DNA of 64,000 nt, taken from Phytophthora colocasiae (lineage: Eukaryota; Oomycota; Peronosporomycetes; Peronosporales; Peronosporaceae). The notes beneath the pieces are model-generated. The model saw nothing but the letters and a program-made list of their open reading frames with translations. It did no database searches and was not told where the DNA came from. Each line of letters opens with the position of its first letter. Within the stretch, counting starts at the first letter, position 1. Position numbers and translations under genes: made by a program. The stretch lies in contig JAGKQI010000105.1 in the NCBI GenBank assembly GCA_018806915.1, forward strand, positions 3,782,001-3,846,000, written 5' to 3'. Below are positions 1 through 64,000 of the stretch, one piece after another.

Positions 1-3000
1 TCCAGTTCCAGGTCTGAAATTGCGCGATCTAAGTCGAGCTTTTCTTTGTGTCTTGAGGCTGCCACTAGGTTGACAGCGCTCTGGTTTGACAAGGCATCAA
101 CATCGATACCGCCTGTATCCACCGATTCGACACGAGAGGCTCGAGAGCAATGTTGACCCAGGAAGCGAACACGCATCCACTTCCGAATGGCCTTGCGCAG
201 CTCCGTTTTCGAGATAGGTTTGACGATGAACTCGTCCATACCAGCATCTAGACACTTCTTTCGATCACCACTCATAGCGTACGCTGTAACACCGATAATG
301 GGGATACGCGGCAGCTTGTGTTGCTTCTCGAAAGCGCGAATATTTTGAGTCGACTCGTATCCGTTCATGATAGGCATTTCGCAGTCCATCAGCACGATGT
401 CGTACGAATCGTGATGCTCCTGGTACATTTGATAAGCGTCCAATCCGTTCGTCTCCCACTGCAACAAGTGGTTATCCTCCATGAAGAAGCTCTTGACGAC
501 TTCCCAGTTGAATTCATTGTCTTCCACCACCAAGATCCGAGCGTGCTTCGGTACCAGCTCAGACATTGACGCGTTATGTCTGGCGTTGCTGTTTGCTAGA
601 GAAGGAGCGGCGCCTGCCTCAGCAGCCATAATTGCCGGGACCTTAGGGATAAGCTCGTTCTCTTCGTCCTCAGGGCGACGCACCACAACTGTGAAGAAAA
701 ACTCGGAGCCCTCGCCCAGTTCACTGTCGACATCAATATCACCGTCCATCAACTCCACAAGTTGCTTACAAATTGCAAGACCCAAACCAGAGCCAGTGGG
801 GTTGTTCTTCCGTGTACGTTCAAGCTTCGTGAACAGTGAGAACAAACGGGATTTCTCCTCGTCATCCATGCCGACTCCTGTGTCGATCACTTGGAACAAA
901 AGCTTCACGCAATGCTTTGGAAGATCTGGCGACGGAACCATGTTGCATCGAACTGTGATCGATCCCTCGTTCGTGAACTTAATAGCGTTAGAAAGCAGGT
1001 TCAGCAGCACTTGACGTAGTCGACTCACATCACCAATTACGCGTTTGGGAACCTTTGGCGAGCATTCTAGCGTAAGCTTAATGTGCTTTTCACGTGCCTT
1101 GAACTTGAAGATCTCCACTGAGTACTCCAACAAGTCTTGCATATGGAAGGGATCCGCAGAAATCTCCATGTGCCCGGCTTCAATCTTTGACAAGTCGAGG
1201 ATGTCGTTGATAAGATTCAGCAGCAGCGATCCAGATATGTACGCAATGTGCACGTAGCGCTCAGGCGTCTTGTCCAACTTTTGGTCGCGCAGGAGTTCCA
1301 ACATGCCCAATACACCGTTCAAAGGAGTGCGAAGCTCGTGGCTGAACGACGCCAGGAAATTTACCTTGGCCGCCTCCATGTGTTTCTTCGCAGTGTAGTC
1401 TTGGCCCACACCAATCACACCGCGAATGTTGCCGTGCATGTCCTTCTTACTAGAGGCATTCACAAGCAGCAGTAAGGATCGGCCTGCAGCCGTCGTCATT
1501 GGAAGTTCCATTTCCCCCACATCAATGCCAATCAACGCCTGGTTCAACAATTTTCGCACCTCTGAACGATTCTCAGCATTGATGAACGCGTCTACCAACG
1601 ACAGTCCCAGAACGGTGGACTTGTGGAAACCAGTTATCTCCTCAATCTTCTGGTTCCACTCGTTGATGCACCCAAAGGTGTCTACACCAAAGATGGGTGC
1701 ATTAGCCGTATCGATCAAGCGAAAGTATTCGTGTTCCTGCGCGATGCGATCGGTAATATCTTGCCCGATGCCCACCACGCCGACAATGTTTCCGTGCATG
1801 TCATTACGAGGAGTGGCGTTCAGAAGAATCTCAATTCTAGTACCAGGGCGTGTAATCAGCGGGAATTCGAAGTTAGCAGTCTGGATACCATTGAGCGCCT
1901 TGCTGAACACGTCTGCCACGATAGGTCGGTACTCTGGCGAGATAAACGTTTCCACCAGATTCTCTCCGATCACTTCAGCTGTTGAGTACTTCGTGATCTG
2001 CGCTGCCTTTTTGTTCCAAATGTTCACACACAGATTAGCATCTACGCCAAAGATCGGGGCGTTGGCTGTGTCAATCAGTCGAGTGTACTCTTGCTCCTGG
2101 ACAATCCGATCAGTTAAGTCTTGTCCAATGCCGACAACGCCCACGATCTTACCGTGTTGGTCAAACCGTGCGGTCGCATTCATGCGGATGTTCACAGTGC
2201 GCCCATTCTTTTTCTTCAGCTCAACATCAAAATTGGAGGTTTCATCGCCCTCCAGAGCCTTCCACAAAATGGTTTCCACCGCGTCGCGGTATTCTTGAGG
2301 AATGGCCCAGTTCACCAAGTCCTTACCGACTGCCTCCTCCTTTGAGAAACGCGTCATCTCAGCAGTCTTGTGGTTCCAGATATTGATCTTTCCTTGCGCG
2401 TCCGCGCCAAAGATTGGAGCATTTGCCTTCTCAATCAATCGGGCGTACTCTTGCTCTTGCGCGATACGATCCGTGATGTCTTGTCCAATGCCAACCATGC
2501 CGATTACTGCCCCATGCTCGTTAAACCGAGGTGTTGCATTTAGCAGGATCTCCACACGACGACCAGCTTTTGTCACCAGAGGGAATTCAAAGTTCGCAGT
2601 CTCCGTCCCATCGAGAGCCTTTGATAGGACTGCACTGACAGCTTCACGGTAGTCCTTTGTGATGAACTTTTCCACCAAATTCTCACCGACCACTTCATCA
2701 TTAGAATACATCATGATTTCAGCAGCCTTCTTGTTCCAGATATTGACGCGGCCTTCGCTGTCAACCCCGAAAATGGGCGCATTGGCAGTATCAATCAGGC
2801 GGCTATACTCTTGCTCCTGAGCAATTCGCTCTGTGATATCCTGGCCAATACTTACAACACCGACAATCTCCCCGAGCTCGTTATATCGCGGGGTGGCATT
2901 TAGCAAAATCTCCACGCGACGGCCGGACTTCGTGATAAGTGGGAAGTTGAAGTTAGCAGTTTGTACACCGTTTAACGCCTGCGATAACACCAAGCCCACA

Positions 3001-5213
3001 GCAGATCGATACCCTTCCGAAATAAACTCCTGTACCAAATCCTTTCCGATGACCTCATCAGATGTGAACTGCGTGATTTCAGCAGACTTGTCGTTCCAAA
3101 TATTTACAAGGCCTGCCATGTCGACACCAAAAATGGGGGCATTGGCTGTGTCGATTAGGCGGCTGTACTCTTGCTCCTGTACGATGCGCTCTGTGATGTC
3201 TTGACCGATACCGACAACGCCCACAATATCACCGTGCTGGTTGTAGCGAGGTGTGGCGTTCAGCAAAATATCTACACGTCTGCCAGTCTTCGTGATAAGC
3301 GGAAACTCAAAGTTAGCGGTACCTTCTCCCTCCATGGCCTTCGACATAACATCAGACACTCCTGCCCGGTAGTCATGCGGAATAAAGCTTTCAACCAGAC
3401 GTGTTCCTCGTGCCTCCAGCACAGTGTACTCCGTGATCGCTACAGCTTTGCGGTTCCAAATATCCACACGACCGTCCATATCAATCCCAAAAATCGGAGC
3501 ATTGGCCGTATCAATCAGTCGAATGTATTCTTCCTCCTGCGCGCGCTGGTCAGTGAAGTCTTGTCCGATGCCTACGACACCTGTGATCTTGCCACCGTGG
3601 TCGAAGCGCGGTGTAGCATTTAACAGAATGTCCAGCTGTCTCCCACTTTTTGTTACCAAAGGGAACTCAAAGTTCGCAGTTTCAACACCACCCATTGCTT
3701 TCGATAGCACGTCAGCAACCGTGTCACGCGCATATTCAGCGATAAACCCGAGAAGATCCTTTCCAATGGCCTGGACGTAAGAATAATCTGTAATCGTAGC
3801 AGCCTTCTTATTCCAAATCGTAACACGAAACTTCTTGTCGACTCCCACGATAGGTGCGTTAGCTGTGTCAATGAGACGGCTGTACTCTTGCTCTTGCACG
3901 ATTCGTTCTGTAATATCCTGACCAATACCAACCACACCAACGATAGCACCGGCGTGGTTGTAGCGTGGTGTCGCATTCAGTAGAATCTCCACCTTTCGAC
4001 CGTGCTTTGTGATCAGAGGAAACTCGAAGTTAGCTGTCTCAACGCCTTGTAGCGCCTTTTGGAATACTGCTGCCACTTCCTCACGATAATCTTCGTGGAT
4101 CAAGAAGGACACCAAATCAACGCCCATGACCTCACCTGGCCAGTACTCACTAATTTGCGCGGCCTTTTTGTTAAAGATCACAACGCCTCCTTCCGTGTCT
4201 ACACCGAAGATGGGGGCATTTGCTGAATCCACAAGCTTACTGTACTCCATTTCACTTGCGTTGCGAGCAGTCACGTCCTGTCCAATGGCTACGATGCGGT
4301 TAACCGTTGTACCTGCTCCATCGACACTCACCTGTGGCGTGAGACTTAGTAGCAACTCTACACGAGCACCACCGGCAGTCTTCAGTGGCAACTCGAACTC
4401 TGACACTGATGTATTAGTCGACGCAACACGTGCCAGCAGTTCGCCCACGAGTATGCGGAAGTCGTCGTGCACCAAGTCGACCAACGGCGTGCCCATCACT
4501 TGGTCAATGGCATAACCCGTCAGCGCCTCAGCCTTCGGGTTCCACAAGATAATATTTCCGTCTCGATCCAGTTCCACAATGGGAGCGTTGGCTTGCTGCG
4601 CCACTCGCGCATACTGCGATCCCTGCAATTGCCACACCGTGACGTCCTGTCCAATAGCCACGACACTTAAGATCTTGTCCTCGCCCACGTCGACCGTCAA
4701 GTTCACGAGCAGCTTCAAGTTACGGCCAAGTTCCGGCGTGTTCAGCTCGATTTCCACGTCATGCACCGTATCGTTGATGTCGGCCAGAGCTTGTTCCAGT
4801 CCGCGCGTGACTACGGCCGTCTTGGGGGCCGTGACGAGCTCCGTGATAGGACGGCCAACCACTTGAGCACTCAGCAGTCCGGAGAGCTGCGCCAGCTTCT
4901 GGTTCCAGAGCGTCACGTGACCCGTCACATCCAACGCCAGGGCGGGCGCGTTGGCCTCGTTCAACAGACGGAAGAGCCGCGGGTGGATGCCTGTAGACAC
5001 ACGTGTGAGTGGGCTGGAGGCGGACGCGATGGCCGGTCGGCGCTCATCAGCGTCGATGCCGCTGCCATTGCTGCAGTTGCTGTCGCGCCTGGAACGGCGC
5101 GTTCCCGCCGTGGCCGTCGGCTTGCGGTTCGTATTGTTGCTCGTCTTCTTGCGGATCTGCTTTTTGGAGCTTGCACGCGGCTTGTCCGTCTGGCGTGGGG
5201 TGGAGCTGTCCAT
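1..5213 (-). CDS. HK1: PAS-array hybrid histidine kinase, 10 PAS domains (3' end beyond window)
   Basis: An uninterrupted reading frame runs from ATG 5213-5211 to the window edge (1737 codons seen, no intron). After a basic, Ser/Thr-rich leader of about 80 residues come ten PAS repeats, each opening with ANAP and most closing with GIGQD(I/V)T. Their ANAP motifs lie near 4945, 4585, 4215, 3855, 3495, 3135, 2775, 2415, 2055 and 1700. HisKA follows with FSHELRTPLNG (His codon 1340-1338, residue 1292), then HATPase with the N-box LLNLLSNAIKFTN, DTGVGM and GSGLGLAICKQL. A receiver domain has MDCEMPI with the phospho-Asp codon at 386-384 (residue 1610) and the conserved Lys in FIVKPIS. I see no membrane segment. 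HK2 and HK3 continue past this point to an Hpt domain and CaaX box, so the missing end probably does too (inference). Expected role: intracellular sensing through a His-Asp phosphorelay; the ligand cannot be read from sequence. Confidence 0.93.
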   Translation of the reverse strand, partial: MDSSTPRQTDKPRASSKKQIRKKTSNNTNRKPTATAGTRRSRRDSNCSNGSGIDADERRPAIASASSPLTRVSTGIHPRLFRLLNEANAPALALDVTGHVTLWNQKLAQLSGLLSAQVVGRPITELVTAPKTAVVTRGLEQALADINDTVHDVEIELNTPELGRNLKLLVNLTVDVGEDKILSVVAIGQDVTVWQLQGSQYARVAQQANAPIVELDRDGNIILWNPKAEALTGYAIDQVMGTPLVDLVHDDFRILVGELLARVASTNTSVSEFELPLKTAGGARVELLLSLTPQVSVDGAGTTVNRIVAIGQDVTARNASEMEYSKLVDSANAPIFGVDTEGGVVIFNKKAAQISEYWPGEVMGVDLVSFLIHEDYREEVAAVFQKALQGVETANFEFPLITKHGRKVEILLNATPRYNHAGAIVGVVGIGQDITERIVQEQEYSRLIDTANAPIVGVDKKFRVTIWNKKAATITDYSYVQAIGKDLLGFIAEYARDTVADVLSKAMGGVETANFEFPLVTKSGRQLDILLNATPRFDHGGKITGVVGIGQDFTDQRAQEEEYIRLIDTANAPIFGIDMDGRVDIWNRKAVAITEYTVLEARGTRLVESFIPHDYRAGVSDVMSKAMEGEGTANFEFPLITKTGRRVDILLNATPRYNQHGDIVGVVGIGQDITERIVQEQEYSRLIDTANAPIFGVDMAGLVNIWNDKSAEITQFTSDEVIGKDLVQEFISEGYRSAVGLVLSQALNGVQTANFNFPLITKSGRRVEILLNATPRYNELGEIVGVVSIGQDITERIAQEQEYSRLIDTANAPIFGVDSEGRVNIWNKKAAEIMMYSNDEVVGENLVEKFITKDYREAVSAVLSKALDGTETANFEFPLVTKAGRRVEILLNATPRFNEHGAVIGMVGIGQDITDRIAQEQEYARLIEKANAPIFGADAQGKINIWNHKTAEMTRFSKEEAVGKDLVNWAIPQEYRDAVETILWKALEGDETSNFDVELKKKNGRTVNIRMNATARFDQHGKIVGVVGIGQDLTDRIVQEQEYTRLIDTANAPIFGVDANLCVNIWNKKAAQITKYSTAEVIGENLVETFISPEYRPIVADVFSKALNGIQTANFEFPLITRPGTRIEILLNATPRNDMHGNIVGVVGIGQDITDRIAQEHEYFRLIDTANAPIFGVDTFGCINEWNQKIEEITGFHKSTVLGLSLVDAFINAENRSEVRKLLNQALIGIDVGEMELPMTTAAGRSLLLLVNASSKKDMHGNIRGVIGVGQDYTAKKHMEAAKVNFLASFSHELRTPLNGVLGMLELLRDQKLDKTPERYVHIAYISGSLLLNLINDILDLSKIEAGHMEISADPFHMQDLLEYSVEIFKFKAREKHIKLTLECSPKVPKRVIGDVSRLRQVLLNLLSNAIKFTNEGSITVRCNMVPSPDLPKHCVKLLFQVIDTGVGMDDEEKSRLFSLFTKLERTRKNNPTGSGLGLAICKQLVELMDGDIDVDSELGEGSEFFFTVVVRRPEDEENELIPKVPAIMAAEAGAAPSLANSNARHNASMSELVPKHARILVVEDNEFNWEVVKSFFMEDNHLLQWETNGLDAYQMYQEHHDSYDIVLMDCEMPIMNGYESTQNIRAFEKQHKLPRIPIIGVTAYAMSGDRKKCLDAGMDEFIVKPISKTELRKAIRKWMRVRFLGQHCSRASRVESVDTGGIDVDALSNQSAVNLVAASRHKEKLDLDRAISDLEL
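1390..4960 (-). repeat. Coding tandem PAS array of HK1 (10 units, about 360-bp period)
   Basis: Ten diverged units of about 120 codons. Units 1 and 2 are the most divergent. Units 3-9 share IFGVD- or IVGVD-type starts and a TANFEFPL strand. Unit 10, next to HisKA, has the distinct INEWNQKIEEITG sequence also found in the last unit of HK2 and HK3. No two units look nearly identical at the DNA level, unlike in HK2. Confidence 0.9.
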
Positions 5214-6752
5214 CGAGAGCGCAAGTGCGGGGCGGGAGGGGCTCGAGTCTCAGCAACGCCGGTAGTGAGAAACTGAGTTGCAGCGGGAGGCGGCAGAACG
5301 GCCGGACAAACTGCAAGAAAGGGCGCGTCCCACGGGCGACTCAAAAGCGGACGAAGGGCGTGGGCGACGCCTGCGGAGACCGAGCGGGGGGACGAGGCGA
5401 GGTCGAGCGCGAGCGCGAGGGCCTCGAGTTCTGTAGTGAACGGCTCCCCGCAGCCTGTCTCGGCTTGAGCTGGGCAAAAGCAGATTTGTAACAGGCGCAA
5501 AGCGGTGCCCAGCTGGAGACTTAAACGATCCGCGGAGTAATCGACGCTGTTTCTATATATTAGATATTAAAGGTATTTGAATTTTGTTTAATTGAATGAA
5601 TAGGTAAGTTGAAGAAATTTTACGAACGGATATGACAGGGTATTGAATGCTGAATAATGCGTTTCAACACGGCGACGGTATGGCTGTCAACGTGAAATAC
5701 AAACGCACACAATTTGAGTGGACCACAGGGAATGGCTCTTCTGTGCCTTCTTTTGAGCCAATCGTGACGAACCGAGCGTCCATCGCGCTGCTGCTCATGG
5801 ATGGATACATCGTATTGCCGCGACTGTCTGCCGCGCCAAGAAGTGTTGGCCGCACGATGGTTCGCAGTGAACTGCGTGTTGGTCGGCCGGCCGGCCGTGC
5901 CTTGCCGCGCTCTTGAAGACATCCGTCGCTGCGAGAAGTTCTGTGTAGAGGCTGTGCCGCGCAATGTTTCGCGCAGGATAGCCAACGCGATTTGAGGTCT
6001 ATCATAGAGGACGCGGACGCGTTCCCGAACGAGTTTTGAACCCTCCGCTACGCAGGTGCATGAATGAATCATGGCTCTTTCCAAGCAGACCCCTGCTGTA
6101 AACTCTCGGCGGTGCAGGGCCTGCACCGCCGAGAGTTTACAGCATGTACGATCGGTTCACATCCGGTTGTTCACTGCGTGTGATGCAGTTGTGTCACTGC
6201 GCAACGTGGCAGGAACATGACCATGCAATGCAACAATGATTCGTGCATGGATATGTAAGTGGCGGCAGCTTGGCCAAACTTGTCCGCCTCTGCTCATCGG
6301 ATACCGTCTCCGTTGCAGGTGCGACATGGCTTGGCCGGATCGCGATCTGCATTTTGCCGGCGCTACCGTGGTCAGAGGAGGACATCACTTCGCAGAGAAA
6401 GCGGCACCTGTAAACAACCCATTCAACTCGGGCTGACTCAGTCGCCACGAAATATCAACGCTTCCTGGTGAACATGTATTGCTAGCTCTTCACTGTGTTT
6501 CTGTTTGAGGCCTGGCAGCCTCGTATTTTTCCGTCCTCAAACTCGCTATCCGTTGCAGGCCTCGACGTCCGCTGCGTGCGACTCCATCTCAACCACAGCA
6601 AACACGGCAGTAAGGCCTCGGCAGGTTGCGTGCCAAAAGACCTTTCTCCCGCGTCAAGTCCTCATCGTGGTGAGATGAGTCGAAACGCACGCAAGGACGG
6701 CTGTGCTAGACGCAGTGTTAACGGGACACCAACAACAAAACCGTGGGTCTCT
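5214..6752. other. Intergenic region upstream of HK1 (1.5 kb, no supported gene)
   Basis: This lies between the HK1 start (minus strand) and the 3' end of the Rab18-like gene. It should contain the HK1 promoter and 5' leader. Open frames on both strands at 4961-5500 and 5600-6930 are short, mutually overlapping and have no recognisable domain. The one striking element is the palindrome at 6094-6144. A short GGCCGGCCGGCC run sits near 5885. Confidence 0.6.
6094..6144. repeat. Perfect 51-bp palindrome (25-bp arms, 1-base centre)
   Basis: The arm 6094-6118 is the exact reverse complement of 6120-6144, with a single G at 6119 between them. Pairing stops abruptly on both sides (C at 6093, T at 6145). 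It lies about 880 bp upstream of HK1. It could form a cruciform in DNA or a hairpin in RNA; function unknown. Confidence 0.95.
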
Positions 6753-7765
6753 CTAACAGCACCCGCTGCCGCCACCGCCACTCTTCTCCACCTTGCCATC
6801 AAGCTTCCGACCGCGACTGCGCGGTGCCGTGTTGGACAGAAGCGCAGGGTTCTCAAGGATCTAAGGCGCAGCGTTGTCAACAGGTGGAAGCAGTCAAAAG
6901 CACGCACACCGTCAGTTCCACGTAAGTGAAGTGATACCACTACATCGAGAAATTCATCGTGATACCGCACCTTTTGCACTACTTCATTGAACACTTGCTG
7001 AATGCCGATCTTGGTCTTCGCACTGCTTTCGACAAACAGCATACCTTTAGACCGCGCCCAGTCCTCAGCCTCCCGGCGGCTCACCACTCGTTCCTGTATT
7101 CAGCAATAGTAATTAGCATCAAGGTATTGCTGAAAAAAAAATGTTTTCCAATTGCAAGTACCTTGTCAATTTTGTTGCCAACAAGCAACTTCACTACATC
7201 ACGCCCACCAGCCGGACTGTACACCTCCACCTCTTGCAGCCACAGATCCAAGTTTTCAAACGTGTCTCGACGGGCAACATCGTATACTGTTATCAAACAA
7301 CAAAAACGTAAGAATATGCAACCGGTACCACCTTCCAAATGCTCGTTCTCACCCAGGACGATGCCCTGCGCGCCTCTATAATATGAACTGGTCAACGTGC
7401 GGAAGCGCTCCTGGCCGGCAGTGTCCCAAATAGTCATTTTGATCTTCTTGCCGTCCACCTGCATCATTTTCACCTTGAAATCCACACCTGCACCACGCAC
7501 AAATTCTTAATCAGCGGGTATCCTGACAATGGACAGGGCCACTTCAAACAAGGCCTTTGCTGCTCGATCGACTCATCCTTACCGATAGTGCTCTGCAGGT
7601 TGTCGTCAAACGTGTCGTCCGTGAATCGAAGCAGCATACTGAGCGAGAACGACGTCAGATTCCGTCACTGGTGCATCAATCCGCATTTAAAGACACGAAC
7701 CTGCTCTTGCCGACGCCAGCGTCTCCAATGAGAAGGAGCTTGAACAAGTGGTCATAACCGTCCAT
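6753..7765 (-). CDS. RAB18: Rab18-like small GTPase
   Basis: Six exons give 612 nt (203 aa): 7701-7765, 7584-7639, 7353-7487, 7162-7286, 6971-7093 and 6753-6860, all bounded by GT-AG. The N-terminus reads [15 protein letters not shown]. Rab motifs are the P-loop GDAGVGKS (split by intron 1), switch I TIGVDFKVK, switch [16 protein letters not shown] and SSAK. Switch-region and helix sequences such as [10 protein letters not shown] and [10 protein letters not shown] resemble Rab18/RabC, known for lipid-droplet and ER membrane traffic. The protein ends in GSGCC, a double-Cys tail typical of geranylgeranylated Rabs. It starts 363 bp from, and divergent to, PSMG3. Rab family is certain; the Rab18 subgroup is by sequence recall. 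Confidence 0.92.
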
Positions 7766-8128
7766 GTCGCCTTAAACTACATGACACAACAGACGGCACA
7801 CGTCGTTAATGTGAGGAGCTACACTTAATTAGGGCTCTCTCTCGATAAAGCACCGGGTTTTCGCTTGGATCTTCAAGCATAATATGGAAGACATGCCACT
7901 GCACAGGGGGCGTACGGTACCTGCTGGGTTAAGACTGTGAGCGACGCGACACGGGGACCTGAACTGCGGGCGACGAGCGTTCTCTGTGTTGTTCGCTTCC
8001 TTCTCCCGTCTCTGTTTTGTCAGACCAGAAAACCCGCGAGGAGTTTTTAGCCAATAGTAATCGAGGATATATATTGAATCAGCAATAATTGTTATTTCAA
8101 CAAAAATATATTGTTGTGCACGAATACC
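7766..8128. promoter_or_regulatory. Divergent intergenic region between Rab18-like and PSMG3
   Basis: These 363 bp separate two head-to-head genes and must hold both promoters. The part near PSMG3 (8050-8120) is AT-rich. I see no clear initiator consensus or long repeat. Confidence 0.5.
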
Positions 8129-8754
8129 ATGGCTGAGGAGACGACACCAGCCCCGGCAGCCTTGTACACTAAGAAAGACCGAAAGGTGCTGCGACGATGG
8201 AAAGAGCTGATCAGACTGTCCAGGTTACGACTAACGCCGTTCTTTGATGCAGGATATTAATGGGGTCCCGACGGATATTGCGGTCTCAATCTTTGCCGAC
8301 CGCGTGTTCATTGCCGTGACGCAACTGGGAACCTTCGGCACATTGGTAGGAGGCATATCGCGACAAGGATGTGATTTAGCGCGTTGATAGTAGAGCTGAC
8401 GAGTGTATGTTGCTGTTGCAGGTGGAAGCGCAACAGAAGGACTCGATCAGCGGAAAACTCCAGCCCGACATTCACGTTCGGCTCGGAAGGCGCGACGACC
8501 CCCTGCTTCTGGTGTATGCTCGACAATTTCTAGAGCATTTCGGGTAAGTTGCAAACGACTGGGGATGCAATAGGATATAAAATGTCACTGATTGCTTGTA
8601 CGTCTGTATTTTGCCTGCCTGCAGCGTTCCCCTCGGACTGCCGATCTTGGCGGCAATCGGGCTTAAGGACCGTTCGTCGGATACATTTGAGGTTGTCATG
8701 CAGAGTGTGAAGCAACTTTTTGGTCAAGCTCAAAGCGCACAAGGCCAGTCGTAA
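8129..8754 (+). CDS. PSMG3: Proteasome assembly chaperone 3
   Basis: Four exons, 8129-8185, 8253-8345, 8422-8543 and 8625-8754, give 402 nt (133 aa; the human protein is about 122 aa). The sequence follows PAC3/PSMG3 through NGVPTDIAVSIFADRVF, VTQLGTFGTL, VRLGRRDDPLLLVYARQ and LAAIGLKDRS. In the family, PAC3 pairs with PAC4 and helps assemble the 20S proteasome alpha ring in the cytosol. The first intron donor at 8186 was chosen because it keeps the frame and makes a 67-bp intron. The alternative GT near 8213 leaves an implausible 28-40 bp intron and breaks the frame. The initiator ATG is the only good candidate. Confidence 0.85.
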
Positions 8755-9450
8755 TGCGTTGCATCTAGACGGAAGAAGCGAGCAAGTGTTTAATGAAGCT
8801 GCTTTTCTTTACGATACTCCATTTGGTGATGAAGCGTGGCATTTGACCGTTGCGCAGTGGATACGCATCGACTGGAGTTACAGGAGCAATGTGCCTCAAG
8901 ATACCGTTCTCATTCTCTTCATCCGAGAACCATGGGATTATGCCCAACGTTGGCGAAAGGAGTCGTGACACGACGTGTTGGTCAGTCCGATGGTCCAGCG
9001 CATTTTTATCAGGCCGCATGGTATACTTAATAGTCTATCACATAGAGAATCATATAAGATCTCCCCCATTGAGTGAAATCACGCACAAGACCATTGAGTG
9101 ATCTGCCCGCCTTCCTGAGCGATCCCGGCAACGAAACTCTGGAATTACACGAAAACTATGTCCGTAAGCATATCTGCGTCGACAGCGCGGCGGAAGCGCG
9201 GTTGGGGAGCGCGCAGGACGAGAGTATCTGTATATATTTATATAAGTATAGAGAGAGTTTGAGTGCTAAATTGGAGCGCTCTGATTGGCTGTTCACTTTT
9301 TCACCCTGGGATGGGGGACGTTGAAGTTGTGGGTCTCTTCAACGGGCGCGACCCTGTCGCCTTCGATCACTTTGCAAGTTGCCAGCTCCTGCCTCTCGAC
9401 CGGACCAAGCCAGCCAGCACCAACGCAAGCAAGCAACCACATACGTAACA
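8755..9450. other. Intergenic region, no gene seen
   Basis: Nearly 700 bp between PSMG3 and the small gene at 9451. It holds only short overlapping open frames without domains and an AT-rich tract near 9228-9255 (TATA-like runs), which could serve the downstream promoter. Confidence 0.5.
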
Positions 9451-9779
9451 ATGCCGAAGACCTCTTCTGTTGATGCCGGTGCGCTACAACCGATGTAGCA
9501 GCTAGTCCATGTAGGAAAACAGGTGACTCACTGTAGCTTTTTGCAGAAACCACGACCAAGACGGAGTGCCTGGAACTCTTCCGCGCACTGAAGAACAAGG
9601 ACGAACTGTCACGCTCGTGCAAGGAGATCATGCAGATGATCACTGCCAACGACAAAGGTGTGATGGAAAACGAGCCGCTCAACACGCACGGCGGGAGTCG
9701 CGCGCGCGGCGGCATCAGCCATGCAGCACTGCAACGCCGCTTCACAGGCAAGATGTCGGGCGTAAGCCTGTCGGGTTAG
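9451..9779 (+). CDS. Small conserved-looking protein of unknown function (86 aa)
   Basis: Two exons, 9451-9478 and 9547-9779, total 261 nt. The donor is CG|GTGCGC and the acceptor TTTGCAG. The product starts MPKTSSVDAE and continues with a charged helix (TECLELFRALKNKDELS) and a Gly/Arg-rich C-terminal part (HGGSRARGGISHAALQRRF). I do not recognise the family. Support for a real gene: the frame is open across a clean intron, the ATG comes soon after an AT-rich leader, and codon use resembles the neighbours. No signal peptide or membrane segment is visible. Confidence 0.6.
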
Positions 9780-10054
9780 GGCGCCGCGCCGGCCATGAGC
9801 GCGAGACCGAGTCCAGTCGAGTCGAGCCCAGCCCCACTCGTTGCGTAGTGTTTCACCAAGTCCAGTAGGAGGATCGTGTAGAGGGGTGAAGTCGGCCAGG
9901 GGCGGCCGTTAGCTGCTGTACCAATACCCCCTCGCAATTAACTCGTTTCATTTTAACTCCACCAAATAACCCATTTCAAGAATGATTGTGTGTGGTTTAT
10001 TCTGAAAAAAAAACACATCTGGGTGATTGGGTCATTGCCACTCAATTGCTAACG

Positions 10055-11716
10055 ATGGAGCAGCTACTGCGTCGCGCTGGATCGGGGTGCGCACTGCCCC
10101 AGGGCCGCATCCTGGTGGCCACCTACCGATCCAAGCGTAGCCAGGCTAAGCGTGAAGCTTTCCGCGTAGCCAAGGGCCTCCCCGCCAGCGACAGCAAAAA
10201 GAAGCAGCACCGACAAAAGGAACAACGTAAACTGCAACGCAAGTTCGAGCGTCGCGAAGCTCCTCAAGTGGAAGAACCTGCGCGACCAACGCTCGACGAA
10301 ATCGAACGAGAATGGGCCAATATGCGTCAGCGCACCATGGCCGTCCCACCTGCTGTGATGCCGCTGCGATCGCGCAAGGAGATCGAGAACAAGAGGCGTA
10401 TGCGGCGTTTGGGTCTGTTGCCAGACGACGACGAAGAGGTGGAGGACGGCACTGGTCCTTTCGACCCGCGCAATAAAGGTTTTGTGGGCCGACGACCGAA
10501 GAACGACCACGGGGCTGGATCTAAACCACTGCATTTCCACCATGGGCGCAGCTCGAGAGAGGAGAAGGAAGCAGATGCAGCGAAATTCAGAAAAACAGGT
10601 CGTATCCCGGCGAGACGACCGGTAGCCATGAAGGATAAGCAGTTCACGAACATCCAGCTAGCGCCGGATAATGTGGTCGAGCGAGAGTTCTTGATCCCGG
10701 ACGAACCACCCAAGCCCAAGGCTCTGGATCTAGCAGTGATTGGACGTCCGAATGCAGGCAAGTCGTCCATTATGAACAGGCTGCTGAATGTGACGGTGTC
10801 CGCAGTTTCACCGAAGTACAATACGACACGTGACCGTGTGCTGGGCATTTTGACTGAGGGCGATGCACAGCTTTCGTTTTACGATACACCGGGACTTATT
10901 AAACCGAAGGAGACCCACGAGTACGTGCAGACGCTGGTGACGACTGCAGCAGAGACATTGCAGGGTGTGGATCTCTCGATGCTGGTTGTAGACTCAGTAA
11001 AGCGTCTTGACGACGCAGCGCTCCAAGCATTGGAGAAAGTGCTGACCACCTCGGCGCAGGTGTGCTCTCCTACGATGCTGGTAATGAACAAGTTCGACCT
11101 CGTCGGGCGACCTGAAAAGATCAACCTGGACATCAAGGTGAAGGAACTATCCCAGATGATTGAGGAGATCTACGCCAAGCACTACAACCGTAGCGAAGCC
11201 TCGTTGGATATTGATCCTCTGGCTTACATCGGTGAGAACAGTATCAAGGTTTCAGCCGCGAAAGGCTACGGCATGGATGACTTAAGGAAGACCCTGCTTT
11301 CACTTGCTGTCGATCGCCCGTGGAGCTATCACTCGTCCATGCATTCCGACCTCTCAGACCTCGAATTAGTGACGGAAATCATTCGCGAGAAGCTTTTCCG
11401 CCGCTTTAACAAGGAGCTGCCTTACACGTTCGAGCAGGAGAACGTTGGCTGGACCAAGTTTAAGGACAAGAGTCTTCGCATCGACCAGGATATCTTCGTA
11501 CGTTGCTGATGCCTTTTGGATAGAAGGCTTACTTGTATCTAACGACCCTCCATGTATGACTTTCTACTGTTACAGGTTCCTGCTGCCCGTGTGCGCAAGA
11601 TGGTGGTCGGACACAACGGTGACACTATTCGCTCTGTTGGCATGGCAGCTCGGGACGAGATCGAGCAGTTATTGAAGCGCCGTGTGCACTTGTACCTGAA
11701 CATTCGTGTTCGCTAG
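10055..11716 (+). CDS. ERAL1: Era-type GTPase with KH domain, probably organellar
   Basis: Two exons, 10055-11497 and 11576-11716, give 527 aa. The GTPase has G1 GRPNAGKS (from residue 230), TTRD, G3 DTPG (residue 277), G4 NKFD (residue 345) and SAAKG. The C-terminal KH domain (KMVVGHNGDTIRSVG) is completed by exon 2. Era proteins bind the 3' end of small-subunit rRNA during ribosome assembly. The basic N-terminus (MEQLLRRAG and the long Arg/Lys-rich stretch after it) fits mitochondrial import, as for ERAL1. The frame is open upstream to 9986, but only from an ATG in an A-rich leader; the ATG at 10055 is preferred because a presequence-like segment starts there. Bacterial Era is about 300 aa, so this has a long basic extension of about 225 residues. 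Confidence 0.92.
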
Positions 11717-11913
11717 ATAGACGTGGTCTTCATAGATTTCATGCAGGAAGTTTAGCTAGGAAAGAATACATGCATCAAGTTCCTTGCAACGTCAAACTGC
11801 AACATACTGACCCACCCACCCATCTAAAAAGACACGGCGATTAAATGGGTTAAATTCTGAAAAATCCCAACCCGATCGAAAAGGTGTGCCACTTCTAGAA
11901 TCTACAGGAAGCA

Positions 11914-13278
11914 ATGGATTTCAAGCACGAAGGCAACGCTCTGTTCGTGGACGAAGCGTACGAGGACGCGGTGCACAGCTACACTAGTGCACTGGAGAAG
12001 CAGCCGCAGGATGCTGACGCACTGTCAAAGCGAGCTGCGGCATATCTGAAGCTGCATAAACTAAAAGAAGCTGCTGCGGATGCGTCGCGAGCTACGGAAT
12101 TGGACGGGACGCTGCACATGGCTTACATGCGCCTCGGGTGGGTTTTGAGCCGTTTATATACCTTTTATCTGCGATGGGTTTAATAATTATATACATGATT
12201 GAAATGCTGCAGTGTGGCGCAATTTGAGTTAGAAAAATATGCAGCGGCTAAACAAGCATTCCAATCGGGCAAAACGGCGTCGCCCAAGGCGAACGAAGCA
12301 CTGATTAAGCGGTTCCAAACATGGATCCGCAAATGTGACGCGGAGTTAGATAGTGAGTACAGCTGACACGAAGGATTTCAATGAGTTGACCACTTTATCA
12401 ACGTGAGTTTTGCTTGATTGCTAGGCGACGATGAGGCAGAGCTGATCATTCCGGACGGACCTGCACCAGCACCAATCGCTGTGTCGAGTAACCAGAATGC
12501 TGCAGTTGTTGCACCTTTGCCGAAGAAATCTACCATTCGGTACGAGTATCATTCATTGTTGTGGATCTGAGAACTGTTGTTAACGTCTGTCCCCACTGCT
12601 GCAGCCATGATTGGTACCAATCCGACACCTATGTGACGGTGTCGATCCTGCAAAAGAAGCTTACTCAAGATGACGTTGAAGTCACTATTGATCCGAAAAA
12701 GCTGCTCGTGAAGGTGAAACTCAATGGGGAGTTTGTGGAGGCGTATAACGAGTCTCTATTTGACGATGTCGTCCCTGAAGCGAGCACGTACAAAGTGCTT
12801 GGCTCAAAAGTGGAGCTGAGGCTTAAGAAGAAAAGCAACGGCATGCACTGGGACAAGCTGGAGGAAGCTGTGTATCACTCAGGTGCGCAGATTGTAACTG
12901 GGCCTGCCGCTGTGTTTGAAGCGAAGCCAGAACAAGTGCCACGCCCGTACGCAAGCAGCCGAGATTGGAACCAGATCGAGAAGGCCATAGGCGACGAGTT
13001 GGAGGCGGAGAAGCCCGAGGGCGAGGAAGCAATGCAGAAACTCTTCCGCGATATTTATGCCAAGGCCGACGAGAACACGCGCAAGGCCATGAACAAGTCC
13101 TTCGTACGTTAGCAGCTCATATCGCGATTGCCACCCAATTGCAGCACTAACTTTTTTTATGATCCAGCAAACGTCAGGTGGCACTGTGCTGTCTACCAAC
13201 TGGAAAGAAGTCGCTGATAAAGACTATGAGAAGGAGCGTACGGCTCCGAATGGCATGGAGTGGAAGAAGTGGGGATAA
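11914..13278 (+). CDS. SGT1: SGT1 co-chaperone (TPR-CS-SGS)
   Basis: Five exons, 11914-12137, 12213-12352, 12425-12539, 12605-13103 and 13168-13278, give 1089 nt (362 aa, normal for the family). The N-terminal TPR region includes EGNALFVDEAYEDAVHSYTS. The CS domain starts at the diagnostic RHDWYQSDTYVTV and ends near LKKKSNGMHWDKLE. The SGS domain includes PYASSRDWNQIEK, MQKLFRDIYAKADENTRKAM and the closing NGMEWKKWG. SGT1 is an Hsp90 co-chaperone used for SCF and kinetochore assembly in fungi and for NLR receptors in plants. It lies directly upstream of the centromeric histone gene on the same strand; whether that pairing matters is unknown. Confidence 0.96.
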
Positions 13279-13450
13279 AGCCCCCATTGCAGTGGCAAAT
13301 CTCACGTCAGCAACTCTTCCTCTGATATGATTCGCTATTAAGCCACAATATTCGTATCATTCATCCAATCATCACGTTTATCAAATTCTAACGCAATAAT
13401 CACGATACGCAGTTAGTGTTCTGAATATTCGAGTCGGAAGGACATCAGCG

Positions 13451-14150
13451 ATGTCGTCGCCACCGCCGTTGCCCGCGAGCGACGCCTCCAGCAGCAGCGT
13501 TACGGACAGCGGCACGGACGAGTCCACTCCACCGAACTCTCCTCCTCCATTTGCTGCAACCAGTCGCAGCGCCGCGGGTAGACCTCCCGCTGCAGCGTCG
13601 TCCGCTTCCTCTGTGTCAACTCCGTCGCCACCGCCAAATGTACCAGCACGTCGGCCTTCTGTGGCTCCCGTAGGACGTCAAGCCGCTATTCACGCAACAC
13701 CGACAGCCCCTAGACGTAAACGAAAAGCCACACCACCGCGTCGACGTCCCAGTAGCCCCACAACGACGCAGACTGTTAAGCGAAGGAGGAAGCCCGGCGA
13801 GGTGGCACTAAGGGAGATCCGATTGTTGCAACGTTCTACTAAGCTGCTACTACGGAAACTACCGTTTGCCCGTGTAGTGCGGGAGATTCAGACGGAGTTT
13901 ACGGGCGTGGGTTATCGCTGGCAGGCAGAGGCTTTGCTTGCGTTGCAAGAGGCAGCCGAGACGTACCTGGTCCGCACCTTCGAAGACGCGTACGTTGATT
14001 GTAGAAAAAAATATTTTTGAGGAATGAGGACTAATTGTTGCTATGTTGTGTAGGAACCTGTGTGCTATCCATGGAAAGCGTGTGACTCTGCAAGTGAAGG
14101 ACATTCAACTGGCTTTGAGGATCCGTGGCATTCGACCGACGGCATCGTAA
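13451..14150 (+). CDS. CENPA: Centromeric histone H3 variant (CENP-A/CenH3)
   Basis: Two exons, 13451-13989 and 14054-14150, give 211 aa. A Ser/Pro/Arg-rich tail of about 115 residues precedes a histone-fold domain with [59 protein letters not shown] and [11 protein letters not shown]. Three CenH3 hallmarks are visible: a long tail unlike canonical H3, a loop 1 (FTGVGYRWQ) one residue longer than in H3, and substitutions such as Trp where H3 has Phe. The tail lacks the H3 ARTKQ start. The intron falls inside the FEDANLCAIH helix. This protein should define centromeric nucleosomes and recruit kinetochore proteins. Confidence 0.93.
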
Positions 14151-14436
14151 GAACAAGAATGTCAAGAGGTTATTCAGACGAGATCGAAGAACTATTTTTT
14201 GCATAATTGGGCGTGTACATACATCTGCAAGCTGTGGGAGTTATGTTTCTTGGCCTTTCGTGGGAAATTTGTGATTGTTTTACTTTGTACCATGCACCAA
14301 GGTTTTGCTGCAACTCGCTGTATGAGCGGTAACGAAGTAGGCGTACATCAATAGCAGAGCTGCCAAAAGTGAAGTCAATGTTGACTATATAGCTGTGCTG
14401 CTCAAGACAAAAGATCAATCAAGGCTTCGACTCGTT

Positions 14437-16133
14437 TTACGACAGGCTTGGGAGCACCACAGGCGTGATATTTGACGGTGAACCTGGCCACGCTTCCGTT
14501 CCTTTAAAACGATCCTGGAGCCGTTGAAGGGAGGCACGAGGCTTCAAAGGCCTGGAGAAGGTTGACCGCCCAAGACAGCGCTTGGCAATACGTTGTCCTA
14601 TTCCAGCCAAAGTTCCCAAGCACTGAATCAAGACAATGACAAGTTAGCTACGCATCAATTACAGTTGCAAAGTTACACTTACCAGAGAATGACCATGGCG
14701 TTGTGGGCAGTAGTGTTCGCAGCCTGGCAGTCCAGAGGTGCATCTACACAGAAATGATCCCATAGTTAGCACTTCTTCCTGATTGAGGCAATCTGAGACG
14801 TTGAAAACGTACTTTCGGGCGTCGAAGAGTTCTTTGGCGGTTTGTTTCCACTCAGCAACAATTGCTTTCGTCTCTTTCCCGCTCGATATGGGGCCAAGTT
14901 TGATTGCCACCTCGTAGTCGCTCTCGGGATCTAAAAACTGGTAGTCTTGAAACAGTTCCTACAAGATCGAACAGCAAAAAAGCCGTAAGACCAACCAACG
15001 GTGCAGTTTTATCAAATGCGACAAAATCAGCTAACCTGCTCGCTGCTCATTTGATCTTCGTACTTGTTGCCTGGCTCGCGCTCCCATATTCTTTTCACGG
15101 CAACATAGGGAGGCTGGTGTGACGAGCAAGCCCCAGTCAGGTAAGCTTTCACAGTGGCAGGCTCTTTTCCATCGTATTTTCGATCTGAGGACACAGTTAG
15201 TAAAGATACGCCAACGAATTTCAGTGAGGCGTCAACTCACCCAGCTGGATCTCACGGTTCTGAGGATTGTAGCTGGTCGCGAAATATTCCGCCGATCCGA
15301 TCGATAGACTGTCTTCCAGCGGGAAATATTTGGATACGTCTTCAGACACCACTGCGATATTGCTTTCCGGGCTTAACGAGATCGTTCCGGGAAAAGCGTG
15401 CGTCGAGGCCTTGAAGAGCACTGCATAATACCAGATTTCGCGATTTTTGGCAATAAATGTGGTCTGGTCCCCGTAGTATTGGGCGGAGCGGCGATCAACT
15501 GAAAGTGACGAGGAAGACGAAGATATTGACCACTTGCGCGAAGGAGACTTTGCCGCACCATAATCGTTAAGGTGTTCCATGATCACACCTTCGCCAAAAG
15601 ACGTAGTAGCTGCAGTTGCAGACTTGTCATCCACCTGCGGGTCCATTCGGACCAGTTCTGCCATATCAATCTTGAGGCCTTGAATTAGCTTCGACAACAC
15701 ACCAACCCAGGTCGGTCCAACCAGAGGGATCGCAGCAAGCGGAGGGGAAATGAGTGACATGCCATATCCGTCAGCCTCTAGCTTGAGGTCGTTAACAAAA
15801 TCTGCATCCCAGTAAATACTGTTGGCAAACACCGTTTCCAATCGAACCAGTTGGAAAGCAGAAACGACGTCAAAAAGCATAGGAACGCGATCTTGAAGGA
15901 CTTGATCAAAAGCCACGCTACTATCTTGGTTTTCTGTCAGTCACAGGAAAACATGTGCATTAGCACCGCAGTATGATGAACCTTGAACTTTTATTACATT
16001 TACCTTCCAGCAACTCATTTACGAGTGCTGTAGTTTGTCGCGTAAAAGCATTTGAGTGCTGGTCCAGTATGAAGCGAGACAAGCTCTTAAGAAAGAGAGC
16101 CGACGTGAGTGCTTTCTGTTGTTTAGCAGCCAT
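14437..16133 (-). CDS. Unrecognised 454-aa protein
   Basis: Six exons, 16004-16133, 15241-15933, 15036-15184, 14813-14958, 14683-14743 and 14437-14622, join in frame to 1365 nt with GT-AG ends. The N-terminus is helical (MAAKQQKALTSALFLKSLSR). The middle has a Ser-rich linker (SPSRKWSISSSSSSLS), then a stretch around PPYVAVKRIWEREPG and QDYQFLDPESDYEV that recalls a BAH-like or chromatin-reader fold, though not firmly. After that comes CTSGLPGCEHYCPQ, four cysteines plus His, possibly zinc-binding. The tail is basic. I assign no function. Its 3' end converges on CenH3 (286 bp apart, nothing notable between), and its start lies 135 bp from the stop of the ankyrin gene. Confidence 0.8.
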
Positions 16134-16268
16134 ATAAAGTCGTTAGCTACCCCGTAGTACTCCTGGTTGCTGCAACTTTAACCACAAACAACGCACAGAT
16201 AATGGGACAAACTTTGAGCTGGAGCAGATATCTGGTCATACACGGTGAGATAATGTCTGCAATACACA

Positions 16269-17199
16269 TCAGAAACATAACGTACTTCGTATTGCTGCGC
16301 TTTCTGCATCCACTAGTGTTTGCACGACCTCTTCCGGTGGCCGCGACAGTGTTCGGACTAATGAAAGTGCTGTCAGACCGGACCGATCCTGAGCAACAGG
16401 GTTAGCTCCTCGTTCAAGTAACGCTTGAACCACCTAAAGCACACGATATATCACCAGTCAGCACACACTATTGGCCTCATCCTACTCTACAACAGCTTGC
16501 TACCTGCTGAAACCCTCCCATCGCAGCAACATGCAGTGGAGTCTGTCCAAACTGTCATCACATTAACGAGAGTCATCAGCACCGCCATCTATAGTAAATT
16601 AAGAACTTGTGCATTTAGCTTACCACATCCCGGACGTTTGGGTCAAAGCCCACCCTGTCAATGAGCAAGTGCACGAGCTTAACCTTGACCTTCTCTCTTG
16701 CTGTAGACACTGCCACCGCCACATGAAGCAGTGAAGCACCCGCTTCATTGCGGATGGTGCGTAGGTCTAGCTTCCAGTGTCTGAGTCCGTCCCGGGTGGG
16801 GACAGACCCCGTATCCAAATAGGTTTTGAGTTCCGCTGTCTTACCGGAGCTGACCTGGCCGAACAGAGCGTGCAAAACGCCATTGGCGGATCCTTTCGCC
16901 GTTGCGTACGTCGCTGCCTGTCTGAAAGCCACGTCGTCTTCCTCACGGCGAGTCACAGCGGCTAGCAGCTGCGCTCGAAGATGCTCGACCTGAAGTTGCA
17001 GTACTTTAGGGTCTGAAGACGTCGGAATTTGGGGCTCCTGGGGGACGCTGGAGACTGCAGGGGACAAGATCTGGCGGCATGAGATCTCGAGATGCTGCAG
17101 ACGGTGTTGCGCTTCGTCCATCATGTCTAACAGAGAGCGATCGTCGCTCTGCCGCTCGTAAGCGGAGCTCATACATGTAGCAGATGCATCGTCCGCCAT
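16269..17199 (-). CDS. Ankyrin-repeat protein (262 aa)
   Basis: Three exons, 16624-17199, 16504-16551 and 16269-16433, total 789 nt. The N-terminal half is predicted coiled coil (LLDMMDEAQHRLQHLEISC; LQVEHLRAQLLAAVTRREED). The C-terminal half carries ankyrin repeats: GASLLHVAVAVSTAREK, FGQTPLHVAAMGGFQQ (the 16-codon exon 2 exactly) and VVQALLERGANPVAQDRSG. Such proteins are binding scaffolds; the partner is not evident. It is transcribed away from HK2, with about 1 kb of shared upstream DNA. Confidence 0.85.
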
Positions 17200-17406
17200 G
17201 ACAGATATGAAATGGATACGTGGATGTGGATTGGTTGAGTTTTATAAGAGACTCCATATAACTGACACCATTGCAAACATGGCATGTGTGAGCACTGCAG
17301 TAGTAATACGATGGACATCATCGCTGCTTGTATTTCACTCAGTTAAGCTTAGTGTTAGTTTAGCCATGTTAGGCACTTTCATTTTGCAGCTGCATGACAT
17401 GTCACT

Positions 17407-17435
17407 TGCTGGCAGCACAGACTGTGCTGCCAGCA
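17407..17435. repeat. Perfect 29-bp palindrome (14-bp arms, 1-base centre)
   Basis: The arm 17407-17420 is the exact reverse complement of 17422-17435 around a single A at 17421. It has the same one-base-centre design as the elements at 6094 and 37241. Confidence 0.92.
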
Positions 17436-17637
17436 CAGAGCAGCAAGTTACCTGTGCCTTTAGTGTCGACTGCAGCCGCAGTCGTACGACTTGGAGAGCA
17501 AGACAAGACTTGGGCACTTAGTACTACTAGTACAAACTAAGTTAGTAGTGCCGCCACTGTCCTGGGTCGTCTGCCTCGGGGTCCAAGCGTTTGCGACAAG
17601 CAAGGACGCCCATGAATGCCATGCCGCACATCTGCGC

Positions 17638-17685
17638 TAGTCTACACTTGTACATGTACTACATGGTAGTCTACACTTTGTAGAC
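17638..17685. repeat. 12-bp direct repeat with overlapping small hairpin
   Basis: TAGTCTACACTT occurs at 17638-17649 and again at 17667-17678. The second copy is followed by the inverse, giving GTCTACA-CTT-TGTAGAC (7-bp arms, 3-base loop) at 17669-17685. The spacing (29 bp) and symmetry would suit a dimeric DNA-binding protein, but this is only a possibility. Confidence 0.6.
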
Positions 17686-17830
17686 TCTGCTGCGGTCGGC
17701 GCGAACGCGTGAGGCTCACGGTGAGCCGCTTGTCGCGAGGATAGTTCTGATGTCTTGTCCATATCTTGTGGCTCATCAGGAATCACATCAACGCGAAAAT
17801 CCACACCCCAGCTGCGTTCACCCAAAGCAA

Positions 17831-17876
17831 CTTGCTGCCAGCAAGAGAACACTTGGTACACTTCCATTGGAAGTGT
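17831..17876. repeat. Two adjacent short odd palindromes
   Basis: CTTGCTG-C-CAGCAAG (17831-17845, 7-bp arms) and ACACTTCCA-T-TGGAAGTGT (17858-17876, 9-bp arms) lie 12 bp apart, about 350-400 bp upstream of the HK2 start. Each is exact with a single-base centre. Confidence 0.7.
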
Positions 17877-18229
17877 CATGATGGCACAGCCTTCTTGCCA
17901 TCGGTCACTGATTCAGTTGCGAGGAAGCTGCAGCAATTTTTTGCCAGAATGAACCTGTACCTGTGCCTCCAACAATCCTTGCTGTCGGTGCAATGACTCA
18001 CTTTCGCGGTCCATAAACAGATGGCTTCTTTTTATGTCAACCACTTCAAGTTTATGTACGGTCCACGACAGATGGCGAAATACAGTTGGCCTGTCCCACT
18101 TCAACGCAGCGGCTATGTAGCCGTTCGCGCAACATACGCATTCACTCTGTCTTCGCGCAACTTGGCATCGTTGATGATCTTCCATTGCCGCCACTACGGA
18201 ATTAGTGAGAAGGGCGACTACCTGAAGGC

Positions 18230-21200
18230 ATGGGGAAGCACAGGAAGCCGAGGCCTCCCCCAGCGCCACCGCTAGACAACAACGCAAGTGAGCCATCGGT
18301 GCAGAAGAAGCCGCCGCCGCACATCTTCGGCTCGCAAGTAGAGGCGCTAGCTCAGCTGCTCCTGGACGCCAATGCGCCGGCAGTAGGCGTGGACATCGGC
18401 GGCCAAGTGATCGTCTGGAACAAACGCTTGGCGGACATTACGGGCTTCCACGCCGAACGTGTGCTGGGGCGACCATTGTCCGACTTTGTGTACGGTGCTC
18501 AGCGCAAGAAGGAGGTGGCAGCCGTCGTAGATGCCTGCATTCAGGACAAGCGACCAGTGCTGGAGCTACGAGTGCCGCTACTCACGACCACGGGCCGCAA
18601 CGCCGAAGTGCTGACCAATATGACACCATTATTAGCCGAAGACGGCACGTGCGTGGGAGTGTACGGTGTGGGACAGGATGTGACGGAGTGGGCCATTCAA
18701 GAGAAGCAGTACGCTACTGTCATGATGCAGGCCAACGCGCCCATTATTGAGCTGGATAAAGAAGGCAACATCACCGTGTGGAACTCCAAGACGGCCTCTA
18801 TGACAGGATATACCAGTGTTGATATGGTGGGCGAGCCGTTGCTGCCTGTAGTGGACCAAAACTTCAGGAAAATAGTATCGGAAAAGATCGACCAGGCTCT
18901 TTCGGGTATTGCTGGAGCAGATTTCGAACTTCCACTAGTGACGGCAAGAGGATCAAGAGTCGAGATTGTGCTGTGTTTAACACCGAGATTTGACACGCTA
19001 GGATCCGTGATGGGGGTCGTCGCGATCGGACAGGATGTGACGGAGAGAAACACCAAGGAAATGGAATACAGGAAACTCATCGAGACGGCAAACGCCCCCA
19101 TTTTTGGCGTTGATACCGAAGGAAGAGTGGTGATTTTTAACGCCAAAGCGGCTCAGCTCAGTGAATATTCACCCGATGAGGTCATGGGCGTGGACCTCGT
19201 GGATACGCTGATATCGGAAGAGTTCAGGCCAGCAGTTGCAGCAGTATTTGAAAGCGCATTCGAGGGAACTGAGACGGCAAACTTTGAATTCCCATTGGTC
19301 ACTAAGACGGGTCGAAAAGTGGAGATCCTGCTGAACGCTACACCCCGGTATGATCACACAGGACAACTCGTGGGTGTTGTCGGGATTGGTCAGGATATAA
19401 CGGACCGTATTATCCAGGAGAAAGAGTACAGCCGGCTGATCGACACTGCCAACGCTCCCATTTTTGGCGTGGACTGCAACGGCGAAGTGATAATTTGGAA
19501 CAAGAAGGCAGCAGCTATTACTGATTACACAAATGAGGACACCATTGGACAAGAGTTGTTCAAGTTCATCTCGGAGGACTATCGAGATGCTGTTGCCAAG
19601 GTTTTGGCGAAAGCTCTAGAGGGAACTGGCACAGCAAACTTTGACTTTCCATTGATCACGAAGAGTGGGCGGCGGTTGGATATTCTGCTAAATGCAACAC
19701 CGAAATATGACCACTTCGGCAACATTTGCGGGGCAGTGGGTATCGGCCAGGACATCACAGATAGACGTGCTCAAGAGCAGGAGTACACACGGCTTATCGA
19801 TACTGCCAATGCTCCGATTTTCGGTGTGGATGAGAATGGATGCGTGAACATTTGGAACCGGAAAGCTGCCAATACTACCCAGTACTCGAATGAAGAAGTG
19901 CTTGGTGTGAATCTGGTCAAAAACTTTATTCCAGAGGATTTCCAGGAAGCAGTATGGACGGTCTTTTCTGAGGCGTTGAAAGGGCAAGAAACAGCAAACT
20001 TTGAATTTCCGTTGATCACAAAGGATGGCCGTCGAGTAGAGATTTTGCTAAACGCTACTCCACGCTACAACGAGAAGGGTGTTGTAATTGGTGTTGTTGG
20101 GATCGGGCAGGATATTACCGTGCGTATGGCCCAGGAAAAGGAAACTAACCGACTTATCACCTCAGCAAATGCTCCGATTTTCGGCGTGGATCAGGATGGC
20201 CGCGTGAATATTTGGAATCTGAAGGTGGCGGAAATCACGCAGTTCTCTTCCGAAGAGATAATGGGAAAGGATCTGGTTAATCGTTTTGTTGCAGAAGATC
20301 ATCGTGAGTCAGTTGGGCTGTTGTTACGGAAAGCTCTCCAAGGAGAGCAGACTGGCAATTTCGACTTCCCTCTCATCACTAAGACCGGGCGAAGGGTGGA
20401 AATCTTGCTGAATGCTACCCCTAGATACGATGAGCTGGGACAGGTTTTCGGTGTGATGGGAATTGGTCAGGACATTACAGAGCGCATTGCCCAGGAGCAA
20501 GAGTATATCCGCTTGATCGATACTGCTAACGCCCCTATCTTTGGCGTTGACAGCGAAGGCCGTGTAAATATCTGGAACAAAAAGGCTGCTGAGATCATGC
20601 AATACACGACGGATGCAGTGATGGGTGAGAAACTGGTGGAGAAGTACATCACGAAGGACTATCAGGAGGCTGTTCGATATGTGTTAGCAAAGGCGTTGAA
20701 AGGTTTTGAAACCGCAAACTTCGAATTTCCACTCATCACTAAGGCGGGTCGACGTGTTGAGATTCTATTGAATGCTACGCCTCGTTACAATGAGCACGGA
20801 GCAGTGATTGGTATGGTTGGCATTGGCCAAGACATCACGGATCGTATTGCTCAAGAGCAAGAGTACATGCGGCTGATTGACACAGCTAACGCCCCGATCT
20901 TTGGTGTGGACATTAATGGACGTGTAAATATTTGGAACCGTAAGGCGGCTGAGACGACTCAGTACACCAACGCGGAAGTCTTGGGCAAGGATCTCGTTGC
21001 GGAATTTATTTCGGAGGAGTACAAAGTACCGGTCAGAAGCGTGTTGGAGAAGGCTTTCAAGGATGTCGAGACCGCAAATTTCGAGTTTCCGTTGATTACG
21101 AAGGCTGGCCGACGCGTGGAGATCCTATTGAATGCTACACCTCGATACAATGAGCTGGGCCAGGTAATGGGAATGGTGGGTATCGGCCAGGATATTACTG

Positions 21201-24200
21201 TACGAATGGCACAGGAGAAAGAAAAGAACCGGATGATTCACTCGGCGAATGCTCCGATTTTTGGTGTCGACCAGGAAGGACTTGTGAACATTTGGAATCT
21301 GAAGGTGGCAGAGATTACTCAGTTCTCGTCAGAAGAAGTGATGGGGCAAGATTTGGTGAACCGTTTTGTTGCGGAAGATCACCGCGATGAAGTTAGATTT
21401 AACCTGAGAAAGGCTCTCCAAGGAGAACCAACTGGCAACTTCGACTTCCCTCTCATTACGAAGACTGGGCGACGAGTTGAAATTCTACTCAATGCTACAC
21501 CACGGTACGACGAGCTGGGGCAGATTTTCGGTGTAACCGGAATTGGTCAGGATATCACGGAGCGTATTGCTCAAGAGCAAGAGTACATCCGCTTGATTGA
21601 TACAGCCAATGCCCCGATCTTTGGTGTGGATTCTGAAGGACGAGTGAACATCTGGAATAAGAAGGCTGCTGAGATCATGCAGTACACAACGGATGCAGTG
21701 ATGGGCGAAAAACTGGTGGAGAAGTACATTACTAAAGACTACCAGAAAGCTGTGAGTAACGTGCTGTCTGAGGCCCTGAAAGGTGTTGAGACAGCAAACT
21801 TCGAATTTCCACTTATTACCAAGGCAGGTCGACGCGTTGAGATATTACTTAACGCTACACCTCGATACAATGAACACGGTGCAGTGATTGGCATGGTGGG
21901 TATTGGCCAGGATATCACCGAGCGCATTGCCCAGGAGCAGGAGTACACTCGCTTGATTGACACCGCGAATGCCCCGATCTTTGGTGTTGATATTAACGGA
22001 CGCGTGAACATCTGGAATCGAAAAGCTGCAGACATTATGCAGTACACGAATGAAGATGTACTCGATAAGGATCTGGTTGCGGAGTTCATTTCGAAGGAGT
22101 ATAAGGTGCCTGTGCGCAGCGTGTTAGAGAAGGCGTTCGAGGGTGTTGAAACGGCCAACTTTGAATTCCCACTGATCACGAAGGCGGGTCGCCGCGTGGA
22201 GATTCTTTTGAATGCGACACCGAGATACAACGAGCGCGGCGAGGTGATGGGTATGGTTGGTATCGGCCAGGATATTACGGAACGCATTGCGCAGGAACAG
22301 GAGTATAGCCGTCTCATCGATACGGCCAATGCTCCGATCTTCGGTGTGGACATTAACGGCCGCGTGAATATTTGGAATCGCAAGGCTGCCGATATCATGC
22401 AGTACACGAACGAGGATGTACTGGGCAAGGATCTGGTTGCGGAGTTCATCTCGGAGGAGTACAAGGTTCCAGTGCGAAGTGTTCTCGAGAAGGCGTTTGA
22501 GGGTGTGGAGACTGCGAACTTCGAGTTTCCGTTGATCACGAAGGCTGGTCGCCGTGTGGAGATTTTGTTGAACGCGACCCCGAGATATAATGAACATGGT
22601 GAAGTGAAGGGTATGGTTGGAATTGGACAGGATATCACGGAACGTATCGCTCAAGAGCAGGAGTACAGTCGTCTGATTGATACGGCCAATGCTCCAATTT
22701 TTGGTGTTGACACGGATGGTCGCGTCAATATTTGGAACAGGAAAGCAGCCGACATTATGCAGTATACAAATGAGGATGTTCTCGGAAAAAACTTGGTTGA
22801 GCAATTTATTTCTGAAGAGTACCGAGTCGCAGTTCGAAGCGTTCTAGAGAAAGCGTTCAAGGGAATCGAAACTGCCAATTTCGAATTTCCTTTGATAACA
22901 AGGGCTGGCCGACGTGTAGAAATCTTACTGAATGCTACACCGCGCTACAATGAGCGAGGAGAGGTGAAGGGTATGGTTGGTATTGGCCAGGATATTACCG
23001 AACGCATTGCCCAAGAGGAGGAGTACAGTCGTCTAATTGATACCGCAAACGCCCCAATTTTTGGTGTGGATATCAATGGACGCGTGAACATTTGGAATCG
23101 AAAGGCTGCTGGCATCATGCAGTACACGAATGAAGACGTGTTAGGTAAGGACCTAGTGGCAGAGTTCATCTCGAAGGAGTACAAGGTTCCAGTGCGAAGT
23201 GTTCTCGAGAAGGCGTTTGAGGGTGTGGAGACTGCCAACTTTGAATTCCCATTAATCACGAAGGCGGGTCGTCGCGTGGAGATTCTTTTGAATGCGACAC
23301 CGAGGTACAATGAGCGTGGTGAGGTGATGGGTATGGTTGGTATTGGCCAAGACATTACGGAGCGAATTGCTCAGGAACAAGAGTATAGCCGTCTAATTGA
23401 TACCGCAAACGCTCCAATTTTCGGCGTTGATATTAACGGGCGTGTCAACATCTGGAACCGCAAAGCTGCCGATATCATGCAGTACACAAATGAAGATGTA
23501 CTGGAGAAGGATTTAGTGGCTGAGTTTATATCGGAGGAATACAAGATTCCTGTCCGTAGCGTGCTTGAGAAGGCGTTTGAGGGTGTGGAGACTGCCAACT
23601 TCGAGTTCCCATTAATCACAAGGGCGGGTCGTCGCGTGGAAATCCTATTAAATGCCACACCTCGGTACAATGAGCGCGGCGAGGTGATGGGTATGGTTGG
23701 TATTGGCCAAGATATTACAGAGCGTATTGCTCAAGAGCAAGAGTACACGAGGTTGATTGACACGGCGAACGCCCCAATCTTTGGAGTGGATGCAGACATG
23801 CGTATCAACATTTTTAATCACAAGGCTCAGCAGATCACAAACTTCTCGTACGACGAAGTGGTCGGCAAAAAGTATATTGAGACGTTTCTTTCGCCTGACC
23901 AACAGCCGTTTGTACGCGACATTATGTCGAAGGCACTCCAAGGCAACGAAACTGCTAGTTTTGAAGTTTCAGTCAACACAAAAACCACCCGTAAGGTGAA
24001 CATTTTGCTGAACGCCACGGCACGTTTCGACCAACACGGACAGATTGTTGGAGTCGTGGGTATCGGACAGGATATCACGGATCGTATTGCGCAGGAGCAA
24101 GAGTACACGAGATTGATCGACTCAGCCAACGCCCCGATCTTCGGTGTGGACGTGAACGGGTGTGTGAATATCTGGAACAAAAAGGCTGCTGAAATCACGC

Positions 24201-27200
24201 AGTACACGCCGAACGACGTGATGGGAGAGAATTTGGTGGAGAAGTTCATCACGGAAGACTATCGTGAAGCAGTTGGTCTCGTTCTATCGAAGGCGTGCGA
24301 AGGAACGGAGACCGCTAACTTCGAGTTCCCACTGATGACCAAGGCTGGCCGCCGCGTGGAGATCTTGCTGAATGCCACGTCTCGTTTCAATGAGATCGGT
24401 GAGGTAATGGGAGTGGTGGGTATCGGCCAGGACATCACTGAGCGTATTGCCCAGGAGCAAGAGTACACTCGCCTGATCGACACGGCCAACGCCCCGATTT
24501 TCGGTGTCGATATCAATGGCCACGTAAACATTTGGAACCGAAAGGCAGCTGAGACGACCCAGTACACAAATGCAGAGGTGCTTGGGAAGGACTTGGTGGC
24601 CGAATTCATCTCGAAGGAGTATAAGATTCCCGTTCGCAGCGTGTTAGAGAAAGCTTTCGAAGGTGTGGAGACAGCCAACTTTGAGTTCCCCCTTATCACG
24701 AAGGCAGGTCGCCGGGTGGAGATCCTGTTGAATGCTACACCGCGCTACAATGAACATGGCGAGGTAATGGGGATGGTGGGTATTGGCCAGGATATCACCG
24801 AGCGCATTGCCCAGGAGCAGGAGTACACTCGCTTGATTGATACCGCGAATGCCCCGATCTTTGGTGTTGATATTAACGGACGCGTGAACATCTGGAATCG
24901 AAAAGCTGCAGACATTATGCAGTACACGAATGAAGATGTACTCGATAAGGATCTGGTTGCGGAGTTCATTTCGAAGGAGTATAAGGTGCCTGTGCGCAGC
25001 GTGTTAGAGAAGGCGTTCGAGGGTGTTGAAACGGCCAACTTTGAATTCCCACTGATCACGAAGGCGGGTCGCCGCGTGGAGATTCTTTTGAATGCGACAC
25101 CGAGATACAACGAGCGCGGCGAGGTGATGGGTATGGTTGGTATCGGCCAGGATATTACGGAACGCATTGCGCAGGAACAGGAGTATAGCCGTCTCATCGA
25201 TACGGCCAATGCTCCGATCTTCGGTGTGGACATTAACGGCCGCGTGAATATTTGGAATCGCAAGGCTGCCGATATCATGCAGTACACGAACGAGGATGTA
25301 CTGGGCAAGGATCTGGTTGCGGAGTTCATCTCGGAGGAGTACAAGGTTCCAGTGCGAAGTGTTCTCGAGAAGGCGTTTGAGGGTGTGGAGACTGCGAACT
25401 TCGAGTTTCCGTTGATCACGAAGGCTGGTCGCCGTGTGGAGATTTTGTTGAACGCGACCCCGAGATATAATGAACATGGTGAAGTGAAGGGTATGGTTGG
25501 AATTGGACAGGATATCACGGAACGTATCGCTCAAGAGCAGGAGTACAGTCGTCTGATTGATACGGCCAATGCTCCAATTTTTGGTGTTGATACAAATATG
25601 TGCATCAATATTTTTAATCGCAAGGCTCAGCAGATCACAAACTTTTCATGTGAAGAGGTTGTTGGGGAGATGTATGTAGAGACGATCATTTCCGAAGAAT
25701 TTAAAAAGGTTACACATGACATCATGCGTAAAGCCCTTCAGGGAAATGAAACTGCGAGCTTCGAGTTAGCTCTTACGACGAAAACGGGTCGTAAGGTGAA
25801 CATTTTGCTGAACGCCACGGCACGTTTCGACCAACACGGACAGATTGTTGGAGTCGTGGGTATCGGACAGGATATCACGGATCGTATTGCGCAGGAGCAA
25901 GAGTACACGAGATTGATCGACTCAGCCAACGCCCCGATCTTCGGTGTGGACGTGAACGGGTGTGTGAATATCTGGAACAAAAAGGCTGCTGAAATCACGC
26001 AGTACACGCCGAACGACGTGATGGGAGAGAATTTGGTGGAGAAGTTCATCACGGAAGACTATCGTGAAGCAGTTGGTCTCGTTCTATCGAAGGCGTGCGA
26101 AGGAACGGAGACCGCTAACTTCGAGTTCCCACTGATGACCAAGGCTGGCCGCCGCGTGGAGATCTTGCTGAATGCCACGTCTCGTTTCAATGAGATCGGT
26201 GAGGTAATGGGAGTGGTGGGTATCGGCCAGGACATCACTGAGCGTATTGCCCAGGAGCAAGAGTACACTCGCCTGATCGACACGGCCAACGCCCCGATTT
26301 TCGGTGTCGATATCAATGGCCACGTAAACATTTGGAACCGAAAGGCAGCTGAGACGACCCAGTACACAAATGCAGAGGTGCTTGGGAAGGACTTGGTGGC
26401 CGAATTCATCTCGAAGGAGTATAAGATTCCCGTTCGCAGCGTGTTAGAGAAAGCTTTCGAAGGTGTGGAGACAGCCAACTTTGAGTTCCCCCTTATCACG
26501 AAGGCAGGTCGCCGGGTGGAGATCCTGTTGAATGCTACACCGCGCTACAATGAACATGGCGAGGTAATGGGGATGGTGGGTATTGGCCAGGATATCACCG
26601 AGCGCATTGCCCAGGAGCAGGAGTACACTCGCTTGATTGATACCGCGAATGCCCCGATCTTTGGTGTTGATATTAACGGACGCGTGAACATCTGGAATCG
26701 AAAAGCTGCAGACATTATGCAGTACACGAATGAAGATGTACTCGATAAGGATCTGGTTGCGGAGTTCATTTCGAAGGAGTATAAGGTGCCTGTGCGCAGC
26801 GTGTTAGAGAAGGCGTTCGAGGGTGTTGAAACGGCCAACTTTGAATTCCACTGATCACGAAGGCGGGTCGCCGCGTGGAGATTCTTTTGAATGCGACACC
26901 GAGATACAACGAGCGCGGCGAGGTGATGGGTATGGTTGGTATCGGCCAGGATATTACGGAACGCATTGCGCAGGAACAGGAGTATAGCCGTCTCATCGAT
27001 ACGGCCAATGCTCCGATCTTCGGTGTGGACATTAACGGCCGCGTGAATATTTGGAATCGCAAGGCTGCCGATATCATGCAGTACACGAACGAGGATGTAC
27101 TGGGCAAGGATCTGGTTGCGGAGTTCATCTCGGAGGAGTACAAGGTTCCAGTGCGAAGTGTTCTCGAGAAGGCGTTTGAGGGTGTGGAGACTGCGAACTT

Positions 27201-30200
27201 CGAGTTTCCGTTGATCACGAAGGCTGGTCGCCGTGTGGAGATTTTGTTGAACGCGACCCCGAGATATAATGAACATGGTGAAGTGAAGGGTATGGTTGGA
27301 ATTGGACAGGATATCACGGAACGTATCGCTCAAGAGCAGGAGTACAGTCGTCTGATTGATACGGCCAATGCTCCAATTTTTGGTGTTGATGCAAATATGT
27401 GCGTCAATATTTGGAACAGGAAAGCTGCTCAGATCACGAACTATTCGATAGGGGAAGTTATGGGTGAGAATCTTGTGGAGACATTCATTTCGCCTGAATT
27501 CCGACCGATTGTGGCTGAAGTGCTTTCCCAAGCTTTGACAGGAGTGGAGACCGCGAATTTCGAATTCCCTCTAATTACTCGTCCAGGAACAAGAATAGAG
27601 ATTTTGCTAAACGCAACTCCGCGCTATGACTTGACAGGTAACATTGTTGGTGTCGTGGGTATTGGCCAGGATATCACAGACCGCATCGCCCAAGAACACG
27701 AATACTTCCGACTGATTGATACTGCGAACGCTCCGATCTTCGGTATTGATACAAATGGCCGCATCAATGAGTGGAACCAGAAGATCGAGGAGATAACTGG
27801 TTACCACAAGTCAAGTGTTCTGGGATTATCGTTGGTGCACACATTTATCACTCCTGAAAGTCGCCAGCAGGTTCGACAATTGCTGAACCAAGCTCTGATC
27901 GGCATCGATGTTGGCGAGATGGAGCTTCCGATGACAACCAAGCGTGGTGTGTTCCTGCTTCTGCTTGTGAATGCATCGAGCAAGAAGGACATGCACGGAA
28001 ATATTCGCGGAGTGATCGGTGTGGGACAAGACTACACTGCGAGAAAGCACATGGAGGCTGCCAAGGTGAACTTCCTGGCCTCATTTAGCCACGAGTTACG
28101 AACACCATTGAATGGTGTACTGGGTATGCTGGAATTGCTGAAGGAACAGCCACTTGATAAATCCATCGAGCGGTATGTCCACATGGCTTACGTGTCCGGA
28201 TCGCTACTTCTGAATTTGATCAACGACATTTTGGACTTGTCGAAGATCGAGGCTGGACACCTTGAAATCTCGACGGCCCCGTTCCAGATGCACGATTTGT
28301 TGGAGTACTCGATTGAAATCTTTAAGTTTAAAGCTCGGGAGCGTGGCCTGAAGCTTGAGCTCAAATGTGGCGACAACGTACCAAAAGCTGTCATTGGAGA
28401 TGTTGTGCGTCTACGTCAAGTGTTGTTGAACTTGCTTTCAAACGCAATCAAGTTTACGAACACGGGTTCAATTACGGTGGCATGCAGCGTGGTACACTCC
28501 CCTGAATTGCCGCCACAGTTTAAAAAGCTGTTGTTCCAAGTTATCGATACGGGTATTGGCATGGATGCAGAGGAGAAAATGCGTCTCTTTTCTCTGTTTA
28601 CAAAGTTGGAGCGCACTCGCCAGAACAACCCTACTGGTTCTGGTCTGGGTCTTGCTATTTGCAAGCAGCTTGCGGAACTTATGGATGGCTCAATTGATGT
28701 CGACAGTGAATTGGGTGTTGGCAGCAATTTCTTCTTCACGGTGGTCGTGAGATTGATTGACGAGGTTGATCCTAAGCATGCCTACTACTCCTCGGAGGAC
28801 TTCCTCGATCCATCGACAGCGCTACTTTCACCCGACGGAGCTGTACGTGCGGCCGAGAATGGAGAGAATGCGTCTGTGCGACTGGAGGTTCCGAAACAAG
28901 CGCGAATCTTGGTAGTTGAGGATAACGAATTCAACTGGGAAGTAGTGAAGTGCTTCCTGCAGCAAGATGATCACCTGCTTCAATGGGAGGTGAATGGCCG
29001 TGATGCTGTCAAGGCATACATGGAAAATCATACGGAGTTTGACCTAGTCTTCATGGATTGCGAAATGCCCATTATGGACGGATATACTGCTACGAGCACA
29101 ATTCGTGAGTTTGAGCAGCAGCAAAACCTTCCTCGCATTCCTATTCTAGGGTTGACGGCATATGCGATGAGTGGGGATCGACAGAAGTGTCTCGACTGTG
29201 GCATGGATGAATTCATGGTGAAACCTATCTCGAAGCTGAGTCTTCGAAAGGCCATCCGGCAGTGGATGCGTATCCGTTATCTTGGCCAGCACCAAGCTGT
29301 AGTCCCTGGTGGGCCGATCGAAGCGCCTGTGACCTTAAGAAATGCCCCACGACCTGCTGCCAAAAGTCCCATGCGGATCCCTGCACCTTCCCCAGGTGCT
29401 CCTACCCCAATGCCTTCGTTTGAAAGTGACCTTGAGGAGGTTTCGCTCGTGGACGCAGTCTCGACTGCGAGACTTGCACCTGCTTCACGCCACATGCAGC
29501 AATTGGATCTTGCTCAGGCTATATCGAATCTGGAGTTGGATGATCCGATGTCAATTGGTCTACAAAGCGGCCGAGCCGTTCGGACTGCCACTCCGACGAC
29601 TTCGATCTTCAGCTTGGGGCCCTCAGTCAACAACGTCTCACGAGCGACAAGCCAAAACGATTTGCCTGATCTGCTGAGGCTATCTCGAAACACGAGTGGT
29701 GCTTCAGCTTCGAGCCCACCGCCACCTGAAAAGCACAATTCCGAGACGTCAACAACGTTGCCTTATGTCAAGACTCCGTTTACTGGAGTTACAACCAGCC
29801 CAGCATTAAGCGGATCACGTTCCCCTGTGATGAATCCAACTCTGTGGAGCCACCCCCCATTCAACAAGAAGGACCTGCCGACAGGTCGACCGCAATCTTG
29901 GTCTAAACTCGTACCTAAGAAGAAGGTCAGCTTCCATGAAGAGCTGGACTACGGATCCTCCCACCCGAGCAGAGGCGGACACAGTAGCAGTGGCATGCCC
30001 TCTGTGTTAGAGCACATGGAAACTGGTAGTTCTGTAGAAGATGACACAGTGATGAAGCCTGCAGCAACCCAGGAAGTGTCGCACTCGATTGACCCGATGA
30101 GTATCGAAATCCCAGAGGGAGATCCCGTGAACTACACTATGGGGGTGGATCAGTGTGGAGGACATGAAGAGCTCTTCTTGACTCTTCTGGAGAAGTTCGC

Positions 30201-30582
30201 GACAACTTCGGAATCAATTACGACCAGGGTGATCGAGGCGCACGAGCGAAACGACTTCGTCACTGCCCGTCGCGAAGCGCACTCGCTTAAAGGATCGTCT
30301 GCCTACGTCGCTGCTCTCCGTTTGTCGAAATGCGCCTTCCGCGTCCAAGTCGCGTACGAACATCTGATAGCGCAACAGGCGAACGGTGAAGGCTCCGACA
30401 CGTTGGCCGCGAAGGAAATTGTGGATAAATCTGTCAAGTTGCTCACCAAGGAGCAGAAACTTTTCCGTGGCTACCTCCGACGCAACTTTGAGTTCAAGAG
30501 TCCTGCGGAATCATCCCAAGTGGCATCAGGTCAACAGCCTGACAACCAAGACAAAGCAACCGGTCCGTGCTGCATAATGTGA
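18230..30582 (+). CDS. HK2: 27-PAS hybrid histidine kinase, interrupted by a single-base frameshift
   Basis: Frame one runs from ATG 18230 to a stop at 26852-26854 (2874 aa, 24 PAS starts). A one-base deletion near 26848 moves the rest to another frame, which stays open to TGA at 30580-30582. Read together the product would be about 4117 aa with 27 PAS domains. HisKA has FSHELRTPLNG (His codon 28090-28092). HATPase has LLSNAIKFTN, DTGIGM and GSGLGLAICKQL. REC has MDCEMPI (Asp codon 29056-29058). A Ser/Pro-rich linker leads to Hpt with AHSLKGSSAYVA (His codon 30280-30282), and the C-terminus is GPCCIM, a CaaX box. No intron and no membrane segment are visible. If the frameshift is real, translation yields a kinase-less PAS protein and the downstream part is lost unless re-initiated. 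If it is an assembly error, this is one of the longest PAS arrays I know of. An AATAAA lies at 30606. Confidence 0.92.
21893..22710 (+). repeat. Third copy of a two-PAS block in HK2
   Basis: These 818 bp match 24773-25590 with one mismatch that I can see (C at 21961 versus T at 24841), and also match 26573-27389 apart from the frameshift deletion. They encode PAS units 11 and 12 (= 19 and 20 = 24 and 25). Confidence 0.88.
23990..25591 (+). repeat. Near-identical tandem block, copy A (1.6 kb)
   Basis: Compared line by line with 25790-27390, the two blocks are identical except for one deleted C near 26848 in copy B. They start 1800 bp (five PAS units) apart and diverge sharply at both ends, including the intervening NMCINIFNRK-type unit. 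Confidence 0.92.
25790..27390 (+). repeat. Near-identical tandem block, copy B, carrying the frameshift
   Basis: This is the second copy of 23990-25591. It contains the single-base deletion that breaks HK2. Such long identity is also where assemblers make errors, so both the copy number and the deletion need independent support. Confidence 0.92.
26846..26854 (+). other. Frameshift site in HK2
   Basis: The equivalent place in the sister copies (22166, 25046) reads GAATTCCCACTG; here it is GAATTCCACTG, one C short. The loss converts the FEFPLIT strand to FEFH followed by TGA. Confidence 0.9.
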
Positions 30583-30661
30583 GAACAATTGATAAAGTTT
30601 TATGAAATAAATATGTTTTGCTCTGAAACTCCTGCTGGAAATTGGTATTGATAGGAGAAAG

Positions 30662-31276
30662 ATGTCTAGACGACACATCAGCGACGGAAATGAAGACAAA
30701 CTGACGGGGCTTTTTGGTGGATCATCGCTGAGTTTGGGCAACGACAACCAGGACAGCAGTCGGCCAAGTGCTTTACGAGTTAAGATCATCTCAATGGGGG
30801 AGAGTGGAGTTGGCAAGAGCTGCGTGATCAAACGCTACTGCGAAGAGAAGTTTGTGAGCAAGTACATCTCGACGATCGGCATCGACTATGGTGTCAAACC
30901 CGTAATGGTCAATGGAGCTGAAGTGCGTGTGAATTTCTGGGACCTCTCAGGGCTTCCAGAGTATCTGGAAGTACGCAACGAATTCTACAAGGACACTCAG
31001 GGCGGGATTCTCATGTTTGACGTGTCTTCACGGAAGAGCTTCGAGTCACTTGATAGTTGGTTACGAGAAGCGGCCAAGTTCGGCGCTGGGAAGTTCCCGT
31101 GCATCCTGTGTGGGAACAAAGTTGACCGTCCTCGAATCGTGTCGGAAGACGAAGCTAGAGCTTATGCTCAGTCCAAAGGTTTCGAGTACTTCGAGACGTC
31201 TGCGTGCACAGGTGTTAGCGTTGCAGAGGCATTTCACTCACTATTTCGAACAGTAGTTAAACACGTGACGCATTGA
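30662..31276 (+). CDS. RJL-family Rab-like GTPase without a J domain
   Basis: A single exon encodes 204 aa. It has the P-loop GESGVGKS, IKRYCEEKFVSKYISTIGIDYGV (shortened here: motifs SKYISTIGIDYG and VRNEFYKDTQGG), NKVD and ETSA. These segments match the RJL/DNAJC27 family closely. Switch II reads WDLSGLPEY, so the catalytic Gln of ordinary Ras proteins is absent, as is usual for RJLs. Animal DNAJC27 adds a C-terminal J domain; this protein stops after the GTPase fold (VVKHVTH) and has no prenylation Cys. Known RJLs have been linked to flagella and MAPK signalling, so a zoospore role is possible (inference). It starts only 79 bp after the HK2 stop and converges with the dynein light chain gene (27 bp between stops). 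Confidence 0.9.
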   Translation: MSRRHISDGNEDKLTGLFGGSSLSLGNDNQDSSRPSALRVKIISMGESGVGKSCVIKRYCEEKFVSKYISTIGIDYGVKPVMVNGAEVRVNFWDLSGLPEYLEVRNEFYKDTQGGILMFDVSSRKSFESLDSWLREAAKFGAGKFPCILCGNKVDRPRIVSEDEARAYAQSKGFEYFETSACTGVSVAEAFHSLFRTVVKHVTH

Positions 31277-31303
31277 GAAATGGGGGAAGATTGCGAGTTA
31301 CAA

Positions 31304-31849
31304 CTAGTAGAGGTAGATACTGTAAGCAGTTGCAACGCAGAACAAGCTGTCCTGAAAGCAAGCACCACAACCATTTTCAGTTAGTTGCACGTTAGGCCAT
31401 TATCAATGAAGTGTTCATGCTCTTACGTTGGAAAACGTCTCGGAAGCATAACAATCCGTCTCGGAATCCCAGAAACATCGACACCCCATCCTACCAGCAA
31501 AAAAATGAGTACAAAGCTTCATTTAGGCATCAGGTCACGTACCTCACACCTTCACCTCGTTGCTCTCCGATAACGACCTGCACCACGTACTTAAACCGAG
31601 GAAAATCGCATTCTAGTGACATGGGTCAACCACAATAAATAGTTACGTTTTAAAACACTTTGATCACCTACCTTTGAGCTTCAACTTGACGGAATCTGCG
31701 ATCTCTTTGGTCAACATTGCTGCTCGATCCGACTGGTAACTGGCATTGTCCAGTTTCTCTGATAAAACTTGTCCAATGATCTGCTTCATCTTGGTCGTAG
31801 TGGGTTTCGCCTTTGGATTAAGCTGGAATCCTTTCGTTCCTTCTTGCAT
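31304..31849 (-). CDS. Tctex1-type dynein light chain (DYNLT2B-like)
   Basis: Four exons, 31672-31849, 31543-31612, 31427-31490 and 31304-31351, total 360 nt (119 aa). Family motifs include FQLNPKAKPTTTKMKQII, ECDFPRFKYVVQVVIGEQ, GCRCFWDSETDCYASE and the final SLFCVATAYSIYLY. This matches the TCTEX1D2/DYNLT2B branch, an intermediate-chain binding subunit of cytoplasmic and ciliary dynein-2. The frame is open slightly upstream, but the ATG at 31849 gives the expected length. It is convergent with the RJL GTPase; both families have flagellar associations. Confidence 0.92.
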
Positions 31850-31965
31850 CTTGATCAATGGCGTCGCTTCACTTTGAAACACCCATGGGTTAAATTGTTG
31901 CTATCGCGAATTTTCGTTTAGGAAATTTGTGTGGGTCATTTTTGAAACACCCAATGTGTTTTTCT

Positions 31966-31983
31966 TTCATTTGTCCCAAATCA
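31966..31983 (+). promoter_or_regulatory. Possible oomycete initiator element
   Basis: TTTCATTTGTCCCAAATC partly matches the oomycete initiator consensus as I recall it (GCTCATTYYNCAWTTT) and ends 12 bp before the RING gene ATG. Weak match; context is the main support. Confidence 0.3.
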
Positions 31984-31994
31984 CGACGATCGTC

Positions 31995-32701
31995 ATGGAT
32001 GAGCTCCCGTGTCTGCTGTGCGACCAGCCTCTGCCTACAGACCCGACGGAGCGGTGCATCACCGACTGTTCACACGAGTTCTGCCTCTCCTGTCTATGCA
32101 GAGGTCTGTCAACTCTCAAGAACCGCTGCCCTGGTTGTCATATCCAAGTGAAGCGAGTCACCCAACTGCTTCCACACGACGGAAACGACTTGAAACCAGC
32201 CTCTGTGCGGTTCTGCAATGCCATCTACACTCTTAACGTATCTATTTGGGCTGTAGATGACCCAGCCATAGTCTTAGCTTCTCTCTTTAACTTGTACGTG
32301 TGTTATACATGAATCATCAAAAAGAATCTTAAAGCTAACACTTTGATGCCAGAGAACATGCGAGACTCATTCATAAGGGAAAACTACTAAAGAAAGGGGA
32401 TGTCTGGCCAGGCTCAACCGTGCAGCTATTCGGTACAAACAAGGGGGCAATACAGACGGCGTCTACGGGCAACTACTTGTCTTGGATCAGTCAGGAATGG
32501 CTACATCAAGCTAAGCAGATTGTGTGCTGTCCGTGTAGCATCCTCTTCGACTTCTTCCGGTCTCTGTTCGGCACTGTAGACGAGCAACAAGAGAGAGGTC
32601 AGAGAGGGTATGCACCAGTACCGACAAGTAACACATCTGCAGTTTCCAGCTTCCGTGAACCGGGACGAGTACCGTGTCCAGACCATAATGCGCTGATATA
32701 G
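31995..32701 (+). CDS. RING finger plus ubiquitin-like domain protein (215 aa)
   Basis: Two exons, 31995-32293 and 32353-32701. The N-terminus is a RING-type finger: CLLC, CITDCSHEFCLSCLC and CPGC supply the Cys/His ligands expected of an E3 ligase. The following region spans the intron and resembles a ubiquitin-like fold ending in ARLIHKGKLLKKGDVW and GSTVQLFG. Next come QIVCCPCSILFDFFRSLF, a Cys-rich hydrophobic segment that might be palmitoylated or lie on a membrane, and a polar tail. RING plus UBL in one short protein suggests E3 activity; the substrate is unknown. Its stop is 55 bp from that of the ankyrin-HECT gene (convergent). Confidence 0.82.
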
Positions 32702-32755
32702 CGGGTTATTCTGGACTGGAAGAATATAACCGTTGTCATTTCCCTAGTTCTCTGT

Positions 32756-35700
32756 CTACATGCGGTCGTAGCCGACACTGCCGTGCTCAAGCGCTACCAG
32801 CAACTTCTCCTTAAGTGCAGCACAAGTCGGATAGTCTGGGAGAATCAGGCGACGGTCACTACAAGGCAAAATACAAAGTGAGATGTCGGCAAATGGTAAA
32901 AAGTATCAGCGGTGTGTAGGAGGTTCTCACCAAGTGTTGGCCATAGGACAGAAGTTCGGCTGCATCCGCGTATCCACATCAATGTACCAGCACGCAGTAT
33001 CCTGCAAATAACGGCGGAATTAGTACCGTGTATCAAGAAGAAAGCCAATTCGTTCACCAGACTTACAGCATTCATGGAGCGATATTTGGAGTCAAAGCCG
33101 AAGATAGGAGGCAGTGGTGATCCTGACCAGAAGGTCAATAGCTTGGAGCGATGTTCTTCGTCAAAGCTCTCCGCAACATTCCAGAAGTGCTGAATAACAC
33201 CACGTGATGGAGATGCACCTCGCGAGTACACTATGTTTGCCTTCAGGCTTTTGAAGTCAATTGTGCGTTCACCCTGCACCAGGCGTTGAAGCTCTTCTGG
33301 ACGGAAGAGCTTGAGATCGGAGCGTACAATTGTGTCGTTGAAGCCATCCCGCACTTTCTTGTAGTACATCAACTCATTGCCAAAGAAGAACTGCTGGGCG
33401 CGAAGCAGTACGTACTGTGCCTTGTTTGCGTTCGTCACCTCCACATTCCCCATTCCATCTTGAAGTTCCATTTCCATGGTCGTCGTCATGGGGTTAGAAG
33501 CAGCAACAGCTCCATCAGTCGATTCTTCCTTCTGTTTAGCTTCATCAACAATCACAACCTCCGTGGTGTACTCGAAGCGCATATCTAGAGGCTCTGCACC
33601 GAAGTCATGGTCCAGTACAAATTGGAGGCTACGCTTGAACACATCACTGTTTTCGCAATAGTCTTCCCAGGTCAAGGACCCGTCTCGCATCATGAATTTC
33701 CAGAACACCAAGGGAAAGTCAGCCGCAAGCGGTTGATGATTGCGAATTGCCAATCCCACTAGGCGGCCGATGCAGAGATACGCTTGTTTGAGTGCATCCA
33801 CTCCAACAGCATCCACCAAAATATCCTTTTGAGTGAGACTTAAGCTCTTTTCACTGCGCTTAGCATCCATGACCTGCTTGCTGATATACACCGGCCGGGG
33901 AGCAATGCCAATCACACCCTGTTTCTGCTTATCCACGAAATCAAACAATGGGAACAAGTCGGCAAGGCCCCCACTCCTCGCTGGACGGCTTCTTTTCGCG
34001 TTACGCTTCTTAGTCGAGTTCCCATCTTGCGGGTTTTGTGACCGAGCAAGCTGGAGCCACTGCGCTCCAATTTCGAGAACGTGAGGTGCAGGCGGGACGG
34101 CACGTTTTTGAGAACTCCCAGTTGACCCTGGACGGAAGAAGCACCGCTGGATAATCTGAAAGAACTCACGCGTGACTCCAACACCCACTCCTGGCTCGTT
34201 CACCAGTGTGATATTCATTTCACCCTTCAGGTTGTTTGGCGAGGCGATCAAGATTTGCTGTAGGATGAATTCCACGTAATTTGCTTCTGACGCACGGCTA
34301 ATCGACACAGACACTGATCCGTTGCGCTCTTCGGCCAGCATAGCCAAATAGTCCACTTTGTGCTCAAGACGAATGAGTCCAGGGATTGATGCGAATGAGT
34401 ACAAATCCATACCCAATACCTTGGGGTCTGAGCGGATCAGTACGTCCACACTGTCCTTTAACGGGGTCACCTTTTCAATGAAGGATGCTGGGATTGGGAA
34501 GGCCGCAGCAATCATATGCAGAAGGTGTGTTTGCTCCGCGACATACATTCTAATTCGTTTCTTCTTGGCTTCTTGCTTGACGAATCGCTTCATGAGCTAG
34601 GGGAGCACACATCAGAGCAAAAATTAGCTTGGTTTATGAGAAATACAGTACATGCACTGCGAGATACGTACCCCAAACAATTTCACGAGCGCCGCATCTT
34701 CATCCGCAAGAAAAGCGGCTTCCAGTTGCTCAAAAATCTGTAGAAGGTGAAGCAACAGCGAAAAGCGTTGTGGCGTAGCGATGGCATCATCCAGACTTCC
34801 CAACGCAGCATTCACCAATTGCCACAGAAGCTTAATTGGCTTGATCGAGCGTTGGAAACTTTCGGTGACCCCCACAACTTCCTTGTCATCACGAATTGTA
34901 CGAGCGTAAGGTACGAAGAACTGGAGAAATAGCTCAAACAGTGAGATCAATAAGTGGAACTCAATCTCCTCGTCGTAACTTTCATCGTCTTCGATATCCG
35001 TCCGATCAAAAATGCAGAAAGCGAGCTTGGTGCCTGTAGTCCGATAGAGAAATGGTTAGATCTCAACAACAGGAAAGAAAGCACGAGTACTAACCTGATC
35101 TATACAGCATTTCGATGATGCGTTCGTAAAAATTTAGCTGGCCGCATTCTTCCATAACAGGGACATTTTCCACAGCGAGAGGAGACCCGCTAGCGAATGG
35201 AGTGAGCAGATGCATGAGGATCAAAGTCCACACCTTCACACGCTTTGACAGACTGTTGGGAGAAAGCATCCCATCCAAAATCAATTTGAATCCGTCATGA
35301 GATAAGTCAACCGTGTGATGATCTTCTGCTGGAGGATTTTTCATCTCTTCTTGATCGTCGTCAAAAGTATCCGCTTCAGTATTTTCTGTGGGCTTCTTGC
35401 TGAGAGCTTGAAGCCAAAGAGACTGATACTCCTTCGCATTTTTAACGGAGAGAGGGTAAACAGAAGCCACCGTGTACATCAAGCCGTCCAAATACACAAC
35501 TTTCTCCTTCTGTGTGTCTGCCATCTGAGCGATCTGTACATGTGCAATAATGCATATCCCTAGTTAGTAAGCTATGCAGAAGGTAGATAAGCACCGTACT
35601 CTCACCTCATTGATAATCCTAACGAGCCCCACTTCTGCCAGCACGAGGGCCTTAATATAAAGACCTCGGAGACCCTCGTCCCCCTTACGCGAGAAAACGG

Positions 35701-36819
35701 CACCAATTCCTATGTGAACAGCACATGATAACCTCAGCTTTGCATCAGGGTAGTACCTACAAGCAAACTCAACATACCTGAAGTCTCAGACAGCTCTAGC
35801 ACCGTTCGGACCACATGAACAGACTCCACAGCACGTTCGGGACGCGATCTGGTAAACGTTTGCTTATCTGTATATATACAAAACCATACAGCAGTCAGTA
35901 ATTAACGAATCAATTCCTACAACAAGAAACCATTATATACAATACCAGCTTGACTCTGCGGCTCTTCTTGTTGCTGTTGATGCTGTTGTTGCTCCTGCTC
36001 TTGCTTTTCCTCTTCGTCTTCTTTCTTCTGACTTTTCCTCCTCTTCCGTCCCCTACCCTTCTTCGTTCGTCCGGTCTCCGCTTCAGGTCGTGGTGGTTCA
36101 CAGAATAACAATGATCTGGCCTGAAAAGCGTTCATCTCCACCACATGCAGCGCCGAATGCTCCACTGTGTGGAAATCCAGCCCAAACTCGTCTGCCTTTG
36201 TCCGTAGCATCTTTAACGCCTTCCAGTTACTCAGCCCAGCAGCCACATGCACCAGTGAGTTCACTTTATCGGGTTTAGCAGTCAGTAGAGCTCTCAGCTG
36301 GTCCTGTTGCTTTGCGTACGTTAAAATCTGCTCCAAAATCTGCAGCGCAATATCATTTTGCTCGTCTGTGCGGCCATTTGCCACACAAAAAAGCAATAGA
36401 ACAGTAGCCGCATTCACTCTGCCGAAGGATTTCAGTAGTTTCACCTGCTTTTGGGACTGAGATAGCAGTAATTCCACTAGTTTTGGCTCCAGCGCCATAC
36501 AAGCGGCGATTAAAGGCGTGAGACCCACACGGCCGCCGCTGTTGTTGGCCAAATTGACGTTGGCTTGGTGGTCGACTAGCAGCAGTTTAGCCATGTCCAG
36601 ACGAGCGTAGCGACAGGCTTCGACCAACGGAACGTCTCCTTCTGGGGTGTGCCCATTGACGTTGATGTCGGGAGCTGCGAGGAGCGAAGAGAAGGCGGTG
36701 AGGTCGTTGCGACGGATGGAGGACACGAGGTCGGAGGCAGCACTGGAGCTTACGTGGCGCTCGGCCTTGGTGGGCTTGCGTGGACGGAATCGGCGACGAC
36801 CACGAGGAGCAGAGGACAT
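32756..36819 (-). CDS. Ankyrin-repeat HECT-type E3 ubiquitin ligase (1190 aa)
   Basis: Eight exons join in frame to 3573 nt: 35946-36819, 35778-35867, 35606-35709, 35095-35533, 34672-35033, 33067-34596, 32931-33001 and 32756-32858. Exon 1 encodes ankyrin repeats (DINVNGHTPEGDVPLVEACR; GGRVGLTPLIAACMALEPK; SLVHVAAGLSNWKAL) and a Lys/Glu/Gln-rich linker. The middle exons are helical. Exons 6-8 form a HECT domain: VTREFFQIIQRCFF, GRLVGLAIRNHQPL, LLTFWSGS and the C-lobe PMANTCDRRLILPDY. The catalytic Cys is in ANTC, with its codon split by the intron at 32859-32930. The start at 36819 is the first ATG; the frame upstream to 36840 has only TTG. Role: transfer of ubiquitin to substrates bound by the ankyrin part. 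Confidence 0.93.
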
Positions 36820-37077
36820 CTTGGATGTGAGAATCAGCAACTGGTGTTGTAGGAACAGCTATAACTCTTAACTAGGAGGAATCTATAAATGGCCCCCAAA
36901 CAAATGCAATTCGTCGTCTTTTTACGCTAATTCGTTGTCTAAAGTGCGCCCTTATAAAGGCCGAAGCAGTTCCAATCAGAAGCGTCTTTCAACTCACCAA
37001 GAGTTATAGTTTACTAGTATAGCGCTAGTACTGATCGAATGATTTCGGTTTGGAAAATGCAAGTCATTCTGCCCCTG

Positions 37078-37124
37078 TACTACGCGTGAGTTAGTGTCTT
37101 GCCAAGCATGCCTGACGCGTAGTA
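37078..37124. repeat. Inverted repeat, 10-bp arms with 27-base loop
   Basis: TACTACGCGT at 37078-37087 is inverted exactly at 37115-37124; the loop contains GCATGC. Confidence 0.7.
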
Positions 37125-37240
37125 TAGCCGCATAGAGGAGACTGACAGAGCTCTTAAACGAACTCGTCCGTGGCCTGTAGCGAAACTGAAGACACACAGC
37201 TCTTTAGCCAGTAATTGGAAGTTGGTGTCCCATGCCCAGC

Positions 37241-37285
37241 AAGAATGTACGCACCAGAGCATCATGCTCTGGTGCGTACATTCTT
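37241..37285. repeat. Perfect 45-bp palindrome (22-bp arms, 1-base centre)
   Basis: The arm 37241-37262 is the exact reverse complement of 37264-37285 around a single C at 37263. Symmetry ends abruptly on both sides. It lies about 480 bp upstream of the RGS-DENN start and 420 bp upstream of the HECT gene start. Confidence 0.95.
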
Positions 37286-37766
37286 TTAGTAGCTTCTGCG
37301 TCCTATCCTGATCGTCGCCAGCTGTGTTGCTGTGTCACACAGCCTGTGTGCAACCACTGCTTGAAGCTCTCGTTCGCTGCTGCTTGGGCTCGATGTTACA
37401 GTACACATGTACATGTAGAAGCAGCTACACATTGCGGTGGGCAGCCTCGTAGCCACGTTGCATTTGCGCAGTCCGACGTGGCGCGACGCCAACGTTTCCT
37501 CCAGCAGGAACCGCTTAACCATTTTCTCTGGAGTTAATCTCCATCTACCCACACAGCCACTTGCCGCATCAGAACCCCAAGGCAACGATCACCAGTGGTG
37601 ATTCACCACACTGATAGACGTCGAGTCAGAAGTCAGTTCAAGTGTCTCCGAATTTCCGAACAGTGCAAAAATTAACCAGAAATTCCGCCTGGCTTTTTGC
37701 AGTCGTCCTTTCCGATACAAAAGTCCGCTCAGTCCGACTCTTAGCTTGTTGAGCACATTTACGCCC

Positions 37767-40424
37767 ATGGCCTCCGTCGAGATGCAGGACGCCGTGACGC
37801 TCGATGCCGTCGTTGCCGACCCGCACCTTCACGCTCTGTTCCTCCAGTACCTGTCCAGCTCGGATAAGAAGGGATTCGCGCGACTGTTGTTCCTTGTGAG
37901 CGTCGAGGAGTTCAAGAAGGTGCTGGCTTCCTCCTCCGACGACAAACACTCTGCTGTACAGGACCAGGAAGGCCCCGAGAGCGACGTGCAGAGCCACCGC
38001 AGACAATACGCGAGCAAGATCATCGCTAAGTTCATGAGTCCTGACGCTTTTTTGGATATTGCGTCCGAGAACTTGCGCATTCTGAACAAATCGGTCGGCA
38101 GCTTCGGTAAACTCTTACGCAATGATCTGATGTTATACTCGGGACTGGCAGCCAAGACAGATTTGTTCCAGGACGCTGAGGTGGCTGTGAAAAAGGCTCT
38201 GCAGCCCAGTTTTAAGCAATTCGCAACTACCTCCGAGTTTGAAGCTTTGGTTGCCAGTTCCAGATTGACGTACGTTGACAGTGAAGACTCCGACGGGTCA
38301 GATGAAGAGCAGCAAATGCAGGAAGCAAACTCGAGAGATTCACCGTCGTCCGTGGCCAGTACAACGAGTTCAAGGGTCAGGAGACAGCGCACAGCTACAA
38401 CTTTCTTAACGCTGGAGCGAGTGCTGGGCAACAGGAGACTGTGCAGTGTGTTCTGGGTCTTCTTGTTCAAGGAGCGAACGCACGAGCAACTGAGCCTATG
38501 GATGGACTTTAGATATCAACTGCTGCCTGTGCTGGAGGACTTTATCCATGCGGCTGAAGAAGACAGTGAACAGGAAGATGAGAAACAGGAGAATGACCAG
38601 CTAAAAGACAGTGAGGAACGACAGGCTGGCGAGCTCATTGAACAGCTACTCGCCATCGGAAGTCGCATTGCTGCCAAATATCTCACTGTGAGTGCCAGTA
38701 CGCGTGTGACTTTTGTCGGGGAGGCAGAGCAGGCGTTACTGCGCGATTATGAGTTGCGAGTGGCTTGCTGTCTTGATGCAGGCAGCTTTTCGCTGGCTGA
38801 TGCTGAAGAACTACTTCGAACGGTGGAACGTATCCAGTCTGTCATCGAAGCCAATCTCAAGGTTAACCACTTTGTGCGCTTTATGGGGAGTGAGTCGTTC
38901 AAGTCTCTGGTCGCATCGTACCAGAGTCGGTTGCTAAGTCCGTCTGGCTCATCGAATGCAGTAACATCTGTAGCTTGTGATGGTTCAAGTACAGCTTCAG
39001 ACAGCAGCATGACGACACTACAAGAACTGTTCCAGTGCATGAATGTGGCATCACACCAGCCGCAGCGAGTGCGGAGTAGATCATTCACCTTGCGAGACCT
39101 GTTCCAAAATCAATTGCGTGGAGAGCCACAAAGCAAGTCGCTTATCAGCTCCGTGATGAGCTTTCGGCTAGATGCGAATGACCGGTCTCACCCTGAAATT
39201 ATCAAGGAAGTACTGCATTCTCTGGCGGACCCCAACAATCACAGCGATAGCAGCAGTGACTTGTACCACCATCATGCGATTCCGGACCATGTGGAAGCGT
39301 TTTTTCGACCTGCTGGAGCTGATGTCGTGCGCTCAACAACTCGACCAGAGCCCTCACTGTTCCACATGACAATTGGAAACTCGGACAGGGCATTCTACGG
39401 CGCCTGCCTCACTCGATATGTTCCGTTGAATGACTCCAGCAAGCTTGGACCGTTGGAACAAGTACTACAAGAAACCGAAGGCCTTGAGGTGTACATTCCT
39501 GCGGGACTCAGCATCATTAGCAGGTATCCAATTCTTGACACGCTGAAGCAGCGTTTGGACTCGCTTCACGCTGCTATGCACGATGATGAGGCATATCTTT
39601 CAGACGTCAACTGGTTACCCTCTGCGGCGCAAATGGCGGAGCTTCTGTCTCCTTTCGACTTCGCTGCTGCCGCAGCAACTCAAGGTGATGTGACGTCACT
39701 ATCGGCACTGGGTAAATACGTGGATTTCAGCATGGAAGAGCTGTTCAGCTGCCTGTCGGTAGAGCACGTTGTTGCTTTAGTAACTTGCATGCTTCTCGAG
39801 CGACAGATCGTGCTTGTGAGTTCACGTTACTCGGTCCTCACATCAGTGGGTGAGACATTGAAGAGCTTAATCAGCCCGCTTGAGTGGAGTCATGTGTTCG
39901 CACCTATCCTGCCCAAAAACATGCTCGAATGCTTGCAGTGTCCTACGCCTTACCTGTTCGGCGTGCACTCCAGTTATCGTGCGGAGTTGCGAGAGATGCT
40001 TGAGCGCGAAGGGTGCGGCGACGGTATTGTCGTGGTGGATCTGGATGCCGACACGATGAGCTCTCCTGGACGGCCTCAGCTTCCTGAGTCTGTCCGAGGA
40101 CCGTTGACCTCACAGCTGCTTCAGTTGCTCAAGCCTAAAGTTTTCTTCAGTGACTTTGTCCCCATGGGCAACAGCAGGACGGAAACGTCTCTTGCTCACA
40201 GTTTTCCTCAGGGCCATGTACGCGCTTGCTTCCGGGAGGCCGTGGCGACTCTTCTGCGCACGGTGGAGGAGTTCCGCTTCGTGCTGTCTGACGATTTTGA
40301 CTACGTTGTGGTTTTTGACCGGATCGCGTTCCTGCGCCGCTTACCCTCGCGCGAGCAGTCTTTCTACCGCAGCTTCTTGGAGACGCAGGTCTTCTCCCAT
40401 GAAATCGCTTCGGTTGATATTTAA
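37767..40424 (+). CDS. RGS-like plus DENN domain protein (885 aa)
   Basis: A single exon. The ATG at 37767 starts MASVEMQDAVTL; the open frame upstream begins only with TTG. The N-terminal half resembles two RGS folds: DPHLHALFLQYLSSSDKKGF with IIAKFMSPDAFLDI, then TLERVLGNRRLCSVFWVFL with HEQLSLWMDFRYQLLP. Acidic linkers separate them. The C-terminal half is DENN: FYGACLTRYVPLND, IPAGLSIISRYPILDTL, FSCLSVEHVVALVTCMLLER, IVLVSSRYSVLTSVGETL, SHVFAPILPKNMLECLQCPT and PYLFGVHSSY. DENN modules activate Rab GTPases by nucleotide exchange, and RGS modules bind heterotrimeric G-alpha, so the protein may join the two systems (inference). The DENN assignment is firm, the RGS one moderate. It converges with HK3, with 85 bp between stops. 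Confidence 0.88.
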   Translation: MASVEMQDAVTLDAVVADPHLHALFLQYLSSSDKKGFARLLFLVSVEEFKKVLASSSDDKHSAVQDQEGPESDVQSHRRQYASKIIAKFMSPDAFLDIASENLRILNKSVGSFGKLLRNDLMLYSGLAAKTDLFQDAEVAVKKALQPSFKQFATTSEFEALVASSRLTYVDSEDSDGSDEEQQMQEANSRDSPSSVASTTSSRVRRQRTATTFLTLERVLGNRRLCSVFWVFLFKERTHEQLSLWMDFRYQLLPVLEDFIHAAEEDSEQEDEKQENDQLKDSEERQAGELIEQLLAIGSRIAAKYLTVSASTRVTFVGEAEQALLRDYELRVACCLDAGSFSLADAEELLRTVERIQSVIEANLKVNHFVRFMGSESFKSLVASYQSRLLSPSGSSNAVTSVACDGSSTASDSSMTTLQELFQCMNVASHQPQRVRSRSFTLRDLFQNQLRGEPQSKSLISSVMSFRLDANDRSHPEIIKEVLHSLADPNNHSDSSSDLYHHHAIPDHVEAFFRPAGADVVRSTTRPEPSLFHMTIGNSDRAFYGACLTRYVPLNDSSKLGPLEQVLQETEGLEVYIPAGLSIISRYPILDTLKQRLDSLHAAMHDDEAYLSDVNWLPSAAQMAELLSPFDFAAAAATQGDVTSLSALGKYVDFSMEELFSCLSVEHVVALVTCMLLERQIVLVSSRYSVLTSVGETLKSLISPLEWSHVFAPILPKNMLECLQCPTPYLFGVHSSYRAELREMLEREGCGDGIVVVDLDADTMSSPGRPQLPESVRGPLTSQLLQLLKPKVFFSDFVPMGNSRTETSLAHSFPQGHVRACFREAVATLLRTVEEFRFVLSDDFDYVVVFDRIAFLRRLPSREQSFYRSFLETQVFSHEIASVDI

Positions 40425-40509
40425 CAGTGAACACGATTGAAAATACAAGCAAGTAGATTGACAAAGTACAACATCGTATCGTACACGTGAAATGCAACAA
40501 GTTCTAGCC

Positions 40510-43500
40510 TTACATGATTCCGCAGGGTCCATTGGCACGATCCTGCGAAGAGCTCTGGGCACGCAAAGCTGCGGCTGACGAAGCACTTCCGCTTCTGGTG
40601 AGATCGCGAAATTCAAAATTGCGGCGGAGGTATCCACGCAAGTGCCGGTGCTCTTTCTTAAGCAACGTGATCGAACCATCCAAAGACTGCTTTAAGGAGA
40701 TCATGACAGCCGCGTCAGCAAGTGCTGCCGGTTGGTCCGTACCAATTTCTGCCTGATACTGTTGCAACTGTTCACAGGCAACTTGAACTCGGAATGCAGC
40801 CTTCGACACACGCATCGCAGCAACATACGCAGATGATCCCTTTAGCGAATGAGATTCGCGCCGAGTGACCCCGATGTCACCTTGTTCGTACGCAGCCAAA
40901 ACTCGGGACATGATAGCTTCACAGCTCACAGTAAATTTCTCAAGCAAACTCAAAAACAGCTCTTCGGCACCGCCGCACTGCTGCACGCCACGCGAATAAT
41001 CCACAGGATCGCCCTCAGGGATAACGATGCTGGCAGGATCCATTGTTACACGCATCGCCGCATCACTCTCGGTGGTAGCACTTGCGTGGTCAACGCTAGG
41101 AGGACCTCGAGCACCATTTCCAGCGGCTGGACTACCGATGTTCAGACGCTCCAGCATGGCTGCAATCGGATCTCCTGCTGCGTGATCGTCTGAACTTCTA
41201 TCCGACTCGAACCGCTGCAAGGTCAGAGGTGCGTTATCATTGCGGCCTGCTTCAGTCGCTGCTCGCGCGCGCGTGCTCATAGCATCCGATACAGAACTTG
41301 GGGACAAAGGCTGTTGAGACGACGTCGATGGTGGAGCAGACTCCTTTTTGCTGCCCATGAAAGGTGGATGACTCCACAGTGTCGGATTACTGTGAGAGGA
41401 TACATGATCCGAAGTCTCAGCACCTTCCAGCGGCTTGTCCTTCATGTTGGGCAAAGTCGCAGACGTCTTGTTGATTTGCTTCCAGTCCGGAATGTCAACG
41501 ATAGCGCCACCAGTGTCACGTTGAAGGGTCATAAGGCCACTTGACCGCGTACTGTTCCCAATCGAAGAGCCTAGACTAAAAATTGATGTCGTCGGCACTG
41601 CTGTGCGCACCGTGGGCCCAACCTGGCGTCGGATTGCCATAGGATCATCTAACTCCAAATTGGAAATTGCACGCGCTAGATTGAGCTGTTGCATATGCCG
41701 CGAGGCAGGAGCGAGTCGAGATCCCGCTGATTCCGAGGCATTGTTGAATAGATCTGTTTCGTCAACTTGACTGTCGAAGGACGGGCGCGGGGTGGGTGAC
41801 GTTGTTGGGTATGATGTCGGCGCGATGTCTAGCTCTTCTCCACCACGGTCTTTCGACGAGGCAGGTGAAGAGATAGATACGGTTGGAGCAGAAGCAGCGA
41901 CGCTCATATTTTCTGAACTACCGCGAGGGTAATCACCCGATCCAGCAACTGAAGGTGTTGCAGTTTTCGGTCCGAGGTAGCGAACACGCATCCACTGACG
42001 AATAGCCTTGAGTAAACTATTCTTCGAAATAGGCTTCACCATGAACTCGTCCATCCCCGATCCCAAGCACTTTTGACGATCTCCACTCATAGCATAGGCT
42101 GTCAGACCAAGAACAGGGATGCGGGGCAGATCGTTTTCGTGTTCAAACTGACGGATTGCTTTTGTAGCTGTGTATCCATCCATGACAGGCATCTCACAGT
42201 CCATGAAGATCAAGTCGAACTTCGTATGGTTCTCAGTGTATGCCTTCAGTGCATCGCGGCCATTCACCTCCCACTGCAGGAGATGATCTGCCTCTTGGAG
42301 GAAGCACTTTACCACCTCCCAATTGAACTCGTTATCTTCAGCAACCAATATCCTAGCTTGTCTGGGAATCACAATCTTTGCGTTGTTTGCAGCATTCGCG
42401 ACAGCTACGCTTGTTGAACTATCATTCGAATTCACATTCGACGTGTCCATGTTGACAGGAGCAACTCCACCATCTGTAAGCAACTCATTTGCAGCGTAGA
42501 ACAATCCCTTAGCGTCCATATCGTCGAGCAAACGAACCACAACCGTGAAGTAAAAGTTGCTACCAACGTCCAGCTCACTATCAACACCGATTTGTCCGTC
42601 CATAAGTTCCGCAAGTTGCTTGCAAATAGCAAGACCCAGACCAGAACCAGTAGGGTTGTTCTGGCGAGTTCGCTCCAGCTTCGTAAACAGAGAAAATAAG
42701 CGCATCTTCTCCTCAGCATCCATGCCAATACCCGTATCGATAACTTGGAACAACAGCTTTTTGAATGCCTTCGGTAATTCAGGAGTGTATACAACGCTGC
42801 ATGTAACTGTGATCGAGCCTTCGTTCGTGAATTTGATTGCGTTGGACAACAAGTTCAACAACACTTGACGTAGACGCACAACATCACCAATAGCAACCTT
42901 TGGCACATTATCATCGCACTTCAACTCAAGTTTAAGTCCACGTTCCCGGGCCTTAAATTTGAAGATCTCGATCGAGTAATCCAGCAGCTCGTGCATCTGG
43001 AATGGGGCAGCTGAAATCTCGAGATGTCCAGCCTCGATCTTTGATAAGTCCAAAATATCGTTGATCAAATTCAATAGAAGGGATCCCGATACATACGCCA
43101 TATGCACATATCTCTCTGGTGCTTTATCCAGTGTCTGCTCCTTCAACAATTCCAACATTCCCAGCACACCATTCAAAGGCGTTCGCAACTCGTGACTAAA
43201 CGAGGCCAGGAAATTCACCTTAGCAGCCTCCATGTGCTTCCTCGCTGTGTAGTCTTGTCCCACACCGATCACTCCACGAATGTTTCCGTGCATGTCCTTC
43301 TTGCTCGATGCATTCACAAGCAAAAGCAGGAACACACCACGCTTGGTTGTCATCGGAAGCTCCATCTCGCCAACATCGATGCCGATCAGAGCTTGGTTCA
43401 GCAATTGCCGAACCTGCTGGCGACTTTCAGGGATAATAAATGTGTGAACCAACGACAAGCCTAGGACGCTCGACTTGTGGTAGCCAGTGATCTCTTCAAT

Positions 43501-46500
43501 CTTCTGGTTCCACTCATTGATGCATCCATTTGTATCGACGCCAAAAATTGGAGCATTTGCAGTATCAATCAGTCGGAAGTACTCGTGTTCTTGGGCAATG
43601 CGATCCGTGATGTCCTGTCCGATACCAACAACACCAACAATACTACCATTTGAATCGTAGCGTGGTGTCGCGTTCAACAGGATTTCGATTCGGGTTCCAG
43701 GCCTGGTGATGAGTGGGAACTCGAAATTTGCAGTTTCTTCACCCCTCAGAGCCTGCGAGAGAACCTCAGCAACAATTGGCCGGAACTCCGGCGAAATGAA
43801 AGTCTCCACAAGGTTCTCGCCCATGACTTCATCAATAGCATAATTCGTAATCTGAGCTGCCTTCCGATTCCAAATGTTGACACACATGTTGGCATCCACA
43901 CCGAAGATAGGAGCATTAGCTGTATCAATCAGACGACTATACTCCTGCTCCTGGGCAATGCGTTCGGTGATGTCCTGTCCGATTCCAACCATGCCCTTCA
44001 CTTCGCCATGCTCGTTGTATCGAGGCGTCGCATTCAACAAAATCTCCACACGGCGACCAGCCTTCGTAATCAACGGGAACTCAAAGTTGGCTGTTTCGTC
44101 ACCTTCGAAAGCTTTCTCTAACACAGTCCGCACTGGGACCTTGTACTCATTCGAAATGAACTCCGCCACGAGATCCTTGCCTAACACGTCTTCATTCATG
44201 TACTGCATGATATCGGCGGCCTTCCGATTCCAGATGTTCACACGACCGTTTGAGTCCACACCAAAGATGGGAGCGTTCGCGGTATCTATAAGTCTGCTAT
44301 ACTCCTGCTCTTGTGCGATACGATCAGTAATATCCTGACCGATACCAACCATACCAATCACCTCTCCATGCTCATTAAATCGTGAAGTTGCATTTAGCAA
44401 AATTTCCACACGTCTTCCAGCCTTGGTCATCAATGGAAATTCAAAGTTCGCTGTCTCAACACCTTCTAACGCCTTGGAGAGCACGAGACCAACTGCCTCA
44501 CGATAGTCTTCTGTGATGAACTTCTCAACGAGATTTTCACCCATCACGTCGTTCGGTGTGTACTGAGTAATCTCTGCAGCCTTCTTATTCCAGATATTAA
44601 CAAGACCACCACCATCAACACCAAAAATCGGAGCGTTTGCAGAATCAATCAGCCGAGCATACTCTTGCTCTTGAGCAATGCGGTCAGTGATGTCCTGTCC
44701 AATGCCAACGACACCAACAATGTGCCCATGCTGATCAAAGCGTGCTGTCGCATTAAGCAAGATGTTAACTCTTCGGCCGGTTTTGGTGATTACCGGCACT
44801 TCAAAGCTCGCTGTATCGTTTCCTTGCAGAGCATTCGACATGATTTCGTACACGATGGCTTGATATTCTGGATCGATGAACGTTTCCACATATTTCTCCC
44901 CAAGTACCTCCTCAACCGAATAATTCGTGATTTGAGCTGCTTTGTTGTTCAGAATGTTCACGCACATATTAGCGTCAACACCAAAAATCGGAGCATTAGC
45001 CGTGTCAATAAGTCGGCTGTACTCTTGCTCTTGCGCAATGCGGTCAGTGATATCCTGCCCAATGCCAACCATTCCCATCACTTCGCCTTGCTCGTTGTAA
45101 CGAGGCGTCGCATTAAGCAAGATTTCTACTCGCCGACCCGCTTTCGTGATTAGAGGAAACTCGAAGTTGGCTGTCTCCACACCTTCAAAAGCTTTTTCTA
45201 GCACGCATCGAACAGCTACACGATACTCTTCAGAAATAAACTTGGCTACGAGGTCCTCGCCTAGCACATCTTCAGTCGTGTACTGCATGATATCAGCAGC
45301 CTTCCTATTCCAGATGTTAACGAGTCCATTTGAGTCAACACCGAAAATGGGGGCGTTAGCCGTGTCAATGAGTCGCATGTATTCCTTCTCTTGTGCAATT
45401 CGATCGGTGATGTCCTGGCCAATACCAACCATTCCAATAACCTCGCCGTGTTCATTATTCCTTGGAGTTGCATTCAACAAAATCTCCACTCGCCGACCAG
45501 ACTTCGTCATCAATGGGAACTCGAAATTCGCAGTTTCAACGCCTTCCAAAGCCTTCGACAGCACAAGTCCAACTGCTTCGCGGTAGTCCTCCGTAATGAA
45601 CTTTTCCACTAAATTTTCGCCCATTACATCAGTCGGTGTGTACTGCGTAATTTCAGCCGCCTTCTTGTTCCAAATGTTAACCAGGCCATCAGCATCGACA
45701 CCAAAAATCGGGGCGTTGGCCGAGTCAATGAGCCTCGCATATTCCTCTTCCTGAGCGATACGATCAGTGATATCCTGGCCGATACCCACGACTCCAACAA
45801 TATGTCCGTGCTGATCAAAACGAGCCGTAGCGTTCAGCAGAATGTTCAATTTCCGTCCGTTCTTTGTAATCACTGGCACCTCGAAACTTGCTGTTTCATC
45901 ACCGTGCAATGCCTTCGACATGATATCGTAGACGATAGCCTGATACTCGGGTGCGATAAATGTCTCCACGTACTTTTCCCCAACAACTTCCTCAACAGCG
46001 TAATTCGTGATTTGAGCCGCCTTATTGTTCAGGATATTCACACACATGTTCGCATCGATACCGAAGATAGGGGCGTTAGCCGTATCTATAAGACGACTGT
46101 ACTCCTGCTCCTGCGCGATTCGGTCCGTAATATCCTGACCGATACCCACCATTCCCATCACTTCACCTTGCTCATTGTACCGCGGGGTGGCATTCAGCAA
46201 TATCTCAACCCGTCGACCTGCCCTGGTAATCAACGGAAACTCAAAGTTGGCGGTCTCCACACCTTCAAACGCTTTCTCCAGCACGCTGCGAACAGGCACC
46301 TTGTATTCTTCAGAGATGAACTCAGCGACCAAATCCTTGCCAAGCACATCTTCCGTGGTGTACTGCATAATGTCAGCAGCCTTGCGGTTCCAGATATTAA
46401 CGAGGCCGTTGGAATCAACGCCAAATATGGGAGCATTTGCTGTGTCGATGAGACGCATGTACTCTTTTTCCTGTGCAATACGATCCGTTATGTCTTGACC

Positions 46501-49422
46501 AATCCCAACCATGCCCATAACCTCCCCTTGCTCGTTGTAACGCGGGGTAGCGTTCAGTAGGATCTCGACTCGCCGACCAGACTTTGTAATCAACGGGAAC
46601 TCAAAATTTGCTGTTTCGACACCTTCAAAAGCCTTCTCTAATACGCTTCGAACTGGACTTTTATACTCCTCCGAGATGAATTCTGCCACGAGATCTTTGC
46701 CCAACACGTCCTCGTTCGTATACTGCGTAATATTTGCGGCTTTTCGGTTCCAAATATTGACTTTTCCATCAGAATCCACGCCAAAAATCGGGGCGTTGGC
46801 TGTATCGATCAGTCTCATGTATTCTTGTTCTTGAGCAATGCGATCCGTGATATCTTGTCCAATGCCAACCATTCCGATAACAGATCCATGTTCATTGTAC
46901 CGAGGTGTGGCATTCAGCAGAATTTCGACGCGTCGGCCGGTTTTCGTGATTAATGGAAACTCGAAATTCGCCGTTTCAACTCCATTCAGAGCTTCGGATA
47001 GCACATAGCTCACAGCTTCCTGGTAGTCCTTCGTGATAAACTTCTCTACAAGGTGCTCGCCCATGACTGCATCAGTTGGATACTGCATAATCTCAGCAGC
47101 CTTTTTGTTCCAAATGTTAACACGTCCTTCAGAGTCCACACCAAAGATCGGTGCATTCGCTGTGTCAATCAGGCGAATCAGTTCTTGTTCCTGGGCAATT
47201 CGCTCCGTAATATCCTGGCCAATTCCCACAACGCCAAATATTTGTCCGAGTTCATCGTAACGTGGGGTCGCATTAAGCAGGATCTCGACTCGCCTTCCAG
47301 TCTTGGTAATAAGGGGAAAGTCAAAGTTGTTCGTTTGCTCTCCCTCGAGAGCCCTTTGCAACTCCAGTTCAACTGTAGCTCGATGTTCTTCGGCTACAAA
47401 CCGGTTAACCAGGTCCTTACCCATGACCTCCTCGGCAGAATACTGGGTGATCTCCGCTGCCTTAAGATTCCAAATGTTCACTAATCCATCCCGATCAACA
47501 CCAAAAATCGGAGCGTTTGCTGCGTGAATGAGCCGGTTGGTTTCCTGTTCTTGGGCCATTCGAATAGTAATGTCCTGTCCGATACCTACAACACCAATAA
47601 CAGCACCTTTCTCGTTATAGCGTGAAGTGGCGTTCAAAAGGATCTCTACGCGACGGCCATCCTTTGTGATCAACGGAAACTCAAAGTTTGCTGTTTCTTG
47701 TCCTTCCAGTGCTTGCGATAGCACCGCCCACACAGCCTCCCTGAAATCCTCCGGAATAAAGTTCTCAACTAAATTCGCTCCAAGCACCTCTTCGTTGGAA
47801 TACTGGGTAGTATCAGCAGCTTTCCGGTTCCAAATGTTTACACACCCATTCTCATCCACACCGAAAATCGGAGCATTGGCAGTATCGATAAGACGTGTGT
47901 ACTCCTGCTCTTGAGCACGTCTGTCTGTGATGTCCTGACCGATGCCTACTACCCCGCAAATGTTGCCGAAGTGGTCGTATTTCGGTGTTGCATTTAGCAG
48001 AATATCCAACCGCCGCCCACTCTTCGTGATCAATGGAAAGTCAAAGTTTGCTGTGCCAGTTCCCTCTAAAGCTTTCGCCAAAACCTTGGCAACAGCATCT
48101 CGATAGTCCTCTGAGATAAACTTAAACAGCTCCTGGCCAATGGTGTCTTCATTTGTGTAATCAGTAATAGCTGCTGCCTTCTTGTTCCAGATAATCACTT
48201 CGCAATTGCAGTCCACACCAAAAATGGGAGCATTGGCAGTATCGATCAGCCGGCTGTACTCCTTTTCTTGAATAATTCGATCCGTTATATCCTGACCGAT
48301 TCCAACAACACCCACAAGTTTTCCTGTGTGATCATACCGGGGTGTAGCGTTCAGCAGGATCTCCACTTTTCGACCCGTCTTAGTGACCAATGGGAATTCA
48401 AAGTTTGCCGTCTCAGTTCCCTCGAATGCGCTTTCAAATACTGCTGCAACTGCTGGCCTGAACTCTTCCGATATCAGCGTATCCACGAGATCCACGCCCA
48501 TGACCTCATCGGGTGAATATTCACTGAGCTGAGCCGCTTTGGCGTTAAAAATTACCACTCTTCCTTCGGTATCAACGCCAAAAATGGGGGCGTTTGCCGT
48601 CTCGATGAGTTTTCTGTATTCCATTTCCTTTGTGTTTCTTTCCGTCACATCTTGTCCGATAGCAACAACTCCCAGCACGGACCCCAGGGAATCAAACCTC
48701 GGTGTCAAGCAAAGCACAATTTCAACTCTGGACCCTCTAGCTGTCACCAGCGGCAGTTCAAAATCTGCTCCAGGGATACCCGTCAACGCTTGATCGATTT
48801 TATCCGAGACGATCTTTCTGAAACTCTCATCCACAACTGGCAATAATTGCTCGCCCACCATATCAACACTTGCATAGCCTGTCATAGAGGCCGTCTTGGT
48901 ATTCCAGACTCTGATGTTACCTTCTTTATCCAGTTCAATAATGGGTGCGTTAGCCTGCATCATCACAGTAGCGTACTGCTTCTCCTGAATGGCCCACTCC
49001 GTCACATCCTGGCCCACACCGTACACGCCCACACAGGAGCCGTCCTCGGCCAGCAGCGGTGTCATGTTTGTCAGTACTTGTGCGTTGCGTCCCTTGGTGT
49101 TCCTCAGCGGGATGCGCAACTCCAACTCCGGTCGTTTGTCCTGAATACAGGCCACGATGGTCTCCATGACCTCCAATTTGCGCTGTTTGCCATAAACGAA
49201 GTCAGCTAAGGGACGGCCGACCACGCGGCCCGCCTCAAAGCCTGTAATCTCCTCCATACGCGGGTTCCAGAGCGCCACGCAGCCGTCTGTCCGGACGCCC
49301 AGAGCTGGTGCATTCGCGTCACTCAACATGCGGAAAAGCTCCTGCACGCGCGGCCACGCAGCTCCATTTACGTCCTGCGTCGGCGGCGCAGCGCTGGAGG
49401 CTCGGCGCTTCCCTTTCGCCAT
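40510..49422 (-). CDS. HK3: intact 17-PAS hybrid histidine kinase (2970 aa)
   Basis: An uninterrupted intronless frame from ATG 49422 to TAA 40512-40510. A short basic leader (MAKGKRRASSAAPPTQ) is followed by 17 PAS units between about 49330 and 43270, each about 120 residues. HisKA has FSHELRTPLNG (His2077, codon 43194-43192). HATPase has LLNLLSNAIKFTN, DTGIGM and GSGLGLAICKQL. REC has MDCEMPV (Asp2408, codon 42201-42199) and FMVKPIS. A Ser/Pro-rich linker of about 330 residues leads to Hpt with SHSLKGSSAYVAA (His2858, codon 40851-40849). The C-terminus GPCGIM is a CaaX box. All four phosphorelay modules are therefore in one chain. The first five PAS units, and the segment from the last PAS through the kinase core, are very similar to HK2. 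PAS units lack the NCRFLQ motif of LOV photosensors. Confidence 0.97.
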   Translation of the reverse strand: MAKGKRRASSAAPPTQDVNGAAWPRVQELFRMLSDANAPALGVRTDGCVALWNPRMEEITGFEAGRVVGRPLADFVYGKQRKLEVMETIVACIQDKRPELELRIPLRNTKGRNAQVLTNMTPLLAEDGSCVGVYGVGQDVTEWAIQEKQYATVMMQANAPIIELDKEGNIRVWNTKTASMTGYASVDMVGEQLLPVVDESFRKIVSDKIDQALTGIPGADFELPLVTARGSRVEIVLCLTPRFDSLGSVLGVVAIGQDVTERNTKEMEYRKLIETANAPIFGVDTEGRVVIFNAKAAQLSEYSPDEVMGVDLVDTLISEEFRPAVAAVFESAFEGTETANFEFPLVTKTGRKVEILLNATPRYDHTGKLVGVVGIGQDITDRIIQEKEYSRLIDTANAPIFGVDCNCEVIIWNKKAAAITDYTNEDTIGQELFKFISEDYRDAVAKVLAKALEGTGTANFDFPLITKSGRRLDILLNATPKYDHFGNICGVVGIGQDITDRRAQEQEYTRLIDTANAPIFGVDENGCVNIWNRKAADTTQYSNEEVLGANLVENFIPEDFREAVWAVLSQALEGQETANFEFPLITKDGRRVEILLNATSRYNEKGAVIGVVGIGQDITIRMAQEQETNRLIHAANAPIFGVDRDGLVNIWNLKAAEITQYSAEEVMGKDLVNRFVAEEHRATVELELQRALEGEQTNNFDFPLITKTGRRVEILLNATPRYDELGQIFGVVGIGQDITERIAQEQELIRLIDTANAPIFGVDSEGRVNIWNKKAAEIMQYPTDAVMGEHLVEKFITKDYQEAVSYVLSEALNGVETANFEFPLITKTGRRVEILLNATPRYNEHGSVIGMVGIGQDITDRIAQEQEYMRLIDTANAPIFGVDSDGKVNIWNRKAANITQYTNEDVLGKDLVAEFISEEYKSPVRSVLEKAFEGVETANFEFPLITKSGRRVEILLNATPRYNEQGEVMGMVGIGQDITDRIAQEKEYMRLIDTANAPIFGVDSNGLVNIWNRKAADIMQYTTEDVLGKDLVAEFISEEYKVPVRSVLEKAFEGVETANFEFPLITRAGRRVEILLNATPRYNEQGEVMGMVGIGQDITDRIAQEQEYSRLIDTANAPIFGIDANMCVNILNNKAAQITNYAVEEVVGEKYVETFIAPEYQAIVYDIMSKALHGDETASFEVPVITKNGRKLNILLNATARFDQHGHIVGVVGIGQDITDRIAQEEEYARLIDSANAPIFGVDADGLVNIWNKKAAEITQYTPTDVMGENLVEKFITEDYREAVGLVLSKALEGVETANFEFPLMTKSGRRVEILLNATPRNNEHGEVIGMVGIGQDITDRIAQEKEYMRLIDTANAPIFGVDSNGLVNIWNRKAADIMQYTTEDVLGEDLVAKFISEEYRVAVRCVLEKAFEGVETANFEFPLITKAGRRVEILLNATPRYNEQGEVMGMVGIGQDITDRIAQEQEYSRLIDTANAPIFGVDANMCVNILNNKAAQITNYSVEEVLGEKYVETFIDPEYQAIVYEIMSNALQGNDTASFEVPVITKTGRRVNILLNATARFDQHGHIVGVVGIGQDITDRIAQEQEYARLIDSANAPIFGVDGGGLVNIWNKKAAEITQYTPNDVMGENLVEKFITEDYREAVGLVLSKALEGVETANFEFPLMTKAGRRVEILLNATSRFNEHGEVIGMVGIGQDITDRIAQEQEYSRLIDTANAPIFGVDSNGRVNIWNRKAADIMQYMNEDVLGKDLVAEFISNEYKVPVRTVLEKAFEGDETANFEFPLITKAGRRVEILLNATPRYNEHGEVKGMVGIGQDITERIAQEQEYSRLIDTANAPIFGVDANMCVNIWNRKAAQITNYAIDEVMGENLVETFISPEFRPIVAEVLSQALRGEETANFEFPLITRPGTRIEILLNATPRYDSNGSIVGVVGIGQDITDRIAQEHEYFRLIDTANAPIFGVDTNGCINEWNQKIEEITGYHKSSVLGLSLVHTFIIPESRQQVRQLLNQALIGIDVGEMELPMTTKRGVFLLLLVNASSKKDMHGNIRGVIGVGQDYTARKHMEAAKVNFLASFSHELRTPLNGVLGMLELLKEQTLDKAPERYVHMAYVSGSLLLNLINDILDLSKIEAGHLEISAAPFQMHELLDYSIEIFKFKARERGLKLELKCDDNVPKVAIGDVVRLRQVLLNLLSNAIKFTNEGSITVTCSVVYTPELPKAFKKLLFQVIDTGIGMDAEEKMRLFSLFTKLERTRQNNPTGSGLGLAICKQLAELMDGQIGVDSELDVGSNFYFTVVVRLLDDMDAKGLFYAANELLTDGGVAPVNMDTSNVNSNDSSTSVAVANAANNAKIVIPRQARILVAEDNEFNWEVVKCFLQEADHLLQWEVNGRDALKAYTENHTKFDLIFMDCEMPVMDGYTATKAIRQFEHENDLPRIPVLGLTAYAMSGDRQKCLGSGMDEFMVKPISKNSLLKAIRQWMRVRYLGPKTATPSVAGSGDYPRGSSENMSVAASAPTVSISSPASSKDRGGEELDIAPTSYPTTSPTPRPSFDSQVDETDLFNNASESAGSRLAPASRHMQQLNLARAISNLELDDPMAIRRQVGPTVRTAVPTTSIFSLGSSIGNSTRSSGLMTLQRDTGGAIVDIPDWKQINKTSATLPNMKDKPLEGAETSDHVSSHSNPTLWSHPPFMGSKKESAPPSTSSQQPLSPSSVSDAMSTRARAATEAGRNDNAPLTLQRFESDRSSDDHAAGDPIAAMLERLNIGSPAAGNGARGPPSVDHASATTESDAAMRVTMDPASIVIPEGDPVDYSRGVQQCGGAEELFLSLLEKFTVSCEAIMSRVLAAYEQGDIGVTRRESHSLKGSSAYVAAMRVSKAAFRVQVACEQLQQYQAEIGTDQPAALADAAVMISLKQSLDGSITLLKKEHRHLRGYLRRNFEFRDLTRSGSASSAAALRAQSSSQDRANGPCGIM
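43270..49335 (-). repeat. Coding tandem PAS array of HK3 (17 units)
   Basis: Units repeat every 360 bp. Units 9-11 and 12-14 form a three-unit higher-order repeat (types SNGLVNIWNRKAADIMQYT, NMCVNILNNKAAQITNY, and NIWNKKAAEITQYTP), followed by a partial third round (15, 16). The nucleotide copies are clearly diverged, so this duplication is older than that in HK2. Confidence 0.92.
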
Positions 49423-50771
49423 GGCGGCGGTAGAATGCGGAATGGAAATGAAGAGTGCAGGTCATGTGGGGTTTTGTATTGAGTTTTGTATGGGTTGGTA
49501 CACCTGGCGATTGAGGTACGTGCCTACTTTTAGCCTCGTTTTTAGCCCTACGCATTATCGTGATGATGGGCTCTCCATGTTGCACTAAAGAAAGCGACGG
49601 TTAGCTGGCGGATGCTGGCTTGCTCCTATGGAGCTTCTAGCAACTGTTCCAGCCACAGCAGCTCCAGAAGAAGGTGGTAAGTTGCTTGAACATTGTGGAG
49701 TTGGTTGGAAAGCGCTTGAGGAGTTGGAGGCGAATTCGCGAGTGTGAATTGTCAGCAAGAAATCCCTGGAGCGGCGTGTTACCGGGTACGTGAATTGAGC
49801 TGCTACCTGATTCTTCTTGACGAAAGTTTGGCTGGTGCTGGTGCACATGGAGGGCAACATCCATCCAGTGCGATAACAGACACTGGTACTAGTATCTTCA
49901 ATCGCTTCGCTGGTCGTTGGTGTCGTGCTCGTCTGCCCCTGGAAACAATCATGCTGGGGGCTATCCACTTGTTGTTGATGGTCGCTGTCTGATATAACGT
50001 CTGTGAAAGCTACGTGATCATGAAGACGGTGCAACGGTTCCAGAAGTGTAACCGAGACGCTGACGACCAATTGCTGGCATTGACAAGCACCTGCAACGCG
50101 AAGTTCCCTCACATTGCAGCAGGCGCTGGAACTGGTTGAATCTAGTAAGGAAAAGATCGACGTCTAGCTCCAAGATGATACCAGCAAGTTACGAGAAACA
50201 CGGCAGCATTGTATTGAGTTGGCATCACATGCGACTACGGTGCAGCTTAATGGCAATATGCTAGCTCACACTATCGTGACGCCAACGTTCTAGGCGCAGC
50301 CCCATCCGCAGCATGTCCAGAACTTGAAGTGGTCGAGAGCGCTGCACTTCTCGTAGACTATTTCCGCGACGTCAGCGTCGACTGACCCCAACGAGCCGTC
50401 TGCACTTGTTAGTTGCAACGATCGTGACTCCCCAACACGCAAAAATTGTGTATCCGACGACAACCCCTTGGCTTGCATGAGGTCAAACGCTATAAAAATG
50501 GTCAAGGCAGGAAGCAGCTTGAACATCTCAAACGTCGATTCGTTTCTTGCTGACTGTGAAGAGATTTTCCAAAATGCTTCTGTGTCTGTCCGAGGACAGC
50601 ACTACATGAAAAATATAGAACACAATGAATCCGCTTCATTCTACTTGTTTTTGCCGTCCGTGTTGTAGGAATAATCGACATGTCTACTTTGTCACCTTCT
50701 TGTCCTGGTCATTCCAATATGTAGCCATTTGGCACTGTGGATATCGTACTTAGTGTGAAACCTACTTCGAA
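49423..50771. other. Intergenic region between HK3 and the PUB gene, possible decayed coding remnant
   Basis: This 1.35-kb divergent interval holds the HK3 promoter. No intact gene is visible. Around 50110-50290 on the plus strand a helical, coiled-coil-like reading (QQALELVESSKEKIDV, then LQDDTSKLRETRQHC after one stop) suggests a degenerate exon. A minus-strand open frame at 49585-50112 has no recognisable domain. Confidence 0.4.
50707..50722 (+). promoter_or_regulatory. Possible oomycete initiator element
   Basis: GGTCATTCCAATATGT shares the TCATTCC core of the oomycete initiator and lies 50 bp upstream of the PUB gene ATG. Confidence 0.4.
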
Positions 50772-51992
50772 ATGAGTGAATTCCGACAAGCTACAGCAGA
50801 CGTCGAGGCGCTTCAGGAGCGTCTTGGTCAGTTACAACAGGCTGTCACCGACAACACACTAGATGCCACTCTAGTGGAGAACTTCAGCTACATTTTGGTG
50901 GGTTTCATACCGCCCACCACTTGCTACTTGTTTCGAAATGACATCAAGTACAGGCTAATTCTACTTCAATTGTCTGTATCTTTGTTCTTTACAGGCTGCA
51001 ATCGATGGCAGCGTGAACGATATGATGGAGAAATTCCGAGCACGTTGTACAATGGTAGATCCTGTGACGAACCAACCTCGGTTTGGCCCCAAAATGCTGG
51101 CCAAAGTGCAGGATATGCTACGTCGCTACGATGACGTGAAGCTATCGGTAGCAGAAGACTCGCCGTTGCGTCTAGAGCTCGAGTCACAGATCAATCAGCT
51201 ATTACAAGTTAGAGCAAGAAAAAAGGAAGAGCAAGAGCAAAAAGAAAGAGAGTCGATGGAAGCTCAACATGCTGCTGAAATGGCCAAGAAGCAGGAGCAG
51301 CAAAAACTACAACAAGAAGCTCTACAACGTGAAGCTGCGCGGGAGCAGGAAGAGAAGTTGAGGGTTGAAGCGCTAGCTGCTGCTGCTCAGAAAATACGTG
51401 AACAGCGTGAGAAGGAGCGTGCTGAAGTGGAATATCAGAAAAAGCTGGAAGAAGAAAAACGTGAATGCTTGAACGCAACGATCCCACATGGAAAAGAGGG
51501 GCTGGAACAAGCTATATTGATGCTGAGAGAAAGCACAGGGAGTGAGGTATGTCCTGTGTATGGGTTTTGGTACTTCACCATTAACGCAATTTGTTTTGAA
51601 TGTAGACGGTGTTTCAACAATCTTTGCAGAAGCTCCTCACTGTAGTGAGTAATATCTGCTCGTCGCCAGAGAATGCAGCTTTCCGTCATATTCCAAGGGA
51701 CAATGCCAATTTTCACGCCGATCTTGGGCAATATGTTGGTGGGCATCAATGTCTGCTAGCTTTGGGCTTTAAGGAGTTACATCAAGGAGATGAAGCACAA
51801 CCTAAAGCTGTTTTTGTTTTGGAGGTAGAGTTTTGTTCGTACGTACAGTTCATCGTGCTAAATTTTTTCAACTCATTTGTCTCGTGGCTGACTTTGCTAC
51901 AGGAACCTGATTTGTCGGAAGATTTAGATGCCTGGAGCAATTGGTTTGACGAACTTAAGGAAATGCAAAACCTGGTCGAGTCAAAATTGTGA
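50772..51992 (+). CDS. PUB-domain protein with central coiled coil (328 aa)
   Basis: Four exons, 50772-50897, 50995-51546, 51606-51824 and 51903-51992, join in frame to 987 nt. The N-terminal part is helical (ADVEALQERLGQLQQAV). A long Glu/Lys/Gln coiled coil runs through exon 2 (KKEEQEQKERESMEAQHAA and on). The C-terminal part is a PUB domain: FQQSLQKLLTVVSNICSSP, NAAFRHIPRDNANF, and CLLALGFKEL. PUB domains, as in N-glycanase and UBXN6, bind the C-terminal tail of the AAA ATPase p97/VCP, so a role in protein quality control is likely. No UBX or transglutaminase domain is present. The stop lies 67 bp from that of the multi-PH gene (convergent). Confidence 0.83.
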
Positions 51993-52059
51993 AGGAAACA
52001 ATAGAAGTGAACTTCATCACTCACGAGCGCGCTGAACCAAATAATTTGTATTGTGTCTG

Positions 52060-54645
52060 TTAGATCCGCTGGATGTTATTGTGTGATACTTTTCGCACCA
52101 TTTCAACTATGGCAGGGTGGGTTACCTTGGCCATTACAGTGGCAAATTCTTCGAGCGTGAGACTGTCGTGGCCATTCACTTTCAGAGCGTTGAAGAATTC
52201 ATCAAGGGGTTCAGTATCAGTCGTTGCAGGATCATTTTCTTGACACCCAAGCTGATGGTGAGTAGCACGATAACGGATGTGCTTGGTAATATCCTTCATG
52301 GTTTCGGCAAGATCTGTTGACGATACTTTTCCCGAACCATCTGCCTCTAAGTGCTGGAAAAAATGGGTTACATCGGCGTTGTTCAGAGCTGCCTTGCTTT
52401 CTGAGACTCTCACTGTGCGGTGCGTTGTTTCAGGTTTGACGAAGAACGGGTCTTCTTGCTTTTTGCGAAGTTCATCCGCAAGTTTGAGATGAATCTTCTC
52501 CTGCTCCCGTGAGTACTTGTCAATCTCCTCTATGCGAGTCCCCACAATAGTGCACTCGCGATAGTTTCTTGCCTGGTCAGCGGCCAGCTTTTCCATTCGT
52601 GTTGATGGCGTTCCCGACGGCGGAGTGGTTACAGGATTATTAGCTAGCATAGCAGTAGTCAAAGGGAATGTCGAGCTGTCTTGGGCTATTGAGATCTCCA
52701 TATGAAGTATCGCAAACCAGTGGAAAGCATCGGCGTCAGCTGGCACATTCAGCAACACCACGGTGCGTGCACTAGTGGGCACACTGAGCCTGATCCCATT
52801 GACACAGTCATCATCACTGAACAGTTCGACTTCACAGCTCCGCAGTGCAACTTCCATTAAGATTTCACCGTTTGAGGTCTGTGGATCGTCGACACACAGC
52901 GTACCGTTGGCTAGTCGACATCGAAGGAGCTCCCATTCATCAACAGCTCGGAGCTTTACCCGGAGAACACCAACTTTCACTGCAGGGGCACGGAACAACA
53001 GTCGTTTGGCCTTTTTGTTGCATCCTTTCTTGTGTCGAATAGTGTGCCAAATGATGTCAACCGAGTCTTGTGTCATGCCAAGCTGCAAAATGCCAACTAG
53101 AACGCTCCCTTCAGGAATGATGGACGTGTTAACAGTATCCACAGTCGAATCTACAGGTGAAGAAGATGAAGGAGACCGTGTTTTAGCCGAAAAGCTGGAC
53201 GTCGCAGCAGTTACAATGCTCATTCGCCTCGCAATTGTTGCTATGGAGACTCGCTTCCCAATCGCTGCTATGGAGACTCGCCTCTGTAGTTTTGGTACCG
53301 ATGGCTTTTCGTGGTTTAATACGAAGATGCGCTTTTTGTGCTTCTCCAGGGTAATACCAGCGTTTGCCCCGGCTGGTATGTCAAGAGCGTATACAACACT
53401 GTGGCGTATTAAGTTTTGGATGTCCTCTTGGAAATTTTTTTGGTATCGTGCTCTCCCTACTGCTGTCGCTGCACTTCGGATTACATCAATCCATCGTCGA
53501 GATTCTGTCGCGCTCCCCGGTGCAAACGAAACTTCACAGCCAAGACTACGCACTGTGAAGGCATTAGCCTTTTCAAGTAATGGAGTCACGCGACAGTTTG
53601 GAACAAGATGCACTTCTAAGATGGAGCCCAGTTTCCGTTCACTTTTTTTCACACGTAACATATCATTGTCCAGCTCAACGTAATGCTGCTTCCAAGGTCC
53701 ACCTGGCGTAGGTTGAGCCTCCACAAAACTCTGTAGCTGATACGGATTGTCGTGTGCTAAAAGTCCAGATTGACGAGGATCTTCTCCCTTGTGGTGGTAT
53801 TTCAACGCGATGATTCGCAGGCGAATAGCAAGAATCCAATGCGTCCGTATTTGTTCCGTAGGTGCTGCTAGCATGATGTACGCTTGCCCTGTGGTGAGGA
53901 TGAACGGGTAAAAGGCCGCAACACTCGACCCTTTCGGCCGGACCTCATTGGGTTTTAGACTTGTGTCAACTTGATTTTGATCCTCTTCTTCGCGTCTCAT
54001 TTTCTCGATTTTTTCTATTCCTTTCAAGGTTTGAGGCGTTGGATCCACTGGGATGGAGTAAGATGCGAAAATAGAGAGCTGACGGAGGTACGTGGTGCTT
54101 TCCTGACCTGCAAAACTGGTCACAGTAAGTGTAAACTGTTTCATCGTTTTCGTCTTGCGATCAGATGGCTTACAAAAACGCAAGGTTGAGCGTCCAAGTT
54201 CCACGTATCGAGCTTTCCAACGGTATTTAGTTCGCAACACGAAGCGTTTAACTTGTTGGTTTGCTTGGAGCTCTTTTCGAAGCATGAGAATTCCCTTCAG
54301 CATCATTGAGATAGCTTCTAACCGCTCCGAGATGTGGCGAAACCAGATATCAGCCTCCTCTTGGGTATCAGCAATGTACACGTCGGTGGTTTTGTCCGTA
54401 GTCAAGCAAATCGAATGTGGGGGTGCTCGAGCATTGAGCTCCAGATAGTAGTTGACACGGGTTTTTTCCGTTAAAAAATATGTGGCGTCGATCTTAGCGG
54501 CAAACGTCGGTCGGGGATCAGTGAGATAATAGTCCATACGTGAGTCTGAGAGCACGATAAATGTTCGTGTACGTTTGGCGTTATCCTGTGTGCCATTTTG
54601 CACCTGCAATTTGCCACAAAGAACACCACGGATGTAGTCTTCCAT
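52060..54645 (-). CDS. Multi-PH-domain protein with C-terminal EF-hand-like pair (861 aa)
   Basis: A single exon from ATG 54645 (MEDYIRGVLCGKLQVQNG). The frame is open further upstream to 55020, but that part overlaps the F-BAR coding end and an initiator-like motif lies just before 54645. PH-like modules start at LCGKLQVQNG, LRTKYRWKARYVELGRSTL and PGGPWKQHYVELDNDMLRV; a further beta-rich region follows a Ser/Arg-rich linker (RRVSIAAIGKRVSIATIARR, phosphorylatable). The C-terminus has two degenerate EF-hand loops, ADGSGKVSSTDL and VNGHDSLTLEEF. This suggests a phosphoinositide-binding membrane scaffold, perhaps calcium-responsive. Family not recognised beyond the domains. Confidence 0.82.
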   Translation of the reverse strand: MEDYIRGVLCGKLQVQNGTQDNAKRTRTFIVLSDSRMDYYLTDPRPTFAAKIDATYFLTEKTRVNYYLELNARAPPHSICLTTDKTTDVYIADTQEEADIWFRHISERLEAISMMLKGILMLRKELQANQQVKRFVLRTKYRWKARYVELGRSTLRFCKPSDRKTKTMKQFTLTVTSFAGQESTTYLRQLSIFASYSIPVDPTPQTLKGIEKIEKMRREEEDQNQVDTSLKPNEVRPKGSSVAAFYPFILTTGQAYIMLAAPTEQIRTHWILAIRLRIIALKYHHKGEDPRQSGLLAHDNPYQLQSFVEAQPTPGGPWKQHYVELDNDMLRVKKSERKLGSILEVHLVPNCRVTPLLEKANAFTVRSLGCEVSFAPGSATESRRWIDVIRSAATAVGRARYQKNFQEDIQNLIRHSVVYALDIPAGANAGITLEKHKKRIFVLNHEKPSVPKLQRRVSIAAIGKRVSIATIARRMSIVTAATSSFSAKTRSPSSSSPVDSTVDTVNTSIIPEGSVLVGILQLGMTQDSVDIIWHTIRHKKGCNKKAKRLLFRAPAVKVGVLRVKLRAVDEWELLRCRLANGTLCVDDPQTSNGEILMEVALRSCEVELFSDDDCVNGIRLSVPTSARTVVLLNVPADADAFHWFAILHMEISIAQDSSTFPLTTAMLANNPVTTPPSGTPSTRMEKLAADQARNYRECTIVGTRIEEIDKYSREQEKIHLKLADELRKKQEDPFFVKPETTHRTVRVSESKAALNNADVTHFFQHLEADGSGKVSSTDLAETMKDITKHIRYRATHHQLGCQENDPATTDTEPLDEFFNALKVNGHDSLTLEEFATVMAKVTHPAIVEMVRKVSHNNIQRI

Positions 54646-54665
54646 CCCAACGAACGATCTAGGTC

Positions 54666-54681
54666 TAATTGGCGAATGAAA
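54666..54681 (-). promoter_or_regulatory. Possible oomycete initiator element
   Basis: On the minus strand TTTCATTCGCCAATTA matches the TCATT...CAATT pattern of the oomycete initiator well and ends about 20 bp before the multi-PH ATG, supporting that start. Confidence 0.45.
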
Positions 54682-54805
54682 CCTATCAAGAAATGCGGAA
54701 AGCGGGTAAGAACTGGATGAACTTCTGCTAAAATTACACGTGAGGTGGTGGTGTATTTCCACCACAGCGTTGGAATTTAACGTTAGCTTGGGGCTTTGAT
54801 TCTTC

Positions 54806-56537
54806 TCAAACCTCCTCGGAAAATGTAGATTGTTCAAGGTGGCGCGTAAGCGAAGAGCAGCTCGCGGATGGGCTGGCGTTTGGTGAGTGCTCGGAGTCAT
54901 CGATCTCTGGCTCATTGTCTTGGACAGTTGAGCTCTTGTCTTCCTCTTCGACGTCCATTTTGTTGGCAATTTCCAGTTGACGGTCAATTGAGGACAAACC
55001 ACAATTGATAGATAGACCATTAGGAGCGAGTTCTTCTTGGTCTTCCTGTCGTTGTTGCTGTGGTTGAGCTCTAGATCGGGTACCGAGTGCCTCGCTCAGA
55101 AGTTCTTGGTTGTCATCGTAGTCGAACGGGATCTTCCTCGATGAGATATCGCGGATCTCGAGACAAGTTTTCCGTAGTGGGCGACATGGCTTTGACGTTG
55201 GTGATAGCGTCAATGAGCGACTTGTGTCGTTGCACAAATCATTCACAGTCAGGAGCAAACGGGTTTTGCTCCCGCGGGTGGTGTGGATGAAGTCGTAAAT
55301 GTCACTCTTCACGTTGACATTCTCAAACTTCGGTGCAACCACCTGCCAATCGTACTAGCAACAAAACAAAGAACCCGATCAGAGCCTAATTCAACATGAA
55401 TATGCACTGTAGGTGTTACCTGCTCGTTGGCTAGTGTTGAAGCTGCAAAAACGACGTGCTTGCGAAGGTTGGTGGCGATAGTGAAGATACGATCCTCGGC
55501 TATTTGCTGCATTTAATTGTTAGAAAAAAAAAAGCAGGAATACACACAAGTAGAACATACCTGGTAGTCTGCTAGCACTCGTTGGACAACGCGATACATC
55601 CTGATTCTGTTCTTTTCCACACCTTGCCACGTTTGCTGGCACTTCCTTCGTGATTTCTCCGCAGCCTGTCACATTCAATTAGTAGTGTGTACATCTCGAG
55701 TTCAAATTCCCGTAAGATCTTGCTCACCGTCATTAACTTGACCGTGTTCTTCGCCAAGTCTTCTTTTCGATGAGTTTCAGAAGAAGACCGTAGCCAGCTG
55801 ACAAGCTTGTGATTGTTGATCGCCTTCAATGCTACCGTTCCGTGGGGTTTCTCGTTGCGAGTTGTTACTACAGTCGAGGATTGCGCTTTCGCCGGGCTGT
55901 CTGCGTCCTCAATCTGCGAGAGACGGTGATGGTATAGTTCCTCTAGTGCTGTACTGGAGAATCCAGAGTCCATAGCCGCCGAGAATGAAGCAGAGGCCTC
56001 ACGGAAGCTCTTATCAAAGGCGTTGTAGTATTTCCTGTATGTGTCTTCGTGGGCCTAGACAGACAAAAGTATCAATTATCATGCAAGTCTCCACCAAAAT
56101 GCCAGCTCTCGTACCTTAGCGTCTTTCTTGGCGTTGTTGATTCGGTTTGCTAGACTTTGGGCTCTCTGACTGTTGTACTCGAACAAAATCTCGATCGGTC
56201 TCAGCACGTCTTCCTCCAGGTTCTTGGCAAGTAGTTGGTGTTGCACACTAGTGTTCAAGTACTGCGCTCGGAGACTTTCCATGGCGTTTTTCATCGTTCC
56301 ATGCTCAAGATTGTCAAAATGCGAAACCCTCGCCATTTTATTCAGCTCCTGTGCGTACGTCCTTTCCAAGCCAATTCGGCTCTTGAGCATCGCCACCAGG
56401 TTTCCATGTGCTGCGAGTCCGGAAGCACATTCAGCTCGCACCTCCTCGAAGTTAAAGAGCAGATCTGTGGCGAACGTTAGATCTGGAGCTGGACTTGCTC
56501 TTCCATGAGCTGGACTCTGGATCGCTGGGCTAGCCAT
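54806..56537 (-). CDS. F-BAR domain protein (496 aa)
   Basis: Five exons, 56115-56537, 55728-56054, 55561-55665, 55420-55506 and 54806-55354, total 1491 nt. The F-BAR module spans exons 1-5: FEEVRAECASGLAAHGNLV, KSRIGLERTYAQELNKMA, EDTYRKYYNAFDKSFREA, AAEKSRRKCQQTWQGVEK, RMYRVVQRVLADYQ and EQYDWQVVAPKFENV. Exon 2 carries a Ser-rich insertion between core helices. The C-terminal part is acidic and polar, without an SH3 domain. F-BAR dimers bind and curve membranes in endocytosis and actin assembly. It lies 160 bp upstream of the multi-PH gene on the same strand and divergent (192 bp) from the zinc-finger gene at 56730. Confidence 0.9.
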
Positions 56538-56729
56538 TGGAGAGGAAAGTCGTTTATCTCCTCAAACTCTTTCAATGAGCTCCTCGTATGACGTTCTTTC
56601 TCGATCTTAGCAACTGGAATTAGACGGTATTTTCGGTTTGATGTCAAGAGTGAATGTACGGCAACTTCTACGACCTTCATTCTTGTTTGCGACGAGTCAT
56701 AGTTGCCAAAATTTGATTAATCGTTCAAC
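56538..56729. promoter_or_regulatory. Divergent promoter region, F-BAR / zinc-finger gene
   Basis: 192 bp between head-to-head genes. GCTCATTGAAAGAG near 56567-56580 on the minus strand begins like the initiator consensus but diverges afterwards. Confidence 0.4.
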
Positions 56730-59700
56730 ATGCAAAAGCACAAGGAATTGCGGGGTCTGGACGCCGATAGACCTTTAACCAAGCCACCGTCACGAAGAAA
56801 CAATTCATTGGAGCCTCTAGCGGTGCGAGGAGGTGAATCAGATCCCCAGAACCAAGTGGACTCGACTCGTGGACGACGAATGACCTTAATTACCTCTCAC
56901 CCGACGACAGTAGCGACACAAAAGCCAAGTCCTGTGCCGCAGAAATATACCGTTGTGGAGAATGGGGTACCAGGTGAACGTGCGAGGAAGCGGTTGCACT
57001 CACTAGCTACATCCACACGATCCTCCTCCATTGTATCAAGAAAAATGACAGCGATTCATCCTCACAAACATCCTGTTGCTACATTTAACAATATAAATGA
57101 CGGTCGTGGGGATATGGAAGCAGACGATAGTGACAGCGACAGTAGTGACGATGTTGGGGCTCCAGGAGCAGCGGATGTTCGGCATCGAGCACAGTTTTTC
57201 AAGTCTTTGGTGGGCCCTACGACGTATAAAGATGGTGGTGTAGTGACAAAAGGTTGCGTTGATCATCGAGGGATAACCCCTCACGTGGTTTTTTCGACAA
57301 CTCGCACGCCCCCAAGCGAGGCGAAGAACCCGATAACTACCTCCGGTCAACCCGTCACGTGTGGGTTTTGTAGCTCTACAAACCTCTCGTGGGTCCTTCG
57401 CTGCTCGTTTTGCGGTTCTGCTCGTATGAGCGATGCACCGAGATTAAAGTACTTGATCGACATGATTTTGAGCATAGACCCTCGGATCAAGCCTGATCAG
57501 GTTCGTATTCAACTGCTACTTTTGTTGTTGTCTCTACTGATTACTGCTATCTGCTTTTTAGCTAGCGAAACGGATTCTTGACTACGCGAAGTTTGACCGA
57601 GTCGCATTGAAAGCGGAGGCGACTTTCAAGCAGGCTGGACTTGTACGAGCGAAGGCTGCTATCATGATGATGAACCGCACGGTTTACACTTTACGCTTCC
57701 AAATTATGCGGATGATGTTCTTTGCCTGGAAGAAAGCAAAAGCGGCCAGCATACACGAGAAAGCAAGCATTGAGCGCATCATCTCTATTAAAGAAACGCA
57801 GGCCAATCGAAAATGCAGACAGAATGCATTTTCCTGTTGGAGAGGATATGTAGAACGGGTGACGGATGAAAGGATGCAACGCTTTCAAGTAGCGTACAAA
57901 CGGTAAGTAAGGTTTATTACGTATGTATCCCCTTCGATCAACTCACATTTGTTTTTATGCTAAGGAACGAATCAACACGATTACGGAGAATCTGGGGAAG
58001 CTGGAGATCATTCATGCGCATTCGAGGGAAGGGAAAACTTGAAGAGATGAGGCACCACTATGAAGAGGAGTTGTAAGTGTAATTTATACTTTGAATGTCT
58101 AGCAGATCATAACATTGGCGGTTTTTGATACCAGGCGAGACACACCGTTAGAAGCTCAAAAGGCAAGTTTATCGAAGTTATTTGCACAGGAGATTTGTAA
58201 TTCGTCATTTTTTCTCGATTGTACAGGAAATTGATCGGCTAAAGGAAATTCAGCAGGATACACTGAAACTGGTGTACGCTGCTGGGGACTCAATTCTGGA
58301 TCTGCTTCATGTATCTCTTCGCAAAGCGGACCATAGCGTTCAAAGTGCGTTATCTATCCCAGATATCCTAATCTAGTCGACGATGCTAACCTGAGTTTGT
58401 CTGTAGAAACGATGCAACTTGTTCAGATGTATCCTACAACTGCCGGTGAGTTCTTTGAAGGCGCTCATGGTAATGAACTCCTTGACGCATTGAGCAGTGG
58501 ACATGCGATGCCCCAAATTGACGGCTTTGGGCTCGATGATGAGAAAGATGACGAAACGATGCAGCGTCTTCTGGATCAAACACTGGGGAAGATCGATGAT
58601 GCCCAGCCATCCGATAGTCTAATCCAGTGGATAAACTTTCAACGGCGACGTGGGGCTGAAATGGGAACAATAAGTGAATCTCTTGACGCCAAGACAAACA
58701 CGAACGCGCCTAAAGGTACTCCTACTGACGGTAGTGCAGAAAGATCCACCGGTTCGAAACCCACGAAGGTTCGACTAAAAGACAAGAAGAAGGAGTTCAA
58801 ACCGATCAAGTTTTTGCAAGACCTACGGGCGGTGATCGCTAGCCCGGGGGTTATGCTTAAGTTACTGTGTCACACATCGTCCGATGCTCAGGCCGAATAT
58901 GATCGGATCCGAAGTACCGAGTTGACCAACACAGCCGCGTCCGTAGCTGCTGAAAATTCGACCACTGCCACAACGTTATCTGCTTCTGCTCAAGTGCAGC
59001 TCCGATCGTACTTTAAGATTATCCCTCGGATACTGAATCTCCCACCAGATATCGTCACGCGAGACAGCTTTGTGTTGAACGACTTTGATTCGCTTTATGC
59101 TTACGCAGTGTACCTGTATCTCTTCCACCCGAACTATGTCGCGCCTGGAATGGTCATTTCTCCAAGATATCACCTCAGCTACTCGTTTTTAACGCCACAA
59201 TGGCAAAAAGTCAAGACTTCTCTACTGGACAACGAATGCGATCCCTTCGCACAACAGCAGTTCTACATTTTCCTGACGAAATTGAAGCGCATCAATCTCC
59301 AATTCTTGAGATTCATCGACATTTGCAAAGCAGTTCGACACATCGCTAGTTGGCACGAACGGAATGTCACTCGAGAAGCTTTTAATGACTTTTCAAGAAG
59401 AGTTTTAGGGAAAGACTCCAACATTTCGGTCTCACTCGAGAAAGAGACACTGGCTTCGTGGGTGGCTTTGCCAGCGTCCAAGCTGCTTTCTTTGTGTGAA
59501 AGTGAGGATGAATTCCACAAGATCGAGCAAGTATACAAGGATAACGTGCTCGACTTGATCAAGATCTTCCGAATCTATGGTAGTGCGGCTGGTGGAAAGG
59601 GGATTCTCGAGCAAGAGTTTCTAAAGGTGATGACGAAAGCTGGTGTCACGAACAAGAAGAACATCTTGAGATCTCATTTACAGATAATCTACCAGCAATC

Positions 59701-60424
59701 TCGACAGGCGAATGGTGGAATTCCGGTAGATAATACCAATGCAAGCTCTAGTGTCACCCCTGTACAAACACCAAACGAAGGTGAGGAAGATGCAGAAGAC
59801 CGAGGCGCAACTCCGAACGAGTTCTTTGAAGCTCTTACCCGAGTTGCGTACCATAATTATCAGAAACGGCGTGAATTCATGGGCCAAATCGCTACGATGA
59901 TGAATATGGGCGATGAAGTCAGCATGGAGACGATCAACGGGTCCGGCTCGCTTCTTTTGTGCGTTATCGACCTGGTTGTGGACAAAGTTGTTCCTTTAAC
60001 CAAGAAATTCCAAGAACAAGGTCTCACCTTCAAGAAACAAATGATTTACCCGGATGTCCAGCATGTCTGCAAGGCACAAGAGAAGAAACTCAAGCGTATT
60101 TTCGGTGCCTATTCACAGAGAAACAAAAATCCACAATCACGGGGGAAATTGCTTGATCTCAGTGACTTCGAGAGTATGTTGAAAGACAGGAAACTCATCG
60201 ATGCGCTCTTCCCACACGGGAAAATCAAGCAGCTTGTAGCGTTCGTTCAACAGGATGGAGAGATCGGGAACGCCGCGTCGAGTATCAACGGATACGACGC
60301 TGACAGTGAATTTGTCTTCTCCGAGTTCGTCGAAGCGCTATCAGCGATTGCCGTTTACCGAAATGCCAACCCATACCTGCCGTTTGCGAAGAAGTTGGAG
60401 ACATTCTTTGAAGAGTACTTCTAG
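56730..60424 (+). CDS. Large RanBP2-type zinc-finger protein with helical/IQ-like region (1127 aa)
   Basis: Six exons, 56730-57500, 57562-57902, 57965-58072, 58135-58162, 58227-58344 and 58407-60424, join in frame to 3384 nt. A disordered N-terminus precedes a RanBP2-type finger, CGFC...WVLRCSFC (C-x2-C-x10-C-x2-C from residue 211), a fold that binds RNA or ubiquitin. Then come repeated Trp/Arg helices like sfi1 or IQ-type repeats (MRMMFFAWKKAKAAS; QNAFSCWRGYVERV; LRRIWGSWRSFMRIRGKGK). The large last exon includes PNEFFEALTRVAYHNY and SEFVFSEFVEALSAIAVY, EF-hand-like pairs common in flagellar proteins. Intron 4 uses a GC donor. The 3' end converges with the next gene, 51 bp between stops. Possibly a basal-body or flagellar protein (inference). 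Confidence 0.82.
58163..58226 (+). other. GC-AG intron
   Basis: The donor is AAAAG|GCAAGT and the acceptor TGTACAG. The strong exon-end AAG and GCAAGT fit the known rule for GC-AG introns. Using it keeps the frame from QK into EIDRLKEIQ. Confidence 0.75.
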
Positions 60425-60475
60425 CTTAGATCTTCTAGGAAATAGCAGGTGTGTATTTTGCAGACAGCTCGTACC

Positions 60476-62788
60476 TTAACATTGTGCTGATAGTCCGACT
60501 TCAACTATCCGGCAATCGACGACTGTCTCAGGACCTAGGACAACACCAGGTCCTAGTAATCGTTCCACTTCTCCTCCATCTTCAAAGCTTCCAGGCCAGA
60601 AAGAGCTCGCCTTCCGCTTCGTTTGAAGCCAACCCAACTCTTTCCAGGCTGATGCTACTAAGCTGGAGCAGAAGAATTTGCGCTGCGCCTTGTCGCCATT
60701 TTCTGTCGATGGTGACGATGGTGTTGAGCTAGCGCTACTACCTCCAGTGTTAGAAAAGGTATCTTCGCTTTCATCGCAGACGCCGTTGGCAGCACGGACT
60801 GAGTTCAAGATGCTGCGGTCTGATTCGCCAGTGTAGCGGAGGATGCCGAAGATGCTGTATGGGTTTCCGTCTACCCGACCGACAAAGTCACGCAGCATCT
60901 CAACCAACTCGGGAGTACGTTCGACATCGATTTTCCGCACCACAATTGTGTTCGAGACTTCACGGGCGTAGGCCATTAGTCGCGGCTTCAACGAGTACAC
61001 CTGGATCCCCTCCGAGGTTGCCTCCATTATCCGCATGAGAAACTTCGAGTCTCCAGGCACGACGATGCCAACGTGATCGTACTTGGACCCTGTGAACTGT
61101 AACAGGGAACGAATGAATGTCAGCACTGCTTCACTTTACCCTACAAACCACTTCGTTATGCACGCACCTTGCGCTGCAGTCGACTAGCTCCAAACCGACA
61201 GGAGAACAAGATGATATCACCGACAGCGACACTATTGTGCAGTGAAGTGACGTGCACTACACTCTTCTTACTCTGGCCGAGCTCCGGGTCGCGCGAGGTT
61301 GAGACAATGCCCAAAAACGACAGTAGTAGCACGTCCGTGCTGGCAATAGGATGCAACAGTAGTTGCTTCAAAAAGGTTTCGAGTTGCGCTTTGCGATAAC
61401 TGATAAACTCGCCTTCTACTGGGGTGAACAGGTGCTTCGGTGGCAAACTGGGAAGCTCAGTATCCGGATACTTGTTCTTTAGCTGGCTGTGCAGCGCATC
61501 AAATTCCTTATAGCGCCGCGCAAGTTGCCACGTAGTGCCGTTGAACACCACGTCAATTACGTAGCTAGTATACGTGCGCTGCGAGAGATCGCTAACCTTG
61601 TTCTTCGTTCCGACAATGGCTAGTTGAAGCGTAGGCTGCGGCATCCTGTTCATCGGTACCAGCTCCATTTCAATTCTCCGATTTGCGCAGCCGAGGATGT
61701 AGTGCCCAATTGAAAGCTGCTCGTCTTGAAGCCACTGCTCTCCAATATCCAGGTACAAGATAAAGCTGTCAGGTTCTCGCTTCAGCATCCGGAAAAGCTT
61801 CACCTTGTCCTTGTTAGGAGTCCGCTGCAGCTCAGCTTGCATTTGCCTGATCGCATCCAGTTTAACCTGCTGCGTTATCACATTCTCCTGAGAAGCTTCG
61901 CTAACTGGAATAATTGTTGATACACTGGTAAGACAGAGGTCAGCAACAAGATTCCACCCCGTTTCGAATAACAACACACCTATCGCCATTTTCTTTAGCG
62001 GTAATCTGTAAAATCATCAACGATACAGGACTCTCAGCCTGCCTGACACTCTTTTATCAAAGATAAAATCAGCTCGAGATCTCACCGTCTCCTTTGCTAC
62101 AGTCACTGACCTGCACTGCCGTAGGGCGAACACGTTGAGAAAGTAACTGCGCTGACCGTTGCACATTTTCTTCAGACCACGAAATAGGTGGACTAGATAG
62201 TCGGTTTTCTTCTTCTCCTTCGTCTTCACTGTCCTCCGATCCGCTCGACGCAAACCTTAAGAACGCTATCAAGACCCAAGTTAGTGCTTTTAGGCACCAA
62301 ATCTTAATATAGGCACAACAGAATTAGGTATACATACCTGCTTGATCACTCGTCTGTTCCTGCATCTCGTGCTTGGCGTGTAGCTTCGTAGCTAACAGCA
62401 CGCAATGCAGCCACTCGTCTCTTAGCTCTGCTGTGGCAGTGGCGAACTGGAGCTGAAGTTGCGTACTGGTTTCCACTGTGAATCTGAATTTGGTCGTCTC
62501 GAGCTGTGATTGGCTACGGTTGGTCGTCACACTCTGTGATTGGTTATAGCTGCTTCGACGAACGATAGCTTTGTCCTCCTTCCTCACCGAGATGATGTCC
62601 CTAACTAGGCATAAATCCATCCACACCTTCAACGAGCTCCTGCGCTTGCGGCGGGGCGTACCCGTGCCCGCATCCGGGTCCACCACTAGTGCATGACTGA
62701 ATAAGAGCAACTGGACACGCAGCCAGCCGCCGTATTGTGCGCTGAACTGCCACAGCTCACCACGATGCAGGCACTCGGGAGGTTCCAT
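60476..62788 (-). CDS. PH-PX protein with C-terminal permuted papain-like (YiiX-type) domain (669 aa)
   Basis: Five exons, 62338-62788, 62111-62265, 61980-62005, 61168-61924 and 60476-61096, join to 2010 nt. The 26-nt exon 3 is supported by both frame junctions. Exon 1 is PH-like (LHRGELWQFSAQYGGWLRV to LRDEWLHCVLLATKL). Exon 2 is acidic. A PX domain in exon 4 (YVIDVVFNGTTWQLARRYKE, LPSLPPKHLF, YRKAQLETFLKQLL) predicts phosphoinositide binding. The end resembles permuted papain-fold enzymes: GDIILFSC, YDHVGIVV (catalytic His) and FFCSSLVASAWKELG (catalytic Cys). That fold includes bacterial YiiX and eukaryotic lipid or deubiquitinase-like hydrolases. The combination suggests an endosomal hydrolase; the substrate is unknown. 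Confidence 0.85.
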
Positions 62789-62802
62789 AACTGAAAGTGA
62801 CT

Positions 62803-62818
62803 TGAAATTTGTATGAGT
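62803..62818 (-). promoter_or_regulatory. Possible oomycete initiator element
   Basis: On the minus strand CACTCATACAAATTTC resembles the initiator with two positions missing, about 15 bp upstream of the PH-PX start. Confidence 0.3.
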
Positions 62819-62853
62819 GGGAACCTATTTTTTTAGTGTGCACTATTCGATTT

Positions 62854-64000
62854 CTAGAAGTCAACAACGTCGTTCATGTGTCTCTGAGTGAAGAAGGAAG
62901 CGCGTGAGGCTGAAGGTTTGGTCTTCTTGGCTGGTTTAGCCAGGAACGAGGTGATGGATTGCGTTCCAGTTGGAGCATTGGCCTGAAACGAGAAAAAAAA
63001 AAGTTGAGCAACTAAAAATTTTGACCTGAAAAACACATTGTCGGTATCACCTTCTCAAGGTCCTTCTCATGTGGCCACTCCACCTTCACAGCCTTTTCAA
63101 AGAACGGTTCAACTGTGCCCCAACTGAAGCGAATGATATTGGGGAATACGAACACGTTGTCCACGTGACTCGTCAGCCACGCCTTCGTCCTACACAACCA
63201 ACCACCATCAGCATACAGTCTACTAACGATTTCAAGTACAACGCTGCTTACTTCGGGTCGCTTGGGTAACCAGAGCCAAAATCTGTCGGGAAATCTAGCG
63301 CCGGGCTCTCCCATTTCCAGTCACTGATTACTCGGTCGCGTGTCACCTTAGCAGCAATACTCGCTGCACTCACCACCTGAGCGCAGTACCACATCAGCAA
63401 GCTATAAATGCGCTGACAATACCATCACCAATACTTGACCATACCTTGAACAGACTGTCAGCCTTCTTCTCGACGCGGAACTCAATGGTCCCATTAAAGT
63501 GCTTAGTCAGGAAGGTCTGGTACCACCGCGGGTCACCCACCGTATCTACGAACACCTTCTTCACCACAGCTCCTTTCTTCTGCACCTCATTGATGAGTTG
63601 GATGGCTGCATCGCGTGACATTTCATTCAGGTTGCTGGTTTGCCGCTGCATCTTGTCGGAGATTTCAGCGGCCGAGATCAGGCGAACGACCCACCTGCCA
63701 ATTCAAATACTTAGCCTCCTACGCAGTAAACAATTATCGGTGCAAGTACATTGCAACACACCCGAGACCCTCAGTAGACCGCATCTTCTCGAACAATTGC
63801 GCGCGGCTCTCTGCACTTAATGCCTTGGAATCATCAAAACCCAAGGCGCTCATGGCGTCGTTGTCAGCTACGCGCCAATAAGCTGCGCCGTAGACCATGG
63901 GCCCCATGACCGGACCACGGCCAGCTTCGTCGATACCAAGCATCACGGGAACCCCATTGAGGCAATTAGAGGGGCAGTCGCTAGCGAGCAACACTGTGTG
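62854..64000 (-). CDS. RNASEH2A: Ribonuclease H2 subunit A (5' end beyond window)
   Basis: Exons 63762-64000 (partial), 63445-63694, 63252-63376, 63051-63189 and 62854-62982 join in frame. Catalytic motifs are GIDEAGRGPVMGPMVY (Asp and Glu), VFVDTVGDP (Asp) and SAASIAAKVTRDR (Asp). TDFGSGYPSDPKTKAWL and NIIRFSWGT are also typical. No ATG lies before the catalytic start within the window, so the N-terminus is outside. The last exon encodes a tail with GTQSITSFLAKPAKK, which resembles the PCNA-binding box of DNA ligase I but has Thr instead of Gln. RNase H2 removes ribonucleotides and RNA-DNA hybrids from DNA in the nucleus. Confidence 0.95.

What the first reader, a model, noticed from the sequence alone, without database searches (positions are those of the whole stretch)
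1..49422. Local family of giant PAS-ladder hybrid histidine kinases (10, 27 and 17 PAS domains)
Three paralogues within 50 kb share a PAS array of exact 120-residue period, HisKA, HATPase and REC (plus Hpt and CaaX in HK2 and HK3) but differ almost only in PAS number. Most histidine kinases have one to a few PAS domains. Each unit ends in a DIT motif and a helix leading directly into the next unit, so the array could form a long dimeric stalk in which signals from many PAS pockets are summed, or in which length itself matters. The modules are seen directly; the stalk model is inference.
Basis: partly seen in the sequence, partly recalled or inferred. Interest (0 to 1): 0.92.

Follow-up and report, generated by a model that had tools for sequence, protein, structure and literature searches.

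The report
Oomycete giant PAS-array histidine kinases
Three neighbouring Phytophthora genes encode giant sensor kinases with 10, about 22-27 and 17 similar sensing modules; the family was already known, but the helices joining the modules keep lengths that fit a rigid rod, and the genome search offers one obvious downstream partner, a NIMA-type protein kinase.

Summary
HK1, HK2 and HK3 carry 10, 27 and 17 PAS units, then HisKA, HATPase, REC, Hpt and a C-terminal CaaX box (HK1's Hpt and CaaX lie just outside the window). The unit period is 120 only after about unit 4. HK2 has a frame break inside a 1.6-kb exact duplicate, so its true count may be 22. The family is known: a 2010 paper reports three clustered P. 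infestans HKs with 10, 15 and 21 PAS domains.

Additions. (1) All 50 measured inter-PAS linkers in the window are 15 residues; arrays in other eukaryotes have 15 or 22 in 489 of 492 pairs, one heptad apart; AlphaFold2 draws one continuous helix between units. This supports a phase-locked rod. (2) The genome search finds 3 HisKA, 3 Hpt and 5 REC; the only other intact receiver is fused to a NEK-type kinase conserved in oomycetes, the likely output. (3) HK1 and several HK3 arrays are collinear unit by unit across species; HK2's middle turns over. Relay to NEK and dimeric rod are inferred.

The parts
1..5213 (-). HK1, 10-PAS hybrid histidine kinase (2037 aa); its last ~900 bases, with Hpt and CaaX (CVVM), lie left of the window (L015:1103-7213:-)
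1368..4976 (-). HK1 array of 10 PAS units
1173..1367 (-). HK1 HisKA (SHELRTP motif)
687..1034 (-). HK1 HATPase_c
183..536 (-). HK1 receiver (REC)
18230..26854 (+). HK2, first open frame: N-terminus, PAS units 1-23 and the first part of unit 24
26875..30582 (+). HK2, second open frame: rest of unit 24, units 25-27, HisKA, HATPase, REC, Hpt, CaaX (CCIM)
23990..25591 (+). HK2 1.6-kb block, first copy, repeated exactly five units further on
25790..27390 (+). HK2 1.6-kb block, second copy; its one difference from the first is the frame break
28063..28257 (+). HK2 HisKA
28396..28743 (+). HK2 HATPase_c
28906..29259 (+). HK2 receiver (REC)
30184..30375 (+). HK2 Hpt
40510..49422 (-). HK3, 17-PAS hybrid histidine kinase (2970 aa), CaaX end CGIM
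43252..49341 (-). HK3 array of 17 PAS units
43027..43221 (-). HK3 HisKA
42541..42888 (-). HK3 HATPase_c
41998..42351 (-). HK3 receiver (REC)
40762..40947 (-). HK3 Hpt

Best explanation
These are three paralogous, soluble, probably prenylated multi-PAS hybrid histidine kinases of a Phytophthora species (closest named hits P. oleae and P. capsici). Shown by sequence: PAS family matches, domain order HisKA-HATPase-REC-Hpt, phospho-acceptor His and Asp residues in place, no transmembrane stretch in a simple scan, C-terminal CaaX. Inferred mechanism: the PAS units stack head to tail, joined by one helix of fixed phase (15 residues here; 22, one heptad longer, in many relatives), forming a long rod, most likely a parallel dimer. 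Twists or register shifts caused by events in individual PAS units pass down it to the DHp helices. The phosphate then goes His to the protein's own REC, to its own Hpt, and on to the one other intact receiver found in the genome, the N-terminal REC of a NEK-type Ser/Thr kinase (REC-kinase-DEP-DUF547). The cell would thus feed one His-Asp relay into one Ser/Thr kinase at a membrane. My sub-estimates: architecture 0.97, phase-locked helical rod 0.7, parallel dimer 0.65, REC-NEK as main output 0.6, prenylation 0.8.
For: Pfam calls; catalytic motifs in all three proteins. Linkers: 50 of 50 in the window are 15 aa; in 92 rows put with the oomycetes 905 of 918 pairs are 15; in 45 other eukaryotic or unnamed rows 118 at 15 and 371 at 22 of 492; in bacterial loci 8 of 9 cleanly aligned pairs are 22, and 5 of 5 where the second unit is also of the ANAP type. 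The 22-residue linkers are hydrophobic at 2, 5, (9), 12, 16 and 19, an a/d heptad, and also at 13 and 20. PhyB PAS1-PAS2 aligns with 1+6=7 extra residues in the linker, plus 3 before the next strand. Indel control: next to 155 distinct oomycete linkers 55 PAS cores differ from 105 aa while 11 linkers differ from 15; next to 354 other linkers 24 cores differ while 3 linkers are neither 15 nor 22. AF2 three-unit model, pLDDT 86, continuous inter-PAS helices; the best PDB fold matches are tandem-PAS proteins such as DosP, PpsR, LOV-HK and FixL, at TM 0.27-0.42 of the query, so the overall stacking differs. Closed relay: 3 HisKA, 3 Hpt, 5 REC, 54 of 55 PAS hits here. REC-NEK: found across oomycete genera; phospho-Asp in 46 of 48 rows, the other 2 gapped. 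CxxM end in 67 of 75 oomycete-type HK rows, 0 of 45 other rows. Purifying selection: dN/dS 0.014-0.13 in the 10 of 20 unit pairs with measurable dS (74).
Against: No contact, phosphotransfer or ligand evidence exists for any step. The dimer was not modelled, and the one attempt on the PAS-DHp-CA-REC part failed (pLDDT 39). The 15-residue linkers themselves have a weak a/d seam: position 5 is polar in 25 of 25 distinct window linkers and position 2 in 23 of 25. The 15/22 split may go back to few events; the tree minimum of 12 changes rests on about 105 columns and FastTree. Out-of-phase linkers occur, mostly at the first linker (8 of the 14 distinct exceptions), and some pairs with another PAS type gave 17, 17 and 18. 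The genome search reads exons separately, so an intron-split receiver could be missed. Eleven HATPase hits besides the three HKs were not examined. HK2 is frame-broken here.
Confidence: 0.62

Rival explanations
1. The PAS arrays are mostly passive: repeats expanded by unequal crossing-over act as spacer or ruler, and only the last one or two PAS units regulate the kinase.
For: HK2's middle units are partly interchangeable and recently copied. In HK1 orthologues unit 9 is among the most conserved and unit 1 the least. Saprolegniales rows manage with 5-7 detected units. No LOV motif in 53 units and a His in the F-alpha region (set by position) in only 2 of 53, so no known cofactor signature was found.
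Against: HK1 units are conserved position by position across species (in the 14 Phytophthora, Nothophytophthora and downy-mildew rows P0001-P0020 tested, units 5, 6, 7 and 9 are 91-100% identical to their counterpart against 66-73% to the next best unit; unit 8 is 77-96% against 57-62%), which a mere spacer does not need. dN/dS is low in the measurable pairs.
Confidence: 0.25
2. The 15/22 linker lengths reflect one or two ancestral indels spread by tandem duplication and recombination between units, not a physical requirement for helix phase.
For: All units in an array are copies of few ancestors; the tree on about 105 columns is weak and units recombine. Pairs with another PAS type gave 17, 17 and 18.
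Against: Bacterial linkers from different phyla with dissimilar sequences are also 22 in 8 of 9 clean pairs; the phytochrome linker differs by 7 in the helix; PAS core indels are tolerated far more often than linker indels; 4 arrays mix 15 and 22 without intermediates.
Confidence: 0.25
3. REC-NEK is not the partner: the relay ends inside the HK protein, or acts through another protein.
For: No interaction data. A second REC-like protein exists (C104) although its phospho-Asp is replaced. The Plasmopara halstedii gene model of the NEK lacks the REC (P0141).
Against: REC-NEK is the only other intact receiver found, and HK and REC-NEK rows both occur in Phytophthora, Peronospora, Bremia, Hyaloperonospora, Plasmopara, Nothophytophthora, Globisporangium, Pythium, Lagenidium, Albugo, Aphanomyces, Saprolegnia and Thraustotheca (names).
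Confidence: 0.35
4. HK2 as assembled is an artefact (false five-unit expansion plus consensus error) or a decaying gene.
For: 1.6-kb exact repeat whose only difference is the frame break; HK2-like relatives have 18-21 detected units.
Against: The rest of HK2 is open and conserved through Hpt and CaaX. In HK1 and HK3 no internal pair listed exceeds 79.2% DNA identity, too low for false duplication.
Confidence: 0.5

Closest known systems
Oomycete multi-PAS histidine kinases (Judelson and Ah-Fong 2010, PMC3019232)
   Same: Three clustered HKs in P. infestans with 10, 15 and 21 PAS domains, kinase plus response regulator, no transmembrane domain (passages read); HK1's 10 units match one of them in number
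   Different: A term search of its main text finds no CaaX, prenyl, Hpt, heptad, receiver or DUF547, and no passage on a receiver-NEK fusion; HK2 here has up to 27 units and HK3 17
P. sojae HK Ps130388 (PLoS Pathog 2023, PMC10072465)
   Same: Multiple PAS, kinase, receiver and HPt; deletion lines affected zoospore chemotaxis, cyst germination and infection (passages read)
   Different: 6486-bp ORF; which of the three paralogues it corresponds to was not determined; no downstream partner named in the passages
Plant phytochrome A/B PAS1-PAS2 region
   Same: Closest solved structures by sequence profile (E 6e-41 for PhyB, 2e-31 for PhyA); PhyB linker longer by one heptad plus 3 residues
   Different: No GAF/PHY chromophore module here; only two PAS units aligned there
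PAS arrays of other protists and algae (named: Guillardia, Prorocentrum, Cymbomonas, Pseudoscourfieldia, Aureococcus, Cyclotella, Ditylum)
   Same: Same PAS subfamily in arrays, e.g. 20 detected units in a Prorocentrum row and 21 in an unnamed transcriptome row, several with kinase domains
   Different: Many with 22-residue linkers; no CxxM end in the C-termini printed (several are partial models)
YF1-type sensor-kinase coiled-coil linkers (review PMC6798134)
   Same: Heptad dependence of signalling on linker length; the review extends the idea to linkers between consecutive sensor modules and names regularly spaced PAS domains (passages read)
   Different: Experiments there concern one sensor on one kinase, not 10-27 unit arrays

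Membership tests
Oomycete multi-PAS hybrid histidine kinase | N-terminal tandem PAS array of 10 or more units | tested here: met
Oomycete multi-PAS hybrid histidine kinase | HisKA, HATPase and REC with phospho-acceptor His and Asp | tested here: met
Oomycete multi-PAS hybrid histidine kinase | no transmembrane segment | tested here: met
   no 19-residue window reaches mean hydropathy 1.6 in any of the three; simple scan only
Oomycete multi-PAS hybrid histidine kinase | genes clustered; few per genome | tested here: met
   3 HisKA hits in 92.5 Mb, all in this cluster
Multistep phosphorelay kinase | Hpt domain with phospho-acceptor His | tested here: met
   Pfam Hpt above cut-off in all three; HS(M/L)KGSS motif
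Multistep phosphorelay kinase | phosphotransfer to a separate receiver | not testable with these tools
   candidate receiver found; transfer needs biochemistry
CaaX-prenylated protein | C-terminal CaaX, conserved | tested here: met
   CVVM, CCIM, CGIM; CxxM in 67 of 75 oomycete-type rows; modification itself not tested
Phytochrome | bilin-binding GAF and PHY domains | tested here: not met
   no GAF/PHY in Pfam scans at E 0.001
LOV photoreceptor / helmchrome-like kinase | LOV motif with flavin-binding Cys (recalled: NCRFLQ) | tested here: not met
   0 of 53 complete units contain NCRF; Hyphochytrium paper states that helmchrome is absent in oomycetes (passage read)
Parallel coiled-coil PAS rod | continuous inter-PAS helix with heptad-quantised length | tested here: met
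   exceptions listed; the a/d seam is clear in 22-residue and weak in 15-residue linkers
Parallel coiled-coil PAS rod | dimer with helices packed in parallel | not tested
   monomer only was modelled

The most novel reading that the evidence does not exclude
Inter-PAS helices of a whole subfamily, from bacteria through algae to oomycetes, come in phase-preserving lengths (15 or 22 residues), so arrays of 10-27 PAS units are one continuous, register-locked transmission rod in which many unit-specific signals combine; in oomycetes this rod drives a closed, membrane-tethered His-Asp-His-Asp relay ending in a receiver-controlled NIMA-type kinase, which would be the organism's one two-component output.
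Probability: 0.42. Interest if true: 0.75.

Novelty: new member of a known kind. Interest (0 to 1): 0.52.

Why it matters
How stacked sensor domains combine signals is an open question. These arrays, with fixed linker phase, unit-by-unit conservation in two paralogues and a recently recombined third, are a natural test bed. The 2023 P. sojae paper says that in-depth knowledge of oomycete two-component systems, especially downstream signalling, is lacking (passage read). A genome-wide count that leaves one intact receiver, fused to a NEK-type kinase, gives a single hypothesis to test; NEK kinases are linked to flagella in other organisms (PMC3019232 passages), and the P. sojae deletion affects zoospores.

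Tried and rejected
Misassembly as an explanation for the whole array: rejected for HK1 and HK3 (no internal unit pair listed exceeds 79.2% DNA identity; collinear arrays in other species), kept open for HK2's five-unit block. Oomycete-only arrays: rejected, since arrays of the same PAS subfamily occur in several algal and protist groups. RNA or tRNA features in the window: none at the thresholds used. Known cofactor signatures: none found (LOV motif recalled, F-alpha region set by position only). Structure of last PAS-DHp-CA-REC from 3 rows: failed, not used. Tree count of 15/22 switches: a minimum of 12 on a weak tree, given only as a hint. Literature: REC-NEK in oomycetes, CaaX histidine kinases, PAS stacks and heptad linkers; among the listings I saw no paper describing REC-NEK in oomycetes or prenylated oomycete HKs, but the library holds open-licence papers only, some lists were capped, and I judged most entries by title and start of abstract.

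Rows dropped before counts: linkers were counted only where both cores align to within 4 positions of the model ends (within 6, within 8) and under 60 aa; one search counts distinct linker sequences and needs core length 100-125, one search counts all pairs without that filter; P0121-P0240 (NEK search) were left out of the iterated PAS scans. In one search the clean pairs outside the oomycetes are: 8 at 22 and 1 at 17 (L035) in bacterial loci, 2 at 22 in P0098, 17 in P0090 and 18 in P0089 (unnamed sources); in three of the eight 22s (L020, L034 twice) the second unit is not of the ANAP type. Pairs that failed the filter there had lengths 20, 20, 24, 27 and 33. The tree kept only units followed by a 15 or 22 linker, so it cannot show other lengths.
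Full report
What is there. The window is C22:3782001-3846000 of a 92.5-Mb assembly in 105 contigs. The closest named proteins are from Phytophthora oleae (HK1 kinase region, 98%) and P. capsici (the REC-NEK protein 98%; HK3 units 97-100%), so it is a Phytophthora near these. Three large genes were translated and scanned with Pfam. HK1 (5213 to about 900 bases left of the window, minus strand, 2037 aa) has 10 PAS units, HK2 (18230-30582, plus strand) 27 and HK3 (49422-40510, minus strand, 2970 aa) 17. All three continue into HisKA, HATPase_c, REC and Hpt and end in a CaaX box (CVVM, CCIM, CGIM). The phospho-acceptor His of HisKA and Hpt and the Asp of REC are in place, and no 19-residue window looks transmembrane.

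HK1 also has Hpt and CaaX; they lie outside the window. The period is 120 only beyond about unit 4: HK1 runs 121,123,120,119,120..., HK2 and HK3 121,119,120,119,120.... These departures come from PAS cores of 104-108 residues; the linker between GQDxT and the next ANAP is 15 in 50 of 50 measurable cases. HK2 is split by a frame break in unit 24. The break lies in a block (25790-27390) that copies 23990-25591 without any other difference (exact runs of 1060 and 543 bp). A very recent duplication with a real break and an assembly artefact both fit. Intact copies of the same unit sequence exist in the same gene.

Is it known? Yes, as a family. The 2010 P. infestans kinome paper reports three clustered HKs with 10, 15 and 21 PAS domains, up to 20 in P. 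ramorum and up to 11 in H. arabidopsidis, no transmembrane domain, and calls the arrays exceptional (PMC3019232, passages read). [quoted passage not shown] A P. sojae HK of this kind was deleted, with effects on zoospore chemotaxis, cyst germination and infection (PMC10072465, passages read). Outside the oomycetes, rows have up to 21 detected units (an unnamed transcriptome; 20 in a Prorocentrum row).

Array size across species. With a unit HMM, 19 of the 26 best rows (P0001-P0026, HK1-like) have 10 units; the other 7 have 4, 5, 5, 5, 8, 9 and 9, several of them partial models. Of rows P0045-P0062, 7 of 18 have exactly 17: Bremia, P. cactorum, P. megakarya, P. rubi, Peronospora farinosa, P. 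ramorum and Peronosclerospora. The other 11 have 5-16, among them a P. capsici record with 14 that lacks counterparts of units 10-12 and a Peronospora matthiolae record with 11, so 17 is common, not universal. HK2-like rows have 18-21. Counts also depend on the record: P. ramorum gives 15 in one (P0056) and 17 in another (P0058). In 15 of the 17 HK1 orthologues tested every unit matches its own counterpart best; P0023 (unnamed) and P0024 (Pythium brassicae) do not, and P0022 (Globisporangium) has near-ties. The seven 17-unit HK3 rows are collinear except that unit 13 matches unit 10 best in four of them. So in HK1, and largely in HK3, the units have lasting individual identities. HK2's middle is the part that turns over: unit 12 equals units 20 and 25 at 100% DNA identity, and unit 11 matches unit 19 at 99.7%. 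Selection is purifying where measurable (dN/dS 0.014-0.13 in 10 of 20 pairs; dS was not computable in the other 10).

Linker phase. Relatives of the arrays in algae and other protists have unit spacings of mostly 127 or 120, and three rows (P0251, P0252, P0291) mix the two freely, a fourth (P0268) once. Reading the sequences shows that the 7 extra residues sit in the helix between GQDxT and ANAP, not in the PAS core. Over all pairs measured, 92 rows put with the oomycetes give 15 in 905 of 918 cases, and 45 other rows give 15 in 118 and 22 in 371 of 492 cases. Counting each distinct linker sequence once gives 144 of 155, and 59 plus 292 of 354. Of the 14 distinct exceptions, 8 are at the first linker, and 3 contain pieces of a repeat, as broken gene models would. 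PAS cores tolerate indels much more often than linkers do (55 against 11 of 155 in oomycetes; 24 against 3 of 354 elsewhere). In bacterial loci 8 of 9 cleanly aligned pairs are 22, including 5 of 5 in which the second unit is of the ANAP type; the ninth is 17, and two rows of unnamed source gave 17 and 18. In the 22-residue linkers hydrophobic residues fall at 2, 5, (9), 12, 16 and 19, an a/d heptad pattern, and also at 13 and 20; in the 15-residue linkers the seam is weaker. The profile's best solved matches are plant phytochrome PAS1-PAS2, where the alignment places 1+6 extra residues in the linker and 3 before the next strand. A review states that sensor-kinase linkers have discrete lengths and that similar signatures recur between consecutive sensor modules (PMC6798134, passages read), so the principle is known; I did not see it applied to these arrays in the searches named under Tried and rejected. 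Caution: the units are related by duplication; the parsimony minimum of 12 changes between 15 and 22 is from a weak tree.

Structure. AlphaFold2 on HK1 units 5-7 with 45 window-derived rows gives mean pLDDT 86 and pTM 0.52: three PAS folds joined by single helices (119-134, 239-254) that start right after the last strand of one unit and end shortly before the first strand of the next. The best PDB folds are tandem-PAS proteins such as DosP, PpsR, LOV-HK and FixL, at TM 0.27-0.42 of the query, so single PAS folds match better than the stacking. Only a monomer was modelled. A second job (last PAS to REC, 3 rows) failed at pLDDT 39.

Wiring. The whole-genome six-frame searches find 3 HisKA, all here; 3 Hpt, all here; 55 PAS hits, 54 here; and 5 REC, three in the HKs. 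The fourth REC begins an 899-aa protein with a NEK-type Ser/Thr kinase, a DEP match below Pfam's cut-off and DUF547. A search with that REC finds only the three HK receivers besides itself. The fifth (C104) is degenerate: Glu at the phospho-acceptor place, in a protein with IQ, SAM and ankyrin motifs. REC-NEK homologues occur in Phytophthora, downy mildews, Pythium-like genera, Albugo and Saprolegniales; of the first 48 rows 46 have the phospho-Asp and the kinase Lys and 2 are gapped there. The conserved Thr/Ser position of REC was not scored cleanly. Three more distant rows of unclear origin (P0169, P0171, P0172) also carry REC and kinase. The simplest relay is therefore HK to own REC to own Hpt to REC-NEK; this is inference. 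C-terminal CxxM is kept in 67 of 75 oomycete-type HK rows and in 0 of 45 other rows of the same search, so membrane tethering by prenylation is likely but untested.

Verdict. The idea that array length itself is the signal is not shown. The new, testable points are the 15/22 linker rule, the unit-by-unit conservation of HK1 and of many HK3 arrays, the CaaX ends and the single REC-NEK output candidate.

Noticed in passing
window 19067-19784 (HK2 units 3-4) and 47902-48618 (HK3 units 3-4): Units 3 and 4 are 96% and 94% identical in DNA between HK2 and HK3, while units 1, 2, 5 and 6 are 69-84%: a likely gene-conversion patch between oppositely oriented paralogues.
   Followed up: partly
window 23990-27390: 1.6-kb exact tandem block in HK2 whose only difference between copies is a frame break; typical of recent duplication or assembly error.
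   Followed up: partly
L013:3882-6578: REC-NEK kinase-DEP-DUF547 protein conserved across oomycetes, with a few more distant relatives of unclear origin.
   Followed up: yes
L014:1122-6605: Protein with a degenerate receiver (Glu in place of the phospho-Asp), IQ motifs, SAM and ankyrin repeats.
   Followed up: no
G000:C22:2299738-2300058: The only PAS hit outside the cluster; possibly the PAS-bearing MAP kinase described for P. infestans, not checked.
   Followed up: no
PAS units of HK1-HK3: Closest solved structures by sequence profile are the PAS1-PAS2 domains of plant phytochromes A and B, suggesting a shared PAS subfamily.
   Followed up: partly
P0065, P0068, P0072 (Saprolegniales HKs): The first inter-PAS linker is 19 residues, four longer than 15; no later linker of these rows is among the exceptions.
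   Followed up: no
P0048 (P. capsici record): HK3 orthologue with 14 units, missing counterparts of units 10-12: a real three-unit difference or an assembly collapse.
   Followed up: no
window 37746-40421 +: Open frame with RGS and DENN domains between HK2 and HK3.
   Followed up: no
window 32848-34593 -: HECT ubiquitin-ligase open frame between HK2 and HK3.
   Followed up: no
window 9986-11506 +; 52063-55020 -; 61159-61989 -: Other open frames: GTPase (MMR_HSR1), PH domain protein with a weak EF-hand match, PX-domain protein.
   Followed up: no
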